Assembly (NCBI RefSeq): GCF_014204755.1
Contig: NZ_JACHLZ010000001.1
Coordinates: 1,550,001 to 1,614,000 of the forward strand
Reading direction: 5' to 3'
Length of the DNA: 64,000 nt
Source: Brachybacterium aquaticum
GTDB taxonomy: Bacteria; Actinomycetota; Actinomycetes; Actinomycetales; Dermabacteraceae
Below, one piece after another: positions 1-64,000 of the stretch. How positions within the stretch are numbered: position 1 is the stretch's first letter; each line of letters opens with the position of its first letter. The notes below the pieces were generated by a model. The model ran no database searches, was not told the origin of the DNA, and was given only the letters and a program-made list of their open reading frames with translations. Position numbers and translations under genes: made by a program.

Positions 1-502
1 CGTCGAGCTTCTCCCAGTAGCGCACCGCGTCGTAGGCGATGTAGCCGACCATCCCGCCGGTGAAGGGCGGCAGGTGCTCCTGGCGGGCGGCGCGGAAGGC
101 GCTGGTGATCTCGCGCAGCGCCTCGACCGGGGTGCCGGTGGTGGGGATGCCGGCGGGTACGTCGCCGTGCCAGTGGACCTGGCCGTCGCGCTCGGTGAGC
201 ACAGCGCGGGCGCTCGTGCCGATGATCGAGAAGCGGGAGGTCTCCCCCTCCCCGGCGGACTCGAGCAGGAAGGTGCCGCGGCCGTCGCCGTCCGCGGTGA
301 GGCGGCGGTAGAGGGACACGGGCGTGTCCTCGTCGGCGAGCAGGCGCACGGAGACGGGGACGACGCGCTGGCGCGCGGCGAGGGCGCGGAAGGTCTCGCG
401 GTCCGGGGTGACGCGGCCGAGCGCAGCGCCCTCGCGACCGCCCACCTGCTCGGGGTAGGCCTCGGTGCGGGAGTCCTGGGGGTCCTGGGGGAGGTCGGTC
501 AT
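1..502 (-). CDS. trpE: Anthranilate synthase component I, N-terminal part (runs off the window)
   Basis: First enzyme of tryptophan synthesis, making anthranilate from chorismate and glutamine-derived ammonia. Only the first 167 residues are in the window; the rest lies beyond base 1. The LLES motif near residue 85 ([10 protein letters not shown]) is the tryptophan feedback-binding motif of this family, and the last visible residues ([14 protein letters not shown]) match the GY-YD-R block that opens the second part of the domain. The ATG at 502 overlaps the hisI stop as ATGA, so translation is probably coupled. It is the last visible gene of the mihF-to-trpE minus-strand cluster. Pabb/TrpE cannot be fully separated on the N-terminus, but linkage to hisI favours trpE. 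Confidence 0.88.
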
Positions 503-915
503 GCGGTGCGCTCCGTGGTCTCGAGGACGACGGCGTCGAGCTCGCCGCCGTCGAAGCAGGTGTCGGTGCCGCGGTGGCAGGCCGCGCCGACCTGGTCCAC
601 GCGGACCAGCAGGGTGTCGCAGTCGCAGTCCAGGGCGACGGAGCGGACCCACTGGACGTGGCCGCTGGTGTCGCCCTTGCGCCAGTACTCCTGCCGGGAG
701 CGGGACCAGAAGGTCACCCGCCCGGTGGTGAGGGTGCGGTGCAGCGCCTCGTCGTCCATCCAGCCGACCATGAGCACGCGCTCGTCGGTCGCGTCCTGGA
801 CGACGGCGGCGACAAGGCCCGCGTCGTCGCGCTTCAGGCGCTGGGCGATCTCGGGGTCGAGCCCGGAGGGCGGGACGTCGGCGCCGACGGCCGGGATCGG
901 GTCGTTCGTGCTCAC
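499..915 (-). CDS. hisI: Phosphoribosyl-AMP cyclohydrolase
   Basis: Third step of histidine synthesis: opens the purine ring of phosphoribosyl-AMP, cytosolic and zinc dependent. 138 residues, normal for a stand-alone HisI without the HisE domain. The metal ligands are visible: DCDCD near residue 97 and CHRGTDTC near residue 113; the WFxSRS-like substrate block appears as [14 protein letters not shown]. The GTG start at 915 overlaps the metK stop (GTGA), and its own stop overlaps the trpE start. hisF is about 57 kb away (57127-57912), so the his genes are dispersed in this genome. Confidence 0.93.
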
Positions 916-2120
916 AGGGCGCGCTCCAGCTCCTCGGCGCGGTCGGTGCGCTCCCACGTGAACTCGGGGAGCTCGCGGCCGAAGTGGCCATGCACGCTGG
1001 TGAGCGCGTAGATGGGGCGCAGCAGGTCGAGGGCGTCGATGAGCGCGGCGGGGCGCAGGTCGAAGACCTTCCGCACCGCGGCGGCGATCTGGTGGGAGGG
1101 GACCTTGCCGGTCCCGAAGGTCTCCACGTACAGGCCCACCGGCTCGGCGACGCCGATGGCGTAGGCGACCTGGACCTCGCAGCGGTCCGCGAGGCCCGCG
1201 GCGACGATGTTCTTGGCCACCCAGCGCATGGCGTAGGCGCCGGAGCGGTCCACCTTGCTGGGGTCCTTGCCGGAGAAGGCGCCGCCGCCGTGGCGGGCCA
1301 TGCCGCCGTAGGTGTCCACGATGATCTTGCGGCCGGTGAGGCCAGCGTCGCCCTTCGGGCCGCCGAGCACGAAGCGGCCAGAGGGGTTGATGTGCAGCTT
1401 CACCGGGGAGGTGTCCAGGCCCAGGGCCTCGAGGTCCTCGAGCACGGGGGCGATGACGACCTTGGAGATCGCAGGCGCCAGCTGGCTGGTGAGGTCCACC
1501 TCCTCGCTGTGCTGGGTGGACACGACGATCGCCTCGACGGTGCGGGCCACGCCGTCCTCGTCGTAGCCGATGGAGACCTGGGTCTTCCCGTCGGGGCGGA
1601 GGTAGGGCAGCACTCCGTCGCGCCGGGCGGTGGAGAGGTTCTGGGTGAGGCGGTGCGCGGCGTGGATCGGCAGCGGCATGAGCTCGGGGGTGTCCTGGCA
1701 GGCGTAGCCGAACATGAGTCCCTGGTCCCCGGCGCCGAGGCGGGAGAAGGCCTCCGCGGCCGCGTCGCCGCGGGCCTCGAAGGAGGTGTCCACGCCCTGG
1801 GCGATGTCCGGGGACTGCGCGCCGATGGAGACCTCGACACCGCAGGAGTCGGCGTCGAAGCCCTTCTCCGAGGAGTCGTAGCCGATGCGGCGGATCACGT
1901 CGCGCACGATCGTGGCGACATCGGAGTAGCCGGAGGTGCGCACCTCGCCGGCCACGTGGACGAGTCCGGTGGTCACCATGGTCTCCACCGCGACGCGCGC
2001 GTCGCGGTCCTGGGCGAGCAGGTCGTCGAGGATGGCGTCCGAGATCTGGTCGCAGATCTTGTCGGGGTGCCCCTCGGTGACCGATTCGGACGTGAAGGTG
2101 CGCAGCTCGCTGGTGGTCAT
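912..2120 (-). CDS. metK: S-adenosylmethionine synthetase
   Basis: Makes S-adenosylmethionine from methionine and ATP in the cytosol. 402 residues, the usual length. Family signatures: [12 protein letters not shown] at residues 18-29, [18 protein letters not shown] near 124, and the glycine-rich P-loop-like block [16 protein letters not shown] near 275. The ATG at 2120 lies only 5 nt after the coaBC stop, so it belongs to the mihF-gmk-rpoZ-coaBC-metK cluster, a conserved actinobacterial order. No SAM riboswitch could fit upstream because there is no leader. Confidence 0.97.
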
Positions 2121-2125
2121 GGTGA

Positions 2126-3391
2126 TCAGGGTACTTGCGGGAGCCGACCGACGAGTTCGTCGAGCACGGCGTGGGCGACCTGGGTCTTGGTCCCCTCGGC
2201 CGTGGCGAGCTCCTCGCCCTCGCGGTCCAGGATCCGCACGGCGTTGTCGGCGGCGCCGAACACGCCGCTGGTGACGTCGTTGAAGACGAGCAGGTCGGCG
2301 CCCTTGCGGCGCGCCTTGGCGCGGGCGAGCTCGAGGGCGCTGACGCCATCGCCGCCGGTCTCGGCCGCGAAGCCGACGATCGCGGGCCGCTCGGCGTCCC
2401 CGCGGTCCAGGACGCTGCTGCGCAGGATGTCCTCGGTGCGACGCAGGGCGAGGGTCGGCACGGAGTCGGGGTCGGACTCGTCCTTCTTGATCTTCGCGTC
2501 GGACTTCCCGGCGGCCGTGAAATCCGCCACGGCGGCGGCCATGACCAGCGCGTCGACCTTCCCGCGGTGCGCGGCGACGGTCTCGGCGAGCTCGGCGGCG
2601 CTGCCCAAGTCCAGGCGCTGGGCGCCGGGCGGGGTCTCGAGCGCGACGTTCGCGGCGGCCAGGCGCACCCGGGCGCCGCGCACGAGGGCGGCGTGGGCGA
2701 GGGCCCAGCCCTGTCGGCCGGAGGAGTGGTTGGCGAGGAAGCGGACGGGGTCGAGGTCCTCGCGGGTGCCGCCAGCGGTGATGAGCAGCTCGCGGCCGAC
2801 GAGGTCGCGCACCACGGCGCCGCGCTCGTCGCGCGGTGCGGCCAGGGCCGCGCGGGCGGCGTCGAGGATCGCCTCGGGCTCGGGCAGGCGGCCGGGACCG
2901 GAGTCGGGGCCGGTGAGGCGGCCGACGGCGGGCTCGAGCACGATCGTGCCGCGCTCGCGCAGCACGGCGACGTTGTCGCGGGTGGAGGGGTGCTCCCACA
3001 TCTCGGTGTGCATCGCGGGGGCGAGCACCACCGGCGCGCGGGTGACCAGGGCGGAGGCGGTGAGCATGTCGTCGGCCCGGCCGATCCGCAGCCGTGCGAG
3101 CAGGTCCGCGGTGGCGGGGGCGATGACCAGCAGGTCCGCCTCCTGGCCGTGGCGGACGTGGGCGACCTCGTCGACGTCCTCGAAGACGGAGGTGAGCACC
3201 GGGTGGTGGCTGAGCGCCTCCCACGTTGCGGCGCCCACGAACTCGAGCGAGGCCGGGGTGGGGACGACCCGCACCTCGGCCCCTTCACCGACAAGACCGC
3301 GCACCAGGTGCGCGGTCTTGTAGGCGGCGATCCCGCCGCCGACGCCCACGAGGACGCGGGCACCGGCGAGCGTGCGCTGCGGGGTGCTCAT
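2126..3391 (-). CDS. coaBC: Bifunctional phosphopantothenoylcysteine decarboxylase/synthetase
   Basis: Two consecutive steps of coenzyme A synthesis: CTP-dependent ligation of cysteine to 4'-phosphopantothenate (CoaB, C-terminal half) and FMN-dependent decarboxylation (CoaC, N-terminal half). 421 residues. CoaC occupies about 1-190 with the flavoprotein start [16 protein letters not shown] and PAMHTEMW, the actinobacterial version of the PAMN motif. CoaB begins near residue 200 ([19 protein letters not shown]) and has the KSDAKIKK lysine loop. ATG at 3391. It lies between rpoZ and metK on the same strand. Confidence 0.95.
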
Positions 3392-3425
3392 GGCTGACCC
3401 TGTGGTGATGCCGGCGGCGCCGGGA

Positions 3426-3788
3426 TCAGAGGGTGAAGTCGGTCGGCGGGACCTCGGGGGCGTCGTCGCCGAGCAGCAGCGGGGCCGGGGCGTTGGGATC
3501 CGGCTCGTTCTGCGCGGCGTACTCCTCCTCGTCGATCTCGCGGACGGTGAGGAGGCCCTCGTCGATCTCGCGCAGCGCGATCGACAGCGGCTTCTCCTGG
3601 TTCTCGACGTCCACCAGCGGGCCGACGAACTCGAGCAGGCCCTCGGAGAGCTGCGAGTAGTAGGCGTTGATCTGGCGCGCGCGCTGCGAGGCGTACAGCA
3701 CCAGGGCGTACTTCGAGTCGACGGTCTCGAGGAGACGGTCGATCGGGGGGTTCGTGATGCCTTCGGGCTGGGCGACTGTTCCGGCCAC
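3426..3788 (-). CDS. rpoZ: RNA polymerase omega subunit
   Basis: Small RNA polymerase subunit that binds and stabilises beta-prime. 120 residues. The conserved core is [27 protein letters not shown] (given in two overlapping pieces in the family: PPIDRLL and [16 protein letters not shown]), followed by an acidic C-terminal tail. I chose the GTG at 3788 because AAGGGA sits 6 nt upstream; longer in-frame starts have no ribosome binding site. It sits between gmk (upstream, 83 nt away) and coaBC. Confidence 0.95.
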
Positions 3789-3824
3789 GGATGTCCCTTC
3801 CTGGGTGACGGCGTGCGACGCTCC

Positions 3825-3830
3825 AGGATA
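3825..3830 (-). promoter_or_regulatory. Candidate -10 box for rpoZ (TATCCT)
   Basis: The minus strand reads TATCCT 36 nt before the rpoZ GTG. It fits the actinobacterial -10 pattern TANNNT and would give a leader of about 30 nt that contains the GGAAGGGA ribosome binding site. No clear -35 box. rpoZ may also be read from the mihF promoter. Confidence 0.45.
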
Positions 3831-3871
3831 CGCCCTTCCGCGCCGGGCGGCGAGGGCGGGAGCGTCCGGGG

Positions 3872-4474
3872 TCAGGTGAGGTCGTTCACGCCGAGCAGCG
3901 AGGCGAGCTCGTCGGCGGCGCGGTCCACCCGGTCGTTGACGATGGTGACGTCGAACTCGGACTCGGCGGCGAGCTCGACGCGCGCGGTCGCCAGGCGGCG
4001 CTCGCGCTCCTCGGCGTCCTCGGTGCCGCGGCCCACGAGCCGCTGGACCAGGGTGTCCCAGTCCGGCGGGGCCAGGAACACGAAGCGCGCCTCGGGCATC
4101 GTCTCGCGGATCTGCCGGGCGCCGGCGAGGTCGATCTCGAGCAGCACGGGACGCCCCTCGGCGACGGCCTGCTCGACCGGTCCGCGCGGGGTGCCGTACT
4201 TGTTGCGGCCGTGGACGACGGCCCATTCGAGCATCTGACCGGTCTCGATCAGGCGCGCGAACTCCTCCTCGGTGACGAAGCGGTAGTGCACGCCGTCGAC
4301 CTCGCCGGGCCGCGGGGCCCGTGTGGTCGCGGAGACGGACAGCCAGATCTCGGGGTACCGCTCGCGGATCGCCGCGGACACGGTCCCCTTCCCCACGGCG
4401 GTGGGGCCTGCCAGGACTGTCACCGGGGCCGGTGCGGTCATCGCGCCGGCCCCGGTGGAATGCTCAGGGGTCAC
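3872..4474 (-). CDS. gmk: Guanylate kinase
   Basis: Phosphorylates GMP to GDP with ATP. 200 residues. P-loop GPTAVGKGT at residues 23-31, GMP-binding [19 protein letters not shown], and [12 protein letters not shown]; the lid and C-terminal helix follow. The GTG at 4474 overlaps the mihF stop as GTGA. A second in-frame ATG 11 codons later is also possible, since the first ten residues are not conserved. mihF-gmk-rpoZ is a conserved actinobacterial cluster. Confidence 0.95.
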
Positions 4475-4797
4475 TCGGAGAAGTGGGCGACGAGCTTCTC
4501 CGCCTGGTGGGAGCCGAGGCCGCGGATCTTGCGGGAGGGCGAGATGCCGATCTCCTCCATGATCTGCTGCGCCTTGACCTTGCCCACGCCGGGCAGGGCC
4601 TCCAGCAGGGCGGAGACGCGCAGACGACCGACGACCTCGTTGGTCTCGGCCTCCTCCAGGACCTTCTTGATCTCCTCGCCGCGGTGGCCGGCGCTGTCCT
4701 TGAGCCGGGCCTTGATGGCCGCACGCTCGCGACGAGCCTCGGCGGCCTTCTTCAGGGCCTCGGCCCGCTGCTCAGGGGTGAGGGGAGGGAGAGCCAC
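4471..4797 (-). CDS. mihF: Actinobacterial integration host factor MihF
   Basis: Small DNA-binding, nucleoid-associated protein unrelated to the enterobacterial IHF/HU family; in mycobacteria and Streptomyces it binds and bends DNA, with a helix-two-turn-helix. 108 residues: a lysine/arginine-rich N-terminal helix, then the conserved C-terminal domain with [24 protein letters not shown] and [10 protein letters not shown], a helix-hairpin-helix-like stretch. GTG start at 4797 after AAGAGG. First gene of the gmk-rpoZ-coaBC-metK cluster. Confidence 0.93.
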
Positions 4798-4861
4798 TGT
4801 TCTTACCTCTTGTTCTGTCGCTGGTGACGTCCATGGTCCGGGAGGTCCCCGGTGTGGGAAG

Positions 4862-4867
4862 AGCGTA
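4862..4867 (-). promoter_or_regulatory. Candidate -10 box for the mihF cluster (TACGCT)
   Basis: The 215-bp gap between pyrF and mihF must hold a promoter or a read-through region. TACGCT on the minus strand, just after the T/G-rich TTTTGGGG, fits TANNNT and would leave a leader of about 60 nt. No good -35 box can be seen, so this is a weak call. Confidence 0.3.
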
Positions 4868-5012
4868 ACCCCAAAATCGTGGCCGAGGGCACGTTTGACA
4901 CGCTAAGTCCCTGGTCCCGCGCCTGTCGGCCCCTCGGCGGGGCTCTCGCGGCGGCCCGTCTGGCGGGGCCGGAAGGGGTGCTCACGGGCCCGCCCGGCGG
5001 GGGCCGACGGGC

Positions 5013-5905
5013 TCAGCGGTACTGGCCGGTCAGCTCGTCGGCGCGAGCGGCCAGCGCGGCGGTGTCGGGGCCTGCGGCCAGGAACCCCCGGGACACGGAG
5101 ACCAGCACCTGACCTGCGCGTTCACCGAAGACATCGGCGACCTCGGCCGGGCCGGCACCCTGGGCGCCGACCCCGGGGGCCAGCAGCGGGGCCGACGGGG
5201 CCGCGGCATCCAGGCCGAGCCGCCGGTAGGCGTCGCCGACGGTCGCGCCGACCACGAGACCGGCACTGCCCCACTCCCCCGGTGCCGCGCCGCCGATCCG
5301 TTCGGCGTGTCGCGCGATCTCGAGGGCGACCGGCGTGTCCTTGCCGGTCAGGGCGTGCTGCACCTGCGGCCCGTCGGGGTTGGAGGTGAGCGCGAGGAGG
5401 AACAGTCCCTTGCCGTGCGCGGTCGCGAGCTCCGCGGCCGGATCGAGGGAGCCGGTGCCGAGGTACGGGCTGACCGTGATCGCGTCGGCCTCGAGCGGCG
5501 CGCCCGGGAGCAGGTGCGCCTGGGCGTAGGCGGCCATGGTCGAGCCGATGTCGCCGCGCTTGACGTCGAGGATCGTCAGCACCCCGGTCTCGCGGGCCGC
5601 GGCCAGGAGCTCCTCGAGCACCGCGACGCCCGCGGAGCCGTGGCGCTCGAAGAAGGCCGACTGCGGCTTGATCGCCGCGACCCGGCCCGCGACCGCCTCG
5701 AGCACGCGCAGCGAGAACTCGCGCGCGCCCGCGGCGGTGTCCGGCAGGGACCACTCGGTCAGGAGTGCGGCGTGCGGGTCGATCCCTGCGACCAGCGGTC
5801 CCTGCGCGGCGACCGCGGCCTGGAGGACCCGGCCGAAGGGGGCAGGCGCGGCGCCCTCCGTCGTGACCTCCCCCGCACCCGCCCCTGTGCCGGCAGGGCC
5901 GGCGC

Positions 5906-5909
<4 letters not shown>
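5013..5909 (-). CDS. pyrF: Orotidine 5'-phosphate decarboxylase (type 2)
   Basis: Last step of UMP synthesis. 298 residues, the longer type-2 form found in actinobacteria. Catalytic block [17 protein letters not shown] near residue 118, substrate region [10 protein letters not shown] near the N-terminus, and PGVGAQG near residue 242 for the phosphate. The GTG at 5909 overlaps the carB stop (GTGA). It is the last gene of the pyrR operon. A GGCCGACGGG 10-mer (see findings) ends directly before its stop codon on the plus strand. Confidence 0.95.
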
Positions 5910-9309
<3,400 letters not shown>

Positions 9310-9310
<1 letters not shown>

Positions 9311-10542
9311 CAGGACTCCTCGGAGGCGGAAGCGGTGGCGTCGGCGGCGGGGCCGGCGGCGTCGCGGTGCGCGACGGCGAGCTCCACCAGACGGTCGAAC
9401 AGGGGCGAGGCGTCGTGGGGTCCGCTGGCCGCCTCGGGGTGGTACTGGACGGAGAAGGCGGGGATGTCGAGGCAGCGCAGGCCCTCGACCACGTCGTCGT
9501 TCAGGCCGACGTGGGAGACGACGACCCGGCCGTAGCGGCCGCCGTCGTGAGGGGCGGTGTGCTCGCCCTCGAGCGGCACGTCCACGGCGAAGCCGTGGTT
9601 GTGGGCGGTGATGGCGACCTGACCGGTCTCGCGGTCCTGGACGGGCTGGTTGATGCCGCGGTGGCCGAACTTCAGTTTGTAGGTGTCGAAGCCGAGGGCG
9701 CGGCCGAGCAGCTGGTTGCCGAAGCAGATCCCGAAGAAGGGCAGGCCGGCGTCGAGAACGCCGCGCAGCAGCTCGATCTGGGCGGTGGCGGTGGCGGGGT
9801 CGCCGGGGCCGTTGGAGAAGAACACGGCGTCGGGGCCGATGGCCAGGAGGTCCTCGAGGGAGGTGGTGGCGGGCAGCAGGTGCACGCGCAGTCCGCGCTC
9901 GAGCATGTTGCGGGGGGTGGCGCCCTTGATGCCGAGGTCCACGGCGGCGACGGTCGCGACGACCTCGCCCTCGGGCTCGAGCACGACGGGCTGGTCGATG
10001 GTGACCTCCTCGACGAAGCTCGCGCCCTCCATGGAGGGCTGCTCGCGCACCTCGGCCAGCAGCTCCTCCTCGGGGCGCTCGAGCGCGTCGCCGGAGAAGA
10101 TGCCGCCGCGCATGGAGCCGGTGTCGCGCAGGCGTCGGGTGAGCATGCGGGTGTCGATGTCGCTGATGCCGACCACGTCGCTGTCGACGAGCAGCTCGTC
10201 GAGGGTCTGCTCGGCGCGGTAGTTGGAGGAGATGCGGGAGGCGTCGCGCACGGCGTAGCCGCGCACCCACACCTTGCGCGACTCCATGTCCCCGGCGTTC
10301 GCACCGGTGTTGCCGATGTGCGGGGCGGTCTGAACGACGATCTGTCCGGCGTAGGAGGGGTCGGAGAGGGTCTCCTGGTAGCCGGTCATTCCGGTGGAGA
10401 ACACGACCTCGCCGAGGCGGGCGCCGCGGGCCCCGTAGGCGGAGCCGCGCAGCACGGTGCCGTCCTCGAGGACCAGCAGGGCGCGCTCGTGCGGGGCGCG
10501 GCGCACCGGGGGTCGGGAGGCAGTGGGGGCGGAGGTGGTCAT
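9310..10542 (-). CDS. carA: Carbamoyl-phosphate synthase small (glutaminase) subunit
   Basis: Hydrolyses glutamine and channels ammonia to CarB. 410 residues. N-terminal small-subunit domain ([28 protein letters not shown]) and C-terminal class I glutamine amidotransferase domain with nucleophile Cys in [16 protein letters not shown] and the His-Glu pair in [16 protein letters not shown] at 10542 overlaps the stop of the preceding membrane gene. Alanine/serine-rich tail. Confidence 0.97.
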
Positions 10543-11033
10543 GCGTGCTCCTTCCGGGAGAGCAGGAGGTCGTGATCGGCGCGGTCGTCGAGCCGCAGGC
10601 CGGTGTCCAGGAGCCGGTCGCCGAGGCGCCAGCGGATGATGAGCAGGCCGTCGCCGCCCACGAACTTGCCGGCCATGCCCGGGCCGGAGGTGAGCTCGGC
10701 GACAGCGCCTGCCGGGATGGTCAGGGCGCCGAGGCCCTGGCGCTCGAGATGCCAGGAGCCGCCGCTGCCGAGGGAGACCTCGGCGCGGGCGCGCTGACCG
10801 AGGCCGTGGGCGACGACCCGCTCGAGCGGCTGCTCGGCCAGGACCGTGTCCACGTAGATCGCGCCGACGGGCCCGTGGGCGAGGGTCTCCCCCAGCTCCT
10901 CGAGCGCCGCGGCCGACGGGGCGGGCAGGTCGGACTGGGTGCGTCCGCGGCGCCGCCAGCCCCAGGCCATGGCGCCGAGCGCCGCGAGGAAGAGCAGCGT
11001 CAGCAGCAGGACGGGGACGAGCCGGTCGCTCAC
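10539..11033 (-). CDS. Small membrane protein of the pyr operon (Rv1382-like position)
   Basis: 164 residues. One N-terminal membrane helix (about residues 5-25, [21 protein letters not shown]) followed by basic WRRRGR and a cytoplasmic domain rich in beta-strand pattern ([34 protein letters not shown]), which resembles a bacterial PH-like fold. In mycobacteria an unnamed membrane/export protein, Rv1382, has the same place between pyrC and carA; I infer that this is its counterpart. Function unknown. GTG start at 11033 overlaps the pyrC stop and its stop overlaps the carA start, so it is translationally locked into the operon. Confidence 0.8.
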
Positions 11034-12403
11034 CGCTCCACCACCGCGCCGTCGCGCACGGTGGGTCGGCCGCCGAGCAGGGTGAGCCGGTTCGCACCGG
11101 GCAGCTCCAGGCCCGCGAAGGGCGAGTTGCGCCCGAGGGAGGCGTGCTCGGCGGGGTCGGTGACGCGGACGGGGCGCGGGTCCCAGACCAGCAGGTTCGC
11201 GGGCTCCCCGACGGCGAGCGGGCGGCCCTGGTCCTCGTCGCGGCCGATCTCGGCGGGCTTCTCGGACATCACCCGGGCGACGTCCCTCCAGGTGAGGCGG
11301 CCCTCGTCGACCATGGTGGACTGCACGAGGGACAGGGCGGTCTCGAGACCGGTCATACCCATCGCGGCCTGGTCCCACTCGCGGTCCTTGGAGTCCGCGG
11401 GGTGGGGGGCGTGGTCGGTGGCGACGATGTCGATGGTGCCGTCGGCGAGTCCGGCGCGGACCGCCTCGACGTCCTCGGCGGTGCGCAGTGGCGGGTTCAC
11501 CTTGAACACGGCGTCGAACTGGCGCACGTTCTCGTCGGTGAGCAGCAGGTGGTGCGGGGTGACCTCGGCGGTCACGGCGATGCCGCGCTCCTTGGCCCAG
11601 CGCACGATGTCCACGCTGCCGGCGGTGGACAGGTGGCACACGTGCAGGCGGGAGCCGACGTGCTGGGCGAGCAGCACGTCGCGGGCGATGATCGACTCCT
11701 CGGCGACGGCGGGCCAGCCGGCCAACCCCAGCTCCGCGGAGACCACGCCCTCGTGCATCTGGGCACCCTCGGTCAGGCGCGGGTCCTGGGCGTGCTGAGC
11801 GATGACGCCGTCGAAGGACTTCACGTACTCGAGCGCGCGGCGCATGAGCACGGGGTCATGCACGCACTTGCCGTCGTCGCTGAACACGCGCACACGGGCG
11901 CGGGAGTTGGCCATGGCGTCGAGCTCGGCGAGCCGCTCGCCGCCGAGGCCCACGGTCACGGCGCCGACGGGGCGGACGGTGCACCAGCCGGCGCTCTCGC
12001 CGCGGCGGGCGACCTGCTCGACCACGCCCGCGGTGTCGGCGACGGGGGTGGTGTTGGCCATGGCGTGCACGGCGGTGTAGCCGCCGCGGGCGGCGGCGCG
12101 GGTGCCGGTCTCGACGGTCTCGGCCTCCTCCCCGCCGGGCTCGCGCAGGTGGGTGTGGAGGTCGACGAGGCCGGGCAGCACGATGCAGCCGCCCGCGTCG
12201 ATCACCTCGGCGCCCTCGGGCGCCTCGAGGTCCGGGCCGACGGCCTCGATGCGACCGCCGACGACGAGCACGTCCTGGACGTCCTCGCCGTAGGGGCGGC
12301 CGCCGCGCAGCAGCAGGGCGGTGGCGGGGCCGGCGGGCTCGTCGGCCGGGGACGCAGAGGCCCGGGAAACAGGGGCCTGGGGGGCGGTGGTCTCAGCGGT
12401 CAC
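11030..12403 (-). CDS. pyrC: Dihydroorotase
   Basis: Cyclises carbamoyl aspartate to dihydroorotate. 457 residues, class I (multifunctional-type) length, with an alanine/proline-rich extension of about 25 residues. Zinc ligands: [10 protein letters not shown] at the start of the barrel, later HVCHLS and TDHAPH. The GTG at 12403 lies inside the end of pyrB (11-nt overlap). Part of the pyrR-pyrB-pyrC-carAB-pyrF operon. Confidence 0.96.
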
Positions 12404-13355
12404 GGGTCGTCTCCCGGTCGTCGGTGGCGAGCAGGTGGTAGAGCACGGCCATTCGCACGAACACGCCGGAGGCGACCTGTTCGACGATGACGCTGCGGGG
12501 GGAGTCCGCGACGGCGCCGGCGATCTCGAAGCCGCGGTTCATCGGGCCGGGGTGCATGACGATCGTGTGCACGGGCAGGGCGGCGGCACGGGCGATGCTC
12601 AGCCCGTAGCGGCGGGAGTACTCCCCCGCCGTCGGGAAGAACCCGCCGCCCACCATCCGCTCGCGCTGCACGCGCAGCATCATCACGGCGTCGGGGCCGG
12701 TCGCGAGCGCCGCGTCGAGGTCATAGGAGATCTCGCAGGGCCAGGCGGAGGCGCCGACGGGCACCAGCGCGGGCGGGGCGACCAGGGTGACGCGCGCACC
12801 GAGCAGGGTCAGCAGCAGCACGTTCGAGCGGGCCACTCGCGAGTGGAGCACGTCGCCGACGATGACCACGTGCAGGCCCTCGAGGTCGGCGCGCGGGTCG
12901 CCGGGGCGCAGGTGGCGGCGCAGGGTGAAGGCGTCGAGCATCGCCTGGGTGGGATGCTCGTGCGCGCCGTCACCGGCGTTGACGATCGGCTGGTCGATCC
13001 AGCCGGCGTGGGCGAGCAGGTGCGCCGCGCCGGAGGAGCCCGAGCGGACCACGACCGCGTCGGCCCCCATGGCCTGGAGGGTCAGGGCCGTGTCCTTCAG
13101 GGACTCGCCCTTGGAGACGCTGGAGCCCTTGGCGGAGAAGTTGATGACGTCCGCGGAGAGGCGCTTCGCGGCGGCCTCGAAGCTGATCCGGGTGCGGGTG
13201 GAGTCCTCGAAGAAGAGGTTTACGACCGTGGTGCCCACGAGGGTGGGCAGCTTGCGGATGGCGCGGGACTGGGTGCCGGCCATGTGCTCGGCGGTCGCGA
13301 GGACCTCGAGGGCCTCCTCGCGGGAGAGGTCGGCGATGGAGATGAAGTGCCTCAT
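12393..13355 (-). CDS. pyrB: Aspartate carbamoyltransferase catalytic chain
   Basis: Condenses carbamoyl phosphate with aspartate. 320 residues. Carbamoyl-phosphate motif STRTR in [19 protein letters not shown] at residues 49-67, [12 protein letters not shown] near 135, and the C-terminal MHPGPMNRG aspartate-site loop. ATG at 13355 overlaps the pyrR stop as ATGA. No pyrI regulatory chain is visible, so this is the usual unregulated trimer of PyrR-controlled operons. Confidence 0.97.
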
Positions 13356-14014
13356 GCGCGCTCCCCCTCACCGGTCGATGCGGCCGCCGGGGCTGCGGCG
13401 GGGCGGACGATGTCCACCGCGTCCTCGCCGTCGGTCTCGGCGAGCTGGACGTGGACCCGCTCGGTCCGGGAGGTGGGCAGGTTCTTGCCGACGTGGTCGG
13501 CGCGGATCGGCAGCTCGCGGTGGCCGCGGTCCACGAGGACGGCCAGGCGCACGGCGGCGGGACGGCCGACGGCGCCCAGCGCATCGAGCGCCGCGCGGAT
13601 GGTGCGGCCCGAGTAGAGCACGTCGTCCACGAGCACGACGGTGCGGCCGTCGATGCCGGCGGGCGGGATGCGGGTGGGGCTCGGGGCCCGGGTGGGGTTC
13701 CGGCGCAGGTCGTCGCGGTACATGGTGATGTCCAGCGACCCGTACAGGGCGGAGAGGTCCTCGTCGTCCGGGCGGCCCTCGGCGCGGGCGATCTGCTCGG
13801 CGAGGCGGCGGGCCAGCGGCACGCCACGGTGCGGGATGCCCAGGAGCACGAGGTCGTCAGCGCCGTGGCCGCTCTCGAGGATCTCGTGCGCGATGCGGGT
13901 GAGGGCCCGGCGGATCTCCTCGGGGCCCAGCACGCGGGAGCGCTCTGCGCCCGGCTCCGGACCTGGGCCCGCGGGCTTCTCGGTGCCGTCGCCGGCGGGT
14001 GATGCGGTGGTCAT
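13352..14014 (-). CDS. pyrR: Pyrimidine operon regulator PyrR / uracil phosphoribosyltransferase
   Basis: UMP-sensing RNA-binding regulator with weak uracil phosphoribosyltransferase activity. 220 residues, with an N-terminal extension of about 30 poorly conserved residues. PRPP-binding motif [20 protein letters not shown] near residue 130; [13 protein letters not shown] is the family block that precedes it. I chose the ATG at 14014 because GGAAGGGAG ends 7 nt upstream; an in-frame ATG 6 codons earlier would lie inside that ribosome binding site. Its own leader carries a PyrR-binding loop, so it should repress the whole operon when UMP is high. Confidence 0.95.
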
Positions 14015-14029
14015 GCGGTGTCTCCCTTC

Positions 14030-14047
14030 CACGCCTCACGGGACGTG
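14030..14047 (-). promoter_or_regulatory. PyrR-binding RNA stem-loop in the pyrR leader
   Basis: The minus-strand RNA reads CACGUC CCGUGA GGCGUG: a 6-bp stem (C-G, A-U, C-G, G-C, U-G, C-G) with the hexaloop CCGUGA. It matches the conserved PyrR loop pattern UCCNGNGAGGY exactly. The 3' side of the stem shares its last G with the ribosome binding site GGAAGGGAG (14022-14030). No terminator/antiterminator pair follows before the ATG. I infer repression of translation initiation, as shown for mycobacterial PyrR, rather than Bacillus-type attenuation. Confidence 0.82.
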
Positions 14048-14085
14048 TCGTTAAAGGGGTGGGGATGCTCGTGCGAGCGGTGCCA

Positions 14086-14091
14086 AGTCTA
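14086..14091 (-). promoter_or_regulatory. -10 box of the pyr operon (TAGACT)
   Basis: TAGACT on the minus strand places the transcription start near 14079 and gives a leader of about 65 nt that contains the PyrR loop and the ribosome binding site. The same hexamer precedes ettA-like (22458), ctaA (32253) and sepH (44515). No clear -35. Confidence 0.6.
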
Positions 14092-14119
14092 GTAGGCGGG
14101 CCGGTGCAGGCACCGGCGT

Positions 14120-14143
14120 GCCCGCCCCTCGGACGGGGCGGGC
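14120..14143 (-). terminator. Hairpin downstream of nusB
   Basis: 9-bp perfect GC stem (GCCCGCCCC / GGGGCGGGC) with a 6-nt loop, 36 nt past the nusB stop. A second 8-bp stem (GCCGGTGC/GCACCGGC) lies at 14100-14117. No U-tract. Likely ends efp-nusB transcription before the pyr promoter. Confidence 0.5.
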
Positions 14144-14178
14144 GGCGCGGTCAGCGGCGGGATCTCAGGAGAGGTTGC

Positions 14179-14724
14179 TCAGGGCAGCAGGCCGCTCACG
14201 TCGACGAGGCGCTGGAGAAGCCCGTTGACGAAGCGCGGGGAGTCGTCGGTCGAGAGGACCTCGGCGATCTTGGTGTACTCGCCGATGATAGCGCCGCGCT
14301 CCCCGTCGGCCGCACCGTGCAGCACCTCGGCGGCGCCGAGGCGCAGGATCGCCCGGTCCACCGCGGGCATGCGATGCAGGGGCCAGTCGCGCGAGTGCGT
14401 GGCGAGGTCCTCGTCGATGTCCGTGGCGTGCGGGGCGTACAGCTCCACCAGGGCGCGCGAGCGCTCGGGCAGCGGGGTCTGGGCGGCGGTGCGGCGCAGC
14501 CGCTCCTGGAGCACGTCGAGGACCGGCGCCTGCTTGGCGTCGGCCTCGAAGAGCACGTCCAGGGCGCGGATGCGGTCGCGGGTGCGCCCGTGGAGGCGGT
14601 CCGCGGCGGCCGGGACGGTGCGCTCGAGCTCGACCTCCGCCCCCTCCCGGGTGGGGAGGGGGAGGCCGGTCGGCTTCGGGGCCTTCGGCTGGTCGGCGCC
14701 GCCCGTGGTGGAGCCTCGGGTCAC
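14179..14724 (-). CDS. nusB: Transcription antitermination factor NusB
   Basis: All-helical RNA-binding protein that, with NusE/S10, supports rRNA antitermination. 181 residues: about 40 non-conserved charged residues, then the NusB fold with [31 protein letters not shown], and the conserved [25 protein letters not shown]. The GTG at 14724 overlaps the efp stop as GTGA. efp-nusB is a conserved actinobacterial pair. Confidence 0.95.
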
Positions 14725-15281
14725 TTGACGCGCTCGAGGTAGTCGCCGGAGCGGGTGTCCACCTTGACCTTGTCGCCCTGGTTCAGGAACAGCGGGACCT
14801 GGATCTCGCGGCCGGTCTCCAGGCGCGCGGGCTTGGTGCCGCCGCTGGAGCGGTCGCCCTGCAGGCCGGGCTCGGTGAACTCGATGGTGAGCACCACGGA
14901 GGCGGGCAGCTCGACGAAGAGCGCATTGCCCTCGTGGAAGGCGATGACCACGTCCTGGCCCTCGAGCATGAAGTCCTTGGCCTCGCCCACGGTCTCCTCG
15001 GAGACGTTGGTCTGCTCCCAGTTCGAGGTGTCCATGAACACGTACATGTCGCCGTCGATGTAGGAGAACTGCATGTCGCGGCGGTCCACGGTGGCGGTCT
15101 CGACCTTCACACCGGCGTTGAAGGTCTTGTCCACGCCCTTGCCGGACATGACGTTCTTGAGCTTGGTGCGCACGAAGGCCGGGCCCTTGCCGGGCTTGAC
15201 GTGCTGGAACTCGACCACGCTCCAGAGCTGCTGATCGAGGACCAGCACCATTCCGTTCTTGAGGTCGTTCGTCGTCGCCAT
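14721..15281 (-). CDS. efp: Elongation factor P
   Basis: Relieves ribosome stalling at polyproline. 186 residues, with three beta-barrel domains. The tip loop reads [16 protein letters not shown] near residue 30; the lysine in PGKGPA is the position modified in many species. Domain III keeps [21 protein letters not shown] at 15281 follows GGAGACC. First gene of efp-nusB. Confidence 0.97.
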
Positions 15282-15312
15282 GGGTCTCCTCGGTAGTCGT
15301 CGGGGCGGACCA

Positions 15313-15318
15313 AGGATA
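15313..15318 (-). promoter_or_regulatory. -10 box for efp-nusB (TATCCT)
   Basis: TATCCT on the minus strand, 31 nt before the efp ATG, predicts a leader of about 25 nt that includes the GAGGAGA ribosome binding site. It is the same hexamer as upstream of rpoZ. No clear -35. Confidence 0.5.
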
Positions 15319-15355
15319 GCGCGCAGGCCCGCCTCTCCCCCGGCGGCCGACGGAC

Positions 15356-15973
15356 TCAGCGGCTCGACGTGAGGTCGATCATGCTCAGCAGCCGCACGGC
15401 CAGGGGGTGGGCGGCGCTCTCCTCGCGCCAGCCGCTCGTCTTCACGGCGCGGGAGACGGTCTGCTGGGTGACGCCGAGCCGCTCGGCGAGGCGGGCCTGG
15501 GTGGCGCCGGGCTCCTCGCGCAGCGCCCGGACCGTCTCGCGCTGGCCGCGGTTGCGGGTGCGGACCATCCAGCCGATCAGGCGCAGCACGGCCTCGACGT
15601 CGGTGGCGGTGTCCTGCTGGCGCGCATCGGCCGCGCGGACGGCGAGCGGGACCTGGGAGGTGGTGGTCGCCGCGGCGAGGGCCTGCGCGGCGGCGGCGAC
15701 GGCCGGGCCGCCGAGCTCGCGGACGGAGACGGGCAGCGGGCGGTCCACCGCCCCGATGCCGAGGCCGATGGCGGTGCCGCCCACCTCCAGCGCCCGCAGC
15801 ATCACCTCGAGGGCTGTCTCGCCGCGGGCGGCGAGGATGAGCGCGTCGGGGCCGGCGGTGCGCTCGGGCGGCAGGGGCAGCTCCACCTCCGCGAGCGCCT
15901 CGAGCAATGCGGGGACGGGGTCGACGGCGGGGCGGCCGTGGCCGGGGCGACCGGAGAGGGAGAGGACGAACAC
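15356..15973 (-). CDS. SatD-like protein with a C-terminal helix-turn-helix
   Basis: 205 residues. The N-terminal 120 residues resemble the SatD family ([12 protein letters not shown], then [24 protein letters not shown]), whose members are poorly characterised. The C-terminal part (about 140-190) is a clear helix-turn-helix: [26 protein letters not shown] infer a DNA-binding protein; target unknown. GTG at 15973 is supported by AAAGG 7 nt upstream. Monocistronic between efp and the sugar ABC operon, same strand, and separated from the ABC genes by hairpins and repeats. A variant of the GGCCGACGGG 10-mer sits directly after its stop. Confidence 0.7.
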
Positions 15974-16041
15974 GACGGGCCTTTCACAGCGGATATCAGG
16001 CGTTTGTCACGGTACACGTATGAGAGGCTGAATCCGGTGGT

Positions 16042-16099
16042 GGCGCGCCGTCGGCCGACGGCGCGCCGGGCCCCGCCTCCTCGGCGGGGCCCGGCGCGC
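16042..16099. terminator. Perfect 26-bp palindrome overlapping a 17-bp hairpin
   Basis: 16042-16067 is a perfect 26-bp palindrome centred on GTCGGCCGAC with GGCGCGCC arms. It shares sequence with a second hairpin at 16061-16099: a 17-bp perfect stem (GCGCGCCGGGCCCCGCC and its complement) with the 5-nt loop TCCTC. The two structures are mutually exclusive. They lie just past the end of the sugar ABC operon on the minus strand, so termination of that operon is the likely role. No U-tract. Confidence 0.65.
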
Positions 16100-16105
16100 G
16101 CGGGT

Positions 16106-16171
16106 GCTGCTGTGCTCGATCGCGCTGCTGTGCTCGATCGCGCTGCTGTGCTCGATCGCGCTGCTGTGCTC
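16106..16171. repeat. 18-bp tandem repeat, 3.7 copies, at the 3' end of the ATPase gene
   Basis: Three identical copies of GCTGCTGTGCTCGATCGC (16106-16123, 16124-16141, 16142-16159), then 12 nt of a fourth copy that runs into the stop codon of the ABC ATPase (TCA at 16170). On the minus strand the first unit gives TGA-GCACAGCAGC and the later units CGA-GCACAGCAGC, so the stop belongs to the array by one base change. Confidence 0.95.
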
Positions 16172-17417
16172 AGCCGTCCGCGGCGGCAGCGTTCTCGATC
16201 TCGCGCTGACGGTCCTCGGCGGCGCGGCGGGTGAGCTCCGCGCCCTTCTCCTCGTCGCGGGTGAGGTTCTCACCGGTCGAGACGTCGAAGACGTGCAGCT
16301 TGCGGGTGTCGACCCAGAGCTTCGCCTCGTTGCCGCCGCGGATGCGGCTGGCGGAGCTGAGGGTGACGACGACCTGAGGTGGGATCTCGTCCTGGTCGAG
16401 GTCCTTCGCGAGCTCGTCGAGGACCTCGGCGACCTTGGGGTCCTTCTCGTAGTCGATGTAGCCGTACTGCTCGTTGCCGAGCCACTCGGTGTGGGTGGGG
16501 GTGGCGGTGAGTTCGGTGCCGTGCTCGAGCAGCGCCTCGTCCACGAACTCGAGGTCCTCGAAGTGCTCGGGCCGCACGCCGATCAGCACGAGGTCCTTGC
16601 CGCGGGCGGCCTCGATGACGCGGTCCGGCGCGGAGAGGTCCCCGATGGGGGTGCGCAGGCGTCCGTCGGCCTCCCGCGCGGGCAGGAAGTTCATCGAGGG
16701 CGAGCCGATGAAGCCGGCGACGAACAGGTTCGCGGGCTGCTCGTAGAGCTCTCGCGGGGAGGCGACCTGCTGCAGGCGGCCCTTCTTCAGCACCGCGACC
16801 CGGTCGCCGAGGGTCATCGCCTCGGTCTGGTCGTGGGTGACGTAGACGCTGGTGATGCCGAGGCGGCGCTGCAGCTGCGCGATCTGGGTGCGCATCTGGC
16901 CGCGCAGCTTGGCGTCGAGGTTCGACAGCGGCTCGTCGAAGAGGAAGGCGTCGGCGTTGCGGACGATCGCCCGGCCCATCGCCACGCGCTGGCGCTGACC
17001 GCCGGAGAGGTTGCCGGGCTTGCGCTCCAGGTGGTCGTCGAGCCCGAGCATCGACGAGGCGTGGCGCACGCGCTTGTCGATCTCGTCCTCGGAGACGTTG
17101 TTCTTGCTCAGCCGCATCGGGAAGGCGATGTTGTCGTACACCGTCAGGTGCGGGTAGAGCGCGTAGTTCTGGAACACCATGGCGAGGTTGCGGTCGCGGG
17201 GCGCGATCTCGTTGACGCGCCTGCCGTCGATCCGCAACTCGCCGTCGGTGATGTCCTCGAGGCCGACGATCATCCGCAGCAGCGTCGACTTCCCGCAGCC
17301 CGAGGGGCCGACGAGGATCACGAACTCGCCGTCGGCGATGTCGAGGCTGACGTCGTTCACGGCGGGGAAGCCGTCGTCGTACTTCTTGACCAGGTTCTGG
17401 ATCTCGATGGTGGCCAT
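16170..17417 (-). CDS. Sugar ABC transporter ATP-binding protein (SugC/MsiK/UgpC type)
   Basis: Energises an importer for sugars. 415 residues. Walker [10 protein letters not shown] at 37-45, signature [15 protein letters not shown] near 135, Walker [14 protein letters not shown] near 155, H-loop in [15 protein letters not shown]. After residue 240 comes the C-terminal MOBE/TOBE regulatory region ([11 protein letters not shown]). ATG at 17417. Order on the minus strand is binding protein, two permeases, ATPase, as in mycobacterial lpqY-sugA-sugB-sugC. The gap to the upstream permease is 21 nt. Confidence 0.9.
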
Positions 17418-17438
17418 GGCCGGTGGTACCTCCTGGGG

Positions 17439-18281
17439 TCAGCCCTTGACCGCGCCCTGCGTCAGACCGGAGACGATCTGGCGCTGGAAGAGCACGACGA
17501 TGATGATGATGGGGATGGTGACGATGATCGCGGCGGCCGAGATCGCGCCGGTGGGCTCCTCGAACTGCGAGGCGCCGGTGAAGAAGGCCAGCGCCGCCGG
17601 GACCGGCCGCGCGGCGGACGTCGACGTCAGCGAGATGCCGTAGACGAAGTCGTTCCAGGCGATGAAGAACGCGATGATCGCGGTCGTGAACACGCCGGGC
17701 AGCGCGAGCGGGACGATGACCTTCCGGAAGGCCTCGAAGCTGGTTGCGCCGTCGACCTGGGCCGCGCGCTCGAGATCCCAGGGGATCTGCTGGAAGTACG
17801 CGGCGAGGGTGTAGATCGAGATCGGCAGGGTCAGTGAGAGGTACGGGATGATCAGGCCGGCCCAGGTGTCGTACAGGCCGATGGTGCGCCACAGGTTGAA
17901 CAGCGGCGTGACGATCGAGATCACCGGGAACATCGACACGCCGAGCGCGCTGAAGAGCACCAGGCGCTTACCCGGGAAGTCCAGGCGGGCGATGGCGTAG
18001 GCGCACAGGGTCGCCAGCACCACCGCGATGGCGGTGGCGATCAGGGTGATGCCGATCGAGTTGCGCAGCGCCGGCAGGAACAGGTCCCGCGCGGAGCCGG
18101 CGAAGATCTGCGTGTAGTTGTCCAGCACGAAGCTCGTGGGCAGGAAGCGTCCGGTGGTGAGGTCGCCGGTGGCCTTGAACGAGGTCATCAGGATGGAGAC
18201 CAGCGGCCCCAGCGTGTACACCAGCACCACGACGGTGATCGCGATCCAGCCGACCTTCTGCTTGGTGGTCATGCCCTTCAT
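17439..18281 (-). CDS. Sugar ABC transporter permease (SugB/MalG type)
   Basis: 280 residues, six membrane helices: first at about 10-32 after the basic MTTKQK, then the conserved permease core. The EAA loop that contacts the ATPase reads ERAAQVDGATSFEAFRKVIVPLALPG near 185-210. The C-terminal half has WNDFVYGISLTS, typical of the MalG branch. The gene starts 1 nt before the stop of the partner permease gene ends its reading (18281 versus 18283), so it is cotranslated. Confidence 0.9.
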   Translation of the reverse strand: MKGMTTKQKVGWIAITVVVLVYTLGPLVSILMTSFKATGDLTTGRFLPTSFVLDNYTQIFAGSARDLFLPALRNSIGITLIATAIAVVLATLCAYAIARLDFPGKRLVLFSALGVSMFPVISIVTPLFNLWRTIGLYDTWAGLIIPYLSLTLPISIYTLAAYFQQIPWDLERAAQVDGATSFEAFRKVIVPLALPGVFTTAIIAFFIAWNDFVYGISLTSTSAARPVPAALAFFTGASQFEEPTGAISAAAIIVTIPIIIIVVLFQRQIVSGLTQGAVKG

Positions 18282-18282
18282 C

Positions 18283-19248
18283 TCAGCGTCCCTCCCCCGA
18301 GGTCAGATCGACCTTGAAGCCCTTGATCGCGACGATCGCGATGCCGATCACGCACAGGAACAGCACCACGGAGATCGCCGAGCCCATCCCGATCTCGAGC
18401 CGGCCGATCGAGGTGCGGTATGCCAGCAGCGAGAGGACCTCGGTGCCGTAGGCGCCGTTGGTCATGATGAACACGTTGTCGAAGATGCGGAAGGCGTCCA
18501 GGGCGCGGAACAGGACCGCGACCATGATCGCCGCCTTCATGTTCGGCAGGACCACGCGGCGCATGATCTCCCAGCGGGTCCCGCCGTCCACGCGAGCGGC
18601 CTCGGTGAGCTCACCGGGGACCTGTGCGAGGCCGGACAGCAGCAGCAGGGATATGAACGGGGTGGTCTTCCAGATCTCGCTGAGCATGATCACGGTCAGC
18701 GCCGGGGCCGCCGAGCCGAACCAGTTGAAGCTGTCCTCCACGAAGGGCAGCCACGAGTTCACGAAGCCGGTGTTGATGTCGAAGGCGAAGAACCACGCGA
18801 AGGCGGAGACCACGGTGATCGTGCCGTAGGGCACGAGGATCGCGGTGCGCAGCAGGCCGCGCAGCTTCGTGATCGCGTTGTGCATCACCAGCGCCAGGAC
18901 GAAGCCGAGCACGAGCTCGACCGCGACGGTGACCAGGGTGATCAGCACCGTGACGCCCAGGTCCTTCCAGAACACCGGGTCGGTGAAGAGCACGCCGTAG
19001 TTGGCCAGGCCCACGAACTCGCGCTCGTCGGGGGCGGTGAGGCGGTAGGAGAACAGGGAGTCGAAGAACGCCTGGACGATCGGGTAGACGGTCACGGCGA
19101 CCATCACCACGAAGGCCGGGGCGGCCAGCATGATCCCGAGGCGGCGCTCCGCCCGGGCGCGGTCGCTGAGCGGCGCCTTCTTCGGCTTCCGACGCTCCTC
19201 GACCGGCGGGTCCGCCGCTCTCGTCGGTGCGGCTGCGGTCTCGCTCAC
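18283..19248 (-). CDS. Sugar ABC transporter permease (SugA/MalF type)
   Basis: 321 residues. About 35 hydrophilic N-terminal residues, then six membrane helices (first at 38-60, IMLAAPAFVVMVAVTVYPIV). EAA loop: TEAARVDGGTRWEIMRRVVLPNM near 225. GTG at 19248 overlaps the stop of the binding-protein gene (GTGA). Forms a heterodimeric channel with the product of 17439-18281. Confidence 0.9.
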   Translation of the reverse strand: MSETAAAPTRAADPPVEERRKPKKAPLSDRARAERRLGIMLAAPAFVVMVAVTVYPIVQAFFDSLFSYRLTAPDEREFVGLANYGVLFTDPVFWKDLGVTVLITLVTVAVELVLGFVLALVMHNAITKLRGLLRTAILVPYGTITVVSAFAWFFAFDINTGFVNSWLPFVEDSFNWFGSAAPALTVIMLSEIWKTTPFISLLLLSGLAQVPGELTEAARVDGGTRWEIMRRVVLPNMKAAIMVAVLFRALDAFRIFDNVFIMTNGAYGTEVLSLLAYRTSIGRLEIGMGSAISVVLFLCVIGIAIVAIKGFKVDLTSGEGR

Positions 19249-20552
19249 AGCAGGGCCTCCCCTCTGAGCACGGACTGGATGAACTCCTGGGACTCGGCGG
19301 GCGTGGACTCCGTGACGTCGGAGATCGGGGTCCAGTGCTGCTGGATGCCCAGCGAGATCTCGTTGTAGTACGGGGTCTGCGGGCGGGGCGCGGCCCGCTC
19401 GAGGGACTCGCGGATCTCGGGCGCCATGGGGTAGGCGTCCTGCACTTCCGGGTCGTCGTACGCGGTGGTGGAGGCCGGCGGGTTGCCGTCCGAGAGGAAG
19501 TACTGCGCCTGCTTCTCGGGAGAGGCGATGCAGCGGATCGCCTCGTAGGCGAGGTCCGGGTGCTCGCTCGACGCGCCGACGCCGAGGTTGATCCCTCCCA
19601 GCGGGGGTGTGGACTCCTGGTCCTCGGTAATCTGCGGGTAGGTCGTCCACTTCATGTCGTCCAGGACCTCCTGGTCGACGCTGCCCTGCTCGACGGAGGT
19701 CTGGGTGGCGGTGTAGACGAACGGCCAGTTCACCATGAAGGAGCCCTGGTCGCCCTGGAACTGGGCCATGGCGACGTTCTCGTCCTGGGTGGTGGCGCCG
19801 GGGCCGGCGAGGCCCTCGGAGCCGATGGTGGAGATGATCCTCGCGGCCTCGTCGCCCGCCGGGGAGTCCAGCGCCAGCTGGGTCTCGTCGGCCGGGGCGT
19901 CGGGGTTCTCGATGATCGCCTGGCCCTGGGACTCCATGAGGGCGTTGACCCACACGGTCATGGACTCAGCGCGGATGCCCTGGATGCCGAGGTAGGAGTC
20001 GGTGGTCTCCGCGGCCTCGATCAGCTGGTCCCAGGTGACGGGCTGGGACATGTCCAGGCCCGCCTCCTCGGCGACCGACTCGCGGTACCACAGCAGCTGG
20101 GTGTTGGCCCAGAACGGGACCGCGACCAGCTCGTCCTTCCAGGTGGCTCCCTGCACGGCGCCCTCGACGACGTCCTGGGTGGAGGACTCGACGAGGTCCT
20201 CCGGGACCGGGGCGAGGAAGCCGGGCTCGGCGAGCTCGGGGATGTAGGGCGGGTCCAGGCTCATGATGTCCATGGACCGGTCGCCGGCGGCCAGGCGGCG
20301 GGCCAGCTGCTCGCGCTGGCTGGCGGCGTCGCGCGGGAGCAGCGAGGTGGTGATGGTGTACGCGCCGTCCGCCTCCTCGGTGCACTGCTGGGCGATCTGC
20401 GCCTGTCCCCCGTTGTCGGGGTTGATGTACCAGGTCAGCTCCGGGGGGCCGGAGTCGGCCGAGCCGCAGGCGGAGAGCGTCGCCCCCAGCGCGAGGGCGG
20501 CGCCGGCTGCGCACAGTCTGCGCAGCGCGGACGGTCGGGCGGATTCGCTCAC
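19245..20552 (-). CDS. Sugar-binding lipoprotein, LpqY-like
   Basis: 435 residues. Lipoprotein signal: RRLCAAGAALALGATLSAC with lipobox LSAC (Cys at about 28), so it is anchored outside the membrane. The mature start (ELTWYINPDNGGQAQIAQQC, LLPRDAASQREQLARRLAAGD, MDIMSLDP) recalls LpqY, the trehalose-binding protein of mycobacteria; with the operon order this suggests a trehalose or related disaccharide importer. Substrate is inferred, not shown. I chose the GTG at 20552 because GAGGAGG lies about 10 nt upstream and the signal peptide starts there; a longer frame upstream has no such signal. Confidence 0.75.
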   Translation of the reverse strand: MSESARPSALRRLCAAGAALALGATLSACGSADSGPPELTWYINPDNGGQAQIAQQCTEEADGAYTITTSLLPRDAASQREQLARRLAAGDRSMDIMSLDPPYIPELAEPGFLAPVPEDLVESSTQDVVEGAVQGATWKDELVAVPFWANTQLLWYRESVAEEAGLDMSQPVTWDQLIEAAETTDSYLGIQGIRAESMTVWVNALMESQGQAIIENPDAPADETQLALDSPAGDEAARIISTIGSEGLAGPGATTQDENVAMAQFQGDQGSFMVNWPFVYTATQTSVEQGSVDQEVLDDMKWTTYPQITEDQESTPPLGGINLGVGASSEHPDLAYEAIRCIASPEKQAQYFLSDGNPPASTTAYDDPEVQDAYPMAPEIRESLERAAPRPQTPYYNEISLGIQQHWTPISDVTESTPAESQEFIQSVLRGEALL

Positions 20553-20649
20553 GGTCTTCGCTCCTCCTCGTCGAGCCGGCGCGGGGAACGGATGCGCGAG
20601 GACCTCTGCGATGAGGTCCGGCGCTCCGGAGGGGGCCGGATGACGCCCG

Positions 20650-20678
20650 AGACTATGCCGCACGTCACAGGCTCGCAA
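20650..20678 (-). promoter_or_regulatory. Promoter of the sugar ABC operon (TTGCGA-N17-TAGTCT)
   Basis: On the minus strand -35 TTGCGA (20678-20673) and -10 TAGTCT (20655-20650) are spaced by 17 nt. The start would be near 20643, giving a leader of about 90 nt. I see no clear repressor palindrome next to it. Confidence 0.6.
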
Positions 20679-20696
20679 ATCGGGCGCGCCGACAAT

Positions 20697-20719
20697 CCCG
20701 TCGGAGCGGGGCCGACGGG
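20697..20719 (-). terminator. Hairpin downstream of the ABC-F gene
   Basis: Stem CCCGTCGG/CCGACGGG (8 bp) with a 7-nt loop, between the end of the ABC-F gene and the sugar operon promoter. The right arm is part of a GGCCGACGGG 10-mer (20710-20719). Confidence 0.5.
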
Positions 20720-20778
20720 GGTGCCCGAGGGCGGCCGGCGGGGGTGCCCGAGGGCGCCGACAGGGGGTGTCGAGGGCG
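20711..20778. repeat. 22-23-bp tandem repeat after the ABC-F gene
   Basis: Three imperfect units (20711-20733, 20734-20755, 20756-20778) of the form GCCGRCGGGGGTGCCCGAGGGCG, with a decayed fourth up to about 20795. Unlike the other arrays in this window it ends about 25 nt before the stop codon of the neighbouring gene (20805). Confidence 0.8.
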
Positions 20779-20804
20779 GCCGGCGGGCGCTGCCGCCGCG
20801 GGGC

Positions 20805-22409
20805 TCAGGCGAGCTCGATGAGCTCCTGGTACTCGGCGTTCCAGAGGTCCTCGACGGCGTCGGGCATCATCAGCACGCGCTCGGGGCTCAGAGCCGCGAC
20901 CGCGCCGGGGTCGTGGGAGACCAGCACGACCGCGCCCTCGAAGGCCGCGAGCGCGCCGAGGATCTCCTCGCGGCTGGCGGGGTCGAGGTTGTTGGTCGGC
21001 TCGTCCAGCAGCAGCACGTTGGCGCTGGAGACCACGAGGGCCGCGAGCGCGAGGCGGGTCTTCTCGCCGCCGGAGAGGACGCGGGCGGGCTTGTGGACGT
21101 CGTCGCCGGTGAACAGGAAGGAGCCCAGGATCTTGCGGGCCTCGACCTCGGGCAGCTCGTAGGCCGCGGTCATCATGTTCTCCAGGACCGTGCGGTCCAG
21201 GTCGAGGGTCTCGTGCTCCTGGGCGTAGTAGCCGATGCGCAGGCCGTGACCAGGGATGATCTGCCCGGTGTCCGGCTGGTCCACGCCGCCGAGGATGCGC
21301 AGCAGGGTGGTCTTGCCGGCGCCGTTCAGGCCGATGATCACCACGCGCGAGCCGCGGTCGATCGCGAGGTCCACGCCGGTGAAGATCTCGAGGCTGCCGT
21401 AGGACTTCGAGAGGTCCTCGGCCATGAGCGGGGTCTTGCCGCAGGGGGCCGGCTTGGGGAAGCGCAGCGAGGCGACGCGGTCCTTCTGCCGCTCCCCCTC
21501 CACGCCGTCGAGCATCCGCTCGGCGCGCTTGAGCATGTTCTGGGCGGCGACGGCCTTGGTGGCCTTGGCGCGCATCTTCTCGGCCTGGGCGGTCAGGGCC
21601 GTGGCCTTCTTCTCCGCATTGGAACGTTCGCGCTTGCGACGCTTCTCGTCGTCCTCGCGCTGGCGCAGGTACTGCTTCCAGCCCATGTTGTAGATGTCGA
21701 TGACCGAGCGGTTCGCATCGAGGTAGAACACCTTGTTCACGACCTGCTCGACGAGCTCCACGTCGTGGCTGATCACGATCAGGCCGCCGCGGTAGGTCAT
21801 GAGGTACTCGCGCAGCCACACGATCGAGTCGTGGTCGAGGTGGTTGGTCGGCTCGTCCAGGATCATCGTCGTGGCCTGGGAGAACAGGATGCGGGCGAGC
21901 TCCACGCGGCGGCGCTGGCCGCCGGAGAGGGTGCCGAGCTCCTGCTCGAGGAGGCGGTTGGGGAGGCCGAGGTTCGCGGCCATCCGCTTGGCCTCGGCCT
22001 CGGCCGCGTAACCGCCGGCGGCGTCGAGCTCGGCCTCCAGGCGCGGGTAGCGGTCCATGGCCTTGATGCGCTTGGCCTCGGAGAGGTTCATGTCGCCCAT
22101 CTCCTGCTCGGCGCGGCGCAGGCGCTTCAGGATCCCGTCGAGCCCGCGGGCGGAGAGGATGCGGGCGAGCACGCTCTCGGTGTCCTCGCCGCTGTGGGTG
22201 TCCTGCGGGAGGTAGCCGAGCTCGCCGGAGACCTCGACGCTGCCCTCGGTGGGGTCCAGGGTGCCCGAGAGGACCTTGGTCAGCGTCGTCTTGCCGGCAC
22301 CGTTGCGGCCCACCAGACCGACCCGGTCCCCGTCGGTGACCTGGAAGGAGACGTCGCTCATGAGCAGCCGGGCGCCGACGCGGATGGCGAGGTCGTGCAC
22401 GGTGATCAC
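20805..22409 (-). CDS. ABC-F family ATPase (translation factor type)
   Basis: 534 residues, two ABC domains and no membrane segment. Walker A motifs GRNGAGKTT (about 34-42) and GLNGAGKTT (about 342-350); signatures LSGGQRRRVELARI and LSGGEKTRLALAAL; Walker B MILDEPTNHLDH and LLLDEPTNNLDP. The linker (about 245-310) is a charged coiled coil (REDDEKRRKRERSNAEKKA), as in ABC-F proteins that act at the ribosomal E site. EttA, Uup or a resistance subtype cannot be told apart here. The GTG at 22409 follows AAGGAG. Confidence 0.88.
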   Translation of the reverse strand: MITVHDLAIRVGARLLMSDVSFQVTDGDRVGLVGRNGAGKTTLTKVLSGTLDPTEGSVEVSGELGYLPQDTHSGEDTESVLARILSARGLDGILKRLRRAEQEMGDMNLSEAKRIKAMDRYPRLEAELDAAGGYAAEAEAKRMAANLGLPNRLLEQELGTLSGGQRRRVELARILFSQATTMILDEPTNHLDHDSIVWLREYLMTYRGGLIVISHDVELVEQVVNKVFYLDANRSVIDIYNMGWKQYLRQREDDEKRRKRERSNAEKKATALTAQAEKMRAKATKAVAAQNMLKRAERMLDGVEGERQKDRVASLRFPKPAPCGKTPLMAEDLSKSYGSLEIFTGVDLAIDRGSRVVIIGLNGAGKTTLLRILGGVDQPDTGQIIPGHGLRIGYYAQEHETLDLDRTVLENMMTAAYELPEVEARKILGSFLFTGDDVHKPARVLSGGEKTRLALAALVVSSANVLLLDEPTNNLDPASREEILGALAAFEGAVVLVSHDPGAVAALSPERVLMMPDAVEDLWNAEYQELIELA

Positions 22410-22457
22410 GGGATGGGGCTCCTTGTCGACGAGGGACGGCCGCGAAGGGCCGGATCG

Positions 22458-22463
22458 AGTCTA
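22458..22463 (-). promoter_or_regulatory. -10 box of the ABC-F gene (TAGACT)
   Basis: TAGACT on the minus strand predicts a start near 22451 and a leader of about 42 nt with the AAGGAG ribosome binding site. The divergent gap to ald (22410-22681) otherwise holds GC-rich sequence with an inverted pair of GGCCGACGGG 10-mers (22465-22474 and 22540-22549). Confidence 0.55.
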
Positions 22464-22681
22464 GGGCCGACGGGCCGTCGCAGCCCTCGGATATCCGCCC
22501 ACGGTGCCGCGTCCCACAGCCCGGCCCCCTCGCCGCTCCCCCGTCGGCCGAGACCCGGCGTCCACACGTCGGCCGAGCCCCGCGGCCCGCCCGCGCGGAT
22601 CCGCCGCGGAAGCCCCGCCGAGGTGTCATCCTGGGGCCGAGGCCGTGACCGCGGCCACGAGGGACAGTAGAGAGGCTGGAC

Positions 22682-23797
22682 ATGCGCATCGGGGTGCCCC
22701 GGGAGGTCAAGAACAACGAGAACCGGGTCGGTCTGGGAGCCGCCGGCGTCCACGAGCTGGTGGTGCGCGGGCACGAGGTCGTCGTGGAGACCGGTGCCGG
22801 TCTCGGCTCACGCGTGACCGACGCGGACTACGAGGCCGCGGGCGCGAGGATCCTCGGCTCGGCCGACGAGGTCTGGGAGCAGGCCGAGATGATCGTGAAG
22901 GTCAAGGAGCCGCTCCCGGAGGAGCACGGGCGGCTGCGGACGGGGCAGATCCTCTTCACCTACCTGCACCTGGCCGCGGATCGCGAGCTCACCGAGGCGC
23001 TGCTCGCGTCGGGCACGACCGCGGTCGCCTACGAGACCGTGCAGCTGCCGGACCGCTCCCTGCCGCTGCTCGCGCCGATGAGCGCGATCGCCGGCCGCCT
23101 CGCCGCGCAGGTGGGCGCGTACCACCTGATGTCGCCGCTCGGCGGCTCCGGGGTGCTGATGGGCGGCGTGCCCGGCACCTCCGAGGCGAACGTGCTGGTC
23201 GTGGGCGGCGGTGTGGTCGGCGAGCAGGCGGCGCTCATGGCGCACGGCCTCCACGCGAACGTCACCGTCATGGACCTCAACGTCGCGCGGCTCGGGCAGA
23301 TCGCGAACATGCACCACGGCGGGATCCTCACCCGCTACTCGACCAGCCTCGACCTCGCCGAGCAGATCGAGCGGGCCGACGTCGTGGTCGGTTCCGTGCT
23401 GATCCCGGGCAAGAAGGCGCCAAAGCTCGTCACCGACGAGATGGTCGCGCGAATGAAGCCGGGCTCGGTGCTGGTGGACGTCGCGATCGACCAGGGCGGC
23501 TGCTTCGAGAACTCCCGCCCCACCACGCACGACGACCCCACCTTCCGGGTGCACGACACCGTCTACTACTGTGTGGCGAACATGCCCGGCTCGGTGCCGG
23601 TCACCGCGACCGCAGCGCTGAACAACGCGACCCTCCCCTACATCCTGAAGCTCGCCGGGGCCGGGTGGCGTGACGCGCTGCGGGCCGATCCGGCGCTCGT
23701 CGCGGGCCTGCACACCCACGAGGGCGCGCTGACCCACGCCGGCACCGCCGAGGCGCACGGGCTCGAGCTCACCGACGCCGCCGCCGTCGTCGGCTGA
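22682..23797 (+). CDS. ald: Alanine dehydrogenase
   Basis: NAD-dependent interconversion of alanine and pyruvate plus ammonia. 371 residues, full length. N-terminal signature [18 protein letters not shown], catalytic region ([23 protein letters not shown] with the lysine in VKVKEP), and a Rossmann motif [20 protein letters not shown] near residue 170. ATG at 22682. TAGAGA lies 8 nt before the ATG, a weak -10 candidate. No ribosome binding site is evident. Monocistronic and ended by a very strong hairpin. Confidence 0.95.
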
Positions 23798-23809
23798 CGG
23801 GTCCGGACA

Positions 23810-23869
23810 GAGTTGTGCGCCCTCAGGGTCGATGTCGCGAGGGACATCGACCCTGAGGGCGCACAACTC
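23810..23869. terminator. 60-nt perfect hairpin between ald and sufT
   Basis: A 27-bp perfect stem (23810-23836 and 23843-23869) with the 6-nt loop GCGAGG. The arm starts GAGTTGTGCGCCCTCAGGG. It lies between two convergent genes and can act as a terminator in both directions, but the stem is much longer and less GC-only than the other hairpins of the window, and no U-tract follows. Confidence 0.9.
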
Positions 23870-23945
23870 GCCGCGGGCCCGCGCAGGAGCACCCCGCACA
23901 GGGGTGGGCCTCCGCGGCGACGGAGCTCAGGGCGTCAGCAGGGCT

Positions 23946-24278
23946 TCAGAGGTTGAACCCGATGGCGCGCAGCTGCTCGCGGCCGTCATCGGTGATCTTC
24001 TCCATGCCCCACGGCGGCATCCACACCCAGTTGATCCGGTGGGACTCGGTGATGGGGTCCAGCACCGCGAAGGTCTGCTCCTCGAGCATGTCGGTGAGCG
24101 GGCAGGCCGCAGAGGTGAGCGTCATGTCGATGACGGCGTTGCCGTCCTCGACGGTGACGCCGTAGACGAGGCCGAGGTCGACGACGTTGATCCCGAGCTC
24201 GGGGTCGATCACGTCCTTCATCGCCTCGAGCACGTCCTCGACGCCGACGGTCGAGGCGGGGGTGGTCTGGTCGGTCAT
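23946..24278 (-). CDS. sufT: SufT-like iron-sulfur assembly factor (MIP18/DUF59 family)
   Basis: 110 residues. The MIP18 core is complete: DVIDPELGINVVDLGLVYGV, MTLTSAACPLTDMLEEQ with the conserved cysteine, and WVWMPPWGMEKITDDGREQL. Members help mature Fe-S proteins with the Suf system. ATG at 24278 after GGGAGGAT. It is the last gene of the suf cluster, 67 nt after sufC. Confidence 0.9.
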   Translation of the reverse strand: MTDQTTPASTVGVEDVLEAMKDVIDPELGINVVDLGLVYGVTVEDGNAVIDMTLTSAACPLTDMLEEQTFAVLDPITESHRINWVWMPPWGMEKITDDGREQLRAIGFNL

Positions 24279-24304
24279 GGCATCCTCCCGATCGTTGGGG
24301 GTGG

Positions 24305-24337
24305 GTCGCCGCGGCCCAGCGACGGGGCCGCGGCGAC
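24305..24337 (-). terminator. Hairpin between sufC and sufT
   Basis: 13-bp perfect stem (GTCGCCGCGGCCC / GGGCCGCGGCGAC) with a 7-nt loop, 9 nt past the sufC stop and 27 nt before the sufT start. It may reduce read-through into sufT or protect the 3' end of the sufBDC message. Confidence 0.55.
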
Positions 24338-24345
24338 GTGGCGCA

Positions 24346-25107
24346 TCAGGCCTGGGCGCCGGTCAGGAAGCGGTCGTAGCCCTCGTTCTCGAGGCGCTCG
24401 GCCAGCTCGGGGCCGCCCTGCTCCGCGACCTTGCCGTTGACGAAGACGTGGACGAAGTCCGGCTTCACGTACTGCAGGATGCGGGTGTAGTGGGTGATCA
24501 GCATGATGCCCACCTCGGTGTTCTCCTTGGCGCGGTTGATGCCGTCGGAGACGATGCGCAGCGCGTCGACGTCGAGGCCGGAGTCGGTCTCGTCGAGGAT
24601 GGCGATGCCGGGCTTGAGCAGCTGCATCTGGAGGATCTCGTGGCGCTTCTTCTCGCCGCCGGAGAAGCCCTCGTTGACGTTGCGCTCGGCGAAGACGGGA
24701 TCCATCTTCAGGTCGTCCATGGCGCCCTTGACGTCCTTGACCCAGGTGCGCAGCGCGGGGGCCTCGCCGTCGACCGCGGTCTTGGCGGTGCGCAGGAAGT
24801 TCGAGACGGTCACGCCCGGGACCTCGACCGGGTACTGCATGGCGAGGAAGAGGCCGGCGCGGGCGCGCTCGTCCACGCTCATCTCCAGGACGTCCTCGCC
24901 GTCCAGCAGCAGCTCGCCGCCGGTGATCTCGTACTTGGGGTGGCCGGCGATGGCGTAGGCGAGGGTGGACTTGCCCGAGCCGTTGGGGCCCATGATCGCG
25001 TGGGTCTCGCCGGAGCGGATGGTGAGGTCGACACCCTTGAGGATCTCCTTGGTGCCCTCAGGGGTCTCGACGGTGGCGTGGAGGTTCTTGATCTCCAGGA
25101 TCGACAT
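24346..25107 (-). CDS. sufC: Fe-S assembly ATPase SufC
   Basis: ATPase of the SufBCD scaffold, soluble. 253 residues. Walker A GPNGSGKST at 39-47, FLAMQYPVEVPGV, signature FSGGEKKRHEILQM near 150, Walker B AILDETDSGLDVDALRI. ATG at 25107 after GGAGATAC. It follows the Rieske gene by 71 nt. Confidence 0.97.
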   Translation of the reverse strand: MSILEIKNLHATVETPEGTKEILKGVDLTIRSGETHAIMGPNGSGKSTLAYAIAGHPKYEITGGELLLDGEDVLEMSVDERARAGLFLAMQYPVEVPGVTVSNFLRTAKTAVDGEAPALRTWVKDVKGAMDDLKMDPVFAERNVNEGFSGGEKKRHEILQMQLLKPGIAILDETDSGLDVDALRIVSDGINRAKENTEVGIMLITHYTRILQYVKPDFVHVFVNGKVAEQGGPELAERLENEGYDRFLTGAQA

Positions 25108-25178
25108 GTGCGGTATCTCCTTGACCAGGGGTGCTGGTGGTGACGGTGAAGCAGTGGGACGGGCGGGTGCCCGGGGAC

Positions 25179-25517
25179 TCAGGTGGCGGGGGCGGCGGTC
25201 GGATCCACCAGGATCTCGCCGCTGCCCTCGTCGATCCGCACGGGGAACACCCGCACGGGACGGACGGCCGGCAGCTGCAGGGGTCGACCCGTGACCAGGT
25301 CGAACTGGCTGCCGTGCTTCCAGCATTCGATGGTGCAGCCCTCGACGTCGCCGTCGCTCAGCGCGATCTCGTCGTGCGAGCAGAGGTCCTCGAGGGCGTG
25401 GACGCCGCCGTCCGCGTCGCGCACCAGGGCGATCTCGATGCCCCCGGCGACGACGTCGAGCGCCGTGCCGGGGTCGAGGTCCGCCAGGGCGGCGACGGGG
25501 ACGAAGGCGTCCGGCAT
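25179..25517 (-). CDS. Rieske-type ferredoxin of the suf operon
   Basis: 112 residues. Rieske [2Fe-2S] ligands are present as CSH (LEDLCSHDEIAL, about residue 46) and CWKH (IECWKHGSQFD, about 65). This small ferredoxin lies between sufD and sufC in many actinobacteria; a role in electron supply for Fe-S assembly is plausible but unproven. The ATG at 25517 overlaps the sufD stop (TGATG). Confidence 0.9.
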   Translation of the reverse strand: MPDAFVPVAALADLDPGTALDVVAGGIEIALVRDADGGVHALEDLCSHDEIALSDGDVEGCTIECWKHGSQFDLVTGRPLQLPAVRPVRVFPVRIDEGSGEILVDPTAAPAT

Positions 25518-26836
25518 CAGTTCATGCTCCGGGCGAGCTCGTTCTCGATGGACTCGAAGAGGTGCTCGCGGATCTCCGGGACGTCGATCTTCTGGATCAG
25601 CTCAGCGAAGAAGCCGCGCACCACGAGCCGCCGCGCCTCGGCCTCGGGGATGCCCCGGGCGCGCAGGTAGAACAGCTGCTCGTCGTCGAAGCGACCGGTG
25701 GCGGCGGCATGGCCGGCGCCCTCGATCTCGCCGGTCTCGATCTCGAGGTTCGGCACGGAGTCCGCGCGGGCGCCCTCGGTGAGGACGAGGTTGCGGTTGA
25801 GCTCGTAGGTGTTGGTGCCCTCGGCCTCCTTGCGGATCAGCACGTCGCCGACCCACACGGAGCGCGCCTTTCTGCCCTGGAGCGCGCCCTTGTAGGCGAC
25901 GTCCGAGGAGCAGTTCGGGGCGGCGTGGTCCACGAAGAGCCGGTGCTCGAGGTACTGGTCCTCGTCGGAGAAGTACAGGCCCAGGTTCTCGAGCTCGGCG
26001 CCGGGGGCGGAGAACTCGCCGATGGCGCTGACGCGCACGGCGCTGCCGCCCAGCGAGACGACGATGTGCTTGAGCTTCGCGTCCCGGCCGAGCTTCGCGT
26101 GGTGGGTGGCGATGTGCAGCGCGTCGTCGTCCCAGTCCTGCAGGGCGATGACGGTCATCTGCGAGTTGTCGCCGACCACGAGCTCGACGTTCTGCGCGTA
26201 CTGCGCGGAGCCGGTGTGGTTCAGCACGAAGGTCGCGCTCGAGGACTCCTGGGTCTCCAGCACGAGGTGCGCGTTGCCGCGGCGGTCCGCGCCGCGACCG
26301 GTGACGTCCACGCGGAACGGCTGCTCGTACGCGGCGTTCTTCGCGGCCACCAGGTGCAGCGCCTGCTCGGTGCGGGCCGACGCGATCGCGGCGGGCAGGT
26401 CCTCGGGTACCAGGGTGGTGCCGCGGGGCGCCTGACCGGGCGCGAGGGTTGAGGCCTCGGGGGCGCCCTCGGGGACGGTGACGGCGTAGTCCAGCGCGGC
26501 ATCGCCCTCGCGGTCGTCGGTGGCGACGTCCTCGAACAGCGGCGCGAAGCGGCGCAGCGGGGTGAAGCGCCACTCCTCGATGTCGCTCTTGGGGCGCGTG
26601 TGGTCGCCGATCTCGAACGAGCGCAGGCGGGCGCCGCGGTTCAGCGCGGCGCGGGCCGACGGGGCATCGCCCGGCAGGGCGATCGCCTCGTCCTCGAGCT
26701 CGGGAGCGGCGGCGGTCTCGACGCCCTCCAGGGCGGTCTGGGCGGCCACGGGCGCGGCGCCCGCGGCGTGGCCGACGTTCTCATTGGCCGTCGGGTCCCC
26801 GAGGGACTCGGCACCCTTCACATCAGTGGTCGTCAT
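25517..26836 (-). CDS. sufD: Fe-S assembly scaffold protein SufD
   Basis: 439 residues. An alanine/glutamate-rich N-terminal 60 residues, then the SufB/D beta-helix core: DQYLEHRLFVDHAAPNCSSDVAYKGAL (given in part), GKARSVWVGDVLI-like RKARSVWVGDVLIRK, and the C-terminal HAAATGRFDDEQLFYLRARGIPEAEARRL. The usual HAAATG motif is kept. ATG at 26836 overlaps the sufB stop as ATGA. Confidence 0.95.
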   Translation of the reverse strand: MTTTDVKGAESLGDPTANENVGHAAGAAPVAAQTALEGVETAAAPELEDEAIALPGDAPSARAALNRGARLRSFEIGDHTRPKSDIEEWRFTPLRRFAPLFEDVATDDREGDAALDYAVTVPEGAPEASTLAPGQAPRGTTLVPEDLPAAIASARTEQALHLVAAKNAAYEQPFRVDVTGRGADRRGNAHLVLETQESSSATFVLNHTGSAQYAQNVELVVGDNSQMTVIALQDWDDDALHIATHHAKLGRDAKLKHIVVSLGGSAVRVSAIGEFSAPGAELENLGLYFSDEDQYLEHRLFVDHAAPNCSSDVAYKGALQGRKARSVWVGDVLIRKEAEGTNTYELNRNLVLTEGARADSVPNLEIETGEIEGAGHAAATGRFDDEQLFYLRARGIPEAEARRLVVRGFFAELIQKIDVPEIREHLFESIENELARSMN

Positions 26837-28263
26837 CAGCCGACTGCTCCTTCCATCTGCAGCTCGATCAGGCGGTTCAGCTCCAGGGCGTACTCCATCG
26901 GGAGCTCACGGGCGATGGGCTCGATGAAGCCGCGCACGATCATCGCCATCGCCTCGGTCTCCTCGAGGCCGCGGCTCATCAGGTAGAAGAGCTGCTCCTC
27001 GGAGACCTTGGAGACGGTGGCCTCGTGGCCCATCTGGACGTCGTCGACGCGCACGTCGACGTAGGGGTAGGTGTCGGTGCGGGAGATCGTGTCCACCAGC
27101 AGCGCGTCGCACAGCACGGTCGAGGCCGAGTGCTCGGCGCCGGGCATGACCTGCACCAGGCCGCGGTAGGAGGTCCGGCCGCCGCCGCGGGAGACCGACT
27201 TGGAGACGATCGAGCTCGAGGTGTGCGGCGCCATGTGCACCATCTTCGAGCCGGTGTCCTGCTGCTGGCCCTCGCCGGCGAAGGCGATGGACAGCGTCTC
27301 GCCGCGGGCGTGCTCGCCCATCAGCCAGACGGCGGGGTACTTCATGGTGACCTTGGAGCCGATGTTGCCGTCGACCCACTCCATGGTGCCGCCCTGCTCC
27401 ACCGTGGTGCGCTTGGTGACCAGGTTGTACACGTTGTTCGACCAGTTCTGGATAGTCGTGTAGCGGACGCGGGCGTCCTTCTTCACGACGATCTCCACGA
27501 CGGCGCTGTGCAGCGAGTCGGACTTGTAGATCGGCGCTGTGCAGCCCTCGACGTAGTGCACGTACGAGCCCTCGTCGGCGATGATCAGCGTGCGCTCGAA
27601 CTGGCCCATGTTCTCCGTGTTGATGCGGAAGTAGGCCTGCAGCGGGATCTCCACGTGCACGCCCTTGGGGACGTACACGAAGGACCCGCCGGACCACACG
27701 GCGGTGTTCAGTGCGGAGAACTTGTTGTCACCCGAGGGGATGACGGTGCCGAAGTACTCCTTGAACAGCTCCGGGTGCTCCTTGAGCGCGGTGTCGGTGT
27801 CCAGGAAGATGACGCCCTGCTCCTCCAGGTCCTCGCGGATCTGGTGGTAGACGACCTCGGACTCGTACTGCGCGGCGACGCCGGCGACCAGGCGCTGCTT
27901 CTCCGCCTCGGGGATGCCGAGCCGGTCGTAGGTCTCGCGGATGTCCTCGGGCAGCTCCTCCCAGGAGGTGGCCTGCTTCTCGGTGGAGCGGACGAAGTAC
28001 TTGATGTCGTCGAAGGCGATGCCGGACAGGTCCGGGCCCCAGGTGGGCATGGGCTTCTTGTCGAACAGCTTCAGGGCCTTCAGGCGGCGCTCGAGCATCC
28101 ACTCGGGCTCGCCCTTCTTGGCCGAGATGTCGCGGACGACCTCTTCGCTCAGCCCGCGGCGCGCGCTGGCGCCGATGGTGTCGTCGTCGTGCCAGCCGTA
28201 GGCGTACTGGCCCACGGACTCGATGATCTCGTCCTGTGTGAGCTTCTCCGGTGCGCTCGTCAT
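26836..28263 (-). CDS. sufB: Fe-S assembly scaffold protein SufB
   Basis: Main scaffold of the SufBCD complex. 475 residues. Typical blocks: [58 protein letters not shown] with the conserved cysteine, and [24 protein letters not shown]. No intein. ATG at 28263 overlaps the sufR stop. The complete sufR-sufB-sufD-Rieske-sufC-sufT order is on the minus strand. Confidence 0.98.
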
Positions 28264-28997
28264 GGTGTCCTTCCCTCGGTGAGCGGAATGTGGGTCGTGC
28301 AGGCGTGAGCTCCCTGCGCCAGGGTGGCCAGGCGCTGGACGGGAGCCCCGATCATGCGGGAGATGACGCGGGTCTCGGCCTCGCACAGCTCCGGATGGTC
28401 CGCCGCCACGTCCAGGACGGGGCAGCGGCCGTGGCAGAGCTGTGCCGTGACGAGGGTACGCGTGGTGGCGGACCCTCCACGGCGGCCGACGGGGAGCGGG
28501 ACGTGCAGCGGGCGCACCGTGGTGGCGTACCCCCGCTCCGAGAGCAGCTGCGAGAGCAGCTCGAGGCGGCGCGCGGTGGAGACGAACTCCCCCGCCTGCT
28601 CCGCCTCGGCGACCCGCTCGGCGAGCAGGCGCTCCCAGTCGGCGATGCGGCGCTCCGCGAGCGACGCCACCGCCTGGTCGCCCCCGAGTCGTGCGAGCTC
28701 GTCCAGGGCCAGCACGGCGAGTTCGTCGTAGCCGCCGGGCTGCCCCTCATGGACGGGCGGGGCGAGCACGAAGGTCTTGCTGGGACGGCCCCGGCCGCGC
28801 TGGGCGACGGGGACCTCGTGCTCGATGATCACCCCGTGGGCCTCGAGGGCCGCGAGATGGCGCCGCACGGCGGCGCTGGTGAGGCCGAATCGCTCGGCCA
28901 GCTGACGGGCCGCGATGGGCCCGTGGGCGGAGATCGCCTCGACGAGTCGGTCGCGCGTGGACTGCGCGACGTCCTGCTCGAGATCGGGCTCGGTCAT
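28260..28997 (-). CDS. sufR: Suf operon transcriptional repressor SufR
   Basis: 245 residues. N-terminal winged helix-turn-helix ([30 protein letters not shown], residues about 27-57), then a dimer/sensor region with cysteines that can hold an Fe-S cluster ([11 protein letters not shown]...HPELC, residues about 190-210). SufR proteins repress suf when clusters are plentiful. I start at the ATG at 28997, after GGAGGATGCC. It is the first gene of the operon and overlaps sufB by 4 nt. Confidence 0.93.
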
Positions 28998-29026
28998 CGT
29001 GGCATCCTCCCTCCTCGACCCCCATG

Positions 29027-29032
29027 ATTTTA
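29027..29032 (-). promoter_or_regulatory. -10 box of the suf operon (TAAAAT) in an A/T-rich stretch
   Basis: TAAAAT on the minus strand, 30 nt before the sufR ATG, in the only A/T-rich patch of this gap (29025-29055). The patch also holds GGAAAGCATTCT, an imperfect GAA-N4-TTC dyad that could be a SufR site. The -35 is not clear. Confidence 0.5.
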
Positions 29033-29083
29033 CAACAGAATGCTTTCCAAATACGGGCCGGGGTAGTGTGCGGCACAGCACGA

Positions 29084-29098
29084 AGGGTGCCCTTACCT
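29084..29098. promoter_or_regulatory. Possible DtxR/IdeR-type iron box upstream of suf
   Basis: AGGGTGCCCTTACCT agrees at 12 of 15 positions, in either orientation, with the IdeR/DtxR core AGGTWAGSCTWACCT. It lies about 90 nt upstream of sufR and 132 nt upstream of the divergent GST gene. Iron control of suf is known in other actinobacteria, but this match is imperfect. Confidence 0.35.
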
Positions 29099-29170
29099 GC
29101 GCGATCGTCGGCCGACGGGGGCCACCCGGCCCCGCACCCCCTGACCCACCTGTCACCCTGCACTTCCATT

Positions 29171-29192
29171 TAGTTCGGTTTTCAACTACTCT
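29171..29192 (+). promoter_or_regulatory. Promoter/operator of the GST-like gene: TAGTT-N8-AACTA dyad over a TACTCT box
   Basis: A perfect 5-bp dyad TAGTT (29171-29175) and AACTA (29184-29188) overlaps the -10 candidate TACTCT (29187-29192). The start would be near 29199 and the leader about 31 nt with AGGAGGAG. The dyad is placed where a repressor would block the promoter. MarR- or HxlR-type redox repressors bind sites of this form, but no regulator is encoded nearby. Confidence 0.45.
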
Positions 29193-29229
29193 GGCGCCAT
29201 CAGCCCCGACCCGCCCAGGAGGAGACCGC

Positions 29230-30318
29230 ATGACCACCGCAGACACCACTGGCACCAGCACCACCGCCGACACCACCGCCGAGAACTCGACCCGCGGCTA
29301 CTACGTCACGCAGGGCAAGGCGTTCGATCGCGACATGAACTACATCGACGACCGGATCACCCGCGACGGCCGCGACGGCTGGCCCGTCGAGGCGGGCCGT
29401 TACCGGCTCATCGCCGCGCGCGCCTGCCCCTGGGCGAACCGCACCCTGATCTCCCGCCGCCTGCTGGGCCTGGAGGACGTGCTCTCCGTGGGCATGCCCG
29501 GTCCCACCCACGACATGCGCTCGTGGACCTTCGACCTCGACGAGGGCGGGGTCGACCCGGTGCTCGGCTACGAGCGCCTGCAGCAGGCGTACTTCGCCCG
29601 CTTCCCCTACTACCCCCGCGGCATCACCGTCCCAGCCGTCGTGGACGTGCCCTCCAAGGCCGTGGTGACCAACGACTTCCAGCGCATCACCCTGGACTTC
29701 GCCACCGAGTGGACCGAGTTCCACCGCGAGGGCGCCCCGGACCTATACCCCGAGGCGCAGCGCGAGGAGATCGACGCGCTGAACAAGTGGATGCTCCATC
29801 GCGTCAACAACGGGGTGTACAAGGTCGGCTTCGCCGGCTCCCAGGAGGACTACGAGCGCGAGTTCGCGCTGCTGTGGGAGGCGCTGGACGAGCTCGAGGA
29901 GCGCCTCGGCACGTCCCGCTACCTCATGGGTCCCTCGATCACCGAGGCGGACGTGCGCCTGTTCCCCACCCTGATCCGCTTCGACCCCGTCTACCACGGC
30001 CATTTCAAGGCCAACCGCCAGACCCTCGCCTCGATGCCGAACCTGTGGAACTACACCAAGGACCTGTTCCAGACCCCCGGCTTCGGCGACACGGTCGACT
30101 TCGTGCAGATCAAGCGGCACTACTACTACGTACACGAGGACATCAACCCCACCCAGGTCGTGCCGCTGGGCCCGGACCTGTCCCCGCTGATGGAGGCCCA
30201 CGACCGCGACCGGTTCGAGACCGACACCTGGGGTCCGGGCGGCGCCGCCCCCGAGGCGCCGCTCGCCGCCGAGGTGGTCGATCCGGCGCACACCCCGTTG
30301 CACGTCACCGGGCGCTGA
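29230..30318 (+). CDS. Glutathionyl-hydroquinone-reductase-like GST (Xi class)
   Basis: 362 residues. The thioredoxin-like domain carries the Xi-class active site RACPWANRT (Cys near residue 66); VPAVVDV and the helical C-terminal domain (YLMGPSITEADVRLFPTLIRFDPVYHGHFK) match the family. These enzymes reduce glutathionyl-hydroquinones; actinobacteria usually use mycothiol, so the real thiol partner is unclear. ATG at 29230 after AGGAGGAG. It lies between sufR and the ABC-ctaA genes, where mycobacteria have mptB. Confidence 0.85.
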   Translation: MTTADTTGTSTTADTTAENSTRGYYVTQGKAFDRDMNYIDDRITRDGRDGWPVEAGRYRLIAARACPWANRTLISRRLLGLEDVLSVGMPGPTHDMRSWTFDLDEGGVDPVLGYERLQQAYFARFPYYPRGITVPAVVDVPSKAVVTNDFQRITLDFATEWTEFHREGAPDLYPEAQREEIDALNKWMLHRVNNGVYKVGFAGSQEDYEREFALLWEALDELEERLGTSRYLMGPSITEADVRLFPTLIRFDPVYHGHFKANRQTLASMPNLWNYTKDLFQTPGFGDTVDFVQIKRHYYYVHEDINPTQVVPLGPDLSPLMEAHDRDRFETDTWGPGGAAPEAPLAAEVVDPAHTPLHVTGR

Positions 30319-30401
30319 GCGGCGCTCCGCCGGCGAGCTGATCACACCGCTCCCGGGCTGAGCACAGCGAGCGCGGGCGGGAGGCCTACCATGGTCGCGC
30401 C

Positions 30402-31313
30402 ATGGACGACCTCTCCCCCGCGCTCGTCGCTGACGAGCTCACCCTCAGCTACGGCGCCGTCCGCGCCCTGGACGGCCTGAGCCTGACCGCCGAGCGCGGT
30501 CGGGTCACGGCGCTCCTGGGCCCCAACGGTGCCGGCAAGACCACCTCCATCTCCTGCGCGACGGGACTGCTGCGGCCCGACGGCGGCACCGTGCGGGTCC
30601 TCGGCGAGGACCCCTGGCGCGCCGGACCCGAGCACCGTGCCCGGGTGAGGGTGATGATCCAGGACGGCGGTCTGGTCTCGGGCACCTCCGCGATGTCCCT
30701 GCTGCGCTACGGCGCGACCCTGCACGCGGCGCCGCTCGACGTCGACCAGGTCGCCGAGCACCTCGGCATCGACGAGTTCGGCCGCACCCTGGTGCGCCGG
30801 CTCTCCGGCGGCCAGCGCCAGCGCCTGGCCCTGGCGCTTGCGATCATCGGCCGCCCCGACCTCGTGTTCCTCGACGAGCCGACGGCCGGCATGGACCCCG
30901 CGATCCGCAAGCGCGTGCGCACCCTGATCCGGGGCCTCGCCCGCACCGGCACCGCGGTGGTGCTGACCACCCATCTCATGGACGACGTCACCGGTCTCGC
31001 CGACGCGGTCCACGTCATCGCCCGCGGGAAGGTCGTCGCCTCCGGCTCCGTGCAGGAGGTCATCAGCGCCCACCGTTCCCGCGACGGCGGTCTCACCGTG
31101 CAGGCGACCGCCACGGGCGTGGACCCCGCCGTCGCCCCTGCGCTCGAGGCCGACCTGCGCGCCGCGGCGGCCCGCCACGGCGCCTCCCTCGAGGTCACCG
31201 CCGGCGGCGCCGCCGATCTGGAGAGCGTGCTGCTGGACCTCATGGAGGAGGCCGACGCCACCGCCCGTGCGGGGCGCAGCCCGGACACCACCGCGACGGA
31301 GGAGACGCGATGA
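30402..31313 (+). CDS. ABC transporter ATP-binding protein (exporter type, ctaA-linked)
   Basis: 303 residues. Walker A GPNGAGKTT near 43, Q-loop region, signature [15 protein letters not shown] near 128, Walker B VFLDEPTAGMDPAI, H-loop TTHLMDDV. The C-terminal 70 residues are outside the ABC core and end in an alanine/threonine tail. TACCAT lies 9 nt upstream of the ATG and could be a -10. Its stop overlaps the permease start. In mycobacteria Rv1458c-Rv1457c-ctaA has the same order; substrate unknown. Confidence 0.88.
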   Translation: MDDLSPALVADELTLSYGAVRALDGLSLTAERGRVTALLGPNGAGKTTSISCATGLLRPDGGTVRVLGEDPWRAGPEHRARVRVMIQDGGLVSGTSAMSLLRYGATLHAAPLDVDQVAEHLGIDEFGRTLVRRLSGGQRQRLALALAIIGRPDLVFLDEPTAGMDPAIRKRVRTLIRGLARTGTAVVLTTHLMDDVTGLADAVHVIARGKVVASGSVQEVISAHRSRDGGLTVQATATGVDPAVAPALEADLRAAAARHGASLEVTAGGAADLESVLLDLMEEADATARAGRSPDTTATEETR

Positions 31314-32164
31314 CCGAGCCGACCACCGCCCCTGCGAACGGGGCCGAGGCGAACGGGTCCGCGACGAACGGGGCCGCGACGAGCGGCTCCACCCCGTCGG
31401 CCCCCGAGGACCGGAGCCCGCGCCCCGCCCCGCCGCTGCGACGCATCCTCGCCCACGCCGCTCTCGAGGCGCGGATCCTGCTGTCCAACGGCGAGCAGCT
31501 CATGGTCGCGATCGTGATGCCCGCCATGGTGCTCATCGGGCTGCGCCTGCTGCCACTTGGCCGCATCGAGGGCGTGCCGGCGATCGACACCGCGGTTGCC
31601 GCGACCTTCGCCACCGCCCTGATCTCCACGTCCTTCACCTCGCAGGCGATCATGACCGGCTTCGACCGGCGCAACGGCGTGCTGCGCTGGGTGGCGACCA
31701 CGCCGCTGGGTCGGGACGGGTACCTGGCCGGCAAGATCCTCGCCACGCTCGCCACGCATGTGCTGCAGGTGGTCGTGCTCGGCCTGCTCGCGCTCGTGCT
31801 GGGGTGGCGCCCGGAGCTGCTCGGTCTGCTGGCCGCGGTGCCGGTGTGGCTGGTCGGGACCGTCGCCTTCGGTGCGCTCGGCCTGCTGGTCGCCGGGACC
31901 CTGCGCACCGAGGCCGTGCTGGCCGTGTCGAACCTGGTGTTCGTGGTGCTGGTCGCCGCCGGCGGCGTCGCCTTCCCCGCCGCCGCCTATCCGCGTTTCC
32001 TGCGGGGCCTGGTGGACCTGCTGCCCTCCGGGGCGCTCGGGGAGCTGCTGCGCGCCTGCCTCGGGAACGGCCCCTTCTCCGCCGGTTCGGTGGTCGTGCT
32101 GCTGCTGTGGGCGGTCGCCGGGGTCGCCGCGGTGATCCGCTGGTTCCGCTGGACGGACGTCTGA
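31310..32164 (+). CDS. ABC-2 type transporter permease (ctaA-linked)
   Basis: 284 residues: about 45 hydrophilic, low-complexity N-terminal residues (NGAEANGSATNGAATSG), then six membrane helices typical of ABC-2 permeases, with RNGVLRWVATTPLGRDGYLAGKI as the conserved coupling region near residue 120. Partner of 30402-31313 through an ATGA overlap. A GGCCGACGGG 10-mer in reverse orientation (31393-31402) lies in the N-terminal linker. A 20-bp repeat starts at its stop codon. Confidence 0.88.
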   Translation: MTEPTTAPANGAEANGSATNGAATSGSTPSAPEDRSPRPAPPLRRILAHAALEARILLSNGEQLMVAIVMPAMVLIGLRLLPLGRIEGVPAIDTAVAATFATALISTSFTSQAIMTGFDRRNGVLRWVATTPLGRDGYLAGKILATLATHVLQVVVLGLLALVLGWRPELLGLLAAVPVWLVGTVAFGALGLLVAGTLRTEAVLAVSNLVFVVLVAAGGVAFPAAAYPRFLRGLVDLLPSGALGELLRACLGNGPFSAGSVVVLLLWAVAGVAAVIRWFRWTDV

Positions 32165-32200
32165 GCGACGGGCCGGGCGCCTGAGCGACCGGACGGGTGC
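32161..32200. repeat. 20-bp tandem duplication starting at the permease stop codon
   Basis: CTGAGCGACGGGCCGGGCGC (32161-32180) and CTGAGCGACCGGACGGGTGC (32181-32200) agree at 17 of 20 positions. The TGA of the first unit is the permease stop codon (32162-32164); the second unit repeats that TGA in another frame. Confidence 0.85.
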
Positions 32201-32252
32201 GGGATCCCTCGCATCCGGGCCCGGCGTCCAGACAGCGGTCCGCTGCGGAACC

Positions 32253-32258
32253 TAGACT
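32253..32258 (+). promoter_or_regulatory. -10 box of ctaA (TAGACT), probably leaderless
   Basis: TAGACT ends 7 nt before the ctaA ATG, so transcription should begin at or next to the A of the start codon. There is no Shine-Dalgarno sequence, in agreement with a leaderless mRNA. Confidence 0.6.
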
Positions 32259-32265
32259 GCTGGGC

Positions 32266-33252
32266 ATGTCCAGCCCCGCCCTCGCCCCCGCTGCGCGCAC
32301 CCCTGAGCGCCACGGGCGGATCACAACCCTGCCCGATGCCCGCCTGACCTCGTGGGGGCCGCAGCGCCGGGCGCGCCTGGCCGCCATCGCGCTCTGGGGC
32401 AACCTGATCTGCCAGATGGGCATCATCCTCTCCGGCGGCGCGGTGCGCCTGACCGGCAGCGGGCTGGGCTGCTCGACCTGGCCCAACTGCGAGCCCGGCC
32501 AGTTCACCCCCGTGCTGACGATGGAGTCGGGCATCCACCCCTTCGTCGAGTTCGGCAACCGCACCCTCACCGGTGTGCTGAGCATCTTCGCGATCGCCGT
32601 GCTGGTGGTGACCTACCGGTGGCTGTCCCACAAGGGGCGCGGCTTCCGCATGCTCGCCTGGGTTCCGCTGATCGGCACCGCCCTGCAGGCGCTCATCGGC
32701 GCCTTCGTGGTGTGGCTCGACCTCCACCCGGGCCTGGTCAGCCCCCACTTCCTCATCTCCCCCGTGATCGGGGCGCTGTCGACGGTGCTGCTGGTGCGGC
32801 TCTACGACGGGGACGGGCGCGTGCGCCTGGCCGTGCCCGGGAAGGTGCTCGGCCTGTACGTCGCGCTCGCGGTGGTCGGCTTCGTGGTGCTGGTGCTCGG
32901 CACCATCGTCACCGGTACCGGCCCGCACTCGGGCGACTCCGGGGACATCACCCGCATCATGCTCGATCCGGTGGTCATCTCCCGCGTCCACGCGATGGCG
33001 GTCTACGCCTTCCTCGCCCTGCTGATCGCGCTGCTGGTGGTGCTGCACCGCCTGCGCGCCCGGCGCGAGGCGAGCACCGCCGCCTGGGCGCTGCTCGCCC
33101 TCACCCTCGCCCAGGGCATGGTCGGCTACATCCAGTACTTCACCGGCCTGCCGGCGGGCATGGTCTTCGCCCATCTGATCGGCGCCGCCCTCTTCGCCCC
33201 GGCGATCGCCTGGGTGGGCGCGCGCCTGGTCACCTGGCAGGAGCAGCGATGA
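32266..33252 (+). CDS. ctaA: Heme A synthase (COX15/CtaA)
   Basis: Oxidises heme O to heme A for aa3-type cytochrome oxidase, in the membrane. 328 residues with about eight membrane helices. Conserved features: GSGLGCSTWPNCEPGQ with the cysteine pair in the first extracytoplasmic loop, EFGNRTLTGVL with a heme-ligand-type region, RVHAMAVYAFLALL and HLIGAALFAP with later histidines. I start at the ATG at 32266 because TAGACT lies 7 nt upstream; an earlier in-frame start at 32197 would be upstream of the promoter. Confidence 0.93.
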   Translation: MSSPALAPAARTPERHGRITTLPDARLTSWGPQRRARLAAIALWGNLICQMGIILSGGAVRLTGSGLGCSTWPNCEPGQFTPVLTMESGIHPFVEFGNRTLTGVLSIFAIAVLVVTYRWLSHKGRGFRMLAWVPLIGTALQALIGAFVVWLDLHPGLVSPHFLISPVIGALSTVLLVRLYDGDGRVRLAVPGKVLGLYVALAVVGFVVLVLGTIVTGTGPHSGDSGDITRIMLDPVVISRVHAMAVYAFLALLIALLVVLHRLRARREASTAAWALLALTLAQGMVGYIQYFTGLPAGMVFAHLIGAALFAPAIAWVGARLVTWQEQR

Positions 33253-34070
33253 TCCTCGGACGCAGGCGCCGCAGCTCGACCCAGGAGCTGCCCACCACCG
33301 CGCAGGCCCGCCCCGCGGGCGAGTTCGTCGCCTCCGTCCTCTCGCACCTGCGCGAGGTCGTGGACGTGGGCTGGAACCTCCTGGAGGTGGACGCCGAGGC
33401 CCACCGCATGATCCGCGAGGCCGGCGCCACCAGCTGCTACATCGACTACCACCCCGTGTTCGGCGCCTCCCCCTTCGGGTACGTCATCTGCACCTCGCTG
33501 AACGAGGGCGTGCTGCACGGCCGCCCCTACGACCGGGTGCTCGAGGACGGGGACCTGCTCTCGCTGGACTTCGCGGTCTCGCTCGAGGGATGGGTCGCCG
33601 ACTCGTGCCTGACGATCCCCGTGGGCACGCCCCGCGCCGCGGACCTGCAGCTGATCCGCGACACCGAGCAGGTGATGTGGGCCGGCATCGACCAGGTCAC
33701 CGCCGGGGCGACCGTGGGCGACATCGGCCACGCCGTGATGAACGAGGCCCACTCCCTGGGCTACACGATCAACGACCGCTTCGGCGGGCACGGCGTGGGC
33801 CGCACGATGCACGAGGCCCCGTTCGTCCCCAACCACGGCACTCCCGGCGGCGGTGCCGAGCTCGTGGCGGGGCAGCTGATCACGGTCGAGCCCTTCCTCG
33901 TGCCGACCACCTCGGACCTCGTGGTCGACGAGCGCGACGGCTGGACCCAGCTCTCGGCCGACGGCTCCCGCGGCGCGCACGCCGAGCACACCCTGCAGGT
34001 CACCGACGGCGCACCGGTCGTGCTCACCGCCCGGGCCGACGACCCCGCCCCGCGCAGCTCGCTGGGCTGA
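33249..34070 (+). CDS. map: Methionine aminopeptidase (type I)
   Basis: Removes the N-terminal methionine from new proteins. 273 residues. The five metal ligands of the pita-bread fold are visible: Asp in LLSLDFAV, Asp in WVADSCLT, His in GGHGVGRTMHEAPF, Glu in ITVEPFLVP and Glu in RGAHAEHTLQV. A short basic extension (GRRRRSSTQELPT) precedes the domain. ATG at 33249 overlaps the ctaA stop as ATGA, an unusual partner for this enzyme. Since map is normally found with ribosomal protein genes, this may be a second copy. Confidence 0.93.
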   Translation: MILGRRRRSSTQELPTTAQARPAGEFVASVLSHLREVVDVGWNLLEVDAEAHRMIREAGATSCYIDYHPVFGASPFGYVICTSLNEGVLHGRPYDRVLEDGDLLSLDFAVSLEGWVADSCLTIPVGTPRAADLQLIRDTEQVMWAGIDQVTAGATVGDIGHAVMNEAHSLGYTINDRFGGHGVGRTMHEAPFVPNHGTPGGGAELVAGQLITVEPFLVPTTSDLVVDERDGWTQLSADGSRGAHAEHTLQVTDGAPVVLTARADDPAPRSSLG

Positions 34071-34123
34071 CCAGAGCGCGACCCACTGGTCCGGCCAAGC
34101 CGTGCCGGGCCCGGGCGGCCGAC

Positions 34124-34174
34124 CGACGAGGTCCGTCAACCGACGAGGTCCGTCAACCGACGAGGTCCGTCAAC
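34124..34174. repeat. 17-bp tandem repeat, 3 perfect copies, at the 3' end of dxs
   Basis: CGACGAGGTCCGTCAAC three times (34124-34140, 34141-34157, 34158-34174), followed by a decayed unit that leads into the end of dxs. Read on the minus strand each unit contains CTCGTCGG-TTGA, very like the end of dxs itself (GAGCTCGTCGGCTGA, Leu-Val-Gly-stop). The array therefore looks like repeated copies of the last codons of dxs, including the stop. Confidence 0.95.
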
Positions 34175-34203
34175 CGGCCGGGTCTGCCGGCCGGCGAGGT
34201 CTC

Positions 34204-36069
34204 TCAGCCGACGAGCTCCTCGAGCGTCGCGGCGATCCCTGCGGCGTCCAGGCCCTGCGCGGTGAGGATCGCATCGCGCTTGGCGTGCGGGATGAACTCC
34301 AGCGCGATGCCCAGCGTGCGCACCACGGGCGCGGGCGCTGAGAGCGTGGCCCGTCGGCCGAGCGCCGCTGCGAGCGCCGCGCCGATCCCCCGCTCGCCGA
34401 GGCCGTCCTCGAGCGTGACGACGGCGCGGGCAGAGGCGGCGAACTCGAGCAGCGCCGGGGAGAGCGGCAGCGCCTGGACCGGGTCGAGCACGAGCACGTT
34501 CAGCGCCGGGTGCTGGGCGCGCAGCTGCTCGGCAGCGGTCACGGCGCGGTCGGCGAGGGCGCCGATGCTCACCAGCAGCACGTCGACCGCGGCCTCCGCG
34601 TCGCCCGAAAGCACGTCGCCGGCGGGCAGCGCGGCGAGGGCGGGGAGGTCCGACGGGCAGGCACCCTTGGGGAAGCGCACGATCGAGGGGCCGGAGGTCG
34701 CGAGCGCGGCGGGCACGGCGGCATCCAGGCGTGCGCCGTCGCGCGGGGCCCAGAGGCTGAGGCCCGGCACCTGGGAGGCGAGGGCGAGGTCCCAGATGCC
34801 GTGGTGGCTGGGACCGTCATCGCCGGTGACGCCGGCGCGGTCCAGAGTGATCGTCACGTCCTCGCCGTGCAGGGCGAGGTCCAGCAGCAGCTGGTCGTGG
34901 GCGCGGTTCAGGAACGTGGCGTAGAGCGCGACGAGGGGCCTGCGGCCGCCGGCGGCGAGGCCGGCGGCGGTGTCCAGGGCGAGCTGCTCGGCGATGCCGA
35001 CGTCCAGCACCCGTCCCGGCATCTCCTGCTGCAGGGGGGTCAGGCCCACGGGGTCGACCATGGCGGCGCTGACGGCGACCACGCGCTCGTCGGCGCGGGC
35101 TGCCTCGAGCACCGTCTCGCCCAGGCGCGCGCTCCAGGTGCGGGCGGCCGGCTTGGTGGCCTCCTCCCCCTCCAGGGAGAACGGCCCGGTGGCGTGCCAG
35201 TGATCCACGGCGTCCGCCTCGGCGCGGGCGAAGCCGGCGCCCTTGCGGGTCAGCACGTGCACGACCACGCCGGAGCTGTCCGGGTCCTCGGCGGCGGCGC
35301 GGGCGCGGTGCATCGCGGACGCGAGCGCGCCGTGGTCATGCCCGTCGATCGGGCCGAGGTAGGTCAGGCCCAGCCCCGTGAACACGTCCTCCCCCGCGCG
35401 GAGCCGGCCCTCGCGCAGCGCCGCGAGATGGCGGGCGATCCCGCCGACGGTCGGGGCGTAGGAACGGGTGTTGTCGTTGAGGACCACGACGGTGCGGGAG
35501 CCGGTGTCGGAGGCGAGCTCGTTGAGCGCCTCGAGCCCGACGCCGCCGGTGAGGGCGCCGTCGCCGATCACCGCGACCGCCACGCCGGCGGTGCCGGCGA
35601 GGCGGTGGGCGCGGTCGATGCCGTGGGCCCAGGCGATGGAGCCAGAAGCATGGGAGTTCTCGACCACGTCATGGGGAGACTCGCCGCGGTCGGGGTAGCC
35701 GGAGATGCCGCCCTGCCGGCGCAGACCCTCGAGATCGGCGCGGCCGGTGAGCATCTTGTGGACGTAGGCCTGGTGGCCGGTGTCGAAGACGATCGGCTCC
35801 TGCGGGGAGCGGAACTCGCGGTGCAGGGCGAGGGTCAGCTCGACCACGCCGAGGTTCGGGCCCAGGTGGCCGCCGGCCTCGGAGCAGATCTCCACCAGGC
35901 GGCGACGCAGGGTGCGGGCGAGCCCGGGCAGCTGATGCGCGGGCAGGGCGCGCAGCGCCTCGGGGCTCTCGGGGATCGCCGGCTCCTCCGGTGCGGAGGC
36001 GGGCGAGGACGGGGTCACGCTCGCTGCGGGTCGCGACACTGCGACAGCTCGCTGCTCGGTGGTGGACAC
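34204..36069 (-). CDS. dxs: 1-deoxy-D-xylulose-5-phosphate synthase
   Basis: First enzyme of the MEP isoprenoid pathway, thiamine diphosphate dependent. 621 residues. Blocks: GGHLGPNLGVVELTLALH, DTGHQAYVHKMLTGR, VIGDGALTGGVGLEALN with the ThDP-binding GDGALTGG, DNTRSYAPTVGG, and in the transketolase C-terminal half FLNRAHDQLLLDLAL and GDDGPSHHGIWDLAL. I chose the GTG at 36069 because GGGAGGA lies 7 nt upstream. An 80-residue in-frame extension upstream shows no similarity and no ribosome binding site. Confidence 0.95.
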   Translation of the reverse strand: MSTTEQRAVAVSRPAASVTPSSPASAPEEPAIPESPEALRALPAHQLPGLARTLRRRLVEICSEAGGHLGPNLGVVELTLALHREFRSPQEPIVFDTGHQAYVHKMLTGRADLEGLRRQGGISGYPDRGESPHDVVENSHASGSIAWAHGIDRAHRLAGTAGVAVAVIGDGALTGGVGLEALNELASDTGSRTVVVLNDNTRSYAPTVGGIARHLAALREGRLRAGEDVFTGLGLTYLGPIDGHDHGALASAMHRARAAAEDPDSSGVVVHVLTRKGAGFARAEADAVDHWHATGPFSLEGEEATKPAARTWSARLGETVLEAARADERVVAVSAAMVDPVGLTPLQQEMPGRVLDVGIAEQLALDTAAGLAAGGRRPLVALYATFLNRAHDQLLLDLALHGEDVTITLDRAGVTGDDGPSHHGIWDLALASQVPGLSLWAPRDGARLDAAVPAALATSGPSIVRFPKGACPSDLPALAALPAGDVLSGDAEAAVDVLLVSIGALADRAVTAAEQLRAQHPALNVLVLDPVQALPLSPALLEFAASARAVVTLEDGLGERGIGAALAAALGRRATLSAPAPVVRTLGIALEFIPHAKRDAILTAQGLDAAGIAATLEELVG

Positions 36070-36107
36070 GCGCGGTCCTCCCTCGGGGACGGGATCGGGA
36101 CCTGCCC

Positions 36108-36113
36108 AGAGTA
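36108..36113 (-). promoter_or_regulatory. -10 box of dxs (TACTCT)
   Basis: TACTCT on the minus strand gives a start near 36101 and a leader of about 32 nt with the ribosome binding site. The 347-bp gap 36070-36416 holds, besides this, only a stretch of GTGC-rich direct repeats (about 36197-36235), the terminator at 36263-36297 and the aconitase 3' repeats; I see no gene in it. Confidence 0.5.
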
Positions 36114-36262
36114 CGTCGTCGTGACCTGGACGGACGCGCGACATGGTCACATCTGTGCACATCTTCACCGGGGATTCACGGCCCTCGCGCCCGATGTGCA
36201 ACGCGGTGCAGACGCGGTGCGCAGGGGTGCATGGTCGGACCTCGGCACTCCCTTGAACGGGC

Positions 36263-36297
36263 CGCGCCCCGGAACCCATGACGAGTTCCGGGGCGCG
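36263..36297 (-). terminator. Terminator hairpin downstream of aconitase
   Basis: 13-bp perfect stem CGCGCCCCGGAAC / GTTCCGGGGCGCG with a 9-nt loop. It lies about 120 nt past the aconitase stop, beyond the 54-bp repeats. Confidence 0.6.
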
Positions 36298-36322
36298 AGG
36301 GGCAACGGTCACGCTCTACTTC

Positions 36323-36416
36323 TTGCGCGAGCTCCTACCGCTCGTACCTCGCAGCACGTCGCTCACGCAGCACCTGTTGCGCGAGCTCCTACCGCTCGTT
36401 CCTCGCAGCACGTCGC

Positions 36417-36424
<8 letters not shown>
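36323..36424. repeat. Tandem duplication (period 54 bp) of the aconitase 3' end
   Basis: Two 48-bp copies, 36323-36370 and 36377-36424, separated by 6 nt and identical except one base. The second copy contains the aconitase stop codon (TCA on plus at 36417-36419); the first is downstream of the gene. Each copy holds a small hairpin CGAGC-TCCTACC-GCTCG. The copies begin TTGCGCGAGCTCCTACCGCT. Confidence 0.97.
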
Positions 36425-39194
<2,770 letters not shown>

Positions 39195-39343
39195 CAGGCG
39201 AACTCCTTTGGTAGGGGATCAGCCCCATCATCGTAGGCGCGCGGAGCGTCCCTCGCGGACGAACGCGCGCCGACGGGCGCACTGCGACCGAGGAACTTCC
39301 CTCGAGGAGGTGCGCCGACGGGGCCGCCGGCCTGGCCGGCAGA

Positions 39344-39368
39344 TATCTTGACGTCAAGATAAACCATA
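39344..39368 (-). promoter_or_regulatory. Aconitase promoter with a perfect 18-bp operator-like palindrome
   Basis: TATCTTGACGTCAAGATA (39344-39361) is a perfect palindrome. On the minus strand an extended -10, TGG-TATGGT (39368-39363), directly precedes it, so the transcription start (about 39356) falls inside the palindrome. That is the place of a repressor operator. Dyads of this form suit winged-helix regulators. No regulator gene is adjacent. Confidence 0.7.
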
Positions 39369-39504
39369 CCACGCGCATGCCCCCGGACCTGACGGCGCGT
39401 CAGGACACGGGAGGGCATGTGACCAGGGCCGCAGGCCGTCGAGGAACGTCGGGGGCTGCGGAGTTCTGCGGAGGGCGCCGCAGCGCCCCCGCGGTCCGCC
39501 CGGC
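39369..39504 (-). other. Intergenic region upstream of the aconitase promoter
   Basis: Between the RNA methyltransferase gene end (39505) and the aconitase promoter; with the 170-nt aconitase leader (39195-39362) this makes a 310-bp gap without a gene. It contains a small CCTGACG-GCG-CGTCAGG hairpin (39388-39404) and a GGGCGC-CGCA-GCGCCC hairpin just past the methyltransferase stop, either of which may end that transcript. Confidence 0.4.
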
Positions 39505-40824
39505 TCAGGAGCTCGCGCGCTCCAGCACCACCACGGACTCGATGTGGTGGGTGTGGGGGAAGAGGTCGAAGGCGCGCAGGTCCACGATCTTCCAGCCCTT
39601 CTTCTCGATCGCGGCGAGGTCGCGGGCGAGGGTGGCCGGCTCGCAGGAGACGTACACGATCCGCTGGCGCACGGCGGTGGCGAGCAGCCCCATGAGCTCC
39701 ACGCCGGCCCCCGCGCGGGGCGGGTCGAGCACCACGGCGTCCACGCCGCCGCGGCGGGCGCGCACCCAGTCGGTGACGTCGGCGGTGGCGGTGGAGACCT
39801 GCGGGAGGTCCTCGAGGTTCTGGGCGGCCAGCTGGGAGGCGCGGCGGTTGCCCTCGACGGACACGACGGAGCCGTCGCGGCCCACCTGCTCGGCGGCGAC
39901 CGCGGTGAACAGGCCAACTCCGCCGTAGAGGTCCCAGGCGCTCCCACCGCGGGGGGCGCGCAGGCCGGAGGCGACGACCTCGCTGAGCAGCTCGGCGGCA
40001 CGGCGGTGGGACTGCCAGAAGCCCGTGGCGCTCACGGCGAACAGCCGCTCGCCCACGCGCTCGTGGACGGTGCCGTCGCCGCGCAGGGGCACGAGCCCCT
40101 TGGCGGTGCGCACCGCGACGTCGGCGTCGCCCCAGCTCTCGGGGATCTCGACGGCGTCGGGGTCGAGGTCGCGGCCGATGAGGACCACGGAGGCGGGACC
40201 GGCCGACGGGGCCACGGCGTCCACGGCCTCGGTGCCCTCGGGGGCGGTCCACTCCCCCAGGCGCAGCTCGCGCACGGCGCGCGCGGACAGCGGGTCGGCG
40301 CCGACGGAGCGCACCTCGTGGGAGCGCCAGCCACGCATACCGACCTTCCCGTCGGCGTCCACGGCGTAGCGCACGCGGGTGCGCCAACCGAGTCCGTCGG
40401 CGTCGTGCGGCGCGGGCTCGACCTGCACCTCGTCGACGGGGTAGCTGCTCACCCCGGCGCGGCGCAGCAGCTCCTGCATGACCTCGGTGGCGATGCGGCG
40501 CTGGGCGGGCAGGGCGATGTGCGCCCATTCGGCGCCGCCGACGCCGTCGACCCCGGCCTCCTCCCACACGGAGGGCACGCGGTCCACGCCGGCCTCGAGG
40601 ACGTCCAGGGCCTCGGCGCGCCAGAAGCGGGCGTCGGCCTTCTCCTCGGGGTCCTCGAGCAGACGTGCGGTGACGGTCTCGCCCGGCGCTGTGCCTCGCA
40701 CGAAGACCACCCGTCCCTCGTGGCGGGCCACGAAGGTGCCGCCCGCGGCGGGCCCTCCGGCGGTCAGGGTGAGGAGTCGGCCGCCGAGGGCGGGTCCGCT
40801 CGCTGCGCGGTCGGCGTCGGTCAT
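39505..40824 (-). CDS. Class I SAM-dependent RNA (uracil-5) methyltransferase, TrmA/RlmD family
   Basis: 439 residues. N-terminal TRAM-like beta barrel (about 10-65, FVRGTAPGETVTARLLEDP), central region, then the SAM domain with WDLYGGVGLFTAV near 300, DAVVLDPPRAG near 372 and the catalytic block YVSCEPATLARDLA with the nucleophile Cys near 397; ends with FPHTHHIESVVVLER. The cysteines of the N-terminal [4Fe-4S] motif of RlmD are missing: the corresponding stretch reads RVPSVWEEAGVDGVGGAEW. Which rRNA or tRNA uracil it modifies is not known. ATG at 40824. Not clearly in an operon. Confidence 0.88.
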   Translation of the reverse strand: MTDADRAASGPALGGRLLTLTAGGPAAGGTFVARHEGRVVFVRGTAPGETVTARLLEDPEEKADARFWRAEALDVLEAGVDRVPSVWEEAGVDGVGGAEWAHIALPAQRRIATEVMQELLRRAGVSSYPVDEVQVEPAPHDADGLGWRTRVRYAVDADGKVGMRGWRSHEVRSVGADPLSARAVRELRLGEWTAPEGTEAVDAVAPSAGPASVVLIGRDLDPDAVEIPESWGDADVAVRTAKGLVPLRGDGTVHERVGERLFAVSATGFWQSHRRAAELLSEVVASGLRAPRGGSAWDLYGGVGLFTAVAAEQVGRDGSVVSVEGNRRASQLAAQNLEDLPQVSTATADVTDWVRARRGGVDAVVLDPPRAGAGVELMGLLATAVRQRIVYVSCEPATLARDLAAIEKKGWKIVDLRAFDLFPHTHHIESVVVLERASS

Positions 40825-41007
40825 CGGACCACTCTCCTGCTGTCCGGGTCCGAGGCGTGCTCGGACTGCTGCGATGGGCGGTGCGGGGCGGGGCCCCGGG
40901 CCGCGTCGCGGTCCATCATCTCATCCTGTGGACGAGGGTCGCGCCCGGCCCGGCGCGTCTCCCCGATCACGTCGGCTGACGGGGCCGCCCCGAGAGCTGC
41001 GATCAGC

Positions 41008-41823
41008 TCAGCGGGCGTCGCGCCGGGCGAGCAGCCCGCGGTGCATGAGCCACACCAGGTAGGCGATCACGGCGAAGGCGGGCAGGCCCATGGCGATCTT
41101 CGCGGCGCCGAGCGCAGCGACCTGGCCGGTCAGCAGCAGCGGAAGCTGCACCGCGACCTTCGCGGCGTAGAGCGCCGCGAAGAGCAGCGTCGCGCGGGTG
41201 TACACGCGGAACGCGTCGGGGTCCTCGCGCCAGTCCTTCACCCGCGGGTCCAGCACGCTGACGAACAGGCCGATCAGCGGGTACCGGGCGGCGATCGAGA
41301 GCAGCAGCACGACCAGCGCCACGGCGTTGGTGATGATCCCGGGCCAGTAGAAGTCCTCGCCGTCACCGGAGCGTAGGGCGAGGATCGCGCCGAGCGCCAC
41401 GCCGATCAGGCCGCCGAGCACGGTGGCCGGGCTCTGGCGCTGCACGAGGCGGGCCAGTAGCAGCACGACCACCACGGCGACCGCGGAGATCGCGGCGATC
41501 GCGACGGAGTGCGCGACCACGAACAGGACCACGAACAGCAGGGTGGGCAGCACGGACTCGACGATGCCGCGTCGGCCGCCGATCGCGTCGGAGACGGAGA
41601 ACTCCTCCTCCTGCAGCACGGCCCCGAGCCCGCTGCGCGGGGCGGTGCCGTCCGCGCCGGCACCGGGCCCGTCGACGTCGGGCCCGTCGACATCCTGTGC
41701 GCCGGCACCGGGCTCGTCGGCCGACGGGCTCGCGGGGTCGACGAGTCCTCGCGGGCCGTTCGGCTCCGCGGGCCCGTGCGACGGGCTCTGGCGGGGCGGA
41801 TCGCCTCTTCGGTGGGTGCTCAT
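41008..41823 (-). CDS. DUF3159 membrane protein
   Basis: 271 residues: a hydrophilic, proline/glycine/aspartate-rich N-terminus of about 80 residues, then about six membrane helices with the family blocks DAIGGRRGIVESVLPTLLF and DWREDPDAFRVYTRATLLFA. Function unknown; the gene is always near dut in actinobacteria. ATG at 41823 overlaps the DUF3710 stop. A GGCCGACGGG 10-mer (41719-41728) lies in the linker. Confidence 0.88.
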   Translation of the reverse strand: MSTHRRGDPPRQSPSHGPAEPNGPRGLVDPASPSADEPGAGAQDVDGPDVDGPGAGADGTAPRSGLGAVLQEEEFSVSDAIGGRRGIVESVLPTLLFVVLFVVAHSVAIAAISAVAVVVVLLLARLVQRQSPATVLGGLIGVALGAILALRSGDGEDFYWPGIITNAVALVVLLLSIAARYPLIGLFVSVLDPRVKDWREDPDAFRVYTRATLLFAALYAAKVAVQLPLLLTGQVAALGAAKIAMGLPAFAVIAYLVWLMHRGLLARRDAR

Positions 41824-42620
41824 CCGATCTCGGTGATCTCGGGGCCCCGCGCCAGCGGGTCCAGCGGGCCGGAGCGGATCTGGGCGAGTCCGGGCCGCTC
41901 CCCCGGCAGGTGCAGCGGGATCAGCTCCTGCGGCGCCATCGCCTCGGCGCCGCGCACCACGACGAGGCGGGAGACGAGGGTCTCGAAGCGGCGGGACTGC
42001 TCCGCATCGCCCAGCGCCTTGCCGGTGAGGATGCCGCGCAGGAACCAGCGAGGCCCGTCGATGCCGATGAAGCGGGCGGGACGGTAGCCGGTGCGGCCGT
42101 CGGGGCGCTTGATGGGCAGGCGAGTGATCAGCTCGGTGCCGAAGGCGCCGGGCCGGGTCTCGGCGGTGCCGCCCTGCTTGACCACGGAGTCACGCAGGGA
42201 GGAGCGGACCTCCTCCCACAGTCCGCGGGACTTGGGGGCGGCGAAGGCCTGGACCTGCAGGGAGGAGCCCTCGATGACGAGGTTCGCGCCGGTGACGGCG
42301 CCGCTGCGCTGGTCGACCTCCATGCGCAGCTCCATGCCGTCGATGGTCGGCACGAGCAGACCGCCGAGGTCGATGCGGTCCTCCTCGGGAGCGTCGGCCG
42401 CGTCGTACGGGCCGTCCTCGAGGTGCGCGCCGCGGGGTGCATCGGCGGCGCCCTCCGCGGCGTCGTCGGCAGTCGAGGCGGTCGAGGAGTCGTCGGACGA
42501 GGCGTCAGCGGGGTCGGCGGTGCTCTCGTCCTCGGGGATCTCGGCGACGTCGGTGTCCTCGGCGTCCAGGCCCTCGATCTCCTCGACCTGCTGGTTCTTC
42601 TTGCGGGAGAACAGTCCCAT
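41820..42620 (-). CDS. DUF3710 protein
   Basis: 266 residues. Acidic serine/alanine-rich stretch (about 20-75), then the conserved domain with DLGGLLVPTIDGMELRMEVD, LQVQAFAAPKSRGLWEEVRSSL and GIDGPRWFLRGILTG. Soluble, function unknown. GGAGGG lies 6 nt before the ATG at 42620, which decides against the ATG two codons upstream that overlaps the dut stop. Conserved neighbour of dut. Confidence 0.88.
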   Translation of the reverse strand: MGLFSRKKNQQVEEIEGLDAEDTDVAEIPEDESTADPADASSDDSSTASTADDAAEGAADAPRGAHLEDGPYDAADAPEEDRIDLGGLLVPTIDGMELRMEVDQRSGAVTGANLVIEGSSLQVQAFAAPKSRGLWEEVRSSLRDSVVKQGGTAETRPGAFGTELITRLPIKRPDGRTGYRPARFIGIDGPRWFLRGILTGKALGDAEQSRRFETLVSRLVVVRGAEAMAPQELIPLHLPGERPGLAQIRSGPLDPLARGPEITEIG

Positions 42621-42622
42621 GG

Positions 42623-43147
42623 TCATCCCTCCGTGGTGTCCGGGCCGGTAGCGGCGCCGGTCGTGACGGGTGCGGTCGCGGCGGATGCGGCGCCGAATCC
42701 GCCGCTGGAGCCGAAGCCCGAGGCGGCGCGGTCGGTCTCGTCCAGGTCCTCGACCTCCCTCACGGCGGGGGCGAGGAACGGCACGATCACGAGCTGGGCG
42801 ATGCGGTCGCCGACGTGGAGCGCGAAGTCCTCGGTGAGGTCGGTGTTGTGCAGGGCGACCTTGACCGGTCCGCGGTAGCCGGCATCCACCACGCCGGGTC
42901 CGTTCAGCACGGTGATGCCGTGCTTCGCGGCGAGTCCGGAGCGGGGGCACACCAGGCCCACGGTGCCGGGCGGCAGGGCGAGGGCGAGGCCGGTGTCCAC
43001 CAGGGCGCGACCGCCCGCGGGGATCACGAGGTCCTCGGCACTGGCGAGGTCCAGGCCAGCGTCATCGGCATGCGCGCGGTGCGGGAGCGGGGTGTCGCCG
43101 CTGCGTCGGATCCGCAGCTGCGGGGTCTCGGGTGAGGCGTCAGGCAT
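42623..43147 (-). CDS. dut: dUTP diphosphatase
   Basis: Hydrolyses dUTP to dUMP, keeping uracil out of DNA. 174 residues with all five trimeric dUTPase motifs: DAGLDLASAEDL, PRSGLAAKHGI, NGPGVVDAGYRGPVKV, GDRIAQLVI and the C-terminal P-loop-like SGFGSSGGFG; a 17-residue alanine/threonine tail follows. The ATG at 43147 is 6 nt after a TACCCT box, so the mRNA is probably leaderless. Confidence 0.96.
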   Translation of the reverse strand: MPDASPETPQLRIRRSGDTPLPHRAHADDAGLDLASAEDLVIPAGGRALVDTGLALALPPGTVGLVCPRSGLAAKHGITVLNGPGVVDAGYRGPVKVALHNTDLTEDFALHVGDRIAQLVIVPFLAPAVREVEDLDETDRAASGFGSSGGFGAASAATAPVTTGAATGPDTTEG

Positions 43148-43153
43148 GGGGCC

Positions 43154-43159
43154 AGGGTA
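43154..43159 (-). promoter_or_regulatory. -10 box of dut (TACCCT), probably leaderless
   Basis: TACCCT on the minus strand is followed by GGCCCC and then the ATG, which places the start codon at +1. There is no ribosome binding site. Confidence 0.55.
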
Positions 43160-43220
43160 TGCCGTCCGGCCGCACGGGGCCTGCAGGGAACCCCTCAGAT
43201 GCGCGTGAGACCATGGCCGC

Positions 43221-43793
43221 ATGTCCGCCGCAGCCGATCGCTCCACCGACTCCGCCCCCGAGAACGCGTCCCGGGAGGGCGCACAGCCCAGTGCCCGCGA
43301 GGCCTCGGCCCCTGCCCCCTCCGCCGGGTCGGAGCCCCTGTTCCGGGAGCACCTGCTGCCCGGTCCCGGGATGTGGATCGTCGCGGTCGCCGTCGGCTTC
43401 GCACTGGGCCTGATCCTCGTGCCCCTGAACCTGATCGTCGCGATCGTCGTCGGCGTGGTGGCGATCGCGGTGCTGCTGGTGCTGGTCGTGCTGTACTCCC
43501 CCGTCCTGGAGGTCTCCGGCGGCGAGTTCCGTCTGGGCCGCGCCCGGATCCAGGTCGGCCTGCTCGGCGAGCCGGAGGTGCTGCGCGACGAGGAGTGGAA
43601 GCGCGCGATCGGTCAGGACTTCGAGCCCCTCGCCCATCACTGCGTGCGGGACTGGACCCGCTCGGGCCTGCGCGTCGAGGTGCTGGACGAGGAGGACCCC
43701 ACCACGTCGTGGGTCGCCTCGACCCGTCGGCCGGAGGACCTCGCCCTCGCGCTGCGCACCGCCCAGCAGCAGGCCCGCACAGCCGCCCGCTGA
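43221..43793 (+). CDS. DUF3093 membrane protein
   Basis: 190 residues. A hydrophilic N-terminus of about 45 residues, two membrane helices (about 51-73 and 77-93), then the domain with YSPVLEVSGGEFRLGRARIQVGLLGEPEVL and the C-terminal TSWVASTRRPEDLALAL. Function unknown. Divergent from dut across 73 bp, the usual actinobacterial arrangement. Confidence 0.87.
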   Translation: MSAAADRSTDSAPENASREGAQPSAREASAPAPSAGSEPLFREHLLPGPGMWIVAVAVGFALGLILVPLNLIVAIVVGVVAIAVLLVLVVLYSPVLEVSGGEFRLGRARIQVGLLGEPEVLRDEEWKRAIGQDFEPLAHHCVRDWTRSGLRVEVLDEEDPTTSWVASTRRPEDLALALRTAQQQARTAAR

Positions 43794-43867
43794 GCCCTCG
43801 GCCAGCGGGTCGGCCCCGCACCCGCGCGCTGCCTCGTGCACGACGACACGCCCCCGCGCACGACGAA

Positions 43868-43899
43868 ACGGCGCCTCCCCGAGCGGGGAGGCGCCGTTC
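43868..43899. terminator. Bidirectional terminator between DUF3093 and DUF4193 genes
   Basis: 14-bp perfect stem AACGGCGCCTCCCC / GGGGAGGCGCCGTT with the loop GAGC, between two convergent genes. A short direct repeat GCACGACGA-C/AAC lies just before it. Confidence 0.8.
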
Positions 43900-43942
43900 T
43901 CGTGCTGCGGTGGTGCTGCGGTGTGCGCAGGGCCGACGCGAC

Positions 43943-44245
43943 TCAGGCGGCGGCGCACTCCTTGCAGATGATGAGGGTGCCCTCGACGTGATCGATCTGG
44001 CTGCGGTGCTTCACGAGGAAGCAGCTGGCGCAGGTGAACTCGTCCGCCTGGCGGGGCAGGACCCGCACGGACAGCTCCTCGCCCGACAGGTCGGCGCCGG
44101 GCAGCTCGTAGGAGTCGGCCGCCTCGGCCTCGTCCTCGTCGACCGTGGGGGTCGCCGCCTCGTTCCGCCGGCCCTTCAGCTCCTCGATGGAGTCGTCGTT
44201 CGATTCGTCGTCGTTCTTTCGCGGGGCGTCGTAATCAGTGGCCAT
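43943..44245 (-). CDS. DUF4193 zinc-ribbon protein
   Basis: 100 residues: acidic N-terminal half (DDESNDDSIEELKGRRNEAA) and a C-terminal zinc-ribbon-like pair of cysteines, CASC near residue 72 and CKEC near 94. Widespread in actinobacteria beside dut and sepH; function unknown, though a link with RNA polymerase or transcription has been suspected for such small zinc proteins. ATG at 44245. Confidence 0.88.
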   Translation of the reverse strand: MATDYDAPRKNDDESNDDSIEELKGRRNEAATPTVDEDEAEAADSYELPGADLSGEELSVRVLPRQADEFTCASCFLVKHRSQIDHVEGTLIICKECAAA

Positions 44246-44366
44246 CTACGGTCCGTTCCTGGGTTGTCGAGGAGGTCGTTAGACCTGGGTGTGGGACATG
44301 TCCGCGCCGGTGCGGCCTCTGGGGCCGTCTTCGACGGGCCCGGGTCCCAACGCTGAATGCGGCGGC

Positions 44367-44395
44367 ATTATTGCAGAGCGCCCTGCGACCGGCAA
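44367..44395 (-). promoter_or_regulatory. Promoter of the DUF4193 gene (TTGCCG-N17-AATAAT)
   Basis: On the minus strand -35 TTGCCG (44395-44390) and -10 AATAAT (44372-44367), spaced by 17 nt: one of the best sigma-70-like promoters in the window. The leader would be about 115 nt. Confidence 0.65.
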
Positions 44396-44502
44396 CACGG
44401 TTCCCGCGGCGTGCCGAGCGACGGGTCGGCCGGGGCCTCCGCCGAGAGCGCGCGCACTCCCCCGCTCGGGTGTCCCTCGGGCCGCGCCCAGGCGCGGACC
44501 TG

Positions 44503-44520
44503 TAGGGTCGCGCCTAGACT
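44503..44520 (+). promoter_or_regulatory. Two overlapping -10 boxes of sepH (TAGGGT and TAGACT)
   Basis: TAGGGT (44503-44508) and TAGACT (44515-44520), both TANNNT, 12 nt apart. Either gives a leader of 75-90 nt that ends with GGAGAGGACGACG before the ATG. The rest of the 358-bp divergent gap holds the DUF4193 promoter. Confidence 0.5.
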
Positions 44521-44603
44521 GTGCCTGCGCGCGATCAGGCTCCGGGACCCGCCCCGGAGGCCGGCGCGGACAGCACCACCGGGCGCGAACGGAGAGGACG
44601 ACG

Positions 44604-45956
44604 ATGCGCGAGCTCGATCTCGACGGGATCCATGATGACGGGGAGCACCTGCTCCTGGTCGACTCCGACGGCGATCGGTACACCCTGCGCATCGATCGCG
44701 CCCTGCGCGCCGCGGTGCGCACGGACCGTCCGGCCCTGAACATGATCCAGGTCGCCGACTCCGCACCGTTGCGCCCCAAGGAGATCCAGGCGATGCTCCG
44801 CGCGGGTCGCAGCGCCGAGGACATCGCCGAGGCCTCCGAGATCTCGCTGGAGCACGTGCGCCGCTACGAGGGTCCCGTGCTCGCCGAGCGCGAGTGGACC
44901 GCGCAGCGGGCGCGCACCTTCCCCGTCGGCCGCGGCGGCCCCGCCCTGGACCAGGTGGTCGCCGAGCGGCTCGCCGCCCGCGAGGCGACCGGCGAGTCCG
45001 CCTGGGACGCGTGGCGACGCCCCGACGGCACCTGGACGCTGGAGCTGAGCTTCTCCGCCGGCGGCCGCACCCGCCAGGCGCACTGGATCGCCGACGTCGA
45101 CAACCGCTCCGTCTCCCCGCTGGACGACGAGGCGCGCTGGATCAGCGACGAGGACGCGCCGCCGGAGCCCACCCGCGGTCGCGGCCGGCTGCAGGCCGTG
45201 AAGAGCTCGGTGTACGACCTCGAGGCCGACGGGTCGCTCGAGGGCGATGCGCCGCGCGCCCGCACCTGGACCCCGCGCCGTCCCGTCTCCGAGGACCATC
45301 CCTCGGTGATCGAGGACAGCGAGCTGGACGCGCTGAACGCCCGCCGCGGGCTGCGCCCCGTGCCCCGCGAGGACGACTCGGCGACCGTGTGGGCGGGCCT
45401 GGACGAGGAGACCGAGTCGGACTTCGCACCGGTCGGTGCCGAAGCCGCGGAGGTCGACGCTCCGTCCGACGGCCCCGAGGCGGCCGACGGTGCCGAGCCG
45501 GCCGGCGCCGAGGTCGCGGGCGCGGAGGCGGACCCCGCGCTGGCCCCCGACGACGTGGCGGACCAGGACGCCGACACCGAGGAGTCCGACGCGCGCGATC
45601 CCGACGAGGAGGCGCTGTTCGAGCACGTCTCCGGGGCCGACGAGACCTCGGCCGACGAGACCTCGGAGGACGTCGAGGACGCCGACGCGCAGGCGGAGCC
45701 TGACGTGCACGCCGACGACGCGTCGGCCGACACGGAGTCCGGGAGCGACGCCCCCGCCGACGAGGTCGACGAGAAGGACATCCTGATCCAGTACCAGGAC
45801 ACCGTGGACCTCACGCCGCTGCCCGGCTTCGACGACGCCCCGTCGGCACCGTCCGAGGGCGAGGCGAAGCCTGCGAAGAAGTCCTCCCGCTCGCGCAGCA
45901 AGCGCGCCTCGATGCCCAGCTGGGACGAGATCGTCTTCGGCTCGAAGCACGACTGA
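44604..45956 (+). CDS. sepH: Septation protein SepH
   Basis: Actinobacterial cell-division protein that promotes FtsZ assembly. 450 residues. The N-terminal DUF3071 domain (about 1-165) begins MRELDLDGIHDDGEHLLLVD and includes a helix-turn-helix, RPKEIQAMLRAGRSAEDIAEAS. The C-terminal two thirds is an acidic, disordered region rich in Asp, Glu and Ala, ending in the conserved SRSKRASMPSWDEIVFGSK. ATG at 44604 with GGAGAGGA upstream. Monocistronic. Confidence 0.93.
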   Translation: MRELDLDGIHDDGEHLLLVDSDGDRYTLRIDRALRAAVRTDRPALNMIQVADSAPLRPKEIQAMLRAGRSAEDIAEASEISLEHVRRYEGPVLAEREWTAQRARTFPVGRGGPALDQVVAERLAAREATGESAWDAWRRPDGTWTLELSFSAGGRTRQAHWIADVDNRSVSPLDDEARWISDEDAPPEPTRGRGRLQAVKSSVYDLEADGSLEGDAPRARTWTPRRPVSEDHPSVIEDSELDALNARRGLRPVPREDDSATVWAGLDEETESDFAPVGAEAAEVDAPSDGPEAADGAEPAGAEVAGAEADPALAPDDVADQDADTEESDARDPDEEALFEHVSGADETSADETSEDVEDADAQAEPDVHADDASADTESGSDAPADEVDEKDILIQYQDTVDLTPLPGFDDAPSAPSEGEAKPAKKSSRSRSKRASMPSWDEIVFGSKHD

Positions 45957-45992
45957 GACCGCTCCTCACAGCGCCCGCCGCAGTCCTGAACG

Positions 45993-46014
45993 GCGCCGCG
46001 GTACCCCGCGGCGC
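45993..46014. terminator. Hairpin between sepH and the phosphodiesterase gene
   Basis: 9-bp stem GCGCCGCGG / CCGCGGCGC with the loop TACC in the 72-bp gap between convergent genes. Confidence 0.6.
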
Positions 46015-46028
46015 AGCCGGCCACACCA

Positions 46029-47156
46029 TCAGGTGGTGACGCGCAGCAGCGGGACCACGGCCTCGGCCGAGGTCAGCGAGCCGTGAAGGCCCACCATCGC
46101 GCGGGCGGACTCCTTGCGCCGCGAGTAGTCGTCCACGCCCCAGCGCCCCCGGGCGAGCACGAGCACGTCCGCGAGCCGCCCGTCGACGTGGGCGGGCACC
46201 GCAGCGTCCGCAGGCCCCAGCAGTCCGGCGGCGAGGACCTGCGCGCGGGTGAGCACGAGCGCCCTGTCCCCCAGCCGCTCGCGCATGCCCGCGGCGATCT
46301 CGTCGGCCGCCCCCTCGCCGGGCACGGCGTGCAGGGCCAGGGCCCGCGCCTCCCCCGTCACCTCGGCGACGTGGCGCAGCAGCGCGGGATGCTCGGCGAG
46401 GTCGATGGTGTGCGCCGGTGAGGTGTCGACCATGCCGTGGTCGGCGGTGACGTGCACGCGGGTTCCGCGCGGGGCGCGGCGCAGCAGCGCACCGAGCAGT
46501 GCATCAACCTCGCCGAGCGCGGCGCGCCACTGCTCGGAGTCCACGCCGTGCTCGTGCCCGGCGTGGTCGACGTCGTCGACGTGCAGGTGCACCAGCCCGT
46601 CCGGTCCTGCGCGGTGCAGGGCGGTGCGCACCGCCTCGACCCGGTCGCCGCGGCCGTGGGCGAGGAACTCCCAGCCGCGGTAGGCGACGCCCGTGAGGTG
46701 GGAGCGCTCGTGCTTGGCGGGAGCGACCTGGATCGCGCGCCGCGACGAGCTCTCGGCGAGGGTGGGCGCGGGCATCCAGGCCCGGGGGTCCAGGCCCTTC
46801 TCCCCGGTGATCTGGTTGACCGTCCGGCCGGTCGCGGGATCCAGGCCGAGATACCCGAGCACCCCGTGCGCGAGCGGGGCGAGGCCGGTGTGCAGGGAGA
46901 CCATGGCGGTCGCGGTGGTCGAGGGGGCGACGGTGCGGATCCGGGCGGTGTCCCCCTCGAGGCGGCGCAGGGTCGGGGTGAGGGAGCGGTGCTCGGCGAG
47001 CAGGTCCGCGCCCACACCGTCCAGCAGCACCACCACGTCGCGGCCGGGCTCGGGGACGGTGAGCAGCGGCGCGATCACGTCCAGCAGGGCGGGTCCCTCC
47101 CCCGCGGTGAACGGCGGGGGCAGCAGGTCCGCCGGCCACACGGGCATGGGCTCCAC
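46029..47156 (-). CDS. Alkaline-phosphatase-superfamily phosphodiesterase/pyrophosphatase
   Basis: 375 residues, no signal peptide. Metal-dependent type I phosphodiesterase/nucleotide pyrophosphatase fold: DVVVLLDGVGADLL (first metal ligand), nucleophile loop APSTTATAMVSLHTG, HVDDVDHAGHEHG and TADHGMVDTSPAHTID. Substrate unknown. The GTG at 47156 gives the full frame; an ATG 3 codons later is equally possible. It lies 11 nt after the DUF5998 gene on the same strand, as in many actinobacteria. Confidence 0.85.
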   Translation of the reverse strand: MEPMPVWPADLLPPPFTAGEGPALLDVIAPLLTVPEPGRDVVVLLDGVGADLLAEHRSLTPTLRRLEGDTARIRTVAPSTTATAMVSLHTGLAPLAHGVLGYLGLDPATGRTVNQITGEKGLDPRAWMPAPTLAESSSRRAIQVAPAKHERSHLTGVAYRGWEFLAHGRGDRVEAVRTALHRAGPDGLVHLHVDDVDHAGHEHGVDSEQWRAALGEVDALLGALLRRAPRGTRVHVTADHGMVDTSPAHTIDLAEHPALLRHVAEVTGEARALALHAVPGEGAADEIAAGMRERLGDRALVLTRAQVLAAGLLGPADAAVPAHVDGRLADVLVLARGRWGVDDYSRRKESARAMVGLHGSLTSAEAVVPLLRVTT

Positions 47157-47167
47157 GGCGGCGCCGC

Positions 47168-47743
47168 TCAGGAGTCGAGGGCGTCGAGCGCGTCGAGCAG
47201 GCGGTCGTGGAAGGCGAGCGCCTGCGCCACCGCCTCGTCCCCGTCGGCGAGCGCGCTGACGCGCAGTGCGAGGTCCGACGGGGAGGTGGTGCCGGTGTAG
47301 CCGTGGTCGGCCTGGCAGGTGGGGTCCCCGCAGTCGGCGGGTTCGAGGTCCACGCGGCGGCTGCCGTCCCAGCTGATGCCGAGGGTGATCTCGGACTCCC
47401 GACCGGTGGCGCGCTGCCCGTCGGTGTCGAACACCTGCGACAGCCCGGTCGCGGTGATGCGGCGCAGGCCGAGCCGCTCGGTGGTGGAGACGACCTGGGA
47501 GGGGTTCAGCGCATCCGCCGGGTCGTCATCCAGGTGCGTGATCAGCAGGTGGCGGGCGGTGAGGACCACGACCGTGAGGTGGCGTCGCACCTCGGGCCCG
47601 TCGAAGGTCGTCTCGGCCCGCACCAGGTGGCCCAGCACCTCCGCGCCGCGCAGGGCGCGCGCGATGCTCGTCCCGGCGGCCTGGGGGAAGTAGCCGGCGG
47701 TCTCGAGGTCCTGCTGGAGGTCGGCGGGGAGGGCGAGCGTCAT
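47168..47743 (-). CDS. DUF5998 protein
   Basis: 191 residues. The family is recognised by GTSIARALRGAEVLGHLVRAETTF, VVVLTARHLLITHLDDDP and the C-terminal DCGDPTCQADHGYTGTTSPSDLALRVSA with two close cysteines. Soluble, function unknown. ATG at 47743. Coexpressed with the phosphodiesterase gene. Confidence 0.82.
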   Translation of the reverse strand: MTLALPADLQQDLETAGYFPQAAGTSIARALRGAEVLGHLVRAETTFDGPEVRRHLTVVVLTARHLLITHLDDDPADALNPSQVVSTTERLGLRRITATGLSQVFDTDGQRATGRESEITLGISWDGSRRVDLEPADCGDPTCQADHGYTGTTSPSDLALRVSALADGDEAVAQALAFHDRLLDALDALDS

Positions 47744-47770
47744 CGCACCAGTGTCCCACGCAGCGCGGGC

Positions 47771-47839
47771 GCTCATGCGCCGGGCGGCAGGGAGCTCACG
47801 CCCCCAGCGGCTCGGAGCTCACGCCCCCGGCGGCTCGGA
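47771..47839. repeat. 23-bp tandem repeat, 3 copies, across the stop of the GNAT/ligase gene
   Basis: Units at 47771-47793, 47794-47816 and 47817-47839 of the form GCTCACGCCCCCRGCGGCTCGGA; the last two differ at one base and the first is more decayed. The stop codon of the upstream gene (TCA on plus at 47819) lies in the last unit, and the TCA is repeated in the next unit (47796) and kept as TCA in the first (47773). Confidence 0.95.
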
Positions 47840-50542
47840 GAGGGTGCGGCGGGCGCCGTCGGTGCGGTTCGGGGCGGCGGCCAGGCGCGCGGAGGCGCCG
47901 ACGACGCTCACGCCGTCCTGCGCGACCAGCACCGGGTACAGCTCGAGGGAGGCGAGCTCGGGCAGGTCCTCGGCAAGCAGTCCCACCCGGACCACGAGGT
48001 CGGCGAGCGCATCGCGATCCGCGGGCGGCAGCCCGCGCGTGCCGCGCAGCTTGACGGCGGTGGCGGGAGCGTCGACGAGCCGGTGCGCGCCCTGCTCGCT
48101 GAACGGCGGGATCGCGTAGGCGATGTCGTCGAGCAGGTCGGTGGCGTCCCCGGCCACGGAGAGGGACACGACGGGGCCGAGCGAGGGGTCCTCGACGCTG
48201 CGCACCACCATCGGCACCCCGGCGGGGGCCATGGCCTGCACCTCGAGCGGGGCGGAGGAGAAGGCGAGGTCGCGGCGCATGGACTGCAGGGCGTGGCGCA
48301 GCTGCACCTCGTCGGGGATGTCCAGGCGCACCCCGCCGAGATCGGCGCGGTGGCGCAGCACCGGGTCGGTGCTCTTCAGCGCGACGGGGTAGCCGATCTC
48401 CGCGGCCGTGGCCAGGGTGTCGTCCTCGTCGGTGACGGTGCGGCTGGGCAGGGTCGCGATGCCGTAGGCGGCCAGCAGCGCGGCGGTGTCCTCGGGGCCG
48501 AGCACCAGCTCGCTGCCGAGGTCCTCAGGCACCAGCCGGTCCACGAGCTCGCGCGCGGCAGCGCGGTCGAGGTCGTCGCGGCGCGCGGGCTCCTCGTCCT
48601 CGGCCGACGGGCGGGTGGCAGCGGCGAGCATCCCGGCGCCGACTCGGACCACGGCGTAGGGGGTGGCATGCACGGGCGGGAGCGCATCGTCCACGCGGAC
48701 CTGCTGCTGGACCTCGGCGAAGCGCTCCGCGGTGGTGACGACGCACACCAGCAGCACCACCTCGGAGTGGCGCGCGACGACCGCCATCTGGCGCAGCGTG
48801 TCGGTGGCCTCGGCGGTCTGCGGGTCGACGATGCCCGCGATCACCATGTCGACCTCGCCGAGGGCGGCCATGGAGGTGAAGGCGCGCTGGACGAGCCGCG
48901 GGTCCGGGGACAGCGGGACGGAGCGGTTGTCGGCCACGACCTGCAGTCCGGCGGCGTCGGCCGCACCGCGCAGGGAGGCACCGAGCGCGGCGGTGTTGGA
49001 GAGCAGCCCGACCCTCGGGCCGAGCGGGAGGCCCTGGCGGCCGATCGCGTCGACGACGTCCAGCAGGTGGTCGACCCCACGGGTCTGGACCACCCCGGCG
49101 GAGGCGAGGACCTGGTCCAGGGCGCGCCGGGGCAGGCTGGAGGTGCGCACGTCGTGGCCGGGCGGGAGGTTCGACTCGATGCCGGGCGGGCGCAGCACGA
49201 TGAGCGGCGTGGAGCGGGTGAGGCGCCGTGCGATCCGCGTGAACTTGCGCGGGTTGCCCATGGACTCCAGCGCCAGCCCGATCACCCCCACCTCCTCGTC
49301 GTCCTCCCAGTGCTGGAGGGTGTCGTTGAGGGAGACGTCCGCGCGGTTGCCGACGCCCACGAACTCGTGCAGACCGATGCCGCGGGAGTCCGTGCCGGCC
49401 AGGAGCATGGCGGACAGGGCGGTGGACTGGCCGGCGAGCGCGACCCGGCCGGGGCGGGGCATGTGCGGGGCGAGCGAGAGGCTGATCGCGTCGTCCCCCG
49501 TGCGCAGGAAGCCGAGGGATCCGGGGCCGAGCAGGCGCATGCCGTGCAGGCGGACCCGGGCGACGAGCTCACGCTGGAGTTTCCGGCCGTCCTCGCTCTC
49601 GGAGAAGCCCTCGGTGGGGATCAGGACGCTCTTGACGCCGATCCTGGCGCACTCCTCGATCGCCTCGAGGCAGGCCTCGGGGCGCAGGGCGATGACCGCG
49701 AGGTCGACGGTGCCGGGCACGTCGGTGATCCGTCCCCAGGCGCGGTGGCCGCGCAGCTCGAACGCCTCGCGGGCCACGAGGTGGACGGTCCCGTCGTAGC
49801 CGGAGGACTCGAGCGCGGTGAGGAACCGCCCGCCCACGGAATCGGCGCGGGAGGACACGCCGACCAGGAGCACGGACTCGGGGTGGAGCAGCCGCTCCAT
49901 GGCGCGGGCCTCGGCGCGGTGCTCGCGCTCGGCCATCACCTCGAGGGAGCGGGCGGTGGGGTCGATGCGGAAGGACACCATCACCACCCCGTCGTCCAGG
50001 GTGCGGTCCACGTCGAAGCCGGCCTCGGTGAAGACCTTGATCATCTTGGTGTTCTGCGGGAGCACCTCGGCGGTGAACACGTCGATGCCGCGCTCGCGCG
50101 CTGCGGCGGCGAGGTGCTCGAGCAGCACGGAGCCGAGGCCGGAGCCCTGGCGGGAGTCGGCGACGTTGAAGGCGACCTCGGCCGAGCGCGGGTCGACCCG
50201 GTCGTAGCGGCCGACGGCGACGATGTCCTCCCCCACCAGCACGACGAACGCAACCCGGTCCACGTGGTCGACGTGGGTGAAGCGGGTGAGGTCCCGCTCG
50301 GACAGGCGCGGCATGGGGGCGAAGAAGCGCAGGTACCGCGACTGCTCGGACTGGCGCTGATGGAACTCCTGGAGCGCGTCGGCGTCGCTGGGCAGGATGG
50401 GGCGCAGATGCGCGGCGGAGCCGTCGCGCAGGGCGATGTCGGCCTCCCAGTGCGCGGGATAGGCAGGAGACGCGGGATGCGTGTCCGCGCCGCCGCGGGC
50501 ACGCCGTCGCAGGGAGCGCAGGCCGTCGCGTCTGTCCACCAT
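47819..50542 (-). CDS. GNAT acetyltransferase fused to an NDP-forming acyl-CoA ligase
   Basis: 907 residues. GNAT domain about 30-195 (HLRPILPSDADAL, acetyl-CoA site NVADSRQGSGLGSVLLEHL). Then a CoA-binding Rossmann domain (SVLLVGVSSRADSVGGRFL), a ligase domain, and an ATP-grasp region (about 640-880, GPEDTAALLAAYGI, ATAAEIGYPVALKS). Similar fusions are protein lysine acetyltransferases (Pat type) in which the ligase part is regulatory. The SHTGA phosphohistidine motif of working ligases is not recognisable; the matching place reads GHDVRTSSLPRRA. So the ligase half is probably not catalytic. Divergent from parC. Confidence 0.88.
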   Translation of the reverse strand: MVDRRDGLRSLRRRARGGADTHPASPAYPAHWEADIALRDGSAAHLRPILPSDADALQEFHQRQSEQSRYLRFFAPMPRLSERDLTRFTHVDHVDRVAFVVLVGEDIVAVGRYDRVDPRSAEVAFNVADSRQGSGLGSVLLEHLAAAARERGIDVFTAEVLPQNTKMIKVFTEAGFDVDRTLDDGVVMVSFRIDPTARSLEVMAEREHRAEARAMERLLHPESVLLVGVSSRADSVGGRFLTALESSGYDGTVHLVAREAFELRGHRAWGRITDVPGTVDLAVIALRPEACLEAIEECARIGVKSVLIPTEGFSESEDGRKLQRELVARVRLHGMRLLGPGSLGFLRTGDDAISLSLAPHMPRPGRVALAGQSTALSAMLLAGTDSRGIGLHEFVGVGNRADVSLNDTLQHWEDDEEVGVIGLALESMGNPRKFTRIARRLTRSTPLIVLRPPGIESNLPPGHDVRTSSLPRRALDQVLASAGVVQTRGVDHLLDVVDAIGRQGLPLGPRVGLLSNTAALGASLRGAADAAGLQVVADNRSVPLSPDPRLVQRAFTSMAALGEVDMVIAGIVDPQTAEATDTLRQMAVVARHSEVVLLVCVVTTAERFAEVQQQVRVDDALPPVHATPYAVVRVGAGMLAAATRPSAEDEEPARRDDLDRAAARELVDRLVPEDLGSELVLGPEDTAALLAAYGIATLPSRTVTDEDDTLATAAEIGYPVALKSTDPVLRHRADLGGVRLDIPDEVQLRHALQSMRRDLAFSSAPLEVQAMAPAGVPMVVRSVEDPSLGPVVSLSVAGDATDLLDDIAYAIPPFSEQGAHRLVDAPATAVKLRGTRGLPPADRDALADLVVRVGLLAEDLPELASLELYPVLVAQDGVSVVGASARLAAAPNRTDGARRTLSEPPGA

Positions 50543-50645
50543 GGCGCGATCCTAGCTGGGAGAGGCCCCGGATTGACGGGATTCACGTCCCCGACCAGGG
50601 GCCGGGTCCACGGATCGTGGCCGGTCATGCGCCATGATGTCCCCC

Positions 50646-53102
50646 ATGGCCCGTTCACGCAGCACCACTCCGCCCGCCGGGGACGACGCGGTCGACGAGA
50701 CGATCGTCGACATCGACGTCACCAGCGAGATGGAGTCCTCGTTCCTCGAGTACGCCTACTCCGTGATCTACTCGCGGGCCCTTCCCGACGCCCGTGACGG
50801 TCTCAAGCCCGTCCAGCGCCGCATCCTGTACATGATGGCGGAGATGGGGCTGCGCCCCGACAAGGGCCACGTGAAGAGCCAGCGCGTGGTCGGCGAGGTG
50901 ATGGGCAAGCTCCATCCCCACGGCGACACCGCGATCTACGACGCGCTGGTGCGCATGGCGCAGAGCTTCAACATGCGCCTGCCGCTCGTGGACGGGCACG
51001 GCAACTTCGGCTCGCTGGACAACGGCCCCGCGGCCCCGCGCTACACCGAGGCGCGCCTGGCGAAGGCGGCGCTGCTCATGACGGACTCGCTGGACGAGGA
51101 CGTCGTGGACATGGTCCCCAACTACGACAACCAGCTGCTGCAGCCCGAGGTGCTCCCCGCCCAGTACCCGAACCTGCTGGTCAACGGCGCCTCCGGCATC
51201 GCGGTGGGCATGGCGACCAATATGGCGCCCCACAATCTCGTCGAGACGATCGCCGCGGCCCGCCACCTGATCGACCATCCGGAGGCGGAGCTCGAGGAGC
51301 TGATGCGCTTCGTGCCCGGCCCGGACCTGCCCACCGGCGGGCGGATCGTGGGCCTGGACGGGATCCGCGACGCGTACCGCACCGGCCGCGGCTCGTTCAA
51401 GATGCGCGCCACCACCCGGATCGAGAACGTCACCTCGCGCCGCAAGGGCATCGTGGTCACCGAACTGCCCTACCAGGTCGGTCCCGAGCGGCTCGCGGAG
51501 AAGCTGCGCGACGCGGTGCAGGCCAAGAAGGTCCAGGGCATCACCGACTACCAGGACCTCACCGACCGCCACCACGGCCTGCGCCTGGTGATGACGGTCA
51601 AGTCCGGCTTCGACCCCGAGGCGGTGCTCGAGCAGCTCTACAAGCACACGCCGCTGGAGGAGTCCTTCGGCATCAACAACGTCGCCCTGGTGGACGGCCA
51701 GCCGCGCACCATGGGGCTCAAGCAGCTGCTCGAGGTGTTCGTCGACCATCGGCTGAAGGTGGTGCGCCGCCGCACCGAGCACCGCCTGCGCAAGCGCAAG
51801 GACCGCCTGCACCTGGTCGAGGGCCTGCTGCTGGCGATCCTTGACATCGACGAGGTCATCCAGATCGTGCGCAGCAGCGACGATGCGGAGACCGCCCGCA
51901 CGCGCCTGATGCAGGTCTTCGACCTCACCGAGGTGCAGGCCGAGTACATCCTCGAGTTGCGCCTGCGCCGTCTGACGAAGTTCTCCCAGATCGACCTCGA
52001 GGCCGAGCGGGACGACCTGCGCGCCGAGATCGAGCGGCTCGAGGAGATCCTCGGGTCCGACGAGGTGCTGCGCCGTCTGGTCTCCGACGAGCTCGCCGCG
52101 GTCGCCGCCGAGCACGGCGACACCCGCCGCACCGTCCTGCTGGAGAGCGCCTCGGCGCCGGTGGCGAAGGCGGGTACGTCCCTCGAGGTGGCCGACGAGC
52201 CCTGCGGCGTGCTGCTGACCGGCACGGGTCTGGTGGCCCGCGTCGCCGGGGAGGGGCCGCTGCAGCGCGACGGGCAGCGCAGCTCCCACGACGTGATCGT
52301 CTCGGACGTGCGCACCTCCACCCGCTCCGAGGTCGGTGTGGTCACCGACCGCGGGAGGGTGCTGCGCCTGTCGGTCGTGGACCTGCCCTCGCTCGCCCCC
52401 ACCGCCGGCGCGCCCTCCCTCGCCGGCGGCACGCGCCTGGCGGACCTGGTGGACCTGGAGAAGGACGAGCGGGCGCTGGGCCTGATCCGCCTCGGCGAGG
52501 AGGACATCGCCCGCGGCGGCGCGATCGCGCTGGGCACCCGCCAGGGTGTGGTCAAGCGCGTCCAGCTGGACTTCCCCCGCACCGACGGGTTCGAGATCAT
52601 CTCGCTCAAGGACGGCGACGCCGTGGTGGGCGTGGTCGATCTCGAGGACGACGGCGACCTGGACCTGTGGTTCATCACCTCCGACGCGCAGCTGCTGCAC
52701 TTCCCCGCCTCCGGCATCCGCCCGCAGGGCCGCGCGGCGGGCGGCGTGGCCGGCATCAAGCTCGCGGACGGCGCGCAGGTGCTGAGCTTCGGCACGATCG
52801 ACGTCACCGCCCCGGCGGACGTCGTCACCGTCGCCGGCAGCTCCGCGACCCTGCCGCTGCTGCAGACCGGGTCGCTGAAGGTCTCCTCGCTCGGGGAGTT
52901 CCCGGCCAAGGGCCGCTCCACCGCCGGTATGCGCTGCCACCGCTTCCTGCGCGGCGAGGACTCACTGATCGGCGCCTGGGTGGTGCCTCATCCCGCCCGC
53001 GCCTCCTCGGAGGCCGGTCAGCCGATCGACCTGCCCGAGCCCACCGGGCGCCGCGACGGCTCCGGCACCCCGGTCTCGGTCCCGATCGCGTCCGTCGGCT
53101 GA
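50646..53102 (+). CDS. parC: Topoisomerase IV subunit A (ParC/GyrA-type)
   Basis: DNA cleavage and rejoining subunit of a type II topoisomerase. 818 residues from the ATG at 50646. Catalytic tyrosine in [15 protein letters not shown] near residue 126; breakage domain begins [27 protein letters not shown]; the quinolone-contact helix reads [15 protein letters not shown]. The C-terminal third is a beta-pinwheel ([21 protein letters not shown]). No QRRGGRG GyrA box is visible, which with parE nearby favours ParC. The ATG pair at 50634 is an alternative; CATGAT 7 nt before 50646 suggests a leaderless start there. Confidence 0.9.
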
Positions 53103-53137
53103 TCGCCGACGGCTGATCGCCGCCGGTTGATCCCGGC
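53096..53137. repeat. 14-bp tandem repeat, 3 copies, across the parC stop codon
   Basis: CGGCTGATCGCCGA (53096-53109), CGGCTGATCGCCGC (53110-53123) and CGGTTGATCCCGGC (53124-53137). The TGA of the first unit is the parC stop (53100-53102); the other two units repeat it at 14-nt steps, hence in the other reading frames. Confidence 0.92.
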
Positions 53138-53182
53138 CGACGGGCCCTCCCGGTCGCGCCCGTCCCGGTAAGCCCGTCGGCC
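53135..53182. terminator. Inverted pair of GGCCGACGGG 10-mers after parC
   Basis: GGCCGACGGG at 53135-53144 and CCCGTCGGCC at 53173-53182 form a 10-bp perfect stem around a 28-nt loop, 30 nt after the parC stop and before the next plus-strand gene. Likely the parC terminator. Confidence 0.55.
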
Positions 53183-53212
53183 GCTCCCGGCCCGGCGTGG
53201 AAGACTTCTGGC

Positions 53213-54358
53213 ATGCCTGACGTCCTCCGCTCCCGCCGGGTCACCGTCGCCAGCCGCACCGAGTCCTTCACCCTCGCGCTCGGCGTCGCCGGCGTGCTCG
53301 TCGGCCTCGTGGTCGGCCTCGCCGTGCTACGCGGCACTTCGACGCTGTCCGGGGAGGGCTCGATCGGGCAGCTCGCCGCCGTCACCTCCGGAGGCACCTC
53401 CGCCGTGGTCGCCGCGGTGACGATGGCGGTGATCATGCCACAGCGCCGGCCCTGGGTGCGCACCGTGCCCCGGCTGCGCCGGGCGCTGACGATCCTCGGC
53501 CCCTCCCTCGTCTACGCGGTCCTCGCGCTGCTGCTGACCTCGGCGATGTACGGCATCCTCGCCGAGGCGTTCCGGGGCGTGGCGCTGGACCGCTTCGCGA
53601 GCACCTTCTGGGTGGCGCTGACCACCGGGGCGTGGGCGTACGTGGTCGCGGCGAGCTCCTGGGCCCTGTCCGGGCGGTCGCTGGCGACCCTGCTGATGGT
53701 CTTCCTCACCGTCGGGGTGCTCGCCGCGGCGATGCTGTCCCCGGACCCGTACTGGTGGGAGCAGTACTTCTCCCAGCTCGGCGAGGGTGCGGACACCGCC
53801 GGTCGCACCTTCAACCTCACCCTGCTGCTGACCGGTCTCGCCTTCGTGGCGGTCGGGGACTTCGTCGCCCACGACCTGCAGCGCTGGACCGACGCGGCCG
53901 GGGAGCCGCGCTGGAAGGTGCACCTGGTGCGCGGCACCCTCATCGCCCTCGGCGCGTTGCTGGCGCTCGTCGCGCTCGTCTCCCGCACCGTGTCGGTGGA
54001 CTGGCACAACCGCCTGGCCGAGATGCTCGTGGTGGTGTTCGCTCTGGCGCTGATCGTGTTCCCGGTGCTGCTGCGCCGCCTGCCGGGCGGGCTGCTCGTC
54101 TTCACCGGGGTCGCCTTCGCGGTACTCGTGATGCTGATCGTGCTGTTCGAGGGCGTGGACTACCTGAACATGACCGCCTTCGAGCTCGGCGCGGCGGTGA
54201 CGGTGTACATCTGGCTGCTCCTGTTCATCCGCACCGTCTCCGCGGCCGGGGAGGGCGTCGCCGCGGAGGACGATGCAGAGGACGATGCCGCGCAGGACGA
54301 TGCCGCGGATGATGCGGTGACGCACGGCGGCGCCTCCCCCGCCCGGTTCGAGGTGTGA
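53213..54358 (+). CDS. Multi-pass membrane protein, DUF998-like
   Basis: 381 residues with about nine or ten membrane helices (first about 22-43). The central part (YWWEQYFSQLGEGADTAGRTFNLTLLLTGL) follows the DUF998 pattern of a helix start, an S-LG loop and an FN helix. Ends in an acidic, alanine-rich cytoplasmic tail (AEDDAEDDAAQDDAADDA). Function unknown. AAGACT, 6 nt before the ATG, resembles the -10 boxes of leaderless genes here. Same strand as parC and the mutarotase-like gene, 35 nt apart from the latter. Confidence 0.65.
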   Translation: MPDVLRSRRVTVASRTESFTLALGVAGVLVGLVVGLAVLRGTSTLSGEGSIGQLAAVTSGGTSAVVAAVTMAVIMPQRRPWVRTVPRLRRALTILGPSLVYAVLALLLTSAMYGILAEAFRGVALDRFASTFWVALTTGAWAYVVAASSWALSGRSLATLLMVFLTVGVLAAAMLSPDPYWWEQYFSQLGEGADTAGRTFNLTLLLTGLAFVAVGDFVAHDLQRWTDAAGEPRWKVHLVRGTLIALGALLALVALVSRTVSVDWHNRLAEMLVVVFALALIVFPVLLRRLPGGLLVFTGVAFAVLVMLIVLFEGVDYLNMTAFELGAAVTVYIWLLLFIRTVSAAGEGVAAEDDAEDDAAQDDAADDAVTHGGASPARFEV

Positions 54359-54393
54359 CCTCCGCCGGGTCCGGGCGGCGGGAGCGTGCGACG

Positions 54394-55281
54394 ATGCAGG
54401 GCATGAACACTCCTGGCACCGCCGCTCCTGTTCCCGCAGTGTCGCTCCCCGAGGGGGTGACCCTCGGCTCCGCCCACGGCGTGGACGCCGCGCTGGTGGA
54501 CACCCCCGCCGTCACCGCCACCCTGCTCCTGGACGGCGCGCACCTGACCAGCGCCGTCCCCGCCGGGGAGCAGGACCTGCTGTGGCTCAGCCCCGCCTCC
54601 GCCTTCGGCCCAGGCGAGGCCGTGCGCGGCGGCGTGCCGCTGGTGGGCCCCTGGTTCGGTCCCGGCCGCGACCAGTCCCAGGAGGTCAAGCACGGCTGGT
54701 TGCGCAACGTGCGCTGGGACCTCACCTCCGCCGAGCGCAGCGGCGACGAGGTCACCCTCACCCTCACCTCCCCCGCCGACCGCACCGAGCTGTCCGCCAC
54801 CCTCGAGGTCCGCCTCGGCGCCGAGGTGTCGCTGGAGCTGACGATCACCGCCGGGGAGCAGCCGCTCGAGCTCGAGGCGGCCCTGCACACCTACCTCGCC
54901 GTCGGTGACGTGCGCCGCATCGAGATCCAGGGACTCGAGGGCGCGGACTACCTCGACAACACCCGCGGCCTCACCCCCGACACCCTCGCCCACGCGCCGC
55001 TGCACCTCACCGAGGCGACCGATCGCGTCGTCGACTCCACCGCGGAGGTCACCGTCGTGGACGAGGCCGCCGGGCGGCGCGTCGTCTCCACCCCGCGCGG
55101 CACCTCCCGCACCGTGGTGTGGAACCCCTGGGACACGCTGGTGACCGGGATGGCCGACATCCCCGACGAGGCCTGGCCCGAGTTCGTGTGCATCGAGCCC
55201 GCCGCCGCGAAGGAAGGCTTCGTGGCCCTCGAGCCCGGTGCCTCCCACAGCCTCGGCGTCACCTACCGCATCGAGCACTGA
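54394..55281 (+). CDS. D-hexose-6-phosphate mutarotase-like protein (aldose 1-epimerase family)
   Basis: 295 residues. Fold type of YeaD-like hexose-6-phosphate epimerases: GAHLTSAVPAGEQDLLWLSP, GEAVRGGVPLVGPWFGP, HGWLRNVRWDL with the catalytic-type His, ALHTYLAVGDVRRIEIQGL and EFVCIEPAAAKEG with the conserved Glu. I take the ATG at 54394 because GGAG is 9 nt upstream; the ATG at 54403 is an alternative. Sugar substrate inferred from the family. Confidence 0.88.
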   Translation: MQGMNTPGTAAPVPAVSLPEGVTLGSAHGVDAALVDTPAVTATLLLDGAHLTSAVPAGEQDLLWLSPASAFGPGEAVRGGVPLVGPWFGPGRDQSQEVKHGWLRNVRWDLTSAERSGDEVTLTLTSPADRTELSATLEVRLGAEVSLELTITAGEQPLELEAALHTYLAVGDVRRIEIQGLEGADYLDNTRGLTPDTLAHAPLHLTEATDRVVDSTAEVTVVDEAAGRRVVSTPRGTSRTVVWNPWDTLVTGMADIPDEAWPEFVCIEPAAAKEGFVALEPGASHSLGVTYRIEH

Positions 55282-55434
55282 CGCCGCAGCCCGGGACGCC
55301 GCGCCGCATCGTCCGCTGACCGGGCACGACGCGAGACTCCCGACCGCTCCGGTACCCGGTCGCCCCTTCAGCGCGGCCGGGTCCCGGCGTTTATTCCCTG
55401 GACCCGGTAGCGTCGCCGGTGCTCCACTGGAGCC

Positions 55435-55575
55435 ATGGACACGCACCGCACACCGCTCATGACCCCGGCCCTCCCGGCCGCGGCGACGCGCGGCGTCGCG
55501 GCGTCCCTCCCCCGGCTCCTCGGATCCCCACGGATCCTCGGTGCGGCCGACGGAGGCCGCCCCGCCGCCGCCTGA
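55435..55575 (+). CDS. Possible 46-residue peptide
   Basis: ATG at 55435 preceded by GGAG (CTGGAGCC) and by TAGCGT (55408-55413), which would put a start near 55420. The product is alanine/proline/arginine-rich (MDTHRTPLMTPALPAAATRG...), no membrane segment and no family recognised. Its TGA starts a set of CTGACGCCAC repeats, as at the ends of real genes in this window, which is the main reason to list it. It may well be non-coding. Confidence 0.3.
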   Translation: MDTHRTPLMTPALPAAATRGVAASLPRLLGSPRILGAADGGRPAAA

Positions 55576-55668
55576 CGCCACGCCGGCCGACGCCACCTTC
55601 GGCTGTCGACACCACCTGACGCCACCGTCGGCCGTCGCCGCCGGCTGACGCCACGTCGGCCGACGTCC
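55572..55668. repeat. CTGACGCCAC direct repeats (irregular, about 27-45 bp steps)
   Basis: CTGACGCCAC occurs at 55572, 55617 and 55644, each followed by a GTCGGCCG/GCCGGCCG stretch. The first TGA is the stop of the 46-codon ORF. Confidence 0.75.
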
Positions 55669-55852
55669 CCTGGACGTCCCCACCATCGCCTCCCGCCCTG
55701 CGGGCATCGCGCGTGATCGCGCATGCCCCGGCTCGCGCTGCCCCCTGCCGTTCTCCGCCCCTGCCCTCCGCAGCGCCGGCGGGCGACTTCGAGGACCGCT
55801 CCTGTCCTCGCCCCGGAGAAGACTCGTCCCACCACCCACCGAGGAGGACGCC

Positions 55853-56089
55853 ATGTCCACCACCGCCCTGCCCGTCCAGACCTCCACCGCCCAGGCCACC
55901 AGCGCTGCTCGCTCCGCGCCTCGCACCGAGCGCGCCCCGCGTCCCTCGGCCCGCGAGCTGCGCGACCGCCTCGCCCGCGCCCGTGAGCTGCGCGCCCTCC
56001 TGCGCCGCCGCGCGGCGGAGAAGGCGCGGCAGGACAACGAGGCGCAGGCGCTGCGGATGATGCTTCGCGCCGGCGTCACCCTGCGCTGA
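55853..56089 (+). CDS. Small basic protein of unknown function
   Basis: 78 residues. A strong ribosome binding site GAGGAGG lies 5 nt before the ATG. The N-terminal third is serine/threonine/alanine-rich; the rest is a long amphipathic, arginine-rich helix (ARELRDRLARARELRALLRRRAAEKARQ, residues about 32-60). No cysteine, no membrane segment, no family recognised. Followed by a strong hairpin, so it looks like a complete small transcription unit. It could bind nucleic acid or be a coiled coil. Confidence 0.6.
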   Translation: MSTTALPVQTSTAQATSAARSAPRTERAPRPSARELRDRLARARELRALLRRRAAEKARQDNEAQALRMMLRAGVTLR

Positions 56090-56103
56090 CCTCCACGACC
56101 CTG

Positions 56104-56137
56104 CGTGCCCCGGACTCCCTGCGGAGTCCGGGGCACG
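56104..56137. terminator. Bidirectional terminator hairpin
   Basis: 15-bp perfect stem CGTGCCCCGGACTCC / GGAGTCCGGGGCACG with the loop CTGC, between the convergent small gene and the metallophosphoesterase gene. Confidence 0.8.
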
Positions 56138-56158
56138 TCCCTGTCAGCAACCGGATCG

Positions 56159-57130
56159 TCAGCCGACGAGGTCGATGATCACCAGCTCGCGCGGATCGTT
56201 CACGCGCACCCCGGCGATGCTGTTGCCGAGCCCGCGGCTGATCACCATGGTGGTGGTGCCGCTCGTGTGCACGCCCTCGGCGAGCGCGGGGAGGAAGCCC
56301 TGGTGCGGGGCGAAGAGCGGGCCGATCAAGGGCAGGCGCACCTGACCGCCGTGGGCGTGTCCGGACAGGACGAGGTCGACGTCCTCCCCCGCGTACTCCT
56401 CCAGCAGCTCGGGGCGGTGGGCGAGCAGCACGGTCGTGCCGTCCTTGGGAAGGTCGAGCCGGTCCAGGATCTGCCGGGGCGGGGTCGGGGTGCGGCCCGC
56501 GTCCCAGGCGACGCGGGGATCGTCCAGGCCCGCCAGGGTGATCCGGGTGCCGCCGACGGTGAGGGTCGTCGCCTCGTCGCGCAGGATCACCACCCCGGCG
56601 CCCTCGAGCCCTGCCAGCAGCTCGCCGCGCAGGTCGGAGTCCGCGTCGTGGTTGCCGAGCACCATGTAGGTGGGGGCGAGTGCGGTGAGGGAGGCGGCGA
56701 GCTCGAGCACGGCGGTGAGGTCGCCGGTGCGCCGGTCGATCACGTCACCGGTCAGCGCGATGAGATCGGGGTGGGCGTCCTCGACCGCGGTGAGGAGCCG
56801 GTCCTGGAAGTCGCCGAAGTCGGCGGCGTGGAGGTCCGAGACCTGGGCGATGCGCAGCCCGCCCGCGGGCAGTCCTCCCCCGTCGGCCGCGGGACTCGCG
56901 CCGACCCCGGTGCCCTCGTCGGCCGCATCGGCGGCTCCGTCGGCCCCAGCGTCTGCAGAGGTGACCGCGACCTCGTAGCGGGCGACGGTCAGGCGCCGGT
57001 TGTCCCACAGCAGCCAGGCGGAGAGCACCGCGAGGACGAGGAGCACGGCGAGGCCCGCGACGGCGAGGCGCTGGCGCGGGGAGCGGCCGGGCGCTGCGCT
57101 CCGCTCCCCGACGGAGAGGGGCGCGCTCAC
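56159..57130 (-). CDS. Membrane-anchored metallophosphoesterase
   Basis: 323 residues. One N-terminal membrane helix (about 22-44, [20 protein letters not shown]) and an alanine/aspartate/glycine-rich linker, then a calcineurin-like domain: [35 protein letters not shown], and [11 protein letters not shown]. YkuE/YaeI-type. Substrate unknown. GTG at 57130 overlaps the hisF stop (GTGA), so it is coupled to hisF and parE although unrelated in function. The linker holds a reverse GGCCGACGGG 10-mer (56878-56887). Confidence 0.88.
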
Positions 57131-57912
57131 CGCACGGTGATCCCGTCGGCGGCCATGGCCGCCTTGACCTCTCCGATCGTCATCTCCTGGAAGTGGAACA
57201 CGCTCGCGGCGAGGACCGCGTCGGCACCGGCGTGCACGGCCGGCGCGAAGTGCTCCGGCTTCCCCGCGCCGCCGGAGGCGATCAGCGGCAGGGTGGTGGC
57301 CGCGCGGGCCAGGCGGATGAGCTCGAGGTCGAAGCCCTCCTTGGTGCCGTCGGCGTCCATCGAGTTCAGCAGGATCTCCCCGGCGCCGCGCTCGGTGACC
57401 TCGCGGATCCACGCGATCGCGTCGATGCCGGTGCCGCGGCGGCCGCCGTGGGTGGTGACCTCGAAGCCGGAGCCGGTGCGGGCGGTGCCCTCGGGGGTGT
57501 CGTCGGTGACGCGGCGGGCGTCGATGGACAGCACGAGCACCTGGTTGCCGAAGCGGTGGGAGATCTCGGAGATCACCTCGGGGCGGGAGATCGCGGCGGT
57601 GTTGACCCCGCACTTGTCGGCGCCGGCGCGCAGCAGCTGGTCCACGTCCTCGACGGTGCGGACGCCGCCGCCGACGGTGAGGGGGATGAAGATCTGCTCG
57701 GCCGCGGCGCGGACCACGTCGATCATGGTCTCGCGGCCGCCGGAGGAGGCGGTGACGTCCAGGAAGGTCAGCTCGTCGGCGCCCTCGGCGCCGTAGCGGG
57801 CCGCGAGTTCCACCGGGTCGCCGGCGTCGCGAAGGTCCTTGAAGTTCACGCCCTTGACGACGCGGCCGCCGTCCACGTCCAGGCACGGGATGACTCGTAC
57901 TGCCACGCTCAT
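57127..57912 (-). CDS. hisF: Imidazole glycerol phosphate synthase subunit HisF
   Basis: Cyclase that makes imidazole glycerol phosphate and AICAR from PRFAR and ammonia. 261 residues, (beta/alpha)8 barrel. Catalytic Asp in [18 protein letters not shown] and the second Asp in VLSIDARRV; phosphate loops [11 protein letters not shown] and [15 protein letters not shown] at 57912 overlaps the parE stop. Its partner hisH is not in the window. Confidence 0.97.
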
Positions 57913-60026
57913 GCGTCGATCCTCTCCAGGTCGAGCTCCTCGGCTCCCTCGATGATGAACTGCTTGCGGGGAGCGACCTCCGAGCCCATCAGCAGCTCGA
58001 ACATGGCGCTGGCCGCCTCGGCGTCCTCGATCCGCACCCGTCGCAGGGTGCGGTGGCGGGGGTCCATGGTGGTGTCGGCCAGCTGGTCGGCGTCCATCTC
58101 GCCCAGGCCCTTGTAGCGCTGGATCGGCTCCTTGTACCGCTTGCCGCGCCGCTCGAGGTTCTTCAGCAGCTTGTGCAGCTCGGCCTCGGAGTAGGTGTAT
58201 ACCAGCTCGTTCTTCTTCGAGCCGCCGTGGACGATCTCCACGCGGTGCAGCGGCGGGACCGCGGCGTAGACCCGGCCCGCCTCGACCATGGGCCGCATGT
58301 AGCGGTGGAAGAGGGTCAGCAACAGGGTGCGGATGTGGGCGCCGTCCACGTCCGCGTCGGTCATCATGATGATCTTGCCGTAGCGGGCGGCGTCCAGGTC
58401 GAAGGTGCGCCCGGAGCCCGCACCGATCACCTGGATGATCGCGGCGCACTCGGCGTTCTTGAGCATGTCCGTGATGGACGCCTTCTGGACGTTGAGGATC
58501 TTGCCGCGGATGGGCAGCAGCGCCTGGAACTCGGAAGAGCGGGCGTTCTTCGCAGTGCCCAGCGCGCTGTCGCCCTCGACGATGAACAGCTCGGAGCGCT
58601 CGACGTCGTGGGTGCGGCAGTCGGCGAGCTTGGTGGGCATGGTCGAGGACTCCAGCGCGTTCTTGCGCCGCGAGACCTCCTTGTGCATGCGGGCGGCGAT
58701 GCGGGCCCGCATCTCGGAGACGACCTTGTCGATGACGAGCGCTGCCTGTTCCTTCTCCCCCTTCTTGGTGGAGGTGAGGAAGTCGGTGAGGCGGTCCTCG
58801 ACGACCTTGGCGACGATCTGGCGGATCGCGGGGGTGCCGAGCACCTCCTTGGTCTGGCCCTCGAACTGCGGCTCGTCGATGCGGACGGAGACCACGGCGG
58901 TGAGCCCGGCGAGGGCGTCGTCCTTCTCGATCTTCTCGTTCTTGGCGTTGAACTTCACGCGGCGGGCCTGGTTCTCGACCTGCTTGCGCATGGTCTTCAC
59001 CAGCGCCTGCTCGAAGCCGGAGACGTGGGTGCCTCCCTTGGGGGTGGCGACGATGTTGACGAAGGAGCGCAGGGTGGAGTCGAAGTCCACGCCCCAGCGC
59101 AGGGCGATGTCGACCTCGCAGGTGCGCTCGACCTCCGTGGAGACCATGTGACCGTTCTTGTCGAGCACGGGGATGGTCTCGGTGTACCCGCCCTCGCCCT
59201 GCAGACGGATCACGTCGGTGATCTTCTGGTCCTGGGCGAGGTACTCGACGAACTCGCTGATCCCGCCGTCGTACTTGAAGGTGCGGGTGGCGGGCTGGTC
59301 GGGGTTCGCCTCGGGGCGGTGGTCGGTGACGGAGATCTGCAGCCCGGGGACCAGGAACGCGGTCTGGCGGGAGCGGCGGGTGAGGTCGTCGAGGGAGAAG
59401 TGGGAGCCCTTGACGAAGATCTGCGGGTCCGCCCAGTAGCGCACCCGGGTGCCGGTGACGCCGTGCTTGGCCTTGCCGATCACGCGCAGCTCGGCGGGGC
59501 CGTCGGCCGGGGTGAAGGGGGCGTCCGGCGAGGGCTCTCCCTGGTCGGCGAACTCGCCGGAGGTGCCGCGCTGGAAGCTCATCGCGTAGGTCTTGCCGCC
59601 GCGGTCCACCTCGACGTCGAGCCGGCCCGACAGGGCGTTGACGACGCTGGCGCCCACGCCGTGCAGACCGCCCGAGGCGGCGTAGGAGCCGCCGCCGAAC
59701 TTCCCGCCCGCGTGGAGCTTCGTGTAGACGACCTCCACGCCGGTCAGGCCGGTGCGGGGCTCGACGTCCACCGGGACGCCGCGGCCGGTGTCGCGCACCT
59801 CCACCGAGTGGTCGGGGTGGAGGATCACGGAGATGGCGTCGCCGTGCCCGCCCAGTGCCTCGTCCACCGCGTTGTCGAGGATCTCCCACAGGCAGTGCAT
59901 GAGGCCCCGCGAGTCGGTGGAGCCGATGTACATGCCCGGGCGCTTGCGCACTGCCTCGAGGCCCTCGAGGACCTGGAGGTTGCGCGCGTCGTAGGCGGAC
60001 TTCTTCGCAGCGGTGGTGGTGGACAC
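57909..60026 (-). CDS. parE: Topoisomerase IV subunit B (ParE/GyrB-type)
   Basis: ATPase subunit of the type II topoisomerase with parC at 50646. 705 residues. GHKL ATPase: [62 protein letters not shown] and [13 protein letters not shown]-terminal [14 protein letters not shown]. The GTG at 60026 is chosen because TAGGAT ends 7 nt upstream, giving a leaderless message; the longer frame continues upstream without similarity. Gyrase versus topo IV is inferred from the shorter length and from the rpoD neighbourhood. Confidence 0.92.
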
Positions 60027-60033
60027 CCTCCGG

Positions 60034-60039
60034 ATCCTA
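60034..60039 (-). promoter_or_regulatory. -10 box of parE (TAGGAT), probably leaderless
   Basis: TAGGAT on the minus strand followed by CCGGAGG and the GTG start. If transcription begins 7 nt after the box, the message begins at the start codon. Confidence 0.6.
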
Positions 60040-60179
60040 CGACGGACCGCCCCTCGAACCCCGCATTCACCGGCCCGGGAGCCCGGCGGGGCGGTCCGGC
60101 TCACAGGGTGTTGCGCCCCTGGCGAACCACGGCTGTGGATGCTCCCCTCCGAAGGCGCGGCGGTGCTACAAATGTCCCC

Positions 60180-60398
60180 ATGAACCTCACTCTCGAAGCT
60201 CCCCGGCTCACGGCTCATGACCGCTGCGACCGCTGCGGCGCCCAGGCGTACGTCAAGGTGCTGCTCGAGGCCGGTGGCGAGCTCATGTTCTGCGCCCACC
60301 ACGCCCGCGCCCACGAGGACGCCCTGAAGGGCATCGCCTCCGAGGTCATCGACGAGACCGAGCGCCTGCACATCAAGCCGGAGCCGGTCGAGGATTGA
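60180..60398 (+). CDS. DUF7455 small zinc-binding-like protein
   Basis: 72 residues. CDRCGAQAYVKVLL near the N-terminus and MFCAHHARAHEDAL give a Cys2...Cys-His-His pattern suited to bind zinc. A well-conserved actinobacterial protein found between parE and rpoD; function unknown. TACAAA ends 7 nt before the ATG, so the message is probably leaderless. Confidence 0.85.
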   Translation: MNLTLEAPRLTAHDRCDRCGAQAYVKVLLEAGGELMFCAHHARAHEDALKGIASEVIDETERLHIKPEPVED

Positions 60399-60451
60399 GT
60401 CGATGAGGGGTTGCGCACGGACGCTCCCCTGATCGGCCGACGGACCCGCAC

Positions 60452-60488
60452 GACGAGGGCGCCCACCATCACGGTGGGCGCCCTCGTC
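60452..60488. terminator. Bidirectional terminator between DUF7455 and GNAT genes
   Basis: 16-bp perfect stem GACGAGGGCGCCCACC / GGTGGGCGCCCTCGTC with the loop ATCAC, between convergent genes. Confidence 0.85.
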
Positions 60489-60532
60489 GCATGTGCGGAT
60501 GTGCGGACCTCTCGGAGCGATCGCAGCGGTTG

Positions 60533-61198
60533 CTACTCCTGGGCCAGCAGCTCCTCGGCGCGGATCGCGTACTCGACCCACTGGGTGCCGCGGCTCTCCC
60601 GCGGCTCGCGCTGCCCGGTCTCGACGAAGCCGAGCCGCGCGTAGAGCCTCCGAGCGGGGAGGTTGGTGTCGTCGACGTCCAGGCGCAGGTCCGGGCGGCC
60701 GAGCTCGAGGGCGATCCGTGCCAGCTCCGCCAGCAGCAGGCGCGAGACGCCCCGACCCCGGCCTGTCGGCCGCACCCACAGGGAGACGATGTGCGCGCGG
60801 TCCGCGGGGATCGGGTGCTCGGGGGTGTATCCGGTCGGCAGCAGGGCGATCCCACCGAGCACCTCCTCGCCTCCCAGCGCGTGCTGGGCGCCCGGCTCCT
60901 GCTCGCCGCCCGGCTCCTGCTCTCCGCCCGGCTCCTGCTCTCCGCCCGGCTCCTGCTCTCCGCCCGGCTCCTGCTCCGCTCGCACGGCCTGGAGGTGGAT
61001 GCGAGGGCCGGCGAGCTCGTCGCGCCAGTCCTGCTCGGTGCGGGCGCAGGCCTCGGCGGGGTCGGCCCAGAACGCGTCGGGGTCGGCGTCGAGCATGTCC
61101 AGGCGCAGCGCGCGATGGGAGGCCCAGTCCTCGGGGCCGACGCGGCGCACCCGCAGGACGGGCGGGTCCGTCGGCGCGTGGGAGGGCGGGGTGGTCAT
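60533..61198 (-). CDS. GNAT N-acetyltransferase with an internal hexapeptide repeat
   Basis: 221 residues. GNAT motifs: VRRVGPEDWASHRALRLDML near the start and the acetyl-CoA site VSLWVRPTGRGRGVSRLLLAELA near residue 140, then LDVDDTNLPARRLYARLGFVETGQR. In the middle (about 73-105) is a run of Glu-Gln-Glu-Pro-Gly-Gly units, absent from normal members and encoded by an 18-bp repeat. Substrate unknown. ATG at 61198, GGAGCCCGC upstream. Confidence 0.87.
   Translation of the reverse strand: MTTPPSHAPTDPPVLRVRRVGPEDWASHRALRLDMLDADPDAFWADPAEACARTEQDWRDELAGPRIHLQAVRAEQEPGGEQEPGGEQEPGGEQEPGGEQEPGAQHALGGEEVLGGIALLPTGYTPEHPIPADRAHIVSLWVRPTGRGRGVSRLLLAELARIALELGRPDLRLDVDDTNLPARRLYARLGFVETGQREPRESRGTQWVEYAIRAEELLAQE
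60893..60976. repeat. 18-bp tandem repeat, 4.7 copies, inside the GNAT gene
   Basis: CGGCTCCTGCTCTCCGCC at 60893, 60911, 60929 and 60947 plus 12 nt at 60965; the first copy has one change (GCTCGCCGCC). In frame, so each copy adds six residues (E-Q-E-P-G-G). Confidence 0.97.
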
Positions 61199-61259
61199 GC
61201 GGGCTCCTTCCAGCCGGTTCCCGGCCGGTCCGTCAGGGCGGGATGGGCGTCGGCCGACG

Positions 61260-61299
61260 CGGGACGAGCCCGGGATCCGAGGATCCCGGGCTCGTCCCG
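61260..61299 (-). terminator. Terminator hairpin of rpoD
   Basis: Arms 61260-61278 and 61281-61299 (CGGGACGAGCCCGGGATCC and its complement) nearly touch; with a CGAG loop the stem is 18 bp. It lies 36 nt past the rpoD stop. Confidence 0.8.
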
Positions 61300-61334
61300 G
61301 TGGGTGCGCGCGGCGGTGACGCCGGGCGACGGGA

Positions 61335-62651
61335 TCAGTCGAGGTAGTCGCGAAGGACCTGCGAGCGCGAGGGGTGGCGCAGCTTGCTCATGGTCTTGGA
61401 CTCGATCTGGCGGATCCGCTCGCGGGTCACGCCGTAGACCTTGCCGATCTCGTCCAGCGTCTTGGGCTGGCCGTCCTCGAGGCCGAAGCGCATGGAGACC
61501 ACGCCGGCCTCGCGCTCGGAGAGGGTGTCCAGCACCGAGTGGAGCTGCTCCTGCAGGAGGGTGAAGCTCACGGCGTCCGCGGGCACGACGGCCTCGGAGT
61601 CCTCGATGAGGTCGCCGAACTCGCTGTCGCCGTCCTCGCCGAGCGGGGTGTGCAGGGAGATCGGCTCGCGGCCGTACTTCTGGACCTCGACGACCTTCTC
61701 CGGGGTCATGTCGAGCTCCTTGGCGAGCTCCTCCGGGGTGGGCTCGCGGCCCAGGTCCTGCAGCATCTGGCGCTGGACGCGGGCCAGCTTGTTGATGACC
61801 TCGACCATGTGCACGGGGATGCGGATGGTGCGGGCCTGGTCCGCCATGGCGCGGGTGATGGCCTGACGGATCCACCAGGTGGCGTAGGTGGAGAACTTGT
61901 AGCCCTTGGCGTAGTCGAACTTCTCGACCGCGCGGATGAGGCCCAGGTTGCCCTCCTGGATCAGGTCCAGGAAGAGCATGCCGCGGCCGGTGTAGCGCTT
62001 GGCGAGGGAGACGACCAGGCGCAGGTTCGCCTCGAGCAGGTGGTCCTTGGCGGCGCGGCCGTCCTCGGCGATGATCGCGAGCTCGCGACCGGCCTTGGTC
62101 TTGCGGATCGACTCGTCGGCCTTCAGCTTCTGCTCGGCGTAGAGGCCGGCCTCGATGCGCTCGGCGAGCTCAACCTCCTGCGCGGCGTTCAGCAGTGCGA
62201 CCTTGCCGATCTGCTTGAGGTAGTCCTTGACCGGGTCGGCGGTCGCGCCGGCGGTGACGACCTGCTGGGCGGGGGCGTCGTCCTCGGAGGCGTTGAAGAC
62301 GAAGCCACCGGACTCCTCGACCTTGTCGTCGGTGCCGGAGGTCTTCGCGCCCTCGGCGGTCTCGGTGCCCTCGGCATCCTCCGGAGCGTCCTCGGCGTCG
62401 GTGTCGACGTCCTCGGGGGCGTCCTTGGCGGTGGTCTTCTTCACCGTCTTCTTCTTGGCCGCGGCAGCGGTGCTGCGCGGCTTCGAGGTGCTCGCCGCCT
62501 TCTTCTTGGCGGCTTCCTTCGTGGTGGTCTTCGTGGTCCCGGCCTCGTCGGCGGCGGGGGCGTCGTTCTCGACGGCCTCGGTGGTCTTCGAGGCCGCGGC
62601 GCGGGTGCTGCCCTTCGCCGTGGTGGGCTCAGCAGTCTTGGAGGAGGTCAC
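61335..62651 (-). CDS. rpoD: Principal RNA polymerase sigma factor (RpoD/SigA/HrdB type)
   Basis: 438 residues. An N-terminal lysine/alanine/threonine-rich tail of about 110 residues, then region 1.2 ([21 protein letters not shown]), region 2 ([29 protein letters not shown]), region 3 and region 4 ([38 protein letters not shown]). Ends [13 protein letters not shown] as in housekeeping group 1 sigma factors. I chose the GTG at 62651 because AGAAGGA lies 6 nt upstream. The leader is about 150 nt. Confidence 0.96.
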
Positions 62652-62806
62652 AGAGTTCCTTCTTCCGGCGGCGGCCCGATGCGGGCGGTCCACCGCACTC
62701 GGGCGATCGGTCTTCTCGGCGCGGCTCACGGGATGCGCAGCGTGTCGCGTTCCCGGTTCGAACCGTGGAAACGGCGCACGAAGGCACGGTGCCGTCAAGC
62801 CTGTCG

Positions 62807-62837
62807 AGTATAACGTCGATTCGCGGCAGGTATTCCC
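62807..62837 (-). promoter_or_regulatory. Overlapping rpoD promoters: TATACT box and GGGAAT-N17-GTT
   Basis: On the minus strand a strong -10 TATACT (62812-62807) lacks a TTGACA-like -35. The same place holds GGGAAT (62837-62832) and GTT (62814-62812) spaced by 17 nt, which fits promoters of sigma-R/sigma-H (thiol and heat stress ECF sigma factors; GGAAT-N17-19-GTT). Confidence 0.55.
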
Positions 62838-62922
62838 ACCCCGTCCCAGGAACCTCGGGACTCTCGGCGAGCACTGCCCGGAGAGAGAGCCGGCACACGG
62901 CCGGCACATTGCTGATGCAGGG

Positions 62923-63330
62923 TCAGTGCAGGCGGTCGTCCTTGACGGCGAGCACGGGGCAGGGCGCGCCGAGCACGATCTTCCGGGCGGAGGCGCCGAG
63001 GTTGAGCTTGCCGATGGGCGCCTTGCGGCGCAGCCCGATCACCACGAGGCTCGCGCTGCTCTCCTCGACGACGGAGAGCACGAACTCGCCGATCTCGCGG
63101 TCCTCGCCGCGCTGCACGGTGACGCCCTCGGTGCTGCCGCCGAGGTCCTCGACCGCGGCGAGCACCTCCTCCTCGGTCGCGGCGGTGGTGCCGGTGCCGG
63201 GCACGGCGTGCTGGTGCGCGGCGACGAGCAGCGGCTCGCCGGTCCGTGCGGCGTACCGGATCCCGGCGCCGAGCGCGGCCCGGCCCTGCGTGGACGGGGC
63301 GTACCCCACGACGATGGTCACGCGCGTCAC
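62923..63330 (-). CDS. Universal stress protein (UspA family)
   Basis: 135 residues, one Usp domain. Starts [17 protein letters not shown] and ends with the ATP-binding loop [34 protein letters not shown], in which G-2X-G-9X-G(S/T) is nearly kept. GTG at 63330 after GGGAGGT. Not in an operon with rpoD; the 92-nt gap before 62831 may carry its own 3' end. Confidence 0.9.
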
Positions 63331-63363
63331 CTCCCTCAGTTCCGACGCTGCGACCCGGTCAGC

Positions 63364-64000
63364 TTAGTCGGCCAGCAGAGCACCGATCCACTCCTCCAGT
63401 CCCGGATGGGCCAGCAGGAAGGCATCGTGTCCGATGGGCGAGCTGGCGACGTGCCACTGCGCACCCTCCACGTGCTCGGCGATCTCGTGGACGAGCGTCG
63501 GAGGGAACAGGCGGTCGGAGTCGATCGCGACGGCGAGGGTGCGGGCGGTGATCCGTCCGAGCGCCGCGGCGGTCCCGCCGCGCCCTCGGCCCACGTCATG
63601 GGTGCTCATCGACTGGACGAGGGTGAGGTAGGAGTTCGCGTCGAAGCGGCGCGAGAGTTTCACGGCGTGATGGTCGAGGTAGCTGGTGACCTGATGGCGA
63701 CCGCTGCCGTCCAGCGGGTTCTCCGGCTCCTGCGGCCGGTTCCCGAAACGGGTCTCCAGCTCGGTCGCGGTGCGGTAGGTGGTGTGGGCGATCCGCCGGG
63801 CGATGCCGAGGCCGAGATGGGGGCCGTCCTCGGGCGGGAGCTCGTAGTAGTCACCGCCGTGGAAGCCGGGGTCGACGCGGATCGCGGCGATCTGGGCGCT
63901 GTTCCAGGCGATCTGGTCGGCGGTGGCGCGGGCGGAGGAGGCGATCACGGCGAGGCGCTCGACTTGCTGGGGGTGGGTGACTCCCCATTCGACGGCTCGC
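63364..64000 (-). CDS. metX: Homoserine O-acetyltransferase, C-terminal part (runs off the window)
   Basis: Acetylates homoserine in methionine synthesis. The visible 211 residues run in frame from the window edge (RAVEWGVTHPQQVERLAVIASSARATADQIAWN) to the stop at 63364. Alpha/beta-hydrolase features: [37 protein letters not shown], the catalytic Asp in AIDSDRLFPP and the catalytic His in SPIGHDAFLL. The nucleophile serine lies upstream of the window edge. Confidence 0.9.
   Translation of the reverse strand, partial: RAVEWGVTHPQQVERLAVIASSARATADQIAWNSAQIAAIRVDPGFHGGDYYELPPEDGPHLGLGIARRIAHTTYRTATELETRFGNRPQEPENPLDGSGRHQVTSYLDHHAVKLSRRFDANSYLTLVQSMSTHDVGRGRGGTAAALGRITARTLAVAIDSDRLFPPTLVHEIAEHVEGAQWHVASSPIGHDAFLLAHPGLEEWIGALLAD

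Follow-up and report, generated by a model that had tools for sequence, protein, structure and literature searches.

In 36 of the 58 coding sequences that BOX elements of Streptococcus pneumoniae are reported to overlap, the overlap lies at the 3' end and the repeat encodes the stop codon (PMC3049150). MIRUs, units of 40-100 bp, have been reported at 41 places in H37Rv, 12 of which vary in copy number (PMC2734929), and roles in transcription termination and mRNA stabilisation have been proposed for REP/BIME sequences (PMC3733652). Stop-carrying tandem repeats, some of them overlapping gene ends, are also described among the TAACTGA direct repeats of Beggiatoaceae (PMC4679880). BOX elements, MIRUs and REPs can be regarded as relatives in kind of the element described here, a hairpin family that folds around the stops of many housekeeping genes and is apparently undescribed; in the titles and abstract openings of the open-access papers listed by the searches, no account was found of this element or of the stop-anchored arrays treated below.

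The element lies at the end of acnA (identified by Pfam aconitase) in the 64-kb window, that is, the whole stretch of DNA analysed, with the following features.

36376..36425, (-): hairpin element copy 1, with the final acnA codon and its stop (36417-36419) in the basal stem; model R1, 65.7 bits
36322..36371, (-): hairpin element copy 2, 54 nt downstream of copy 1; model R1, 66.4 bits
36308..36314, (-): terminal direct repeat GCGTGAC, the third last-codon/stop heptamer, with one change; from sequence, pairs with the inverted repeat at 6/7 positions
36264..36296, (-): intrinsic-terminator-like hairpin past the element; inverted repeat read from sequence

At acnA the repeat has a 54-bp period (12/12 bases), and throughout the family units of 53-56 nt stand head-to-tail, 1-6 in tandem. 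Each unit runs in the order DR1, CGACG, a 6-bp hairpin with loop GAGGNACGA, GGAG, IR, spacer and DR2, in which DR1 consists of the gene's last bases, TGA and usually T or G, IR is the complement of DR1, the spacer is mostly 9-12 nt and DR2 is DR1 again. The basal stem formed by DR1 and IR (P1) holds the last codon and stop, P2 being the inner stem, and TGA occupies the same place in P1 in 45/46 first copies and 31/34 later copies. Covariation was evident in P1 and P2, with 93.7% of cells paired vs 85.3% when shuffled and 27-57% when slid, and a score of 0.280 vs 0.136 shuffled, a value reached by 0/500 shuffles; one measure, the count of further pair types, stood at shuffle level (17 vs 16.0; 171/500 shuffles). 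In last copies IR pairs with the best DR2 at 6.15 of 7 positions vs 4.80 in the control, and the mean folding energy over 75 units is -15.9 kcal/mol for P1+P2 and -12.9 kcal/mol for P2+P3, although P3 pairing is weak evidence of a switch because DR2 copies DR1, so that the pairing follows from duplication.

BOX elements, as reported, are likewise small interspersed repeats with tandem subunits, but their organization is modular (boxA-(boxB)n-boxC), whereas the hairpin family consists of a single repeated unit followed by a partial repeat at the end and, unlike BOX, carries the stop in a gene-matched stem, its copy 1 beginning in the host's last codon. The family can be likened to MIRUs, by description only, in being dispersed and tandem with a period of 53-56 nt and a varying copy number. 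MIRUs insert at TGA-type stop/start junctions. The account in PMC2734929 discusses MIRUs in connection with operons, whereas our family stands at gene ends before terminators and has a covarying hairpin. REPs, described as short dispersed intergenic hairpins of GTAG and CGTC super-families, resemble it in this respect, but as reported they are 20-40 bp long, bear an unpaired GTAG/CGTC end tag and are often in opposite orientation, in contrast to the longer head-to-tail units found here; no GTAG/CGTC tag is present, the element being bounded by the two P1 arms, which are paired, and the GUA of GUAG lying inside P2. The Beggiatoaceae TAACTGA is one 7-nt word placed mostly toward start codons, and the cited part of that account reports no such hairpin.

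The hairpin family was found in 29/38 genomes of the genus (548 matches summed), with 0 matches in the other 9/38. Of the 548, 79 (46 arrays), mostly the strongest, were placed against genes, and in 44/46 arrays the stop of an ORF of at least 60 codons lies at the element's TGA place, across 26 host families and in one orientation. The model includes the TGA columns and therefore favours stop-bearing copies; arrays recruited by a TGA-free core pattern were at a stop in 22/23 cases, the remaining one lying at a contig end. When CTGA[TG] is counted both at stops and in intergenic DNA, 411/902 sites are stops, a base rate at which 44/44 at stops would arise by chance with a probability of 1e-15, orthologues being counted as independent. 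Tandem copies numbered 1-4 across the 46 arrays, and two runs of six occur in another genome (by coordinates). Over 29 orthologous pairs, identity was 0.964 in the core (inflated by the 30-nt search pattern), 0.851 in host coding sequence (~0.90 without three comparisons that were out of register by indels) and 0.583 in the spacer, vs 0.523 for random sequence. One host gene is 6-phosphogluconate dehydrogenase according to its NCBIfam match, which overruled isocitrate lyase, our judgement by eye. Weak model matches beyond the genus amounted to three when the order was searched (E from 5.5e-4 to 7.6e-4) and four when the class was searched (E between 1.3e-5 and 9.9e-4). Rfam 15 gave 0 matches at gathering score across the window and nothing up to E = 5 at the hairpin element (four loci). 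No general excess of stops in stems was seen at 523 gene ends (7-bp stems from the stop in 0.4-1.0% by loop class vs 0.4-0.6% shuffled), and in a wider look for stop-containing stems 4/16 belonged to this family. Phage and plasmid vectors were rejected on exact pattern matches, with 0 in viral contigs and none in plasmids; four 'Bacteriophage sp.' matches proved chromosome-like, their pieces being 73-93% identical to the present genome (88% over 3.9-4.0 kb for the longest).

A sequence-only reading of the window had pointed to tandem repeats at seven gene ends and to serial TGAs after two genes that it named nusB and sufT. All seven sites were confirmed and the serial TGAs are present; besides acnA, they are as follows.

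16106..16171, (-): 18-bp x3.7 array, 100% identical, starting at the stop of an ABC ATPase gene (16170-17417); TRF, Pfam ABC_tran
32162..32197 (end approximate), (+): stop-carrying 20-bp repeat of an ABC-2 permease (31310-32164); Pfam ABC2_membrane
34122..34219, (-): stop-spanning 17-bp x5.8 array of dxs; TRF
47784..47840, (-): stop-spanning 23-bp x2.5 array of a GNAT/CoA-ligase gene (47819-50542); TRF, Pfam
53092..53139, (+): stop-spanning 14-bp x2.9-3.4 array of parC (50634-53102); TRF, Pfam DNA_topoisoIV
55570..55662, (+): CTGACGCCAC repeats behind a 46-codon ORF (55435-55575); TRF 55589-55662, sequence
after 14179: TGAs in 14-nt steps, behind the gene named nusB; sequence
after 23946: TGAs at 11 and 8 nt, behind the gene named sufT; sequence

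The ABC ATPase array sits between the stop and a strong hairpin, the permease repeat matches at 10/12 bases at lag 20 and the GNAT/CoA-ligase array at 12/12 bases at lag 23. Two further copies of CTGACGCCAC follow the 46-codon ORF, where the gene caller places no gene. The contention that these repeats are not one family stood insofar as the units differ between sites, as far as tested (dxs and parC against relatives, ABC ATPase against its own genome), but not for the acnA repeat, which belongs to the genus-dispersed structured family.

Genome-wide array statistics cover 1.264 Mb, or 37% of the Brachybacterium genome, in which tandem arrays span 56/1,083 stop codons and 8/1,102 starts (Fisher p = 1.4e-10); the proposed focus on stops thus holds, arrays being far rarer at 5' ends. 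It also held in the shuffle test that the sequence-only reading had proposed: among the 125 arrays in stop-containing intergenic regions, 90 had their stop-side edge within -25..+20 nt vs 58.9±4.2 after shuffling (maximum 73 in 1,000 shuffles), and in intergenic regions of at least 150 bp the figure was 35/61 vs 14.7 (sd 3.1, maximum 25). In 4-7% of 3' flanks, vs 0-0.4% of block-shuffled flanks, a 12-base word from around the stop occurs again (lag 8-40, at most one mismatch, anchors -6 to +50). The focus is a zone from about -20 to +20 rather than the stop codon proper, with 43 array starts in -20..-1 and 49 in 0..+19, and in long co-directional gaps (155 genes) 24 of the 5' array edges fall in -20..+20 vs 5 in +30..+110. 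Arrays are frequent within genes too: in the first 864 kb, 218/340 lie there, and 206 of these have a period that is a multiple of three. In the other actinobacterial samples the excess at stops was seen in the pool (30/1,738 vs 7/1,762 starts), but several samples from relatives show none.

On balance, we favour the view that two distinct things meet at these gene ends, namely private slippage-type duplications and the dispersed structured element of acnA. Most gene-end arrays, including the named ones except acnA, would stem from recent, private events in which short units were duplicated in tandem, and the local duplication process suggested earlier fits them, but its companion idea, selection for repeated stops, fails the three tests given below. 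None of 22 distinct other dxs ends in the genus carries a stop-spanning array (score at least 36), and for parC 2/29 other ends do, with different units (same score); privacy holds for dxs, nearly so for parC, and we infer it for the other arrays. Because the compared arrays are private or nearly so, a back-up-stop or regulatory reading calls for comparison between species. Such arrays may persist because the short stop-to-terminator gap tolerates them, and when the stop is part of the duplicated unit the protein stays the same, because copy 1 still terminates the reading frame; the copied TGAs would be by-products. Private arrays such as those of dxs and parC resemble bacterial VNTRs or minisatellites but, unlike these in general, concentrate in the stop-to-terminator gap. 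The median stop-to-hairpin spacing is 36 nt without arrays and also 36 nt after collapsing arrays to one unit (25/85 arrays, the remaining ones being without a strong downstream hairpin), and compensation by arrays of a short stop-to-terminator distance is unsupported by this analysis.

It is possible, though we rather doubt it, that a mutational hot spot underlies the private arrays, with transcribed but untranslated post-stop DNA over-duplicating through R-loops or stalled polymerase. Stop-spanning arrays occur at 3.9 per kb of tolerated positions vs 0.86 in intergenic interiors, a 4.5x deficit that exceeds what simple tolerance easily explains, so that the hot spot remains a candidate, and the sharp peak near the stop in long co-directional gaps agrees with it. 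However, the values in convergent gaps are merely 3.4 vs 1.6 (2.1x), and interior DNA contains promoters and terminators too, so that tolerance differs. The version in which hairpins drive the duplication is unsupported, strong hairpins being found at 44% of array-bearing ends vs 40%.

As for the structured element, its anatomy suggests that it may act in RNA, and how it spreads is likewise inferred. With no ribosome at the stop, P1 would close over it and could block 3'-to-5' exonucleases before the stop codon is lost, sparing the cell non-stop messages; with a ribosome covering DR1, IR could pair with DR2 instead and a hairpin would be retained just downstream. One alternative, which we regard as possible but somewhat unlikely, is a selfish miniature mobile element without host role that targets CTGA(T/G) at stops and duplicates the target as DR1/DR2. 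Dispersal across so many host families favours it, as does the patchy presence at orthologous ends, since acnA carries the element in 3/21 ends read and bL31 in some species and not in others, a pattern no harder to square with mobility than with a regulator that its hosts need. Near relatives also include pairs in which one orthologous site is filled and the other empty, and in the four such pairs compared the agreement reaches the stop plus just 0-3 bases. Most single copies have direct repeats at their two ends (in 12/18 the best DR2 differs from DR1 at no more than one of the 7 bases), although these could come from tandem contraction. A selfish element is harder to reconcile with the placement at stop-codon sites and the single orientation in the arrays examined, with an IR that tracks the gene-specific DR1 bases via compensatory changes, with a core that has changed less than the host coding sequence and with an inverted repeat that is internal (DR1-core-IR-spacer-DR2), terminal inverted repeats being absent. 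Neither was a Y1/RAYT transposase found in the 38 genomes, and mobilisation by RAYT was rejected with PF01797 in 0/38 genus genomes and 5/14 control genomes positive.

We tentatively propose, as a rather unlikely further reading, that the element may be a ribosome-sensing RNA switch: with the stop free, P1 would cover the last codon and stop of abundant housekeeping messages, shielding them from 3' exonucleases and keeping non-stop mRNAs from forming, and during termination IR would pair with DR2. Such a switch would spread through a process specific to stop codons in which the target heptamer is copied, so that each new copy would match its host gene from the outset.

That the element is a variant transcription terminator is very improbable: its 3'-end position, GC richness and tandem hairpins would fit, and clusters of hairpins have been reported as terminators (PMC8355165), but a separate terminator-like hairpin follows it at acnA and at filled sites such as L332 (by eye), it has no U-run, and its stop codon lies within a stem, so that termination would clash with translation.

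Least probable of all is that the arrays are maintained by selection for back-up stops, whether repeated or out of frame. TGA is present in most units of stop-spanning arrays, but copied stops are no better kept than the preceding codons (identity to copy 1 of 0.89-0.93 at the three stop positions vs 0.84-0.97 at -9..-4), unit lengths in 46 stop-spanning arrays show no clear frame bias, leaving remainders 0/1/2 modulo three in 14/14/18 cases (23/15/18 in a looser set of 56), and per base, arrays copying the stop are no commoner than those beginning directly past it. Array-free flanks do show an excess of stops in frame -1 (within 30 nt of the stop, 109 vs 46 and 62), yet it reappears at 120-150 nt, and array-bearing flanks are even over frames (0.417/0.383/0.417). 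Relics of C-terminal frameshifts are unsupported as its source: the stretch separating the two stops shows no coding signature (mean codon log-odds of -0.275 for frame -1 vs -0.235 and -0.176). In-frame downstream stops show no excess, being the lowest of the three frames in the first 30 nt (46) and at 0.199 per flank over 60 nt vs 0.215 in dinucleotide shuffles, and selection for additional in-frame stops is reported as rejected in bacteria (PMC6764699).

As a baseline, gene-end tandem duplications are common in this Brachybacterium genome and, more weakly, in other sampled high-GC actinobacteria. Stems that embrace the stop codon by using the gene's own last codon are absent from the RNA families and literature searched, and these hairpin elements allow a direct test of whether bacteria shield stop codons from 3' decay and so avoid non-stop messages; they also bear on how a small repeat homes to stop codons.

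All seven gene-end arrays named in the sequence-only reading (ABC ATPase, ABC permease, dxs, acnA, GNAT/ligase, parC and the 46-codon ORF) were verified by a repeat finder and by sequence inspection. Arrays were taken from Tandem Repeats Finder (score of at least 50) in 1.264 Mb, comprising the window and 60 spaced 20-kb stretches, or 37% of this genome's single contig of 3,449,336 bases. The comparison of 5' ends with stops, which that reading had set beforehand, together with the inside of genes, as its possible refutation, came out in its favor: arrays spanned 56 of 1,083 stop codons vs 8 of 1,102 start codons (Fisher p = 1.4e-10), in gene calls from an in-house codon-usage caller, not a published program, that places stops more certainly than starts. 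The position shuffle proposed there, moving each array inside its own intergenic region, pointed the same way, with 90 of 125 arrays near a stop vs 58.9 expected (sd 4.2, maximum 73 in 1,000). Array starts were focused from about -20 to +20 around the stop (0.057 and 0.071 per 20 nt per eligible gene) and fell to 0-0.05, typically about 0.02, beyond +40; a measure independent of the repeat finder gave the same gene-end result. Intragenic arrays made up 218 of the 340 in the first 864 kb, with periods divisible by three in 206; the 122 arrays outside genes had period remainders 0/1/2 of 54/31/37. An in-frame repeat of this kind in the window:

60862-60976, 18-bp unit in 6.4 copies inside called gene 60533-61198, minus strand (Tandem Repeats Finder and gene caller)

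The 20 nt that close with the stop codon contained 43 array starts and the following 20 nt contained 49; these similar counts indicate that a copied stop brings no visible advantage. Later-copy identity was 0.91 at the stop positions vs 0.84-0.97 at six upstream positions and 0.65-0.86 downstream, and unit lengths modulo three were 14/14/18 among 46 stop-spanning arrays (23/15/18 in a looser set of 56). The median stop-to-hairpin distance, after arrays had been collapsed to one unit in the 25 of 85 with a strong hairpin downstream, was 36 nt, as at array-free ends. Selection for in-frame extra stops is rejected here as the cause of the arrays, and PMC6764699 likewise rejects such selection in bacteria.

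Array-free 3' flanks, counted in the window and in sampled loci L006-L045 and L176-L195, show a separate feature: stops were most frequent in the -1 frame in the first 30 nt (46/62/109 by frame, p = 4e-7) and at 30-60 nt (43/45/67, p = 0.03), with no such excess at 60-120 nt and a renewed one at 120-150 nt (23/25/49, p = 0.0015). This enrichment involves TGA and TAG alike, with a peak at +11, 14 nt past the stop; it is not accounted for by duplication remnants or frameshift relics, and pooled other genomes gave 183/169/214. The two most frequent intergenic 9-mers, CGGCCGACG (204) and CCGTCGGCC (201) in 139 kb, also occur at window 16048-16064, are 2.5-2.8 times denser between genes than within them, make up many hairpins and array units, and may serve as a terminator word or signal. 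Two arrays with units of 125 and 62 bp (L008:7126-7426 and L032:5182-5430) have a GGCACGGTGCCTCACGCGTCGC-like word in common, similar words follow some stops, and these arrays are apparently another dispersed repeat family.

Among arrays outside the acnA family (private arrays), those of dxs and parC were compared with relatives. DXS is 70-80% identical to its closest named relatives, which are Brachybacterium records and a pair of contigs from one 'Actinomycetales bacterium' MAG, and the dxs array had no counterpart, with no stop-spanning array (score of at least 36) at 22 distinct other dxs ends (27 readable among 30 other rows). Stop-spanning repeats with different units occurred at two of 29 other parC ends, one of them clear (score 59), the other weak (score 39), and two more ends had arrays starting at +9 and +19. 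Other actinobacterial samples (60-75% GC, seven genus members included) had arrays at 30 of 1,738 stops vs 7 of 1,762 starts (p = 9.8e-5), unevenly so: several samples had no excess (G009 and G023 had none at either end, and a mixed set gave 0/103 vs 1/103); freshwater MAGs (mean 48% GC) had none at 386 stops and 377 starts. Private arrays therefore look like a general, species-specific by-product. Extra mutation may add to tolerance in making them: array density per kb of tolerated positions was 3.9 for stop-spanning vs 0.86 for interior arrays, and 3.4 vs 1.6 in convergent gaps.

The acnA array belongs to a family of hairpin elements whose sequence, structure, place, orientation and conservation are shown here within the limits given with each figure. 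Nearly every unit has the order DR1 (last codon bases and stop), core, IR (complementary to DR1), spacer and DR2 (DR1 again). In 12 of 18 single copies the best DR2 matches DR1 at all 7 bases or all but one. The core CGACGTRCTGCGAGGNACGAGCNGTAGGAG (at most 2 mismatches) has 12 occurrences in this genome; of 29 genomes searched, 13 carry it, this one included, and all 13 belong to the genus. The reversed control pattern had no match in the same search. A covariance model matched 29 of 38 genus genomes, B. aquaticum among them (24 of 33 high-quality ones), with 548 matches in total, 15 in this genome and at most 49 in one. Under stricter filtering, clear matches in the order (198 genomes) were confined to eight members of the genus, and three further matches had E 5.5e-4 to 7.6e-4. 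In the class (296 genomes), two members of the genus matched, along with four genomes that gave a single weak match each (best E 1.3e-5, 36 bits). By coordinates, one genome has two runs of six units, spaced 55 and 56 nt.

In an alignment of 40 of 42 distinct 50-mers, the stop in P1, together with the bases preceding it and the one that follows, forms seven pairs with the inverted repeat 30 nt downstream, and P2, partly selected by the core search pattern that P1 lies outside, closes the loop GAGGNACGA with six pairs. Paired cells reached 93.7% vs 85.3% in shuffles, which ignore kinship of rows, and 27-57% in slid versions. With the same related rows, cells changed on both sides numbered 36 vs 11.3, covariation was 0.280 vs 0.136 (none of 500 shuffles as high) and pairs changed on both sides were six vs 3.9 (2/500); further pair types showed no clear excess (17 vs 16.0). 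Unguided RNAalifold returned 12 pairs, most shared with this structure and six with change on both sides. IR can pair with either repeat (P1 mean 6.27 of 7, P3 with DR2 6.21, DR2 being picked for pairing, control 4.80), and P1 plus P2 is the more stable fold in 66 of 75 units. Because G-U pairs are present (one pair changes from U-A to U-G in 10 of 40 rows, and a second is U-G in 37 of 40), the alignment favors an element working as RNA rather than DNA. Rfam had no match at the element.

In 44 of 46 arrays examined (79 of 96 matches in one model search, 79 of the 548), the P1 stop ends an ORF of 60 codons or more, one of these ORFs, of 78 aa, being doubtful; the other two arrays are located at contig ends. 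CTGA(T/G) at stops or between genes falls at stops in 411 of 902 cases in this genome's sample, so the placement of 44/44 is not chance (1e-15; about 1e-9 with each host family counted once). The model includes TGA, which biases its arrays toward it; of the 23 arrays found through the TGA-free core pattern, 22 lie at stops and the last is at the end of a contig. Copies number 1 (20 arrays), 2 (20), 3 (5) or 4 (1), with periods of 53-56, in 26 host families. NCBIfam/Pfam pointed to bL31, bL9, class II aldolase, 6-phosphogluconate dehydrogenase, RF2, triose-phosphate isomerase, phosphofructokinase, glycerol kinase, PEP synthase and aconitase, seven of the ten as 200-residue fragments mostly under full-length cut-offs; the remaining hosts were named by eye. 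Many hosts are core genes, probably highly expressed. An FMN riboswitch (84 bits, L293:1680-1805) lies just 3' of an element array after a DUF721-like gene (named by eye).

The main rival to a role in host RNA is a selfish element without host function. The nearest kinds are BOX elements (PMC3049150), MIRUs (PMC2734929) and REPs (PMC3733652); a search of the 38 genus genomes for a RAYT-type transposase found none. The element occurs at 3 of 21 acnA ends read, and one or two units lie 3' of bL31 in eight genomes by coordinates, one match being weak, with none after this gene in five fully listed order-search genomes. Four filled sites on chromosome-like 'Bacteriophage sp.' scaffolds, aligned with empty sites of this genome, are the same through the stop and at most 3 bases, then diverge. 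The four faecal scaffolds L329-L332 (MT835570.1, MT835496.1, MT838503.1, MT837856.1), unverified 'Bacteriophage sp.' records, have pieces 73-93% identical to this chromosome (two with 88% over 3.9-4.0 kb, one with a bL9-like gene by eye) and are likely bacterial chromosome filed as phage. In 29 orthologous host pairs, identity was 0.964 in the core, raised by a search pattern preferring alike cores, 0.851 in the coding flank (about 0.90 without three out-of-register pairs) and 0.583 in the spacer (random 0.523); conversion between copies could help keep cores alike. We infer that the hairpin element has an RNA function. The hairpin over the stop would form only without a ribosome there and, once closed, would block 3'-to-5' exonucleases ahead of stop-codon loss, while a ribosome at the stop would free IR to pair with DR2.
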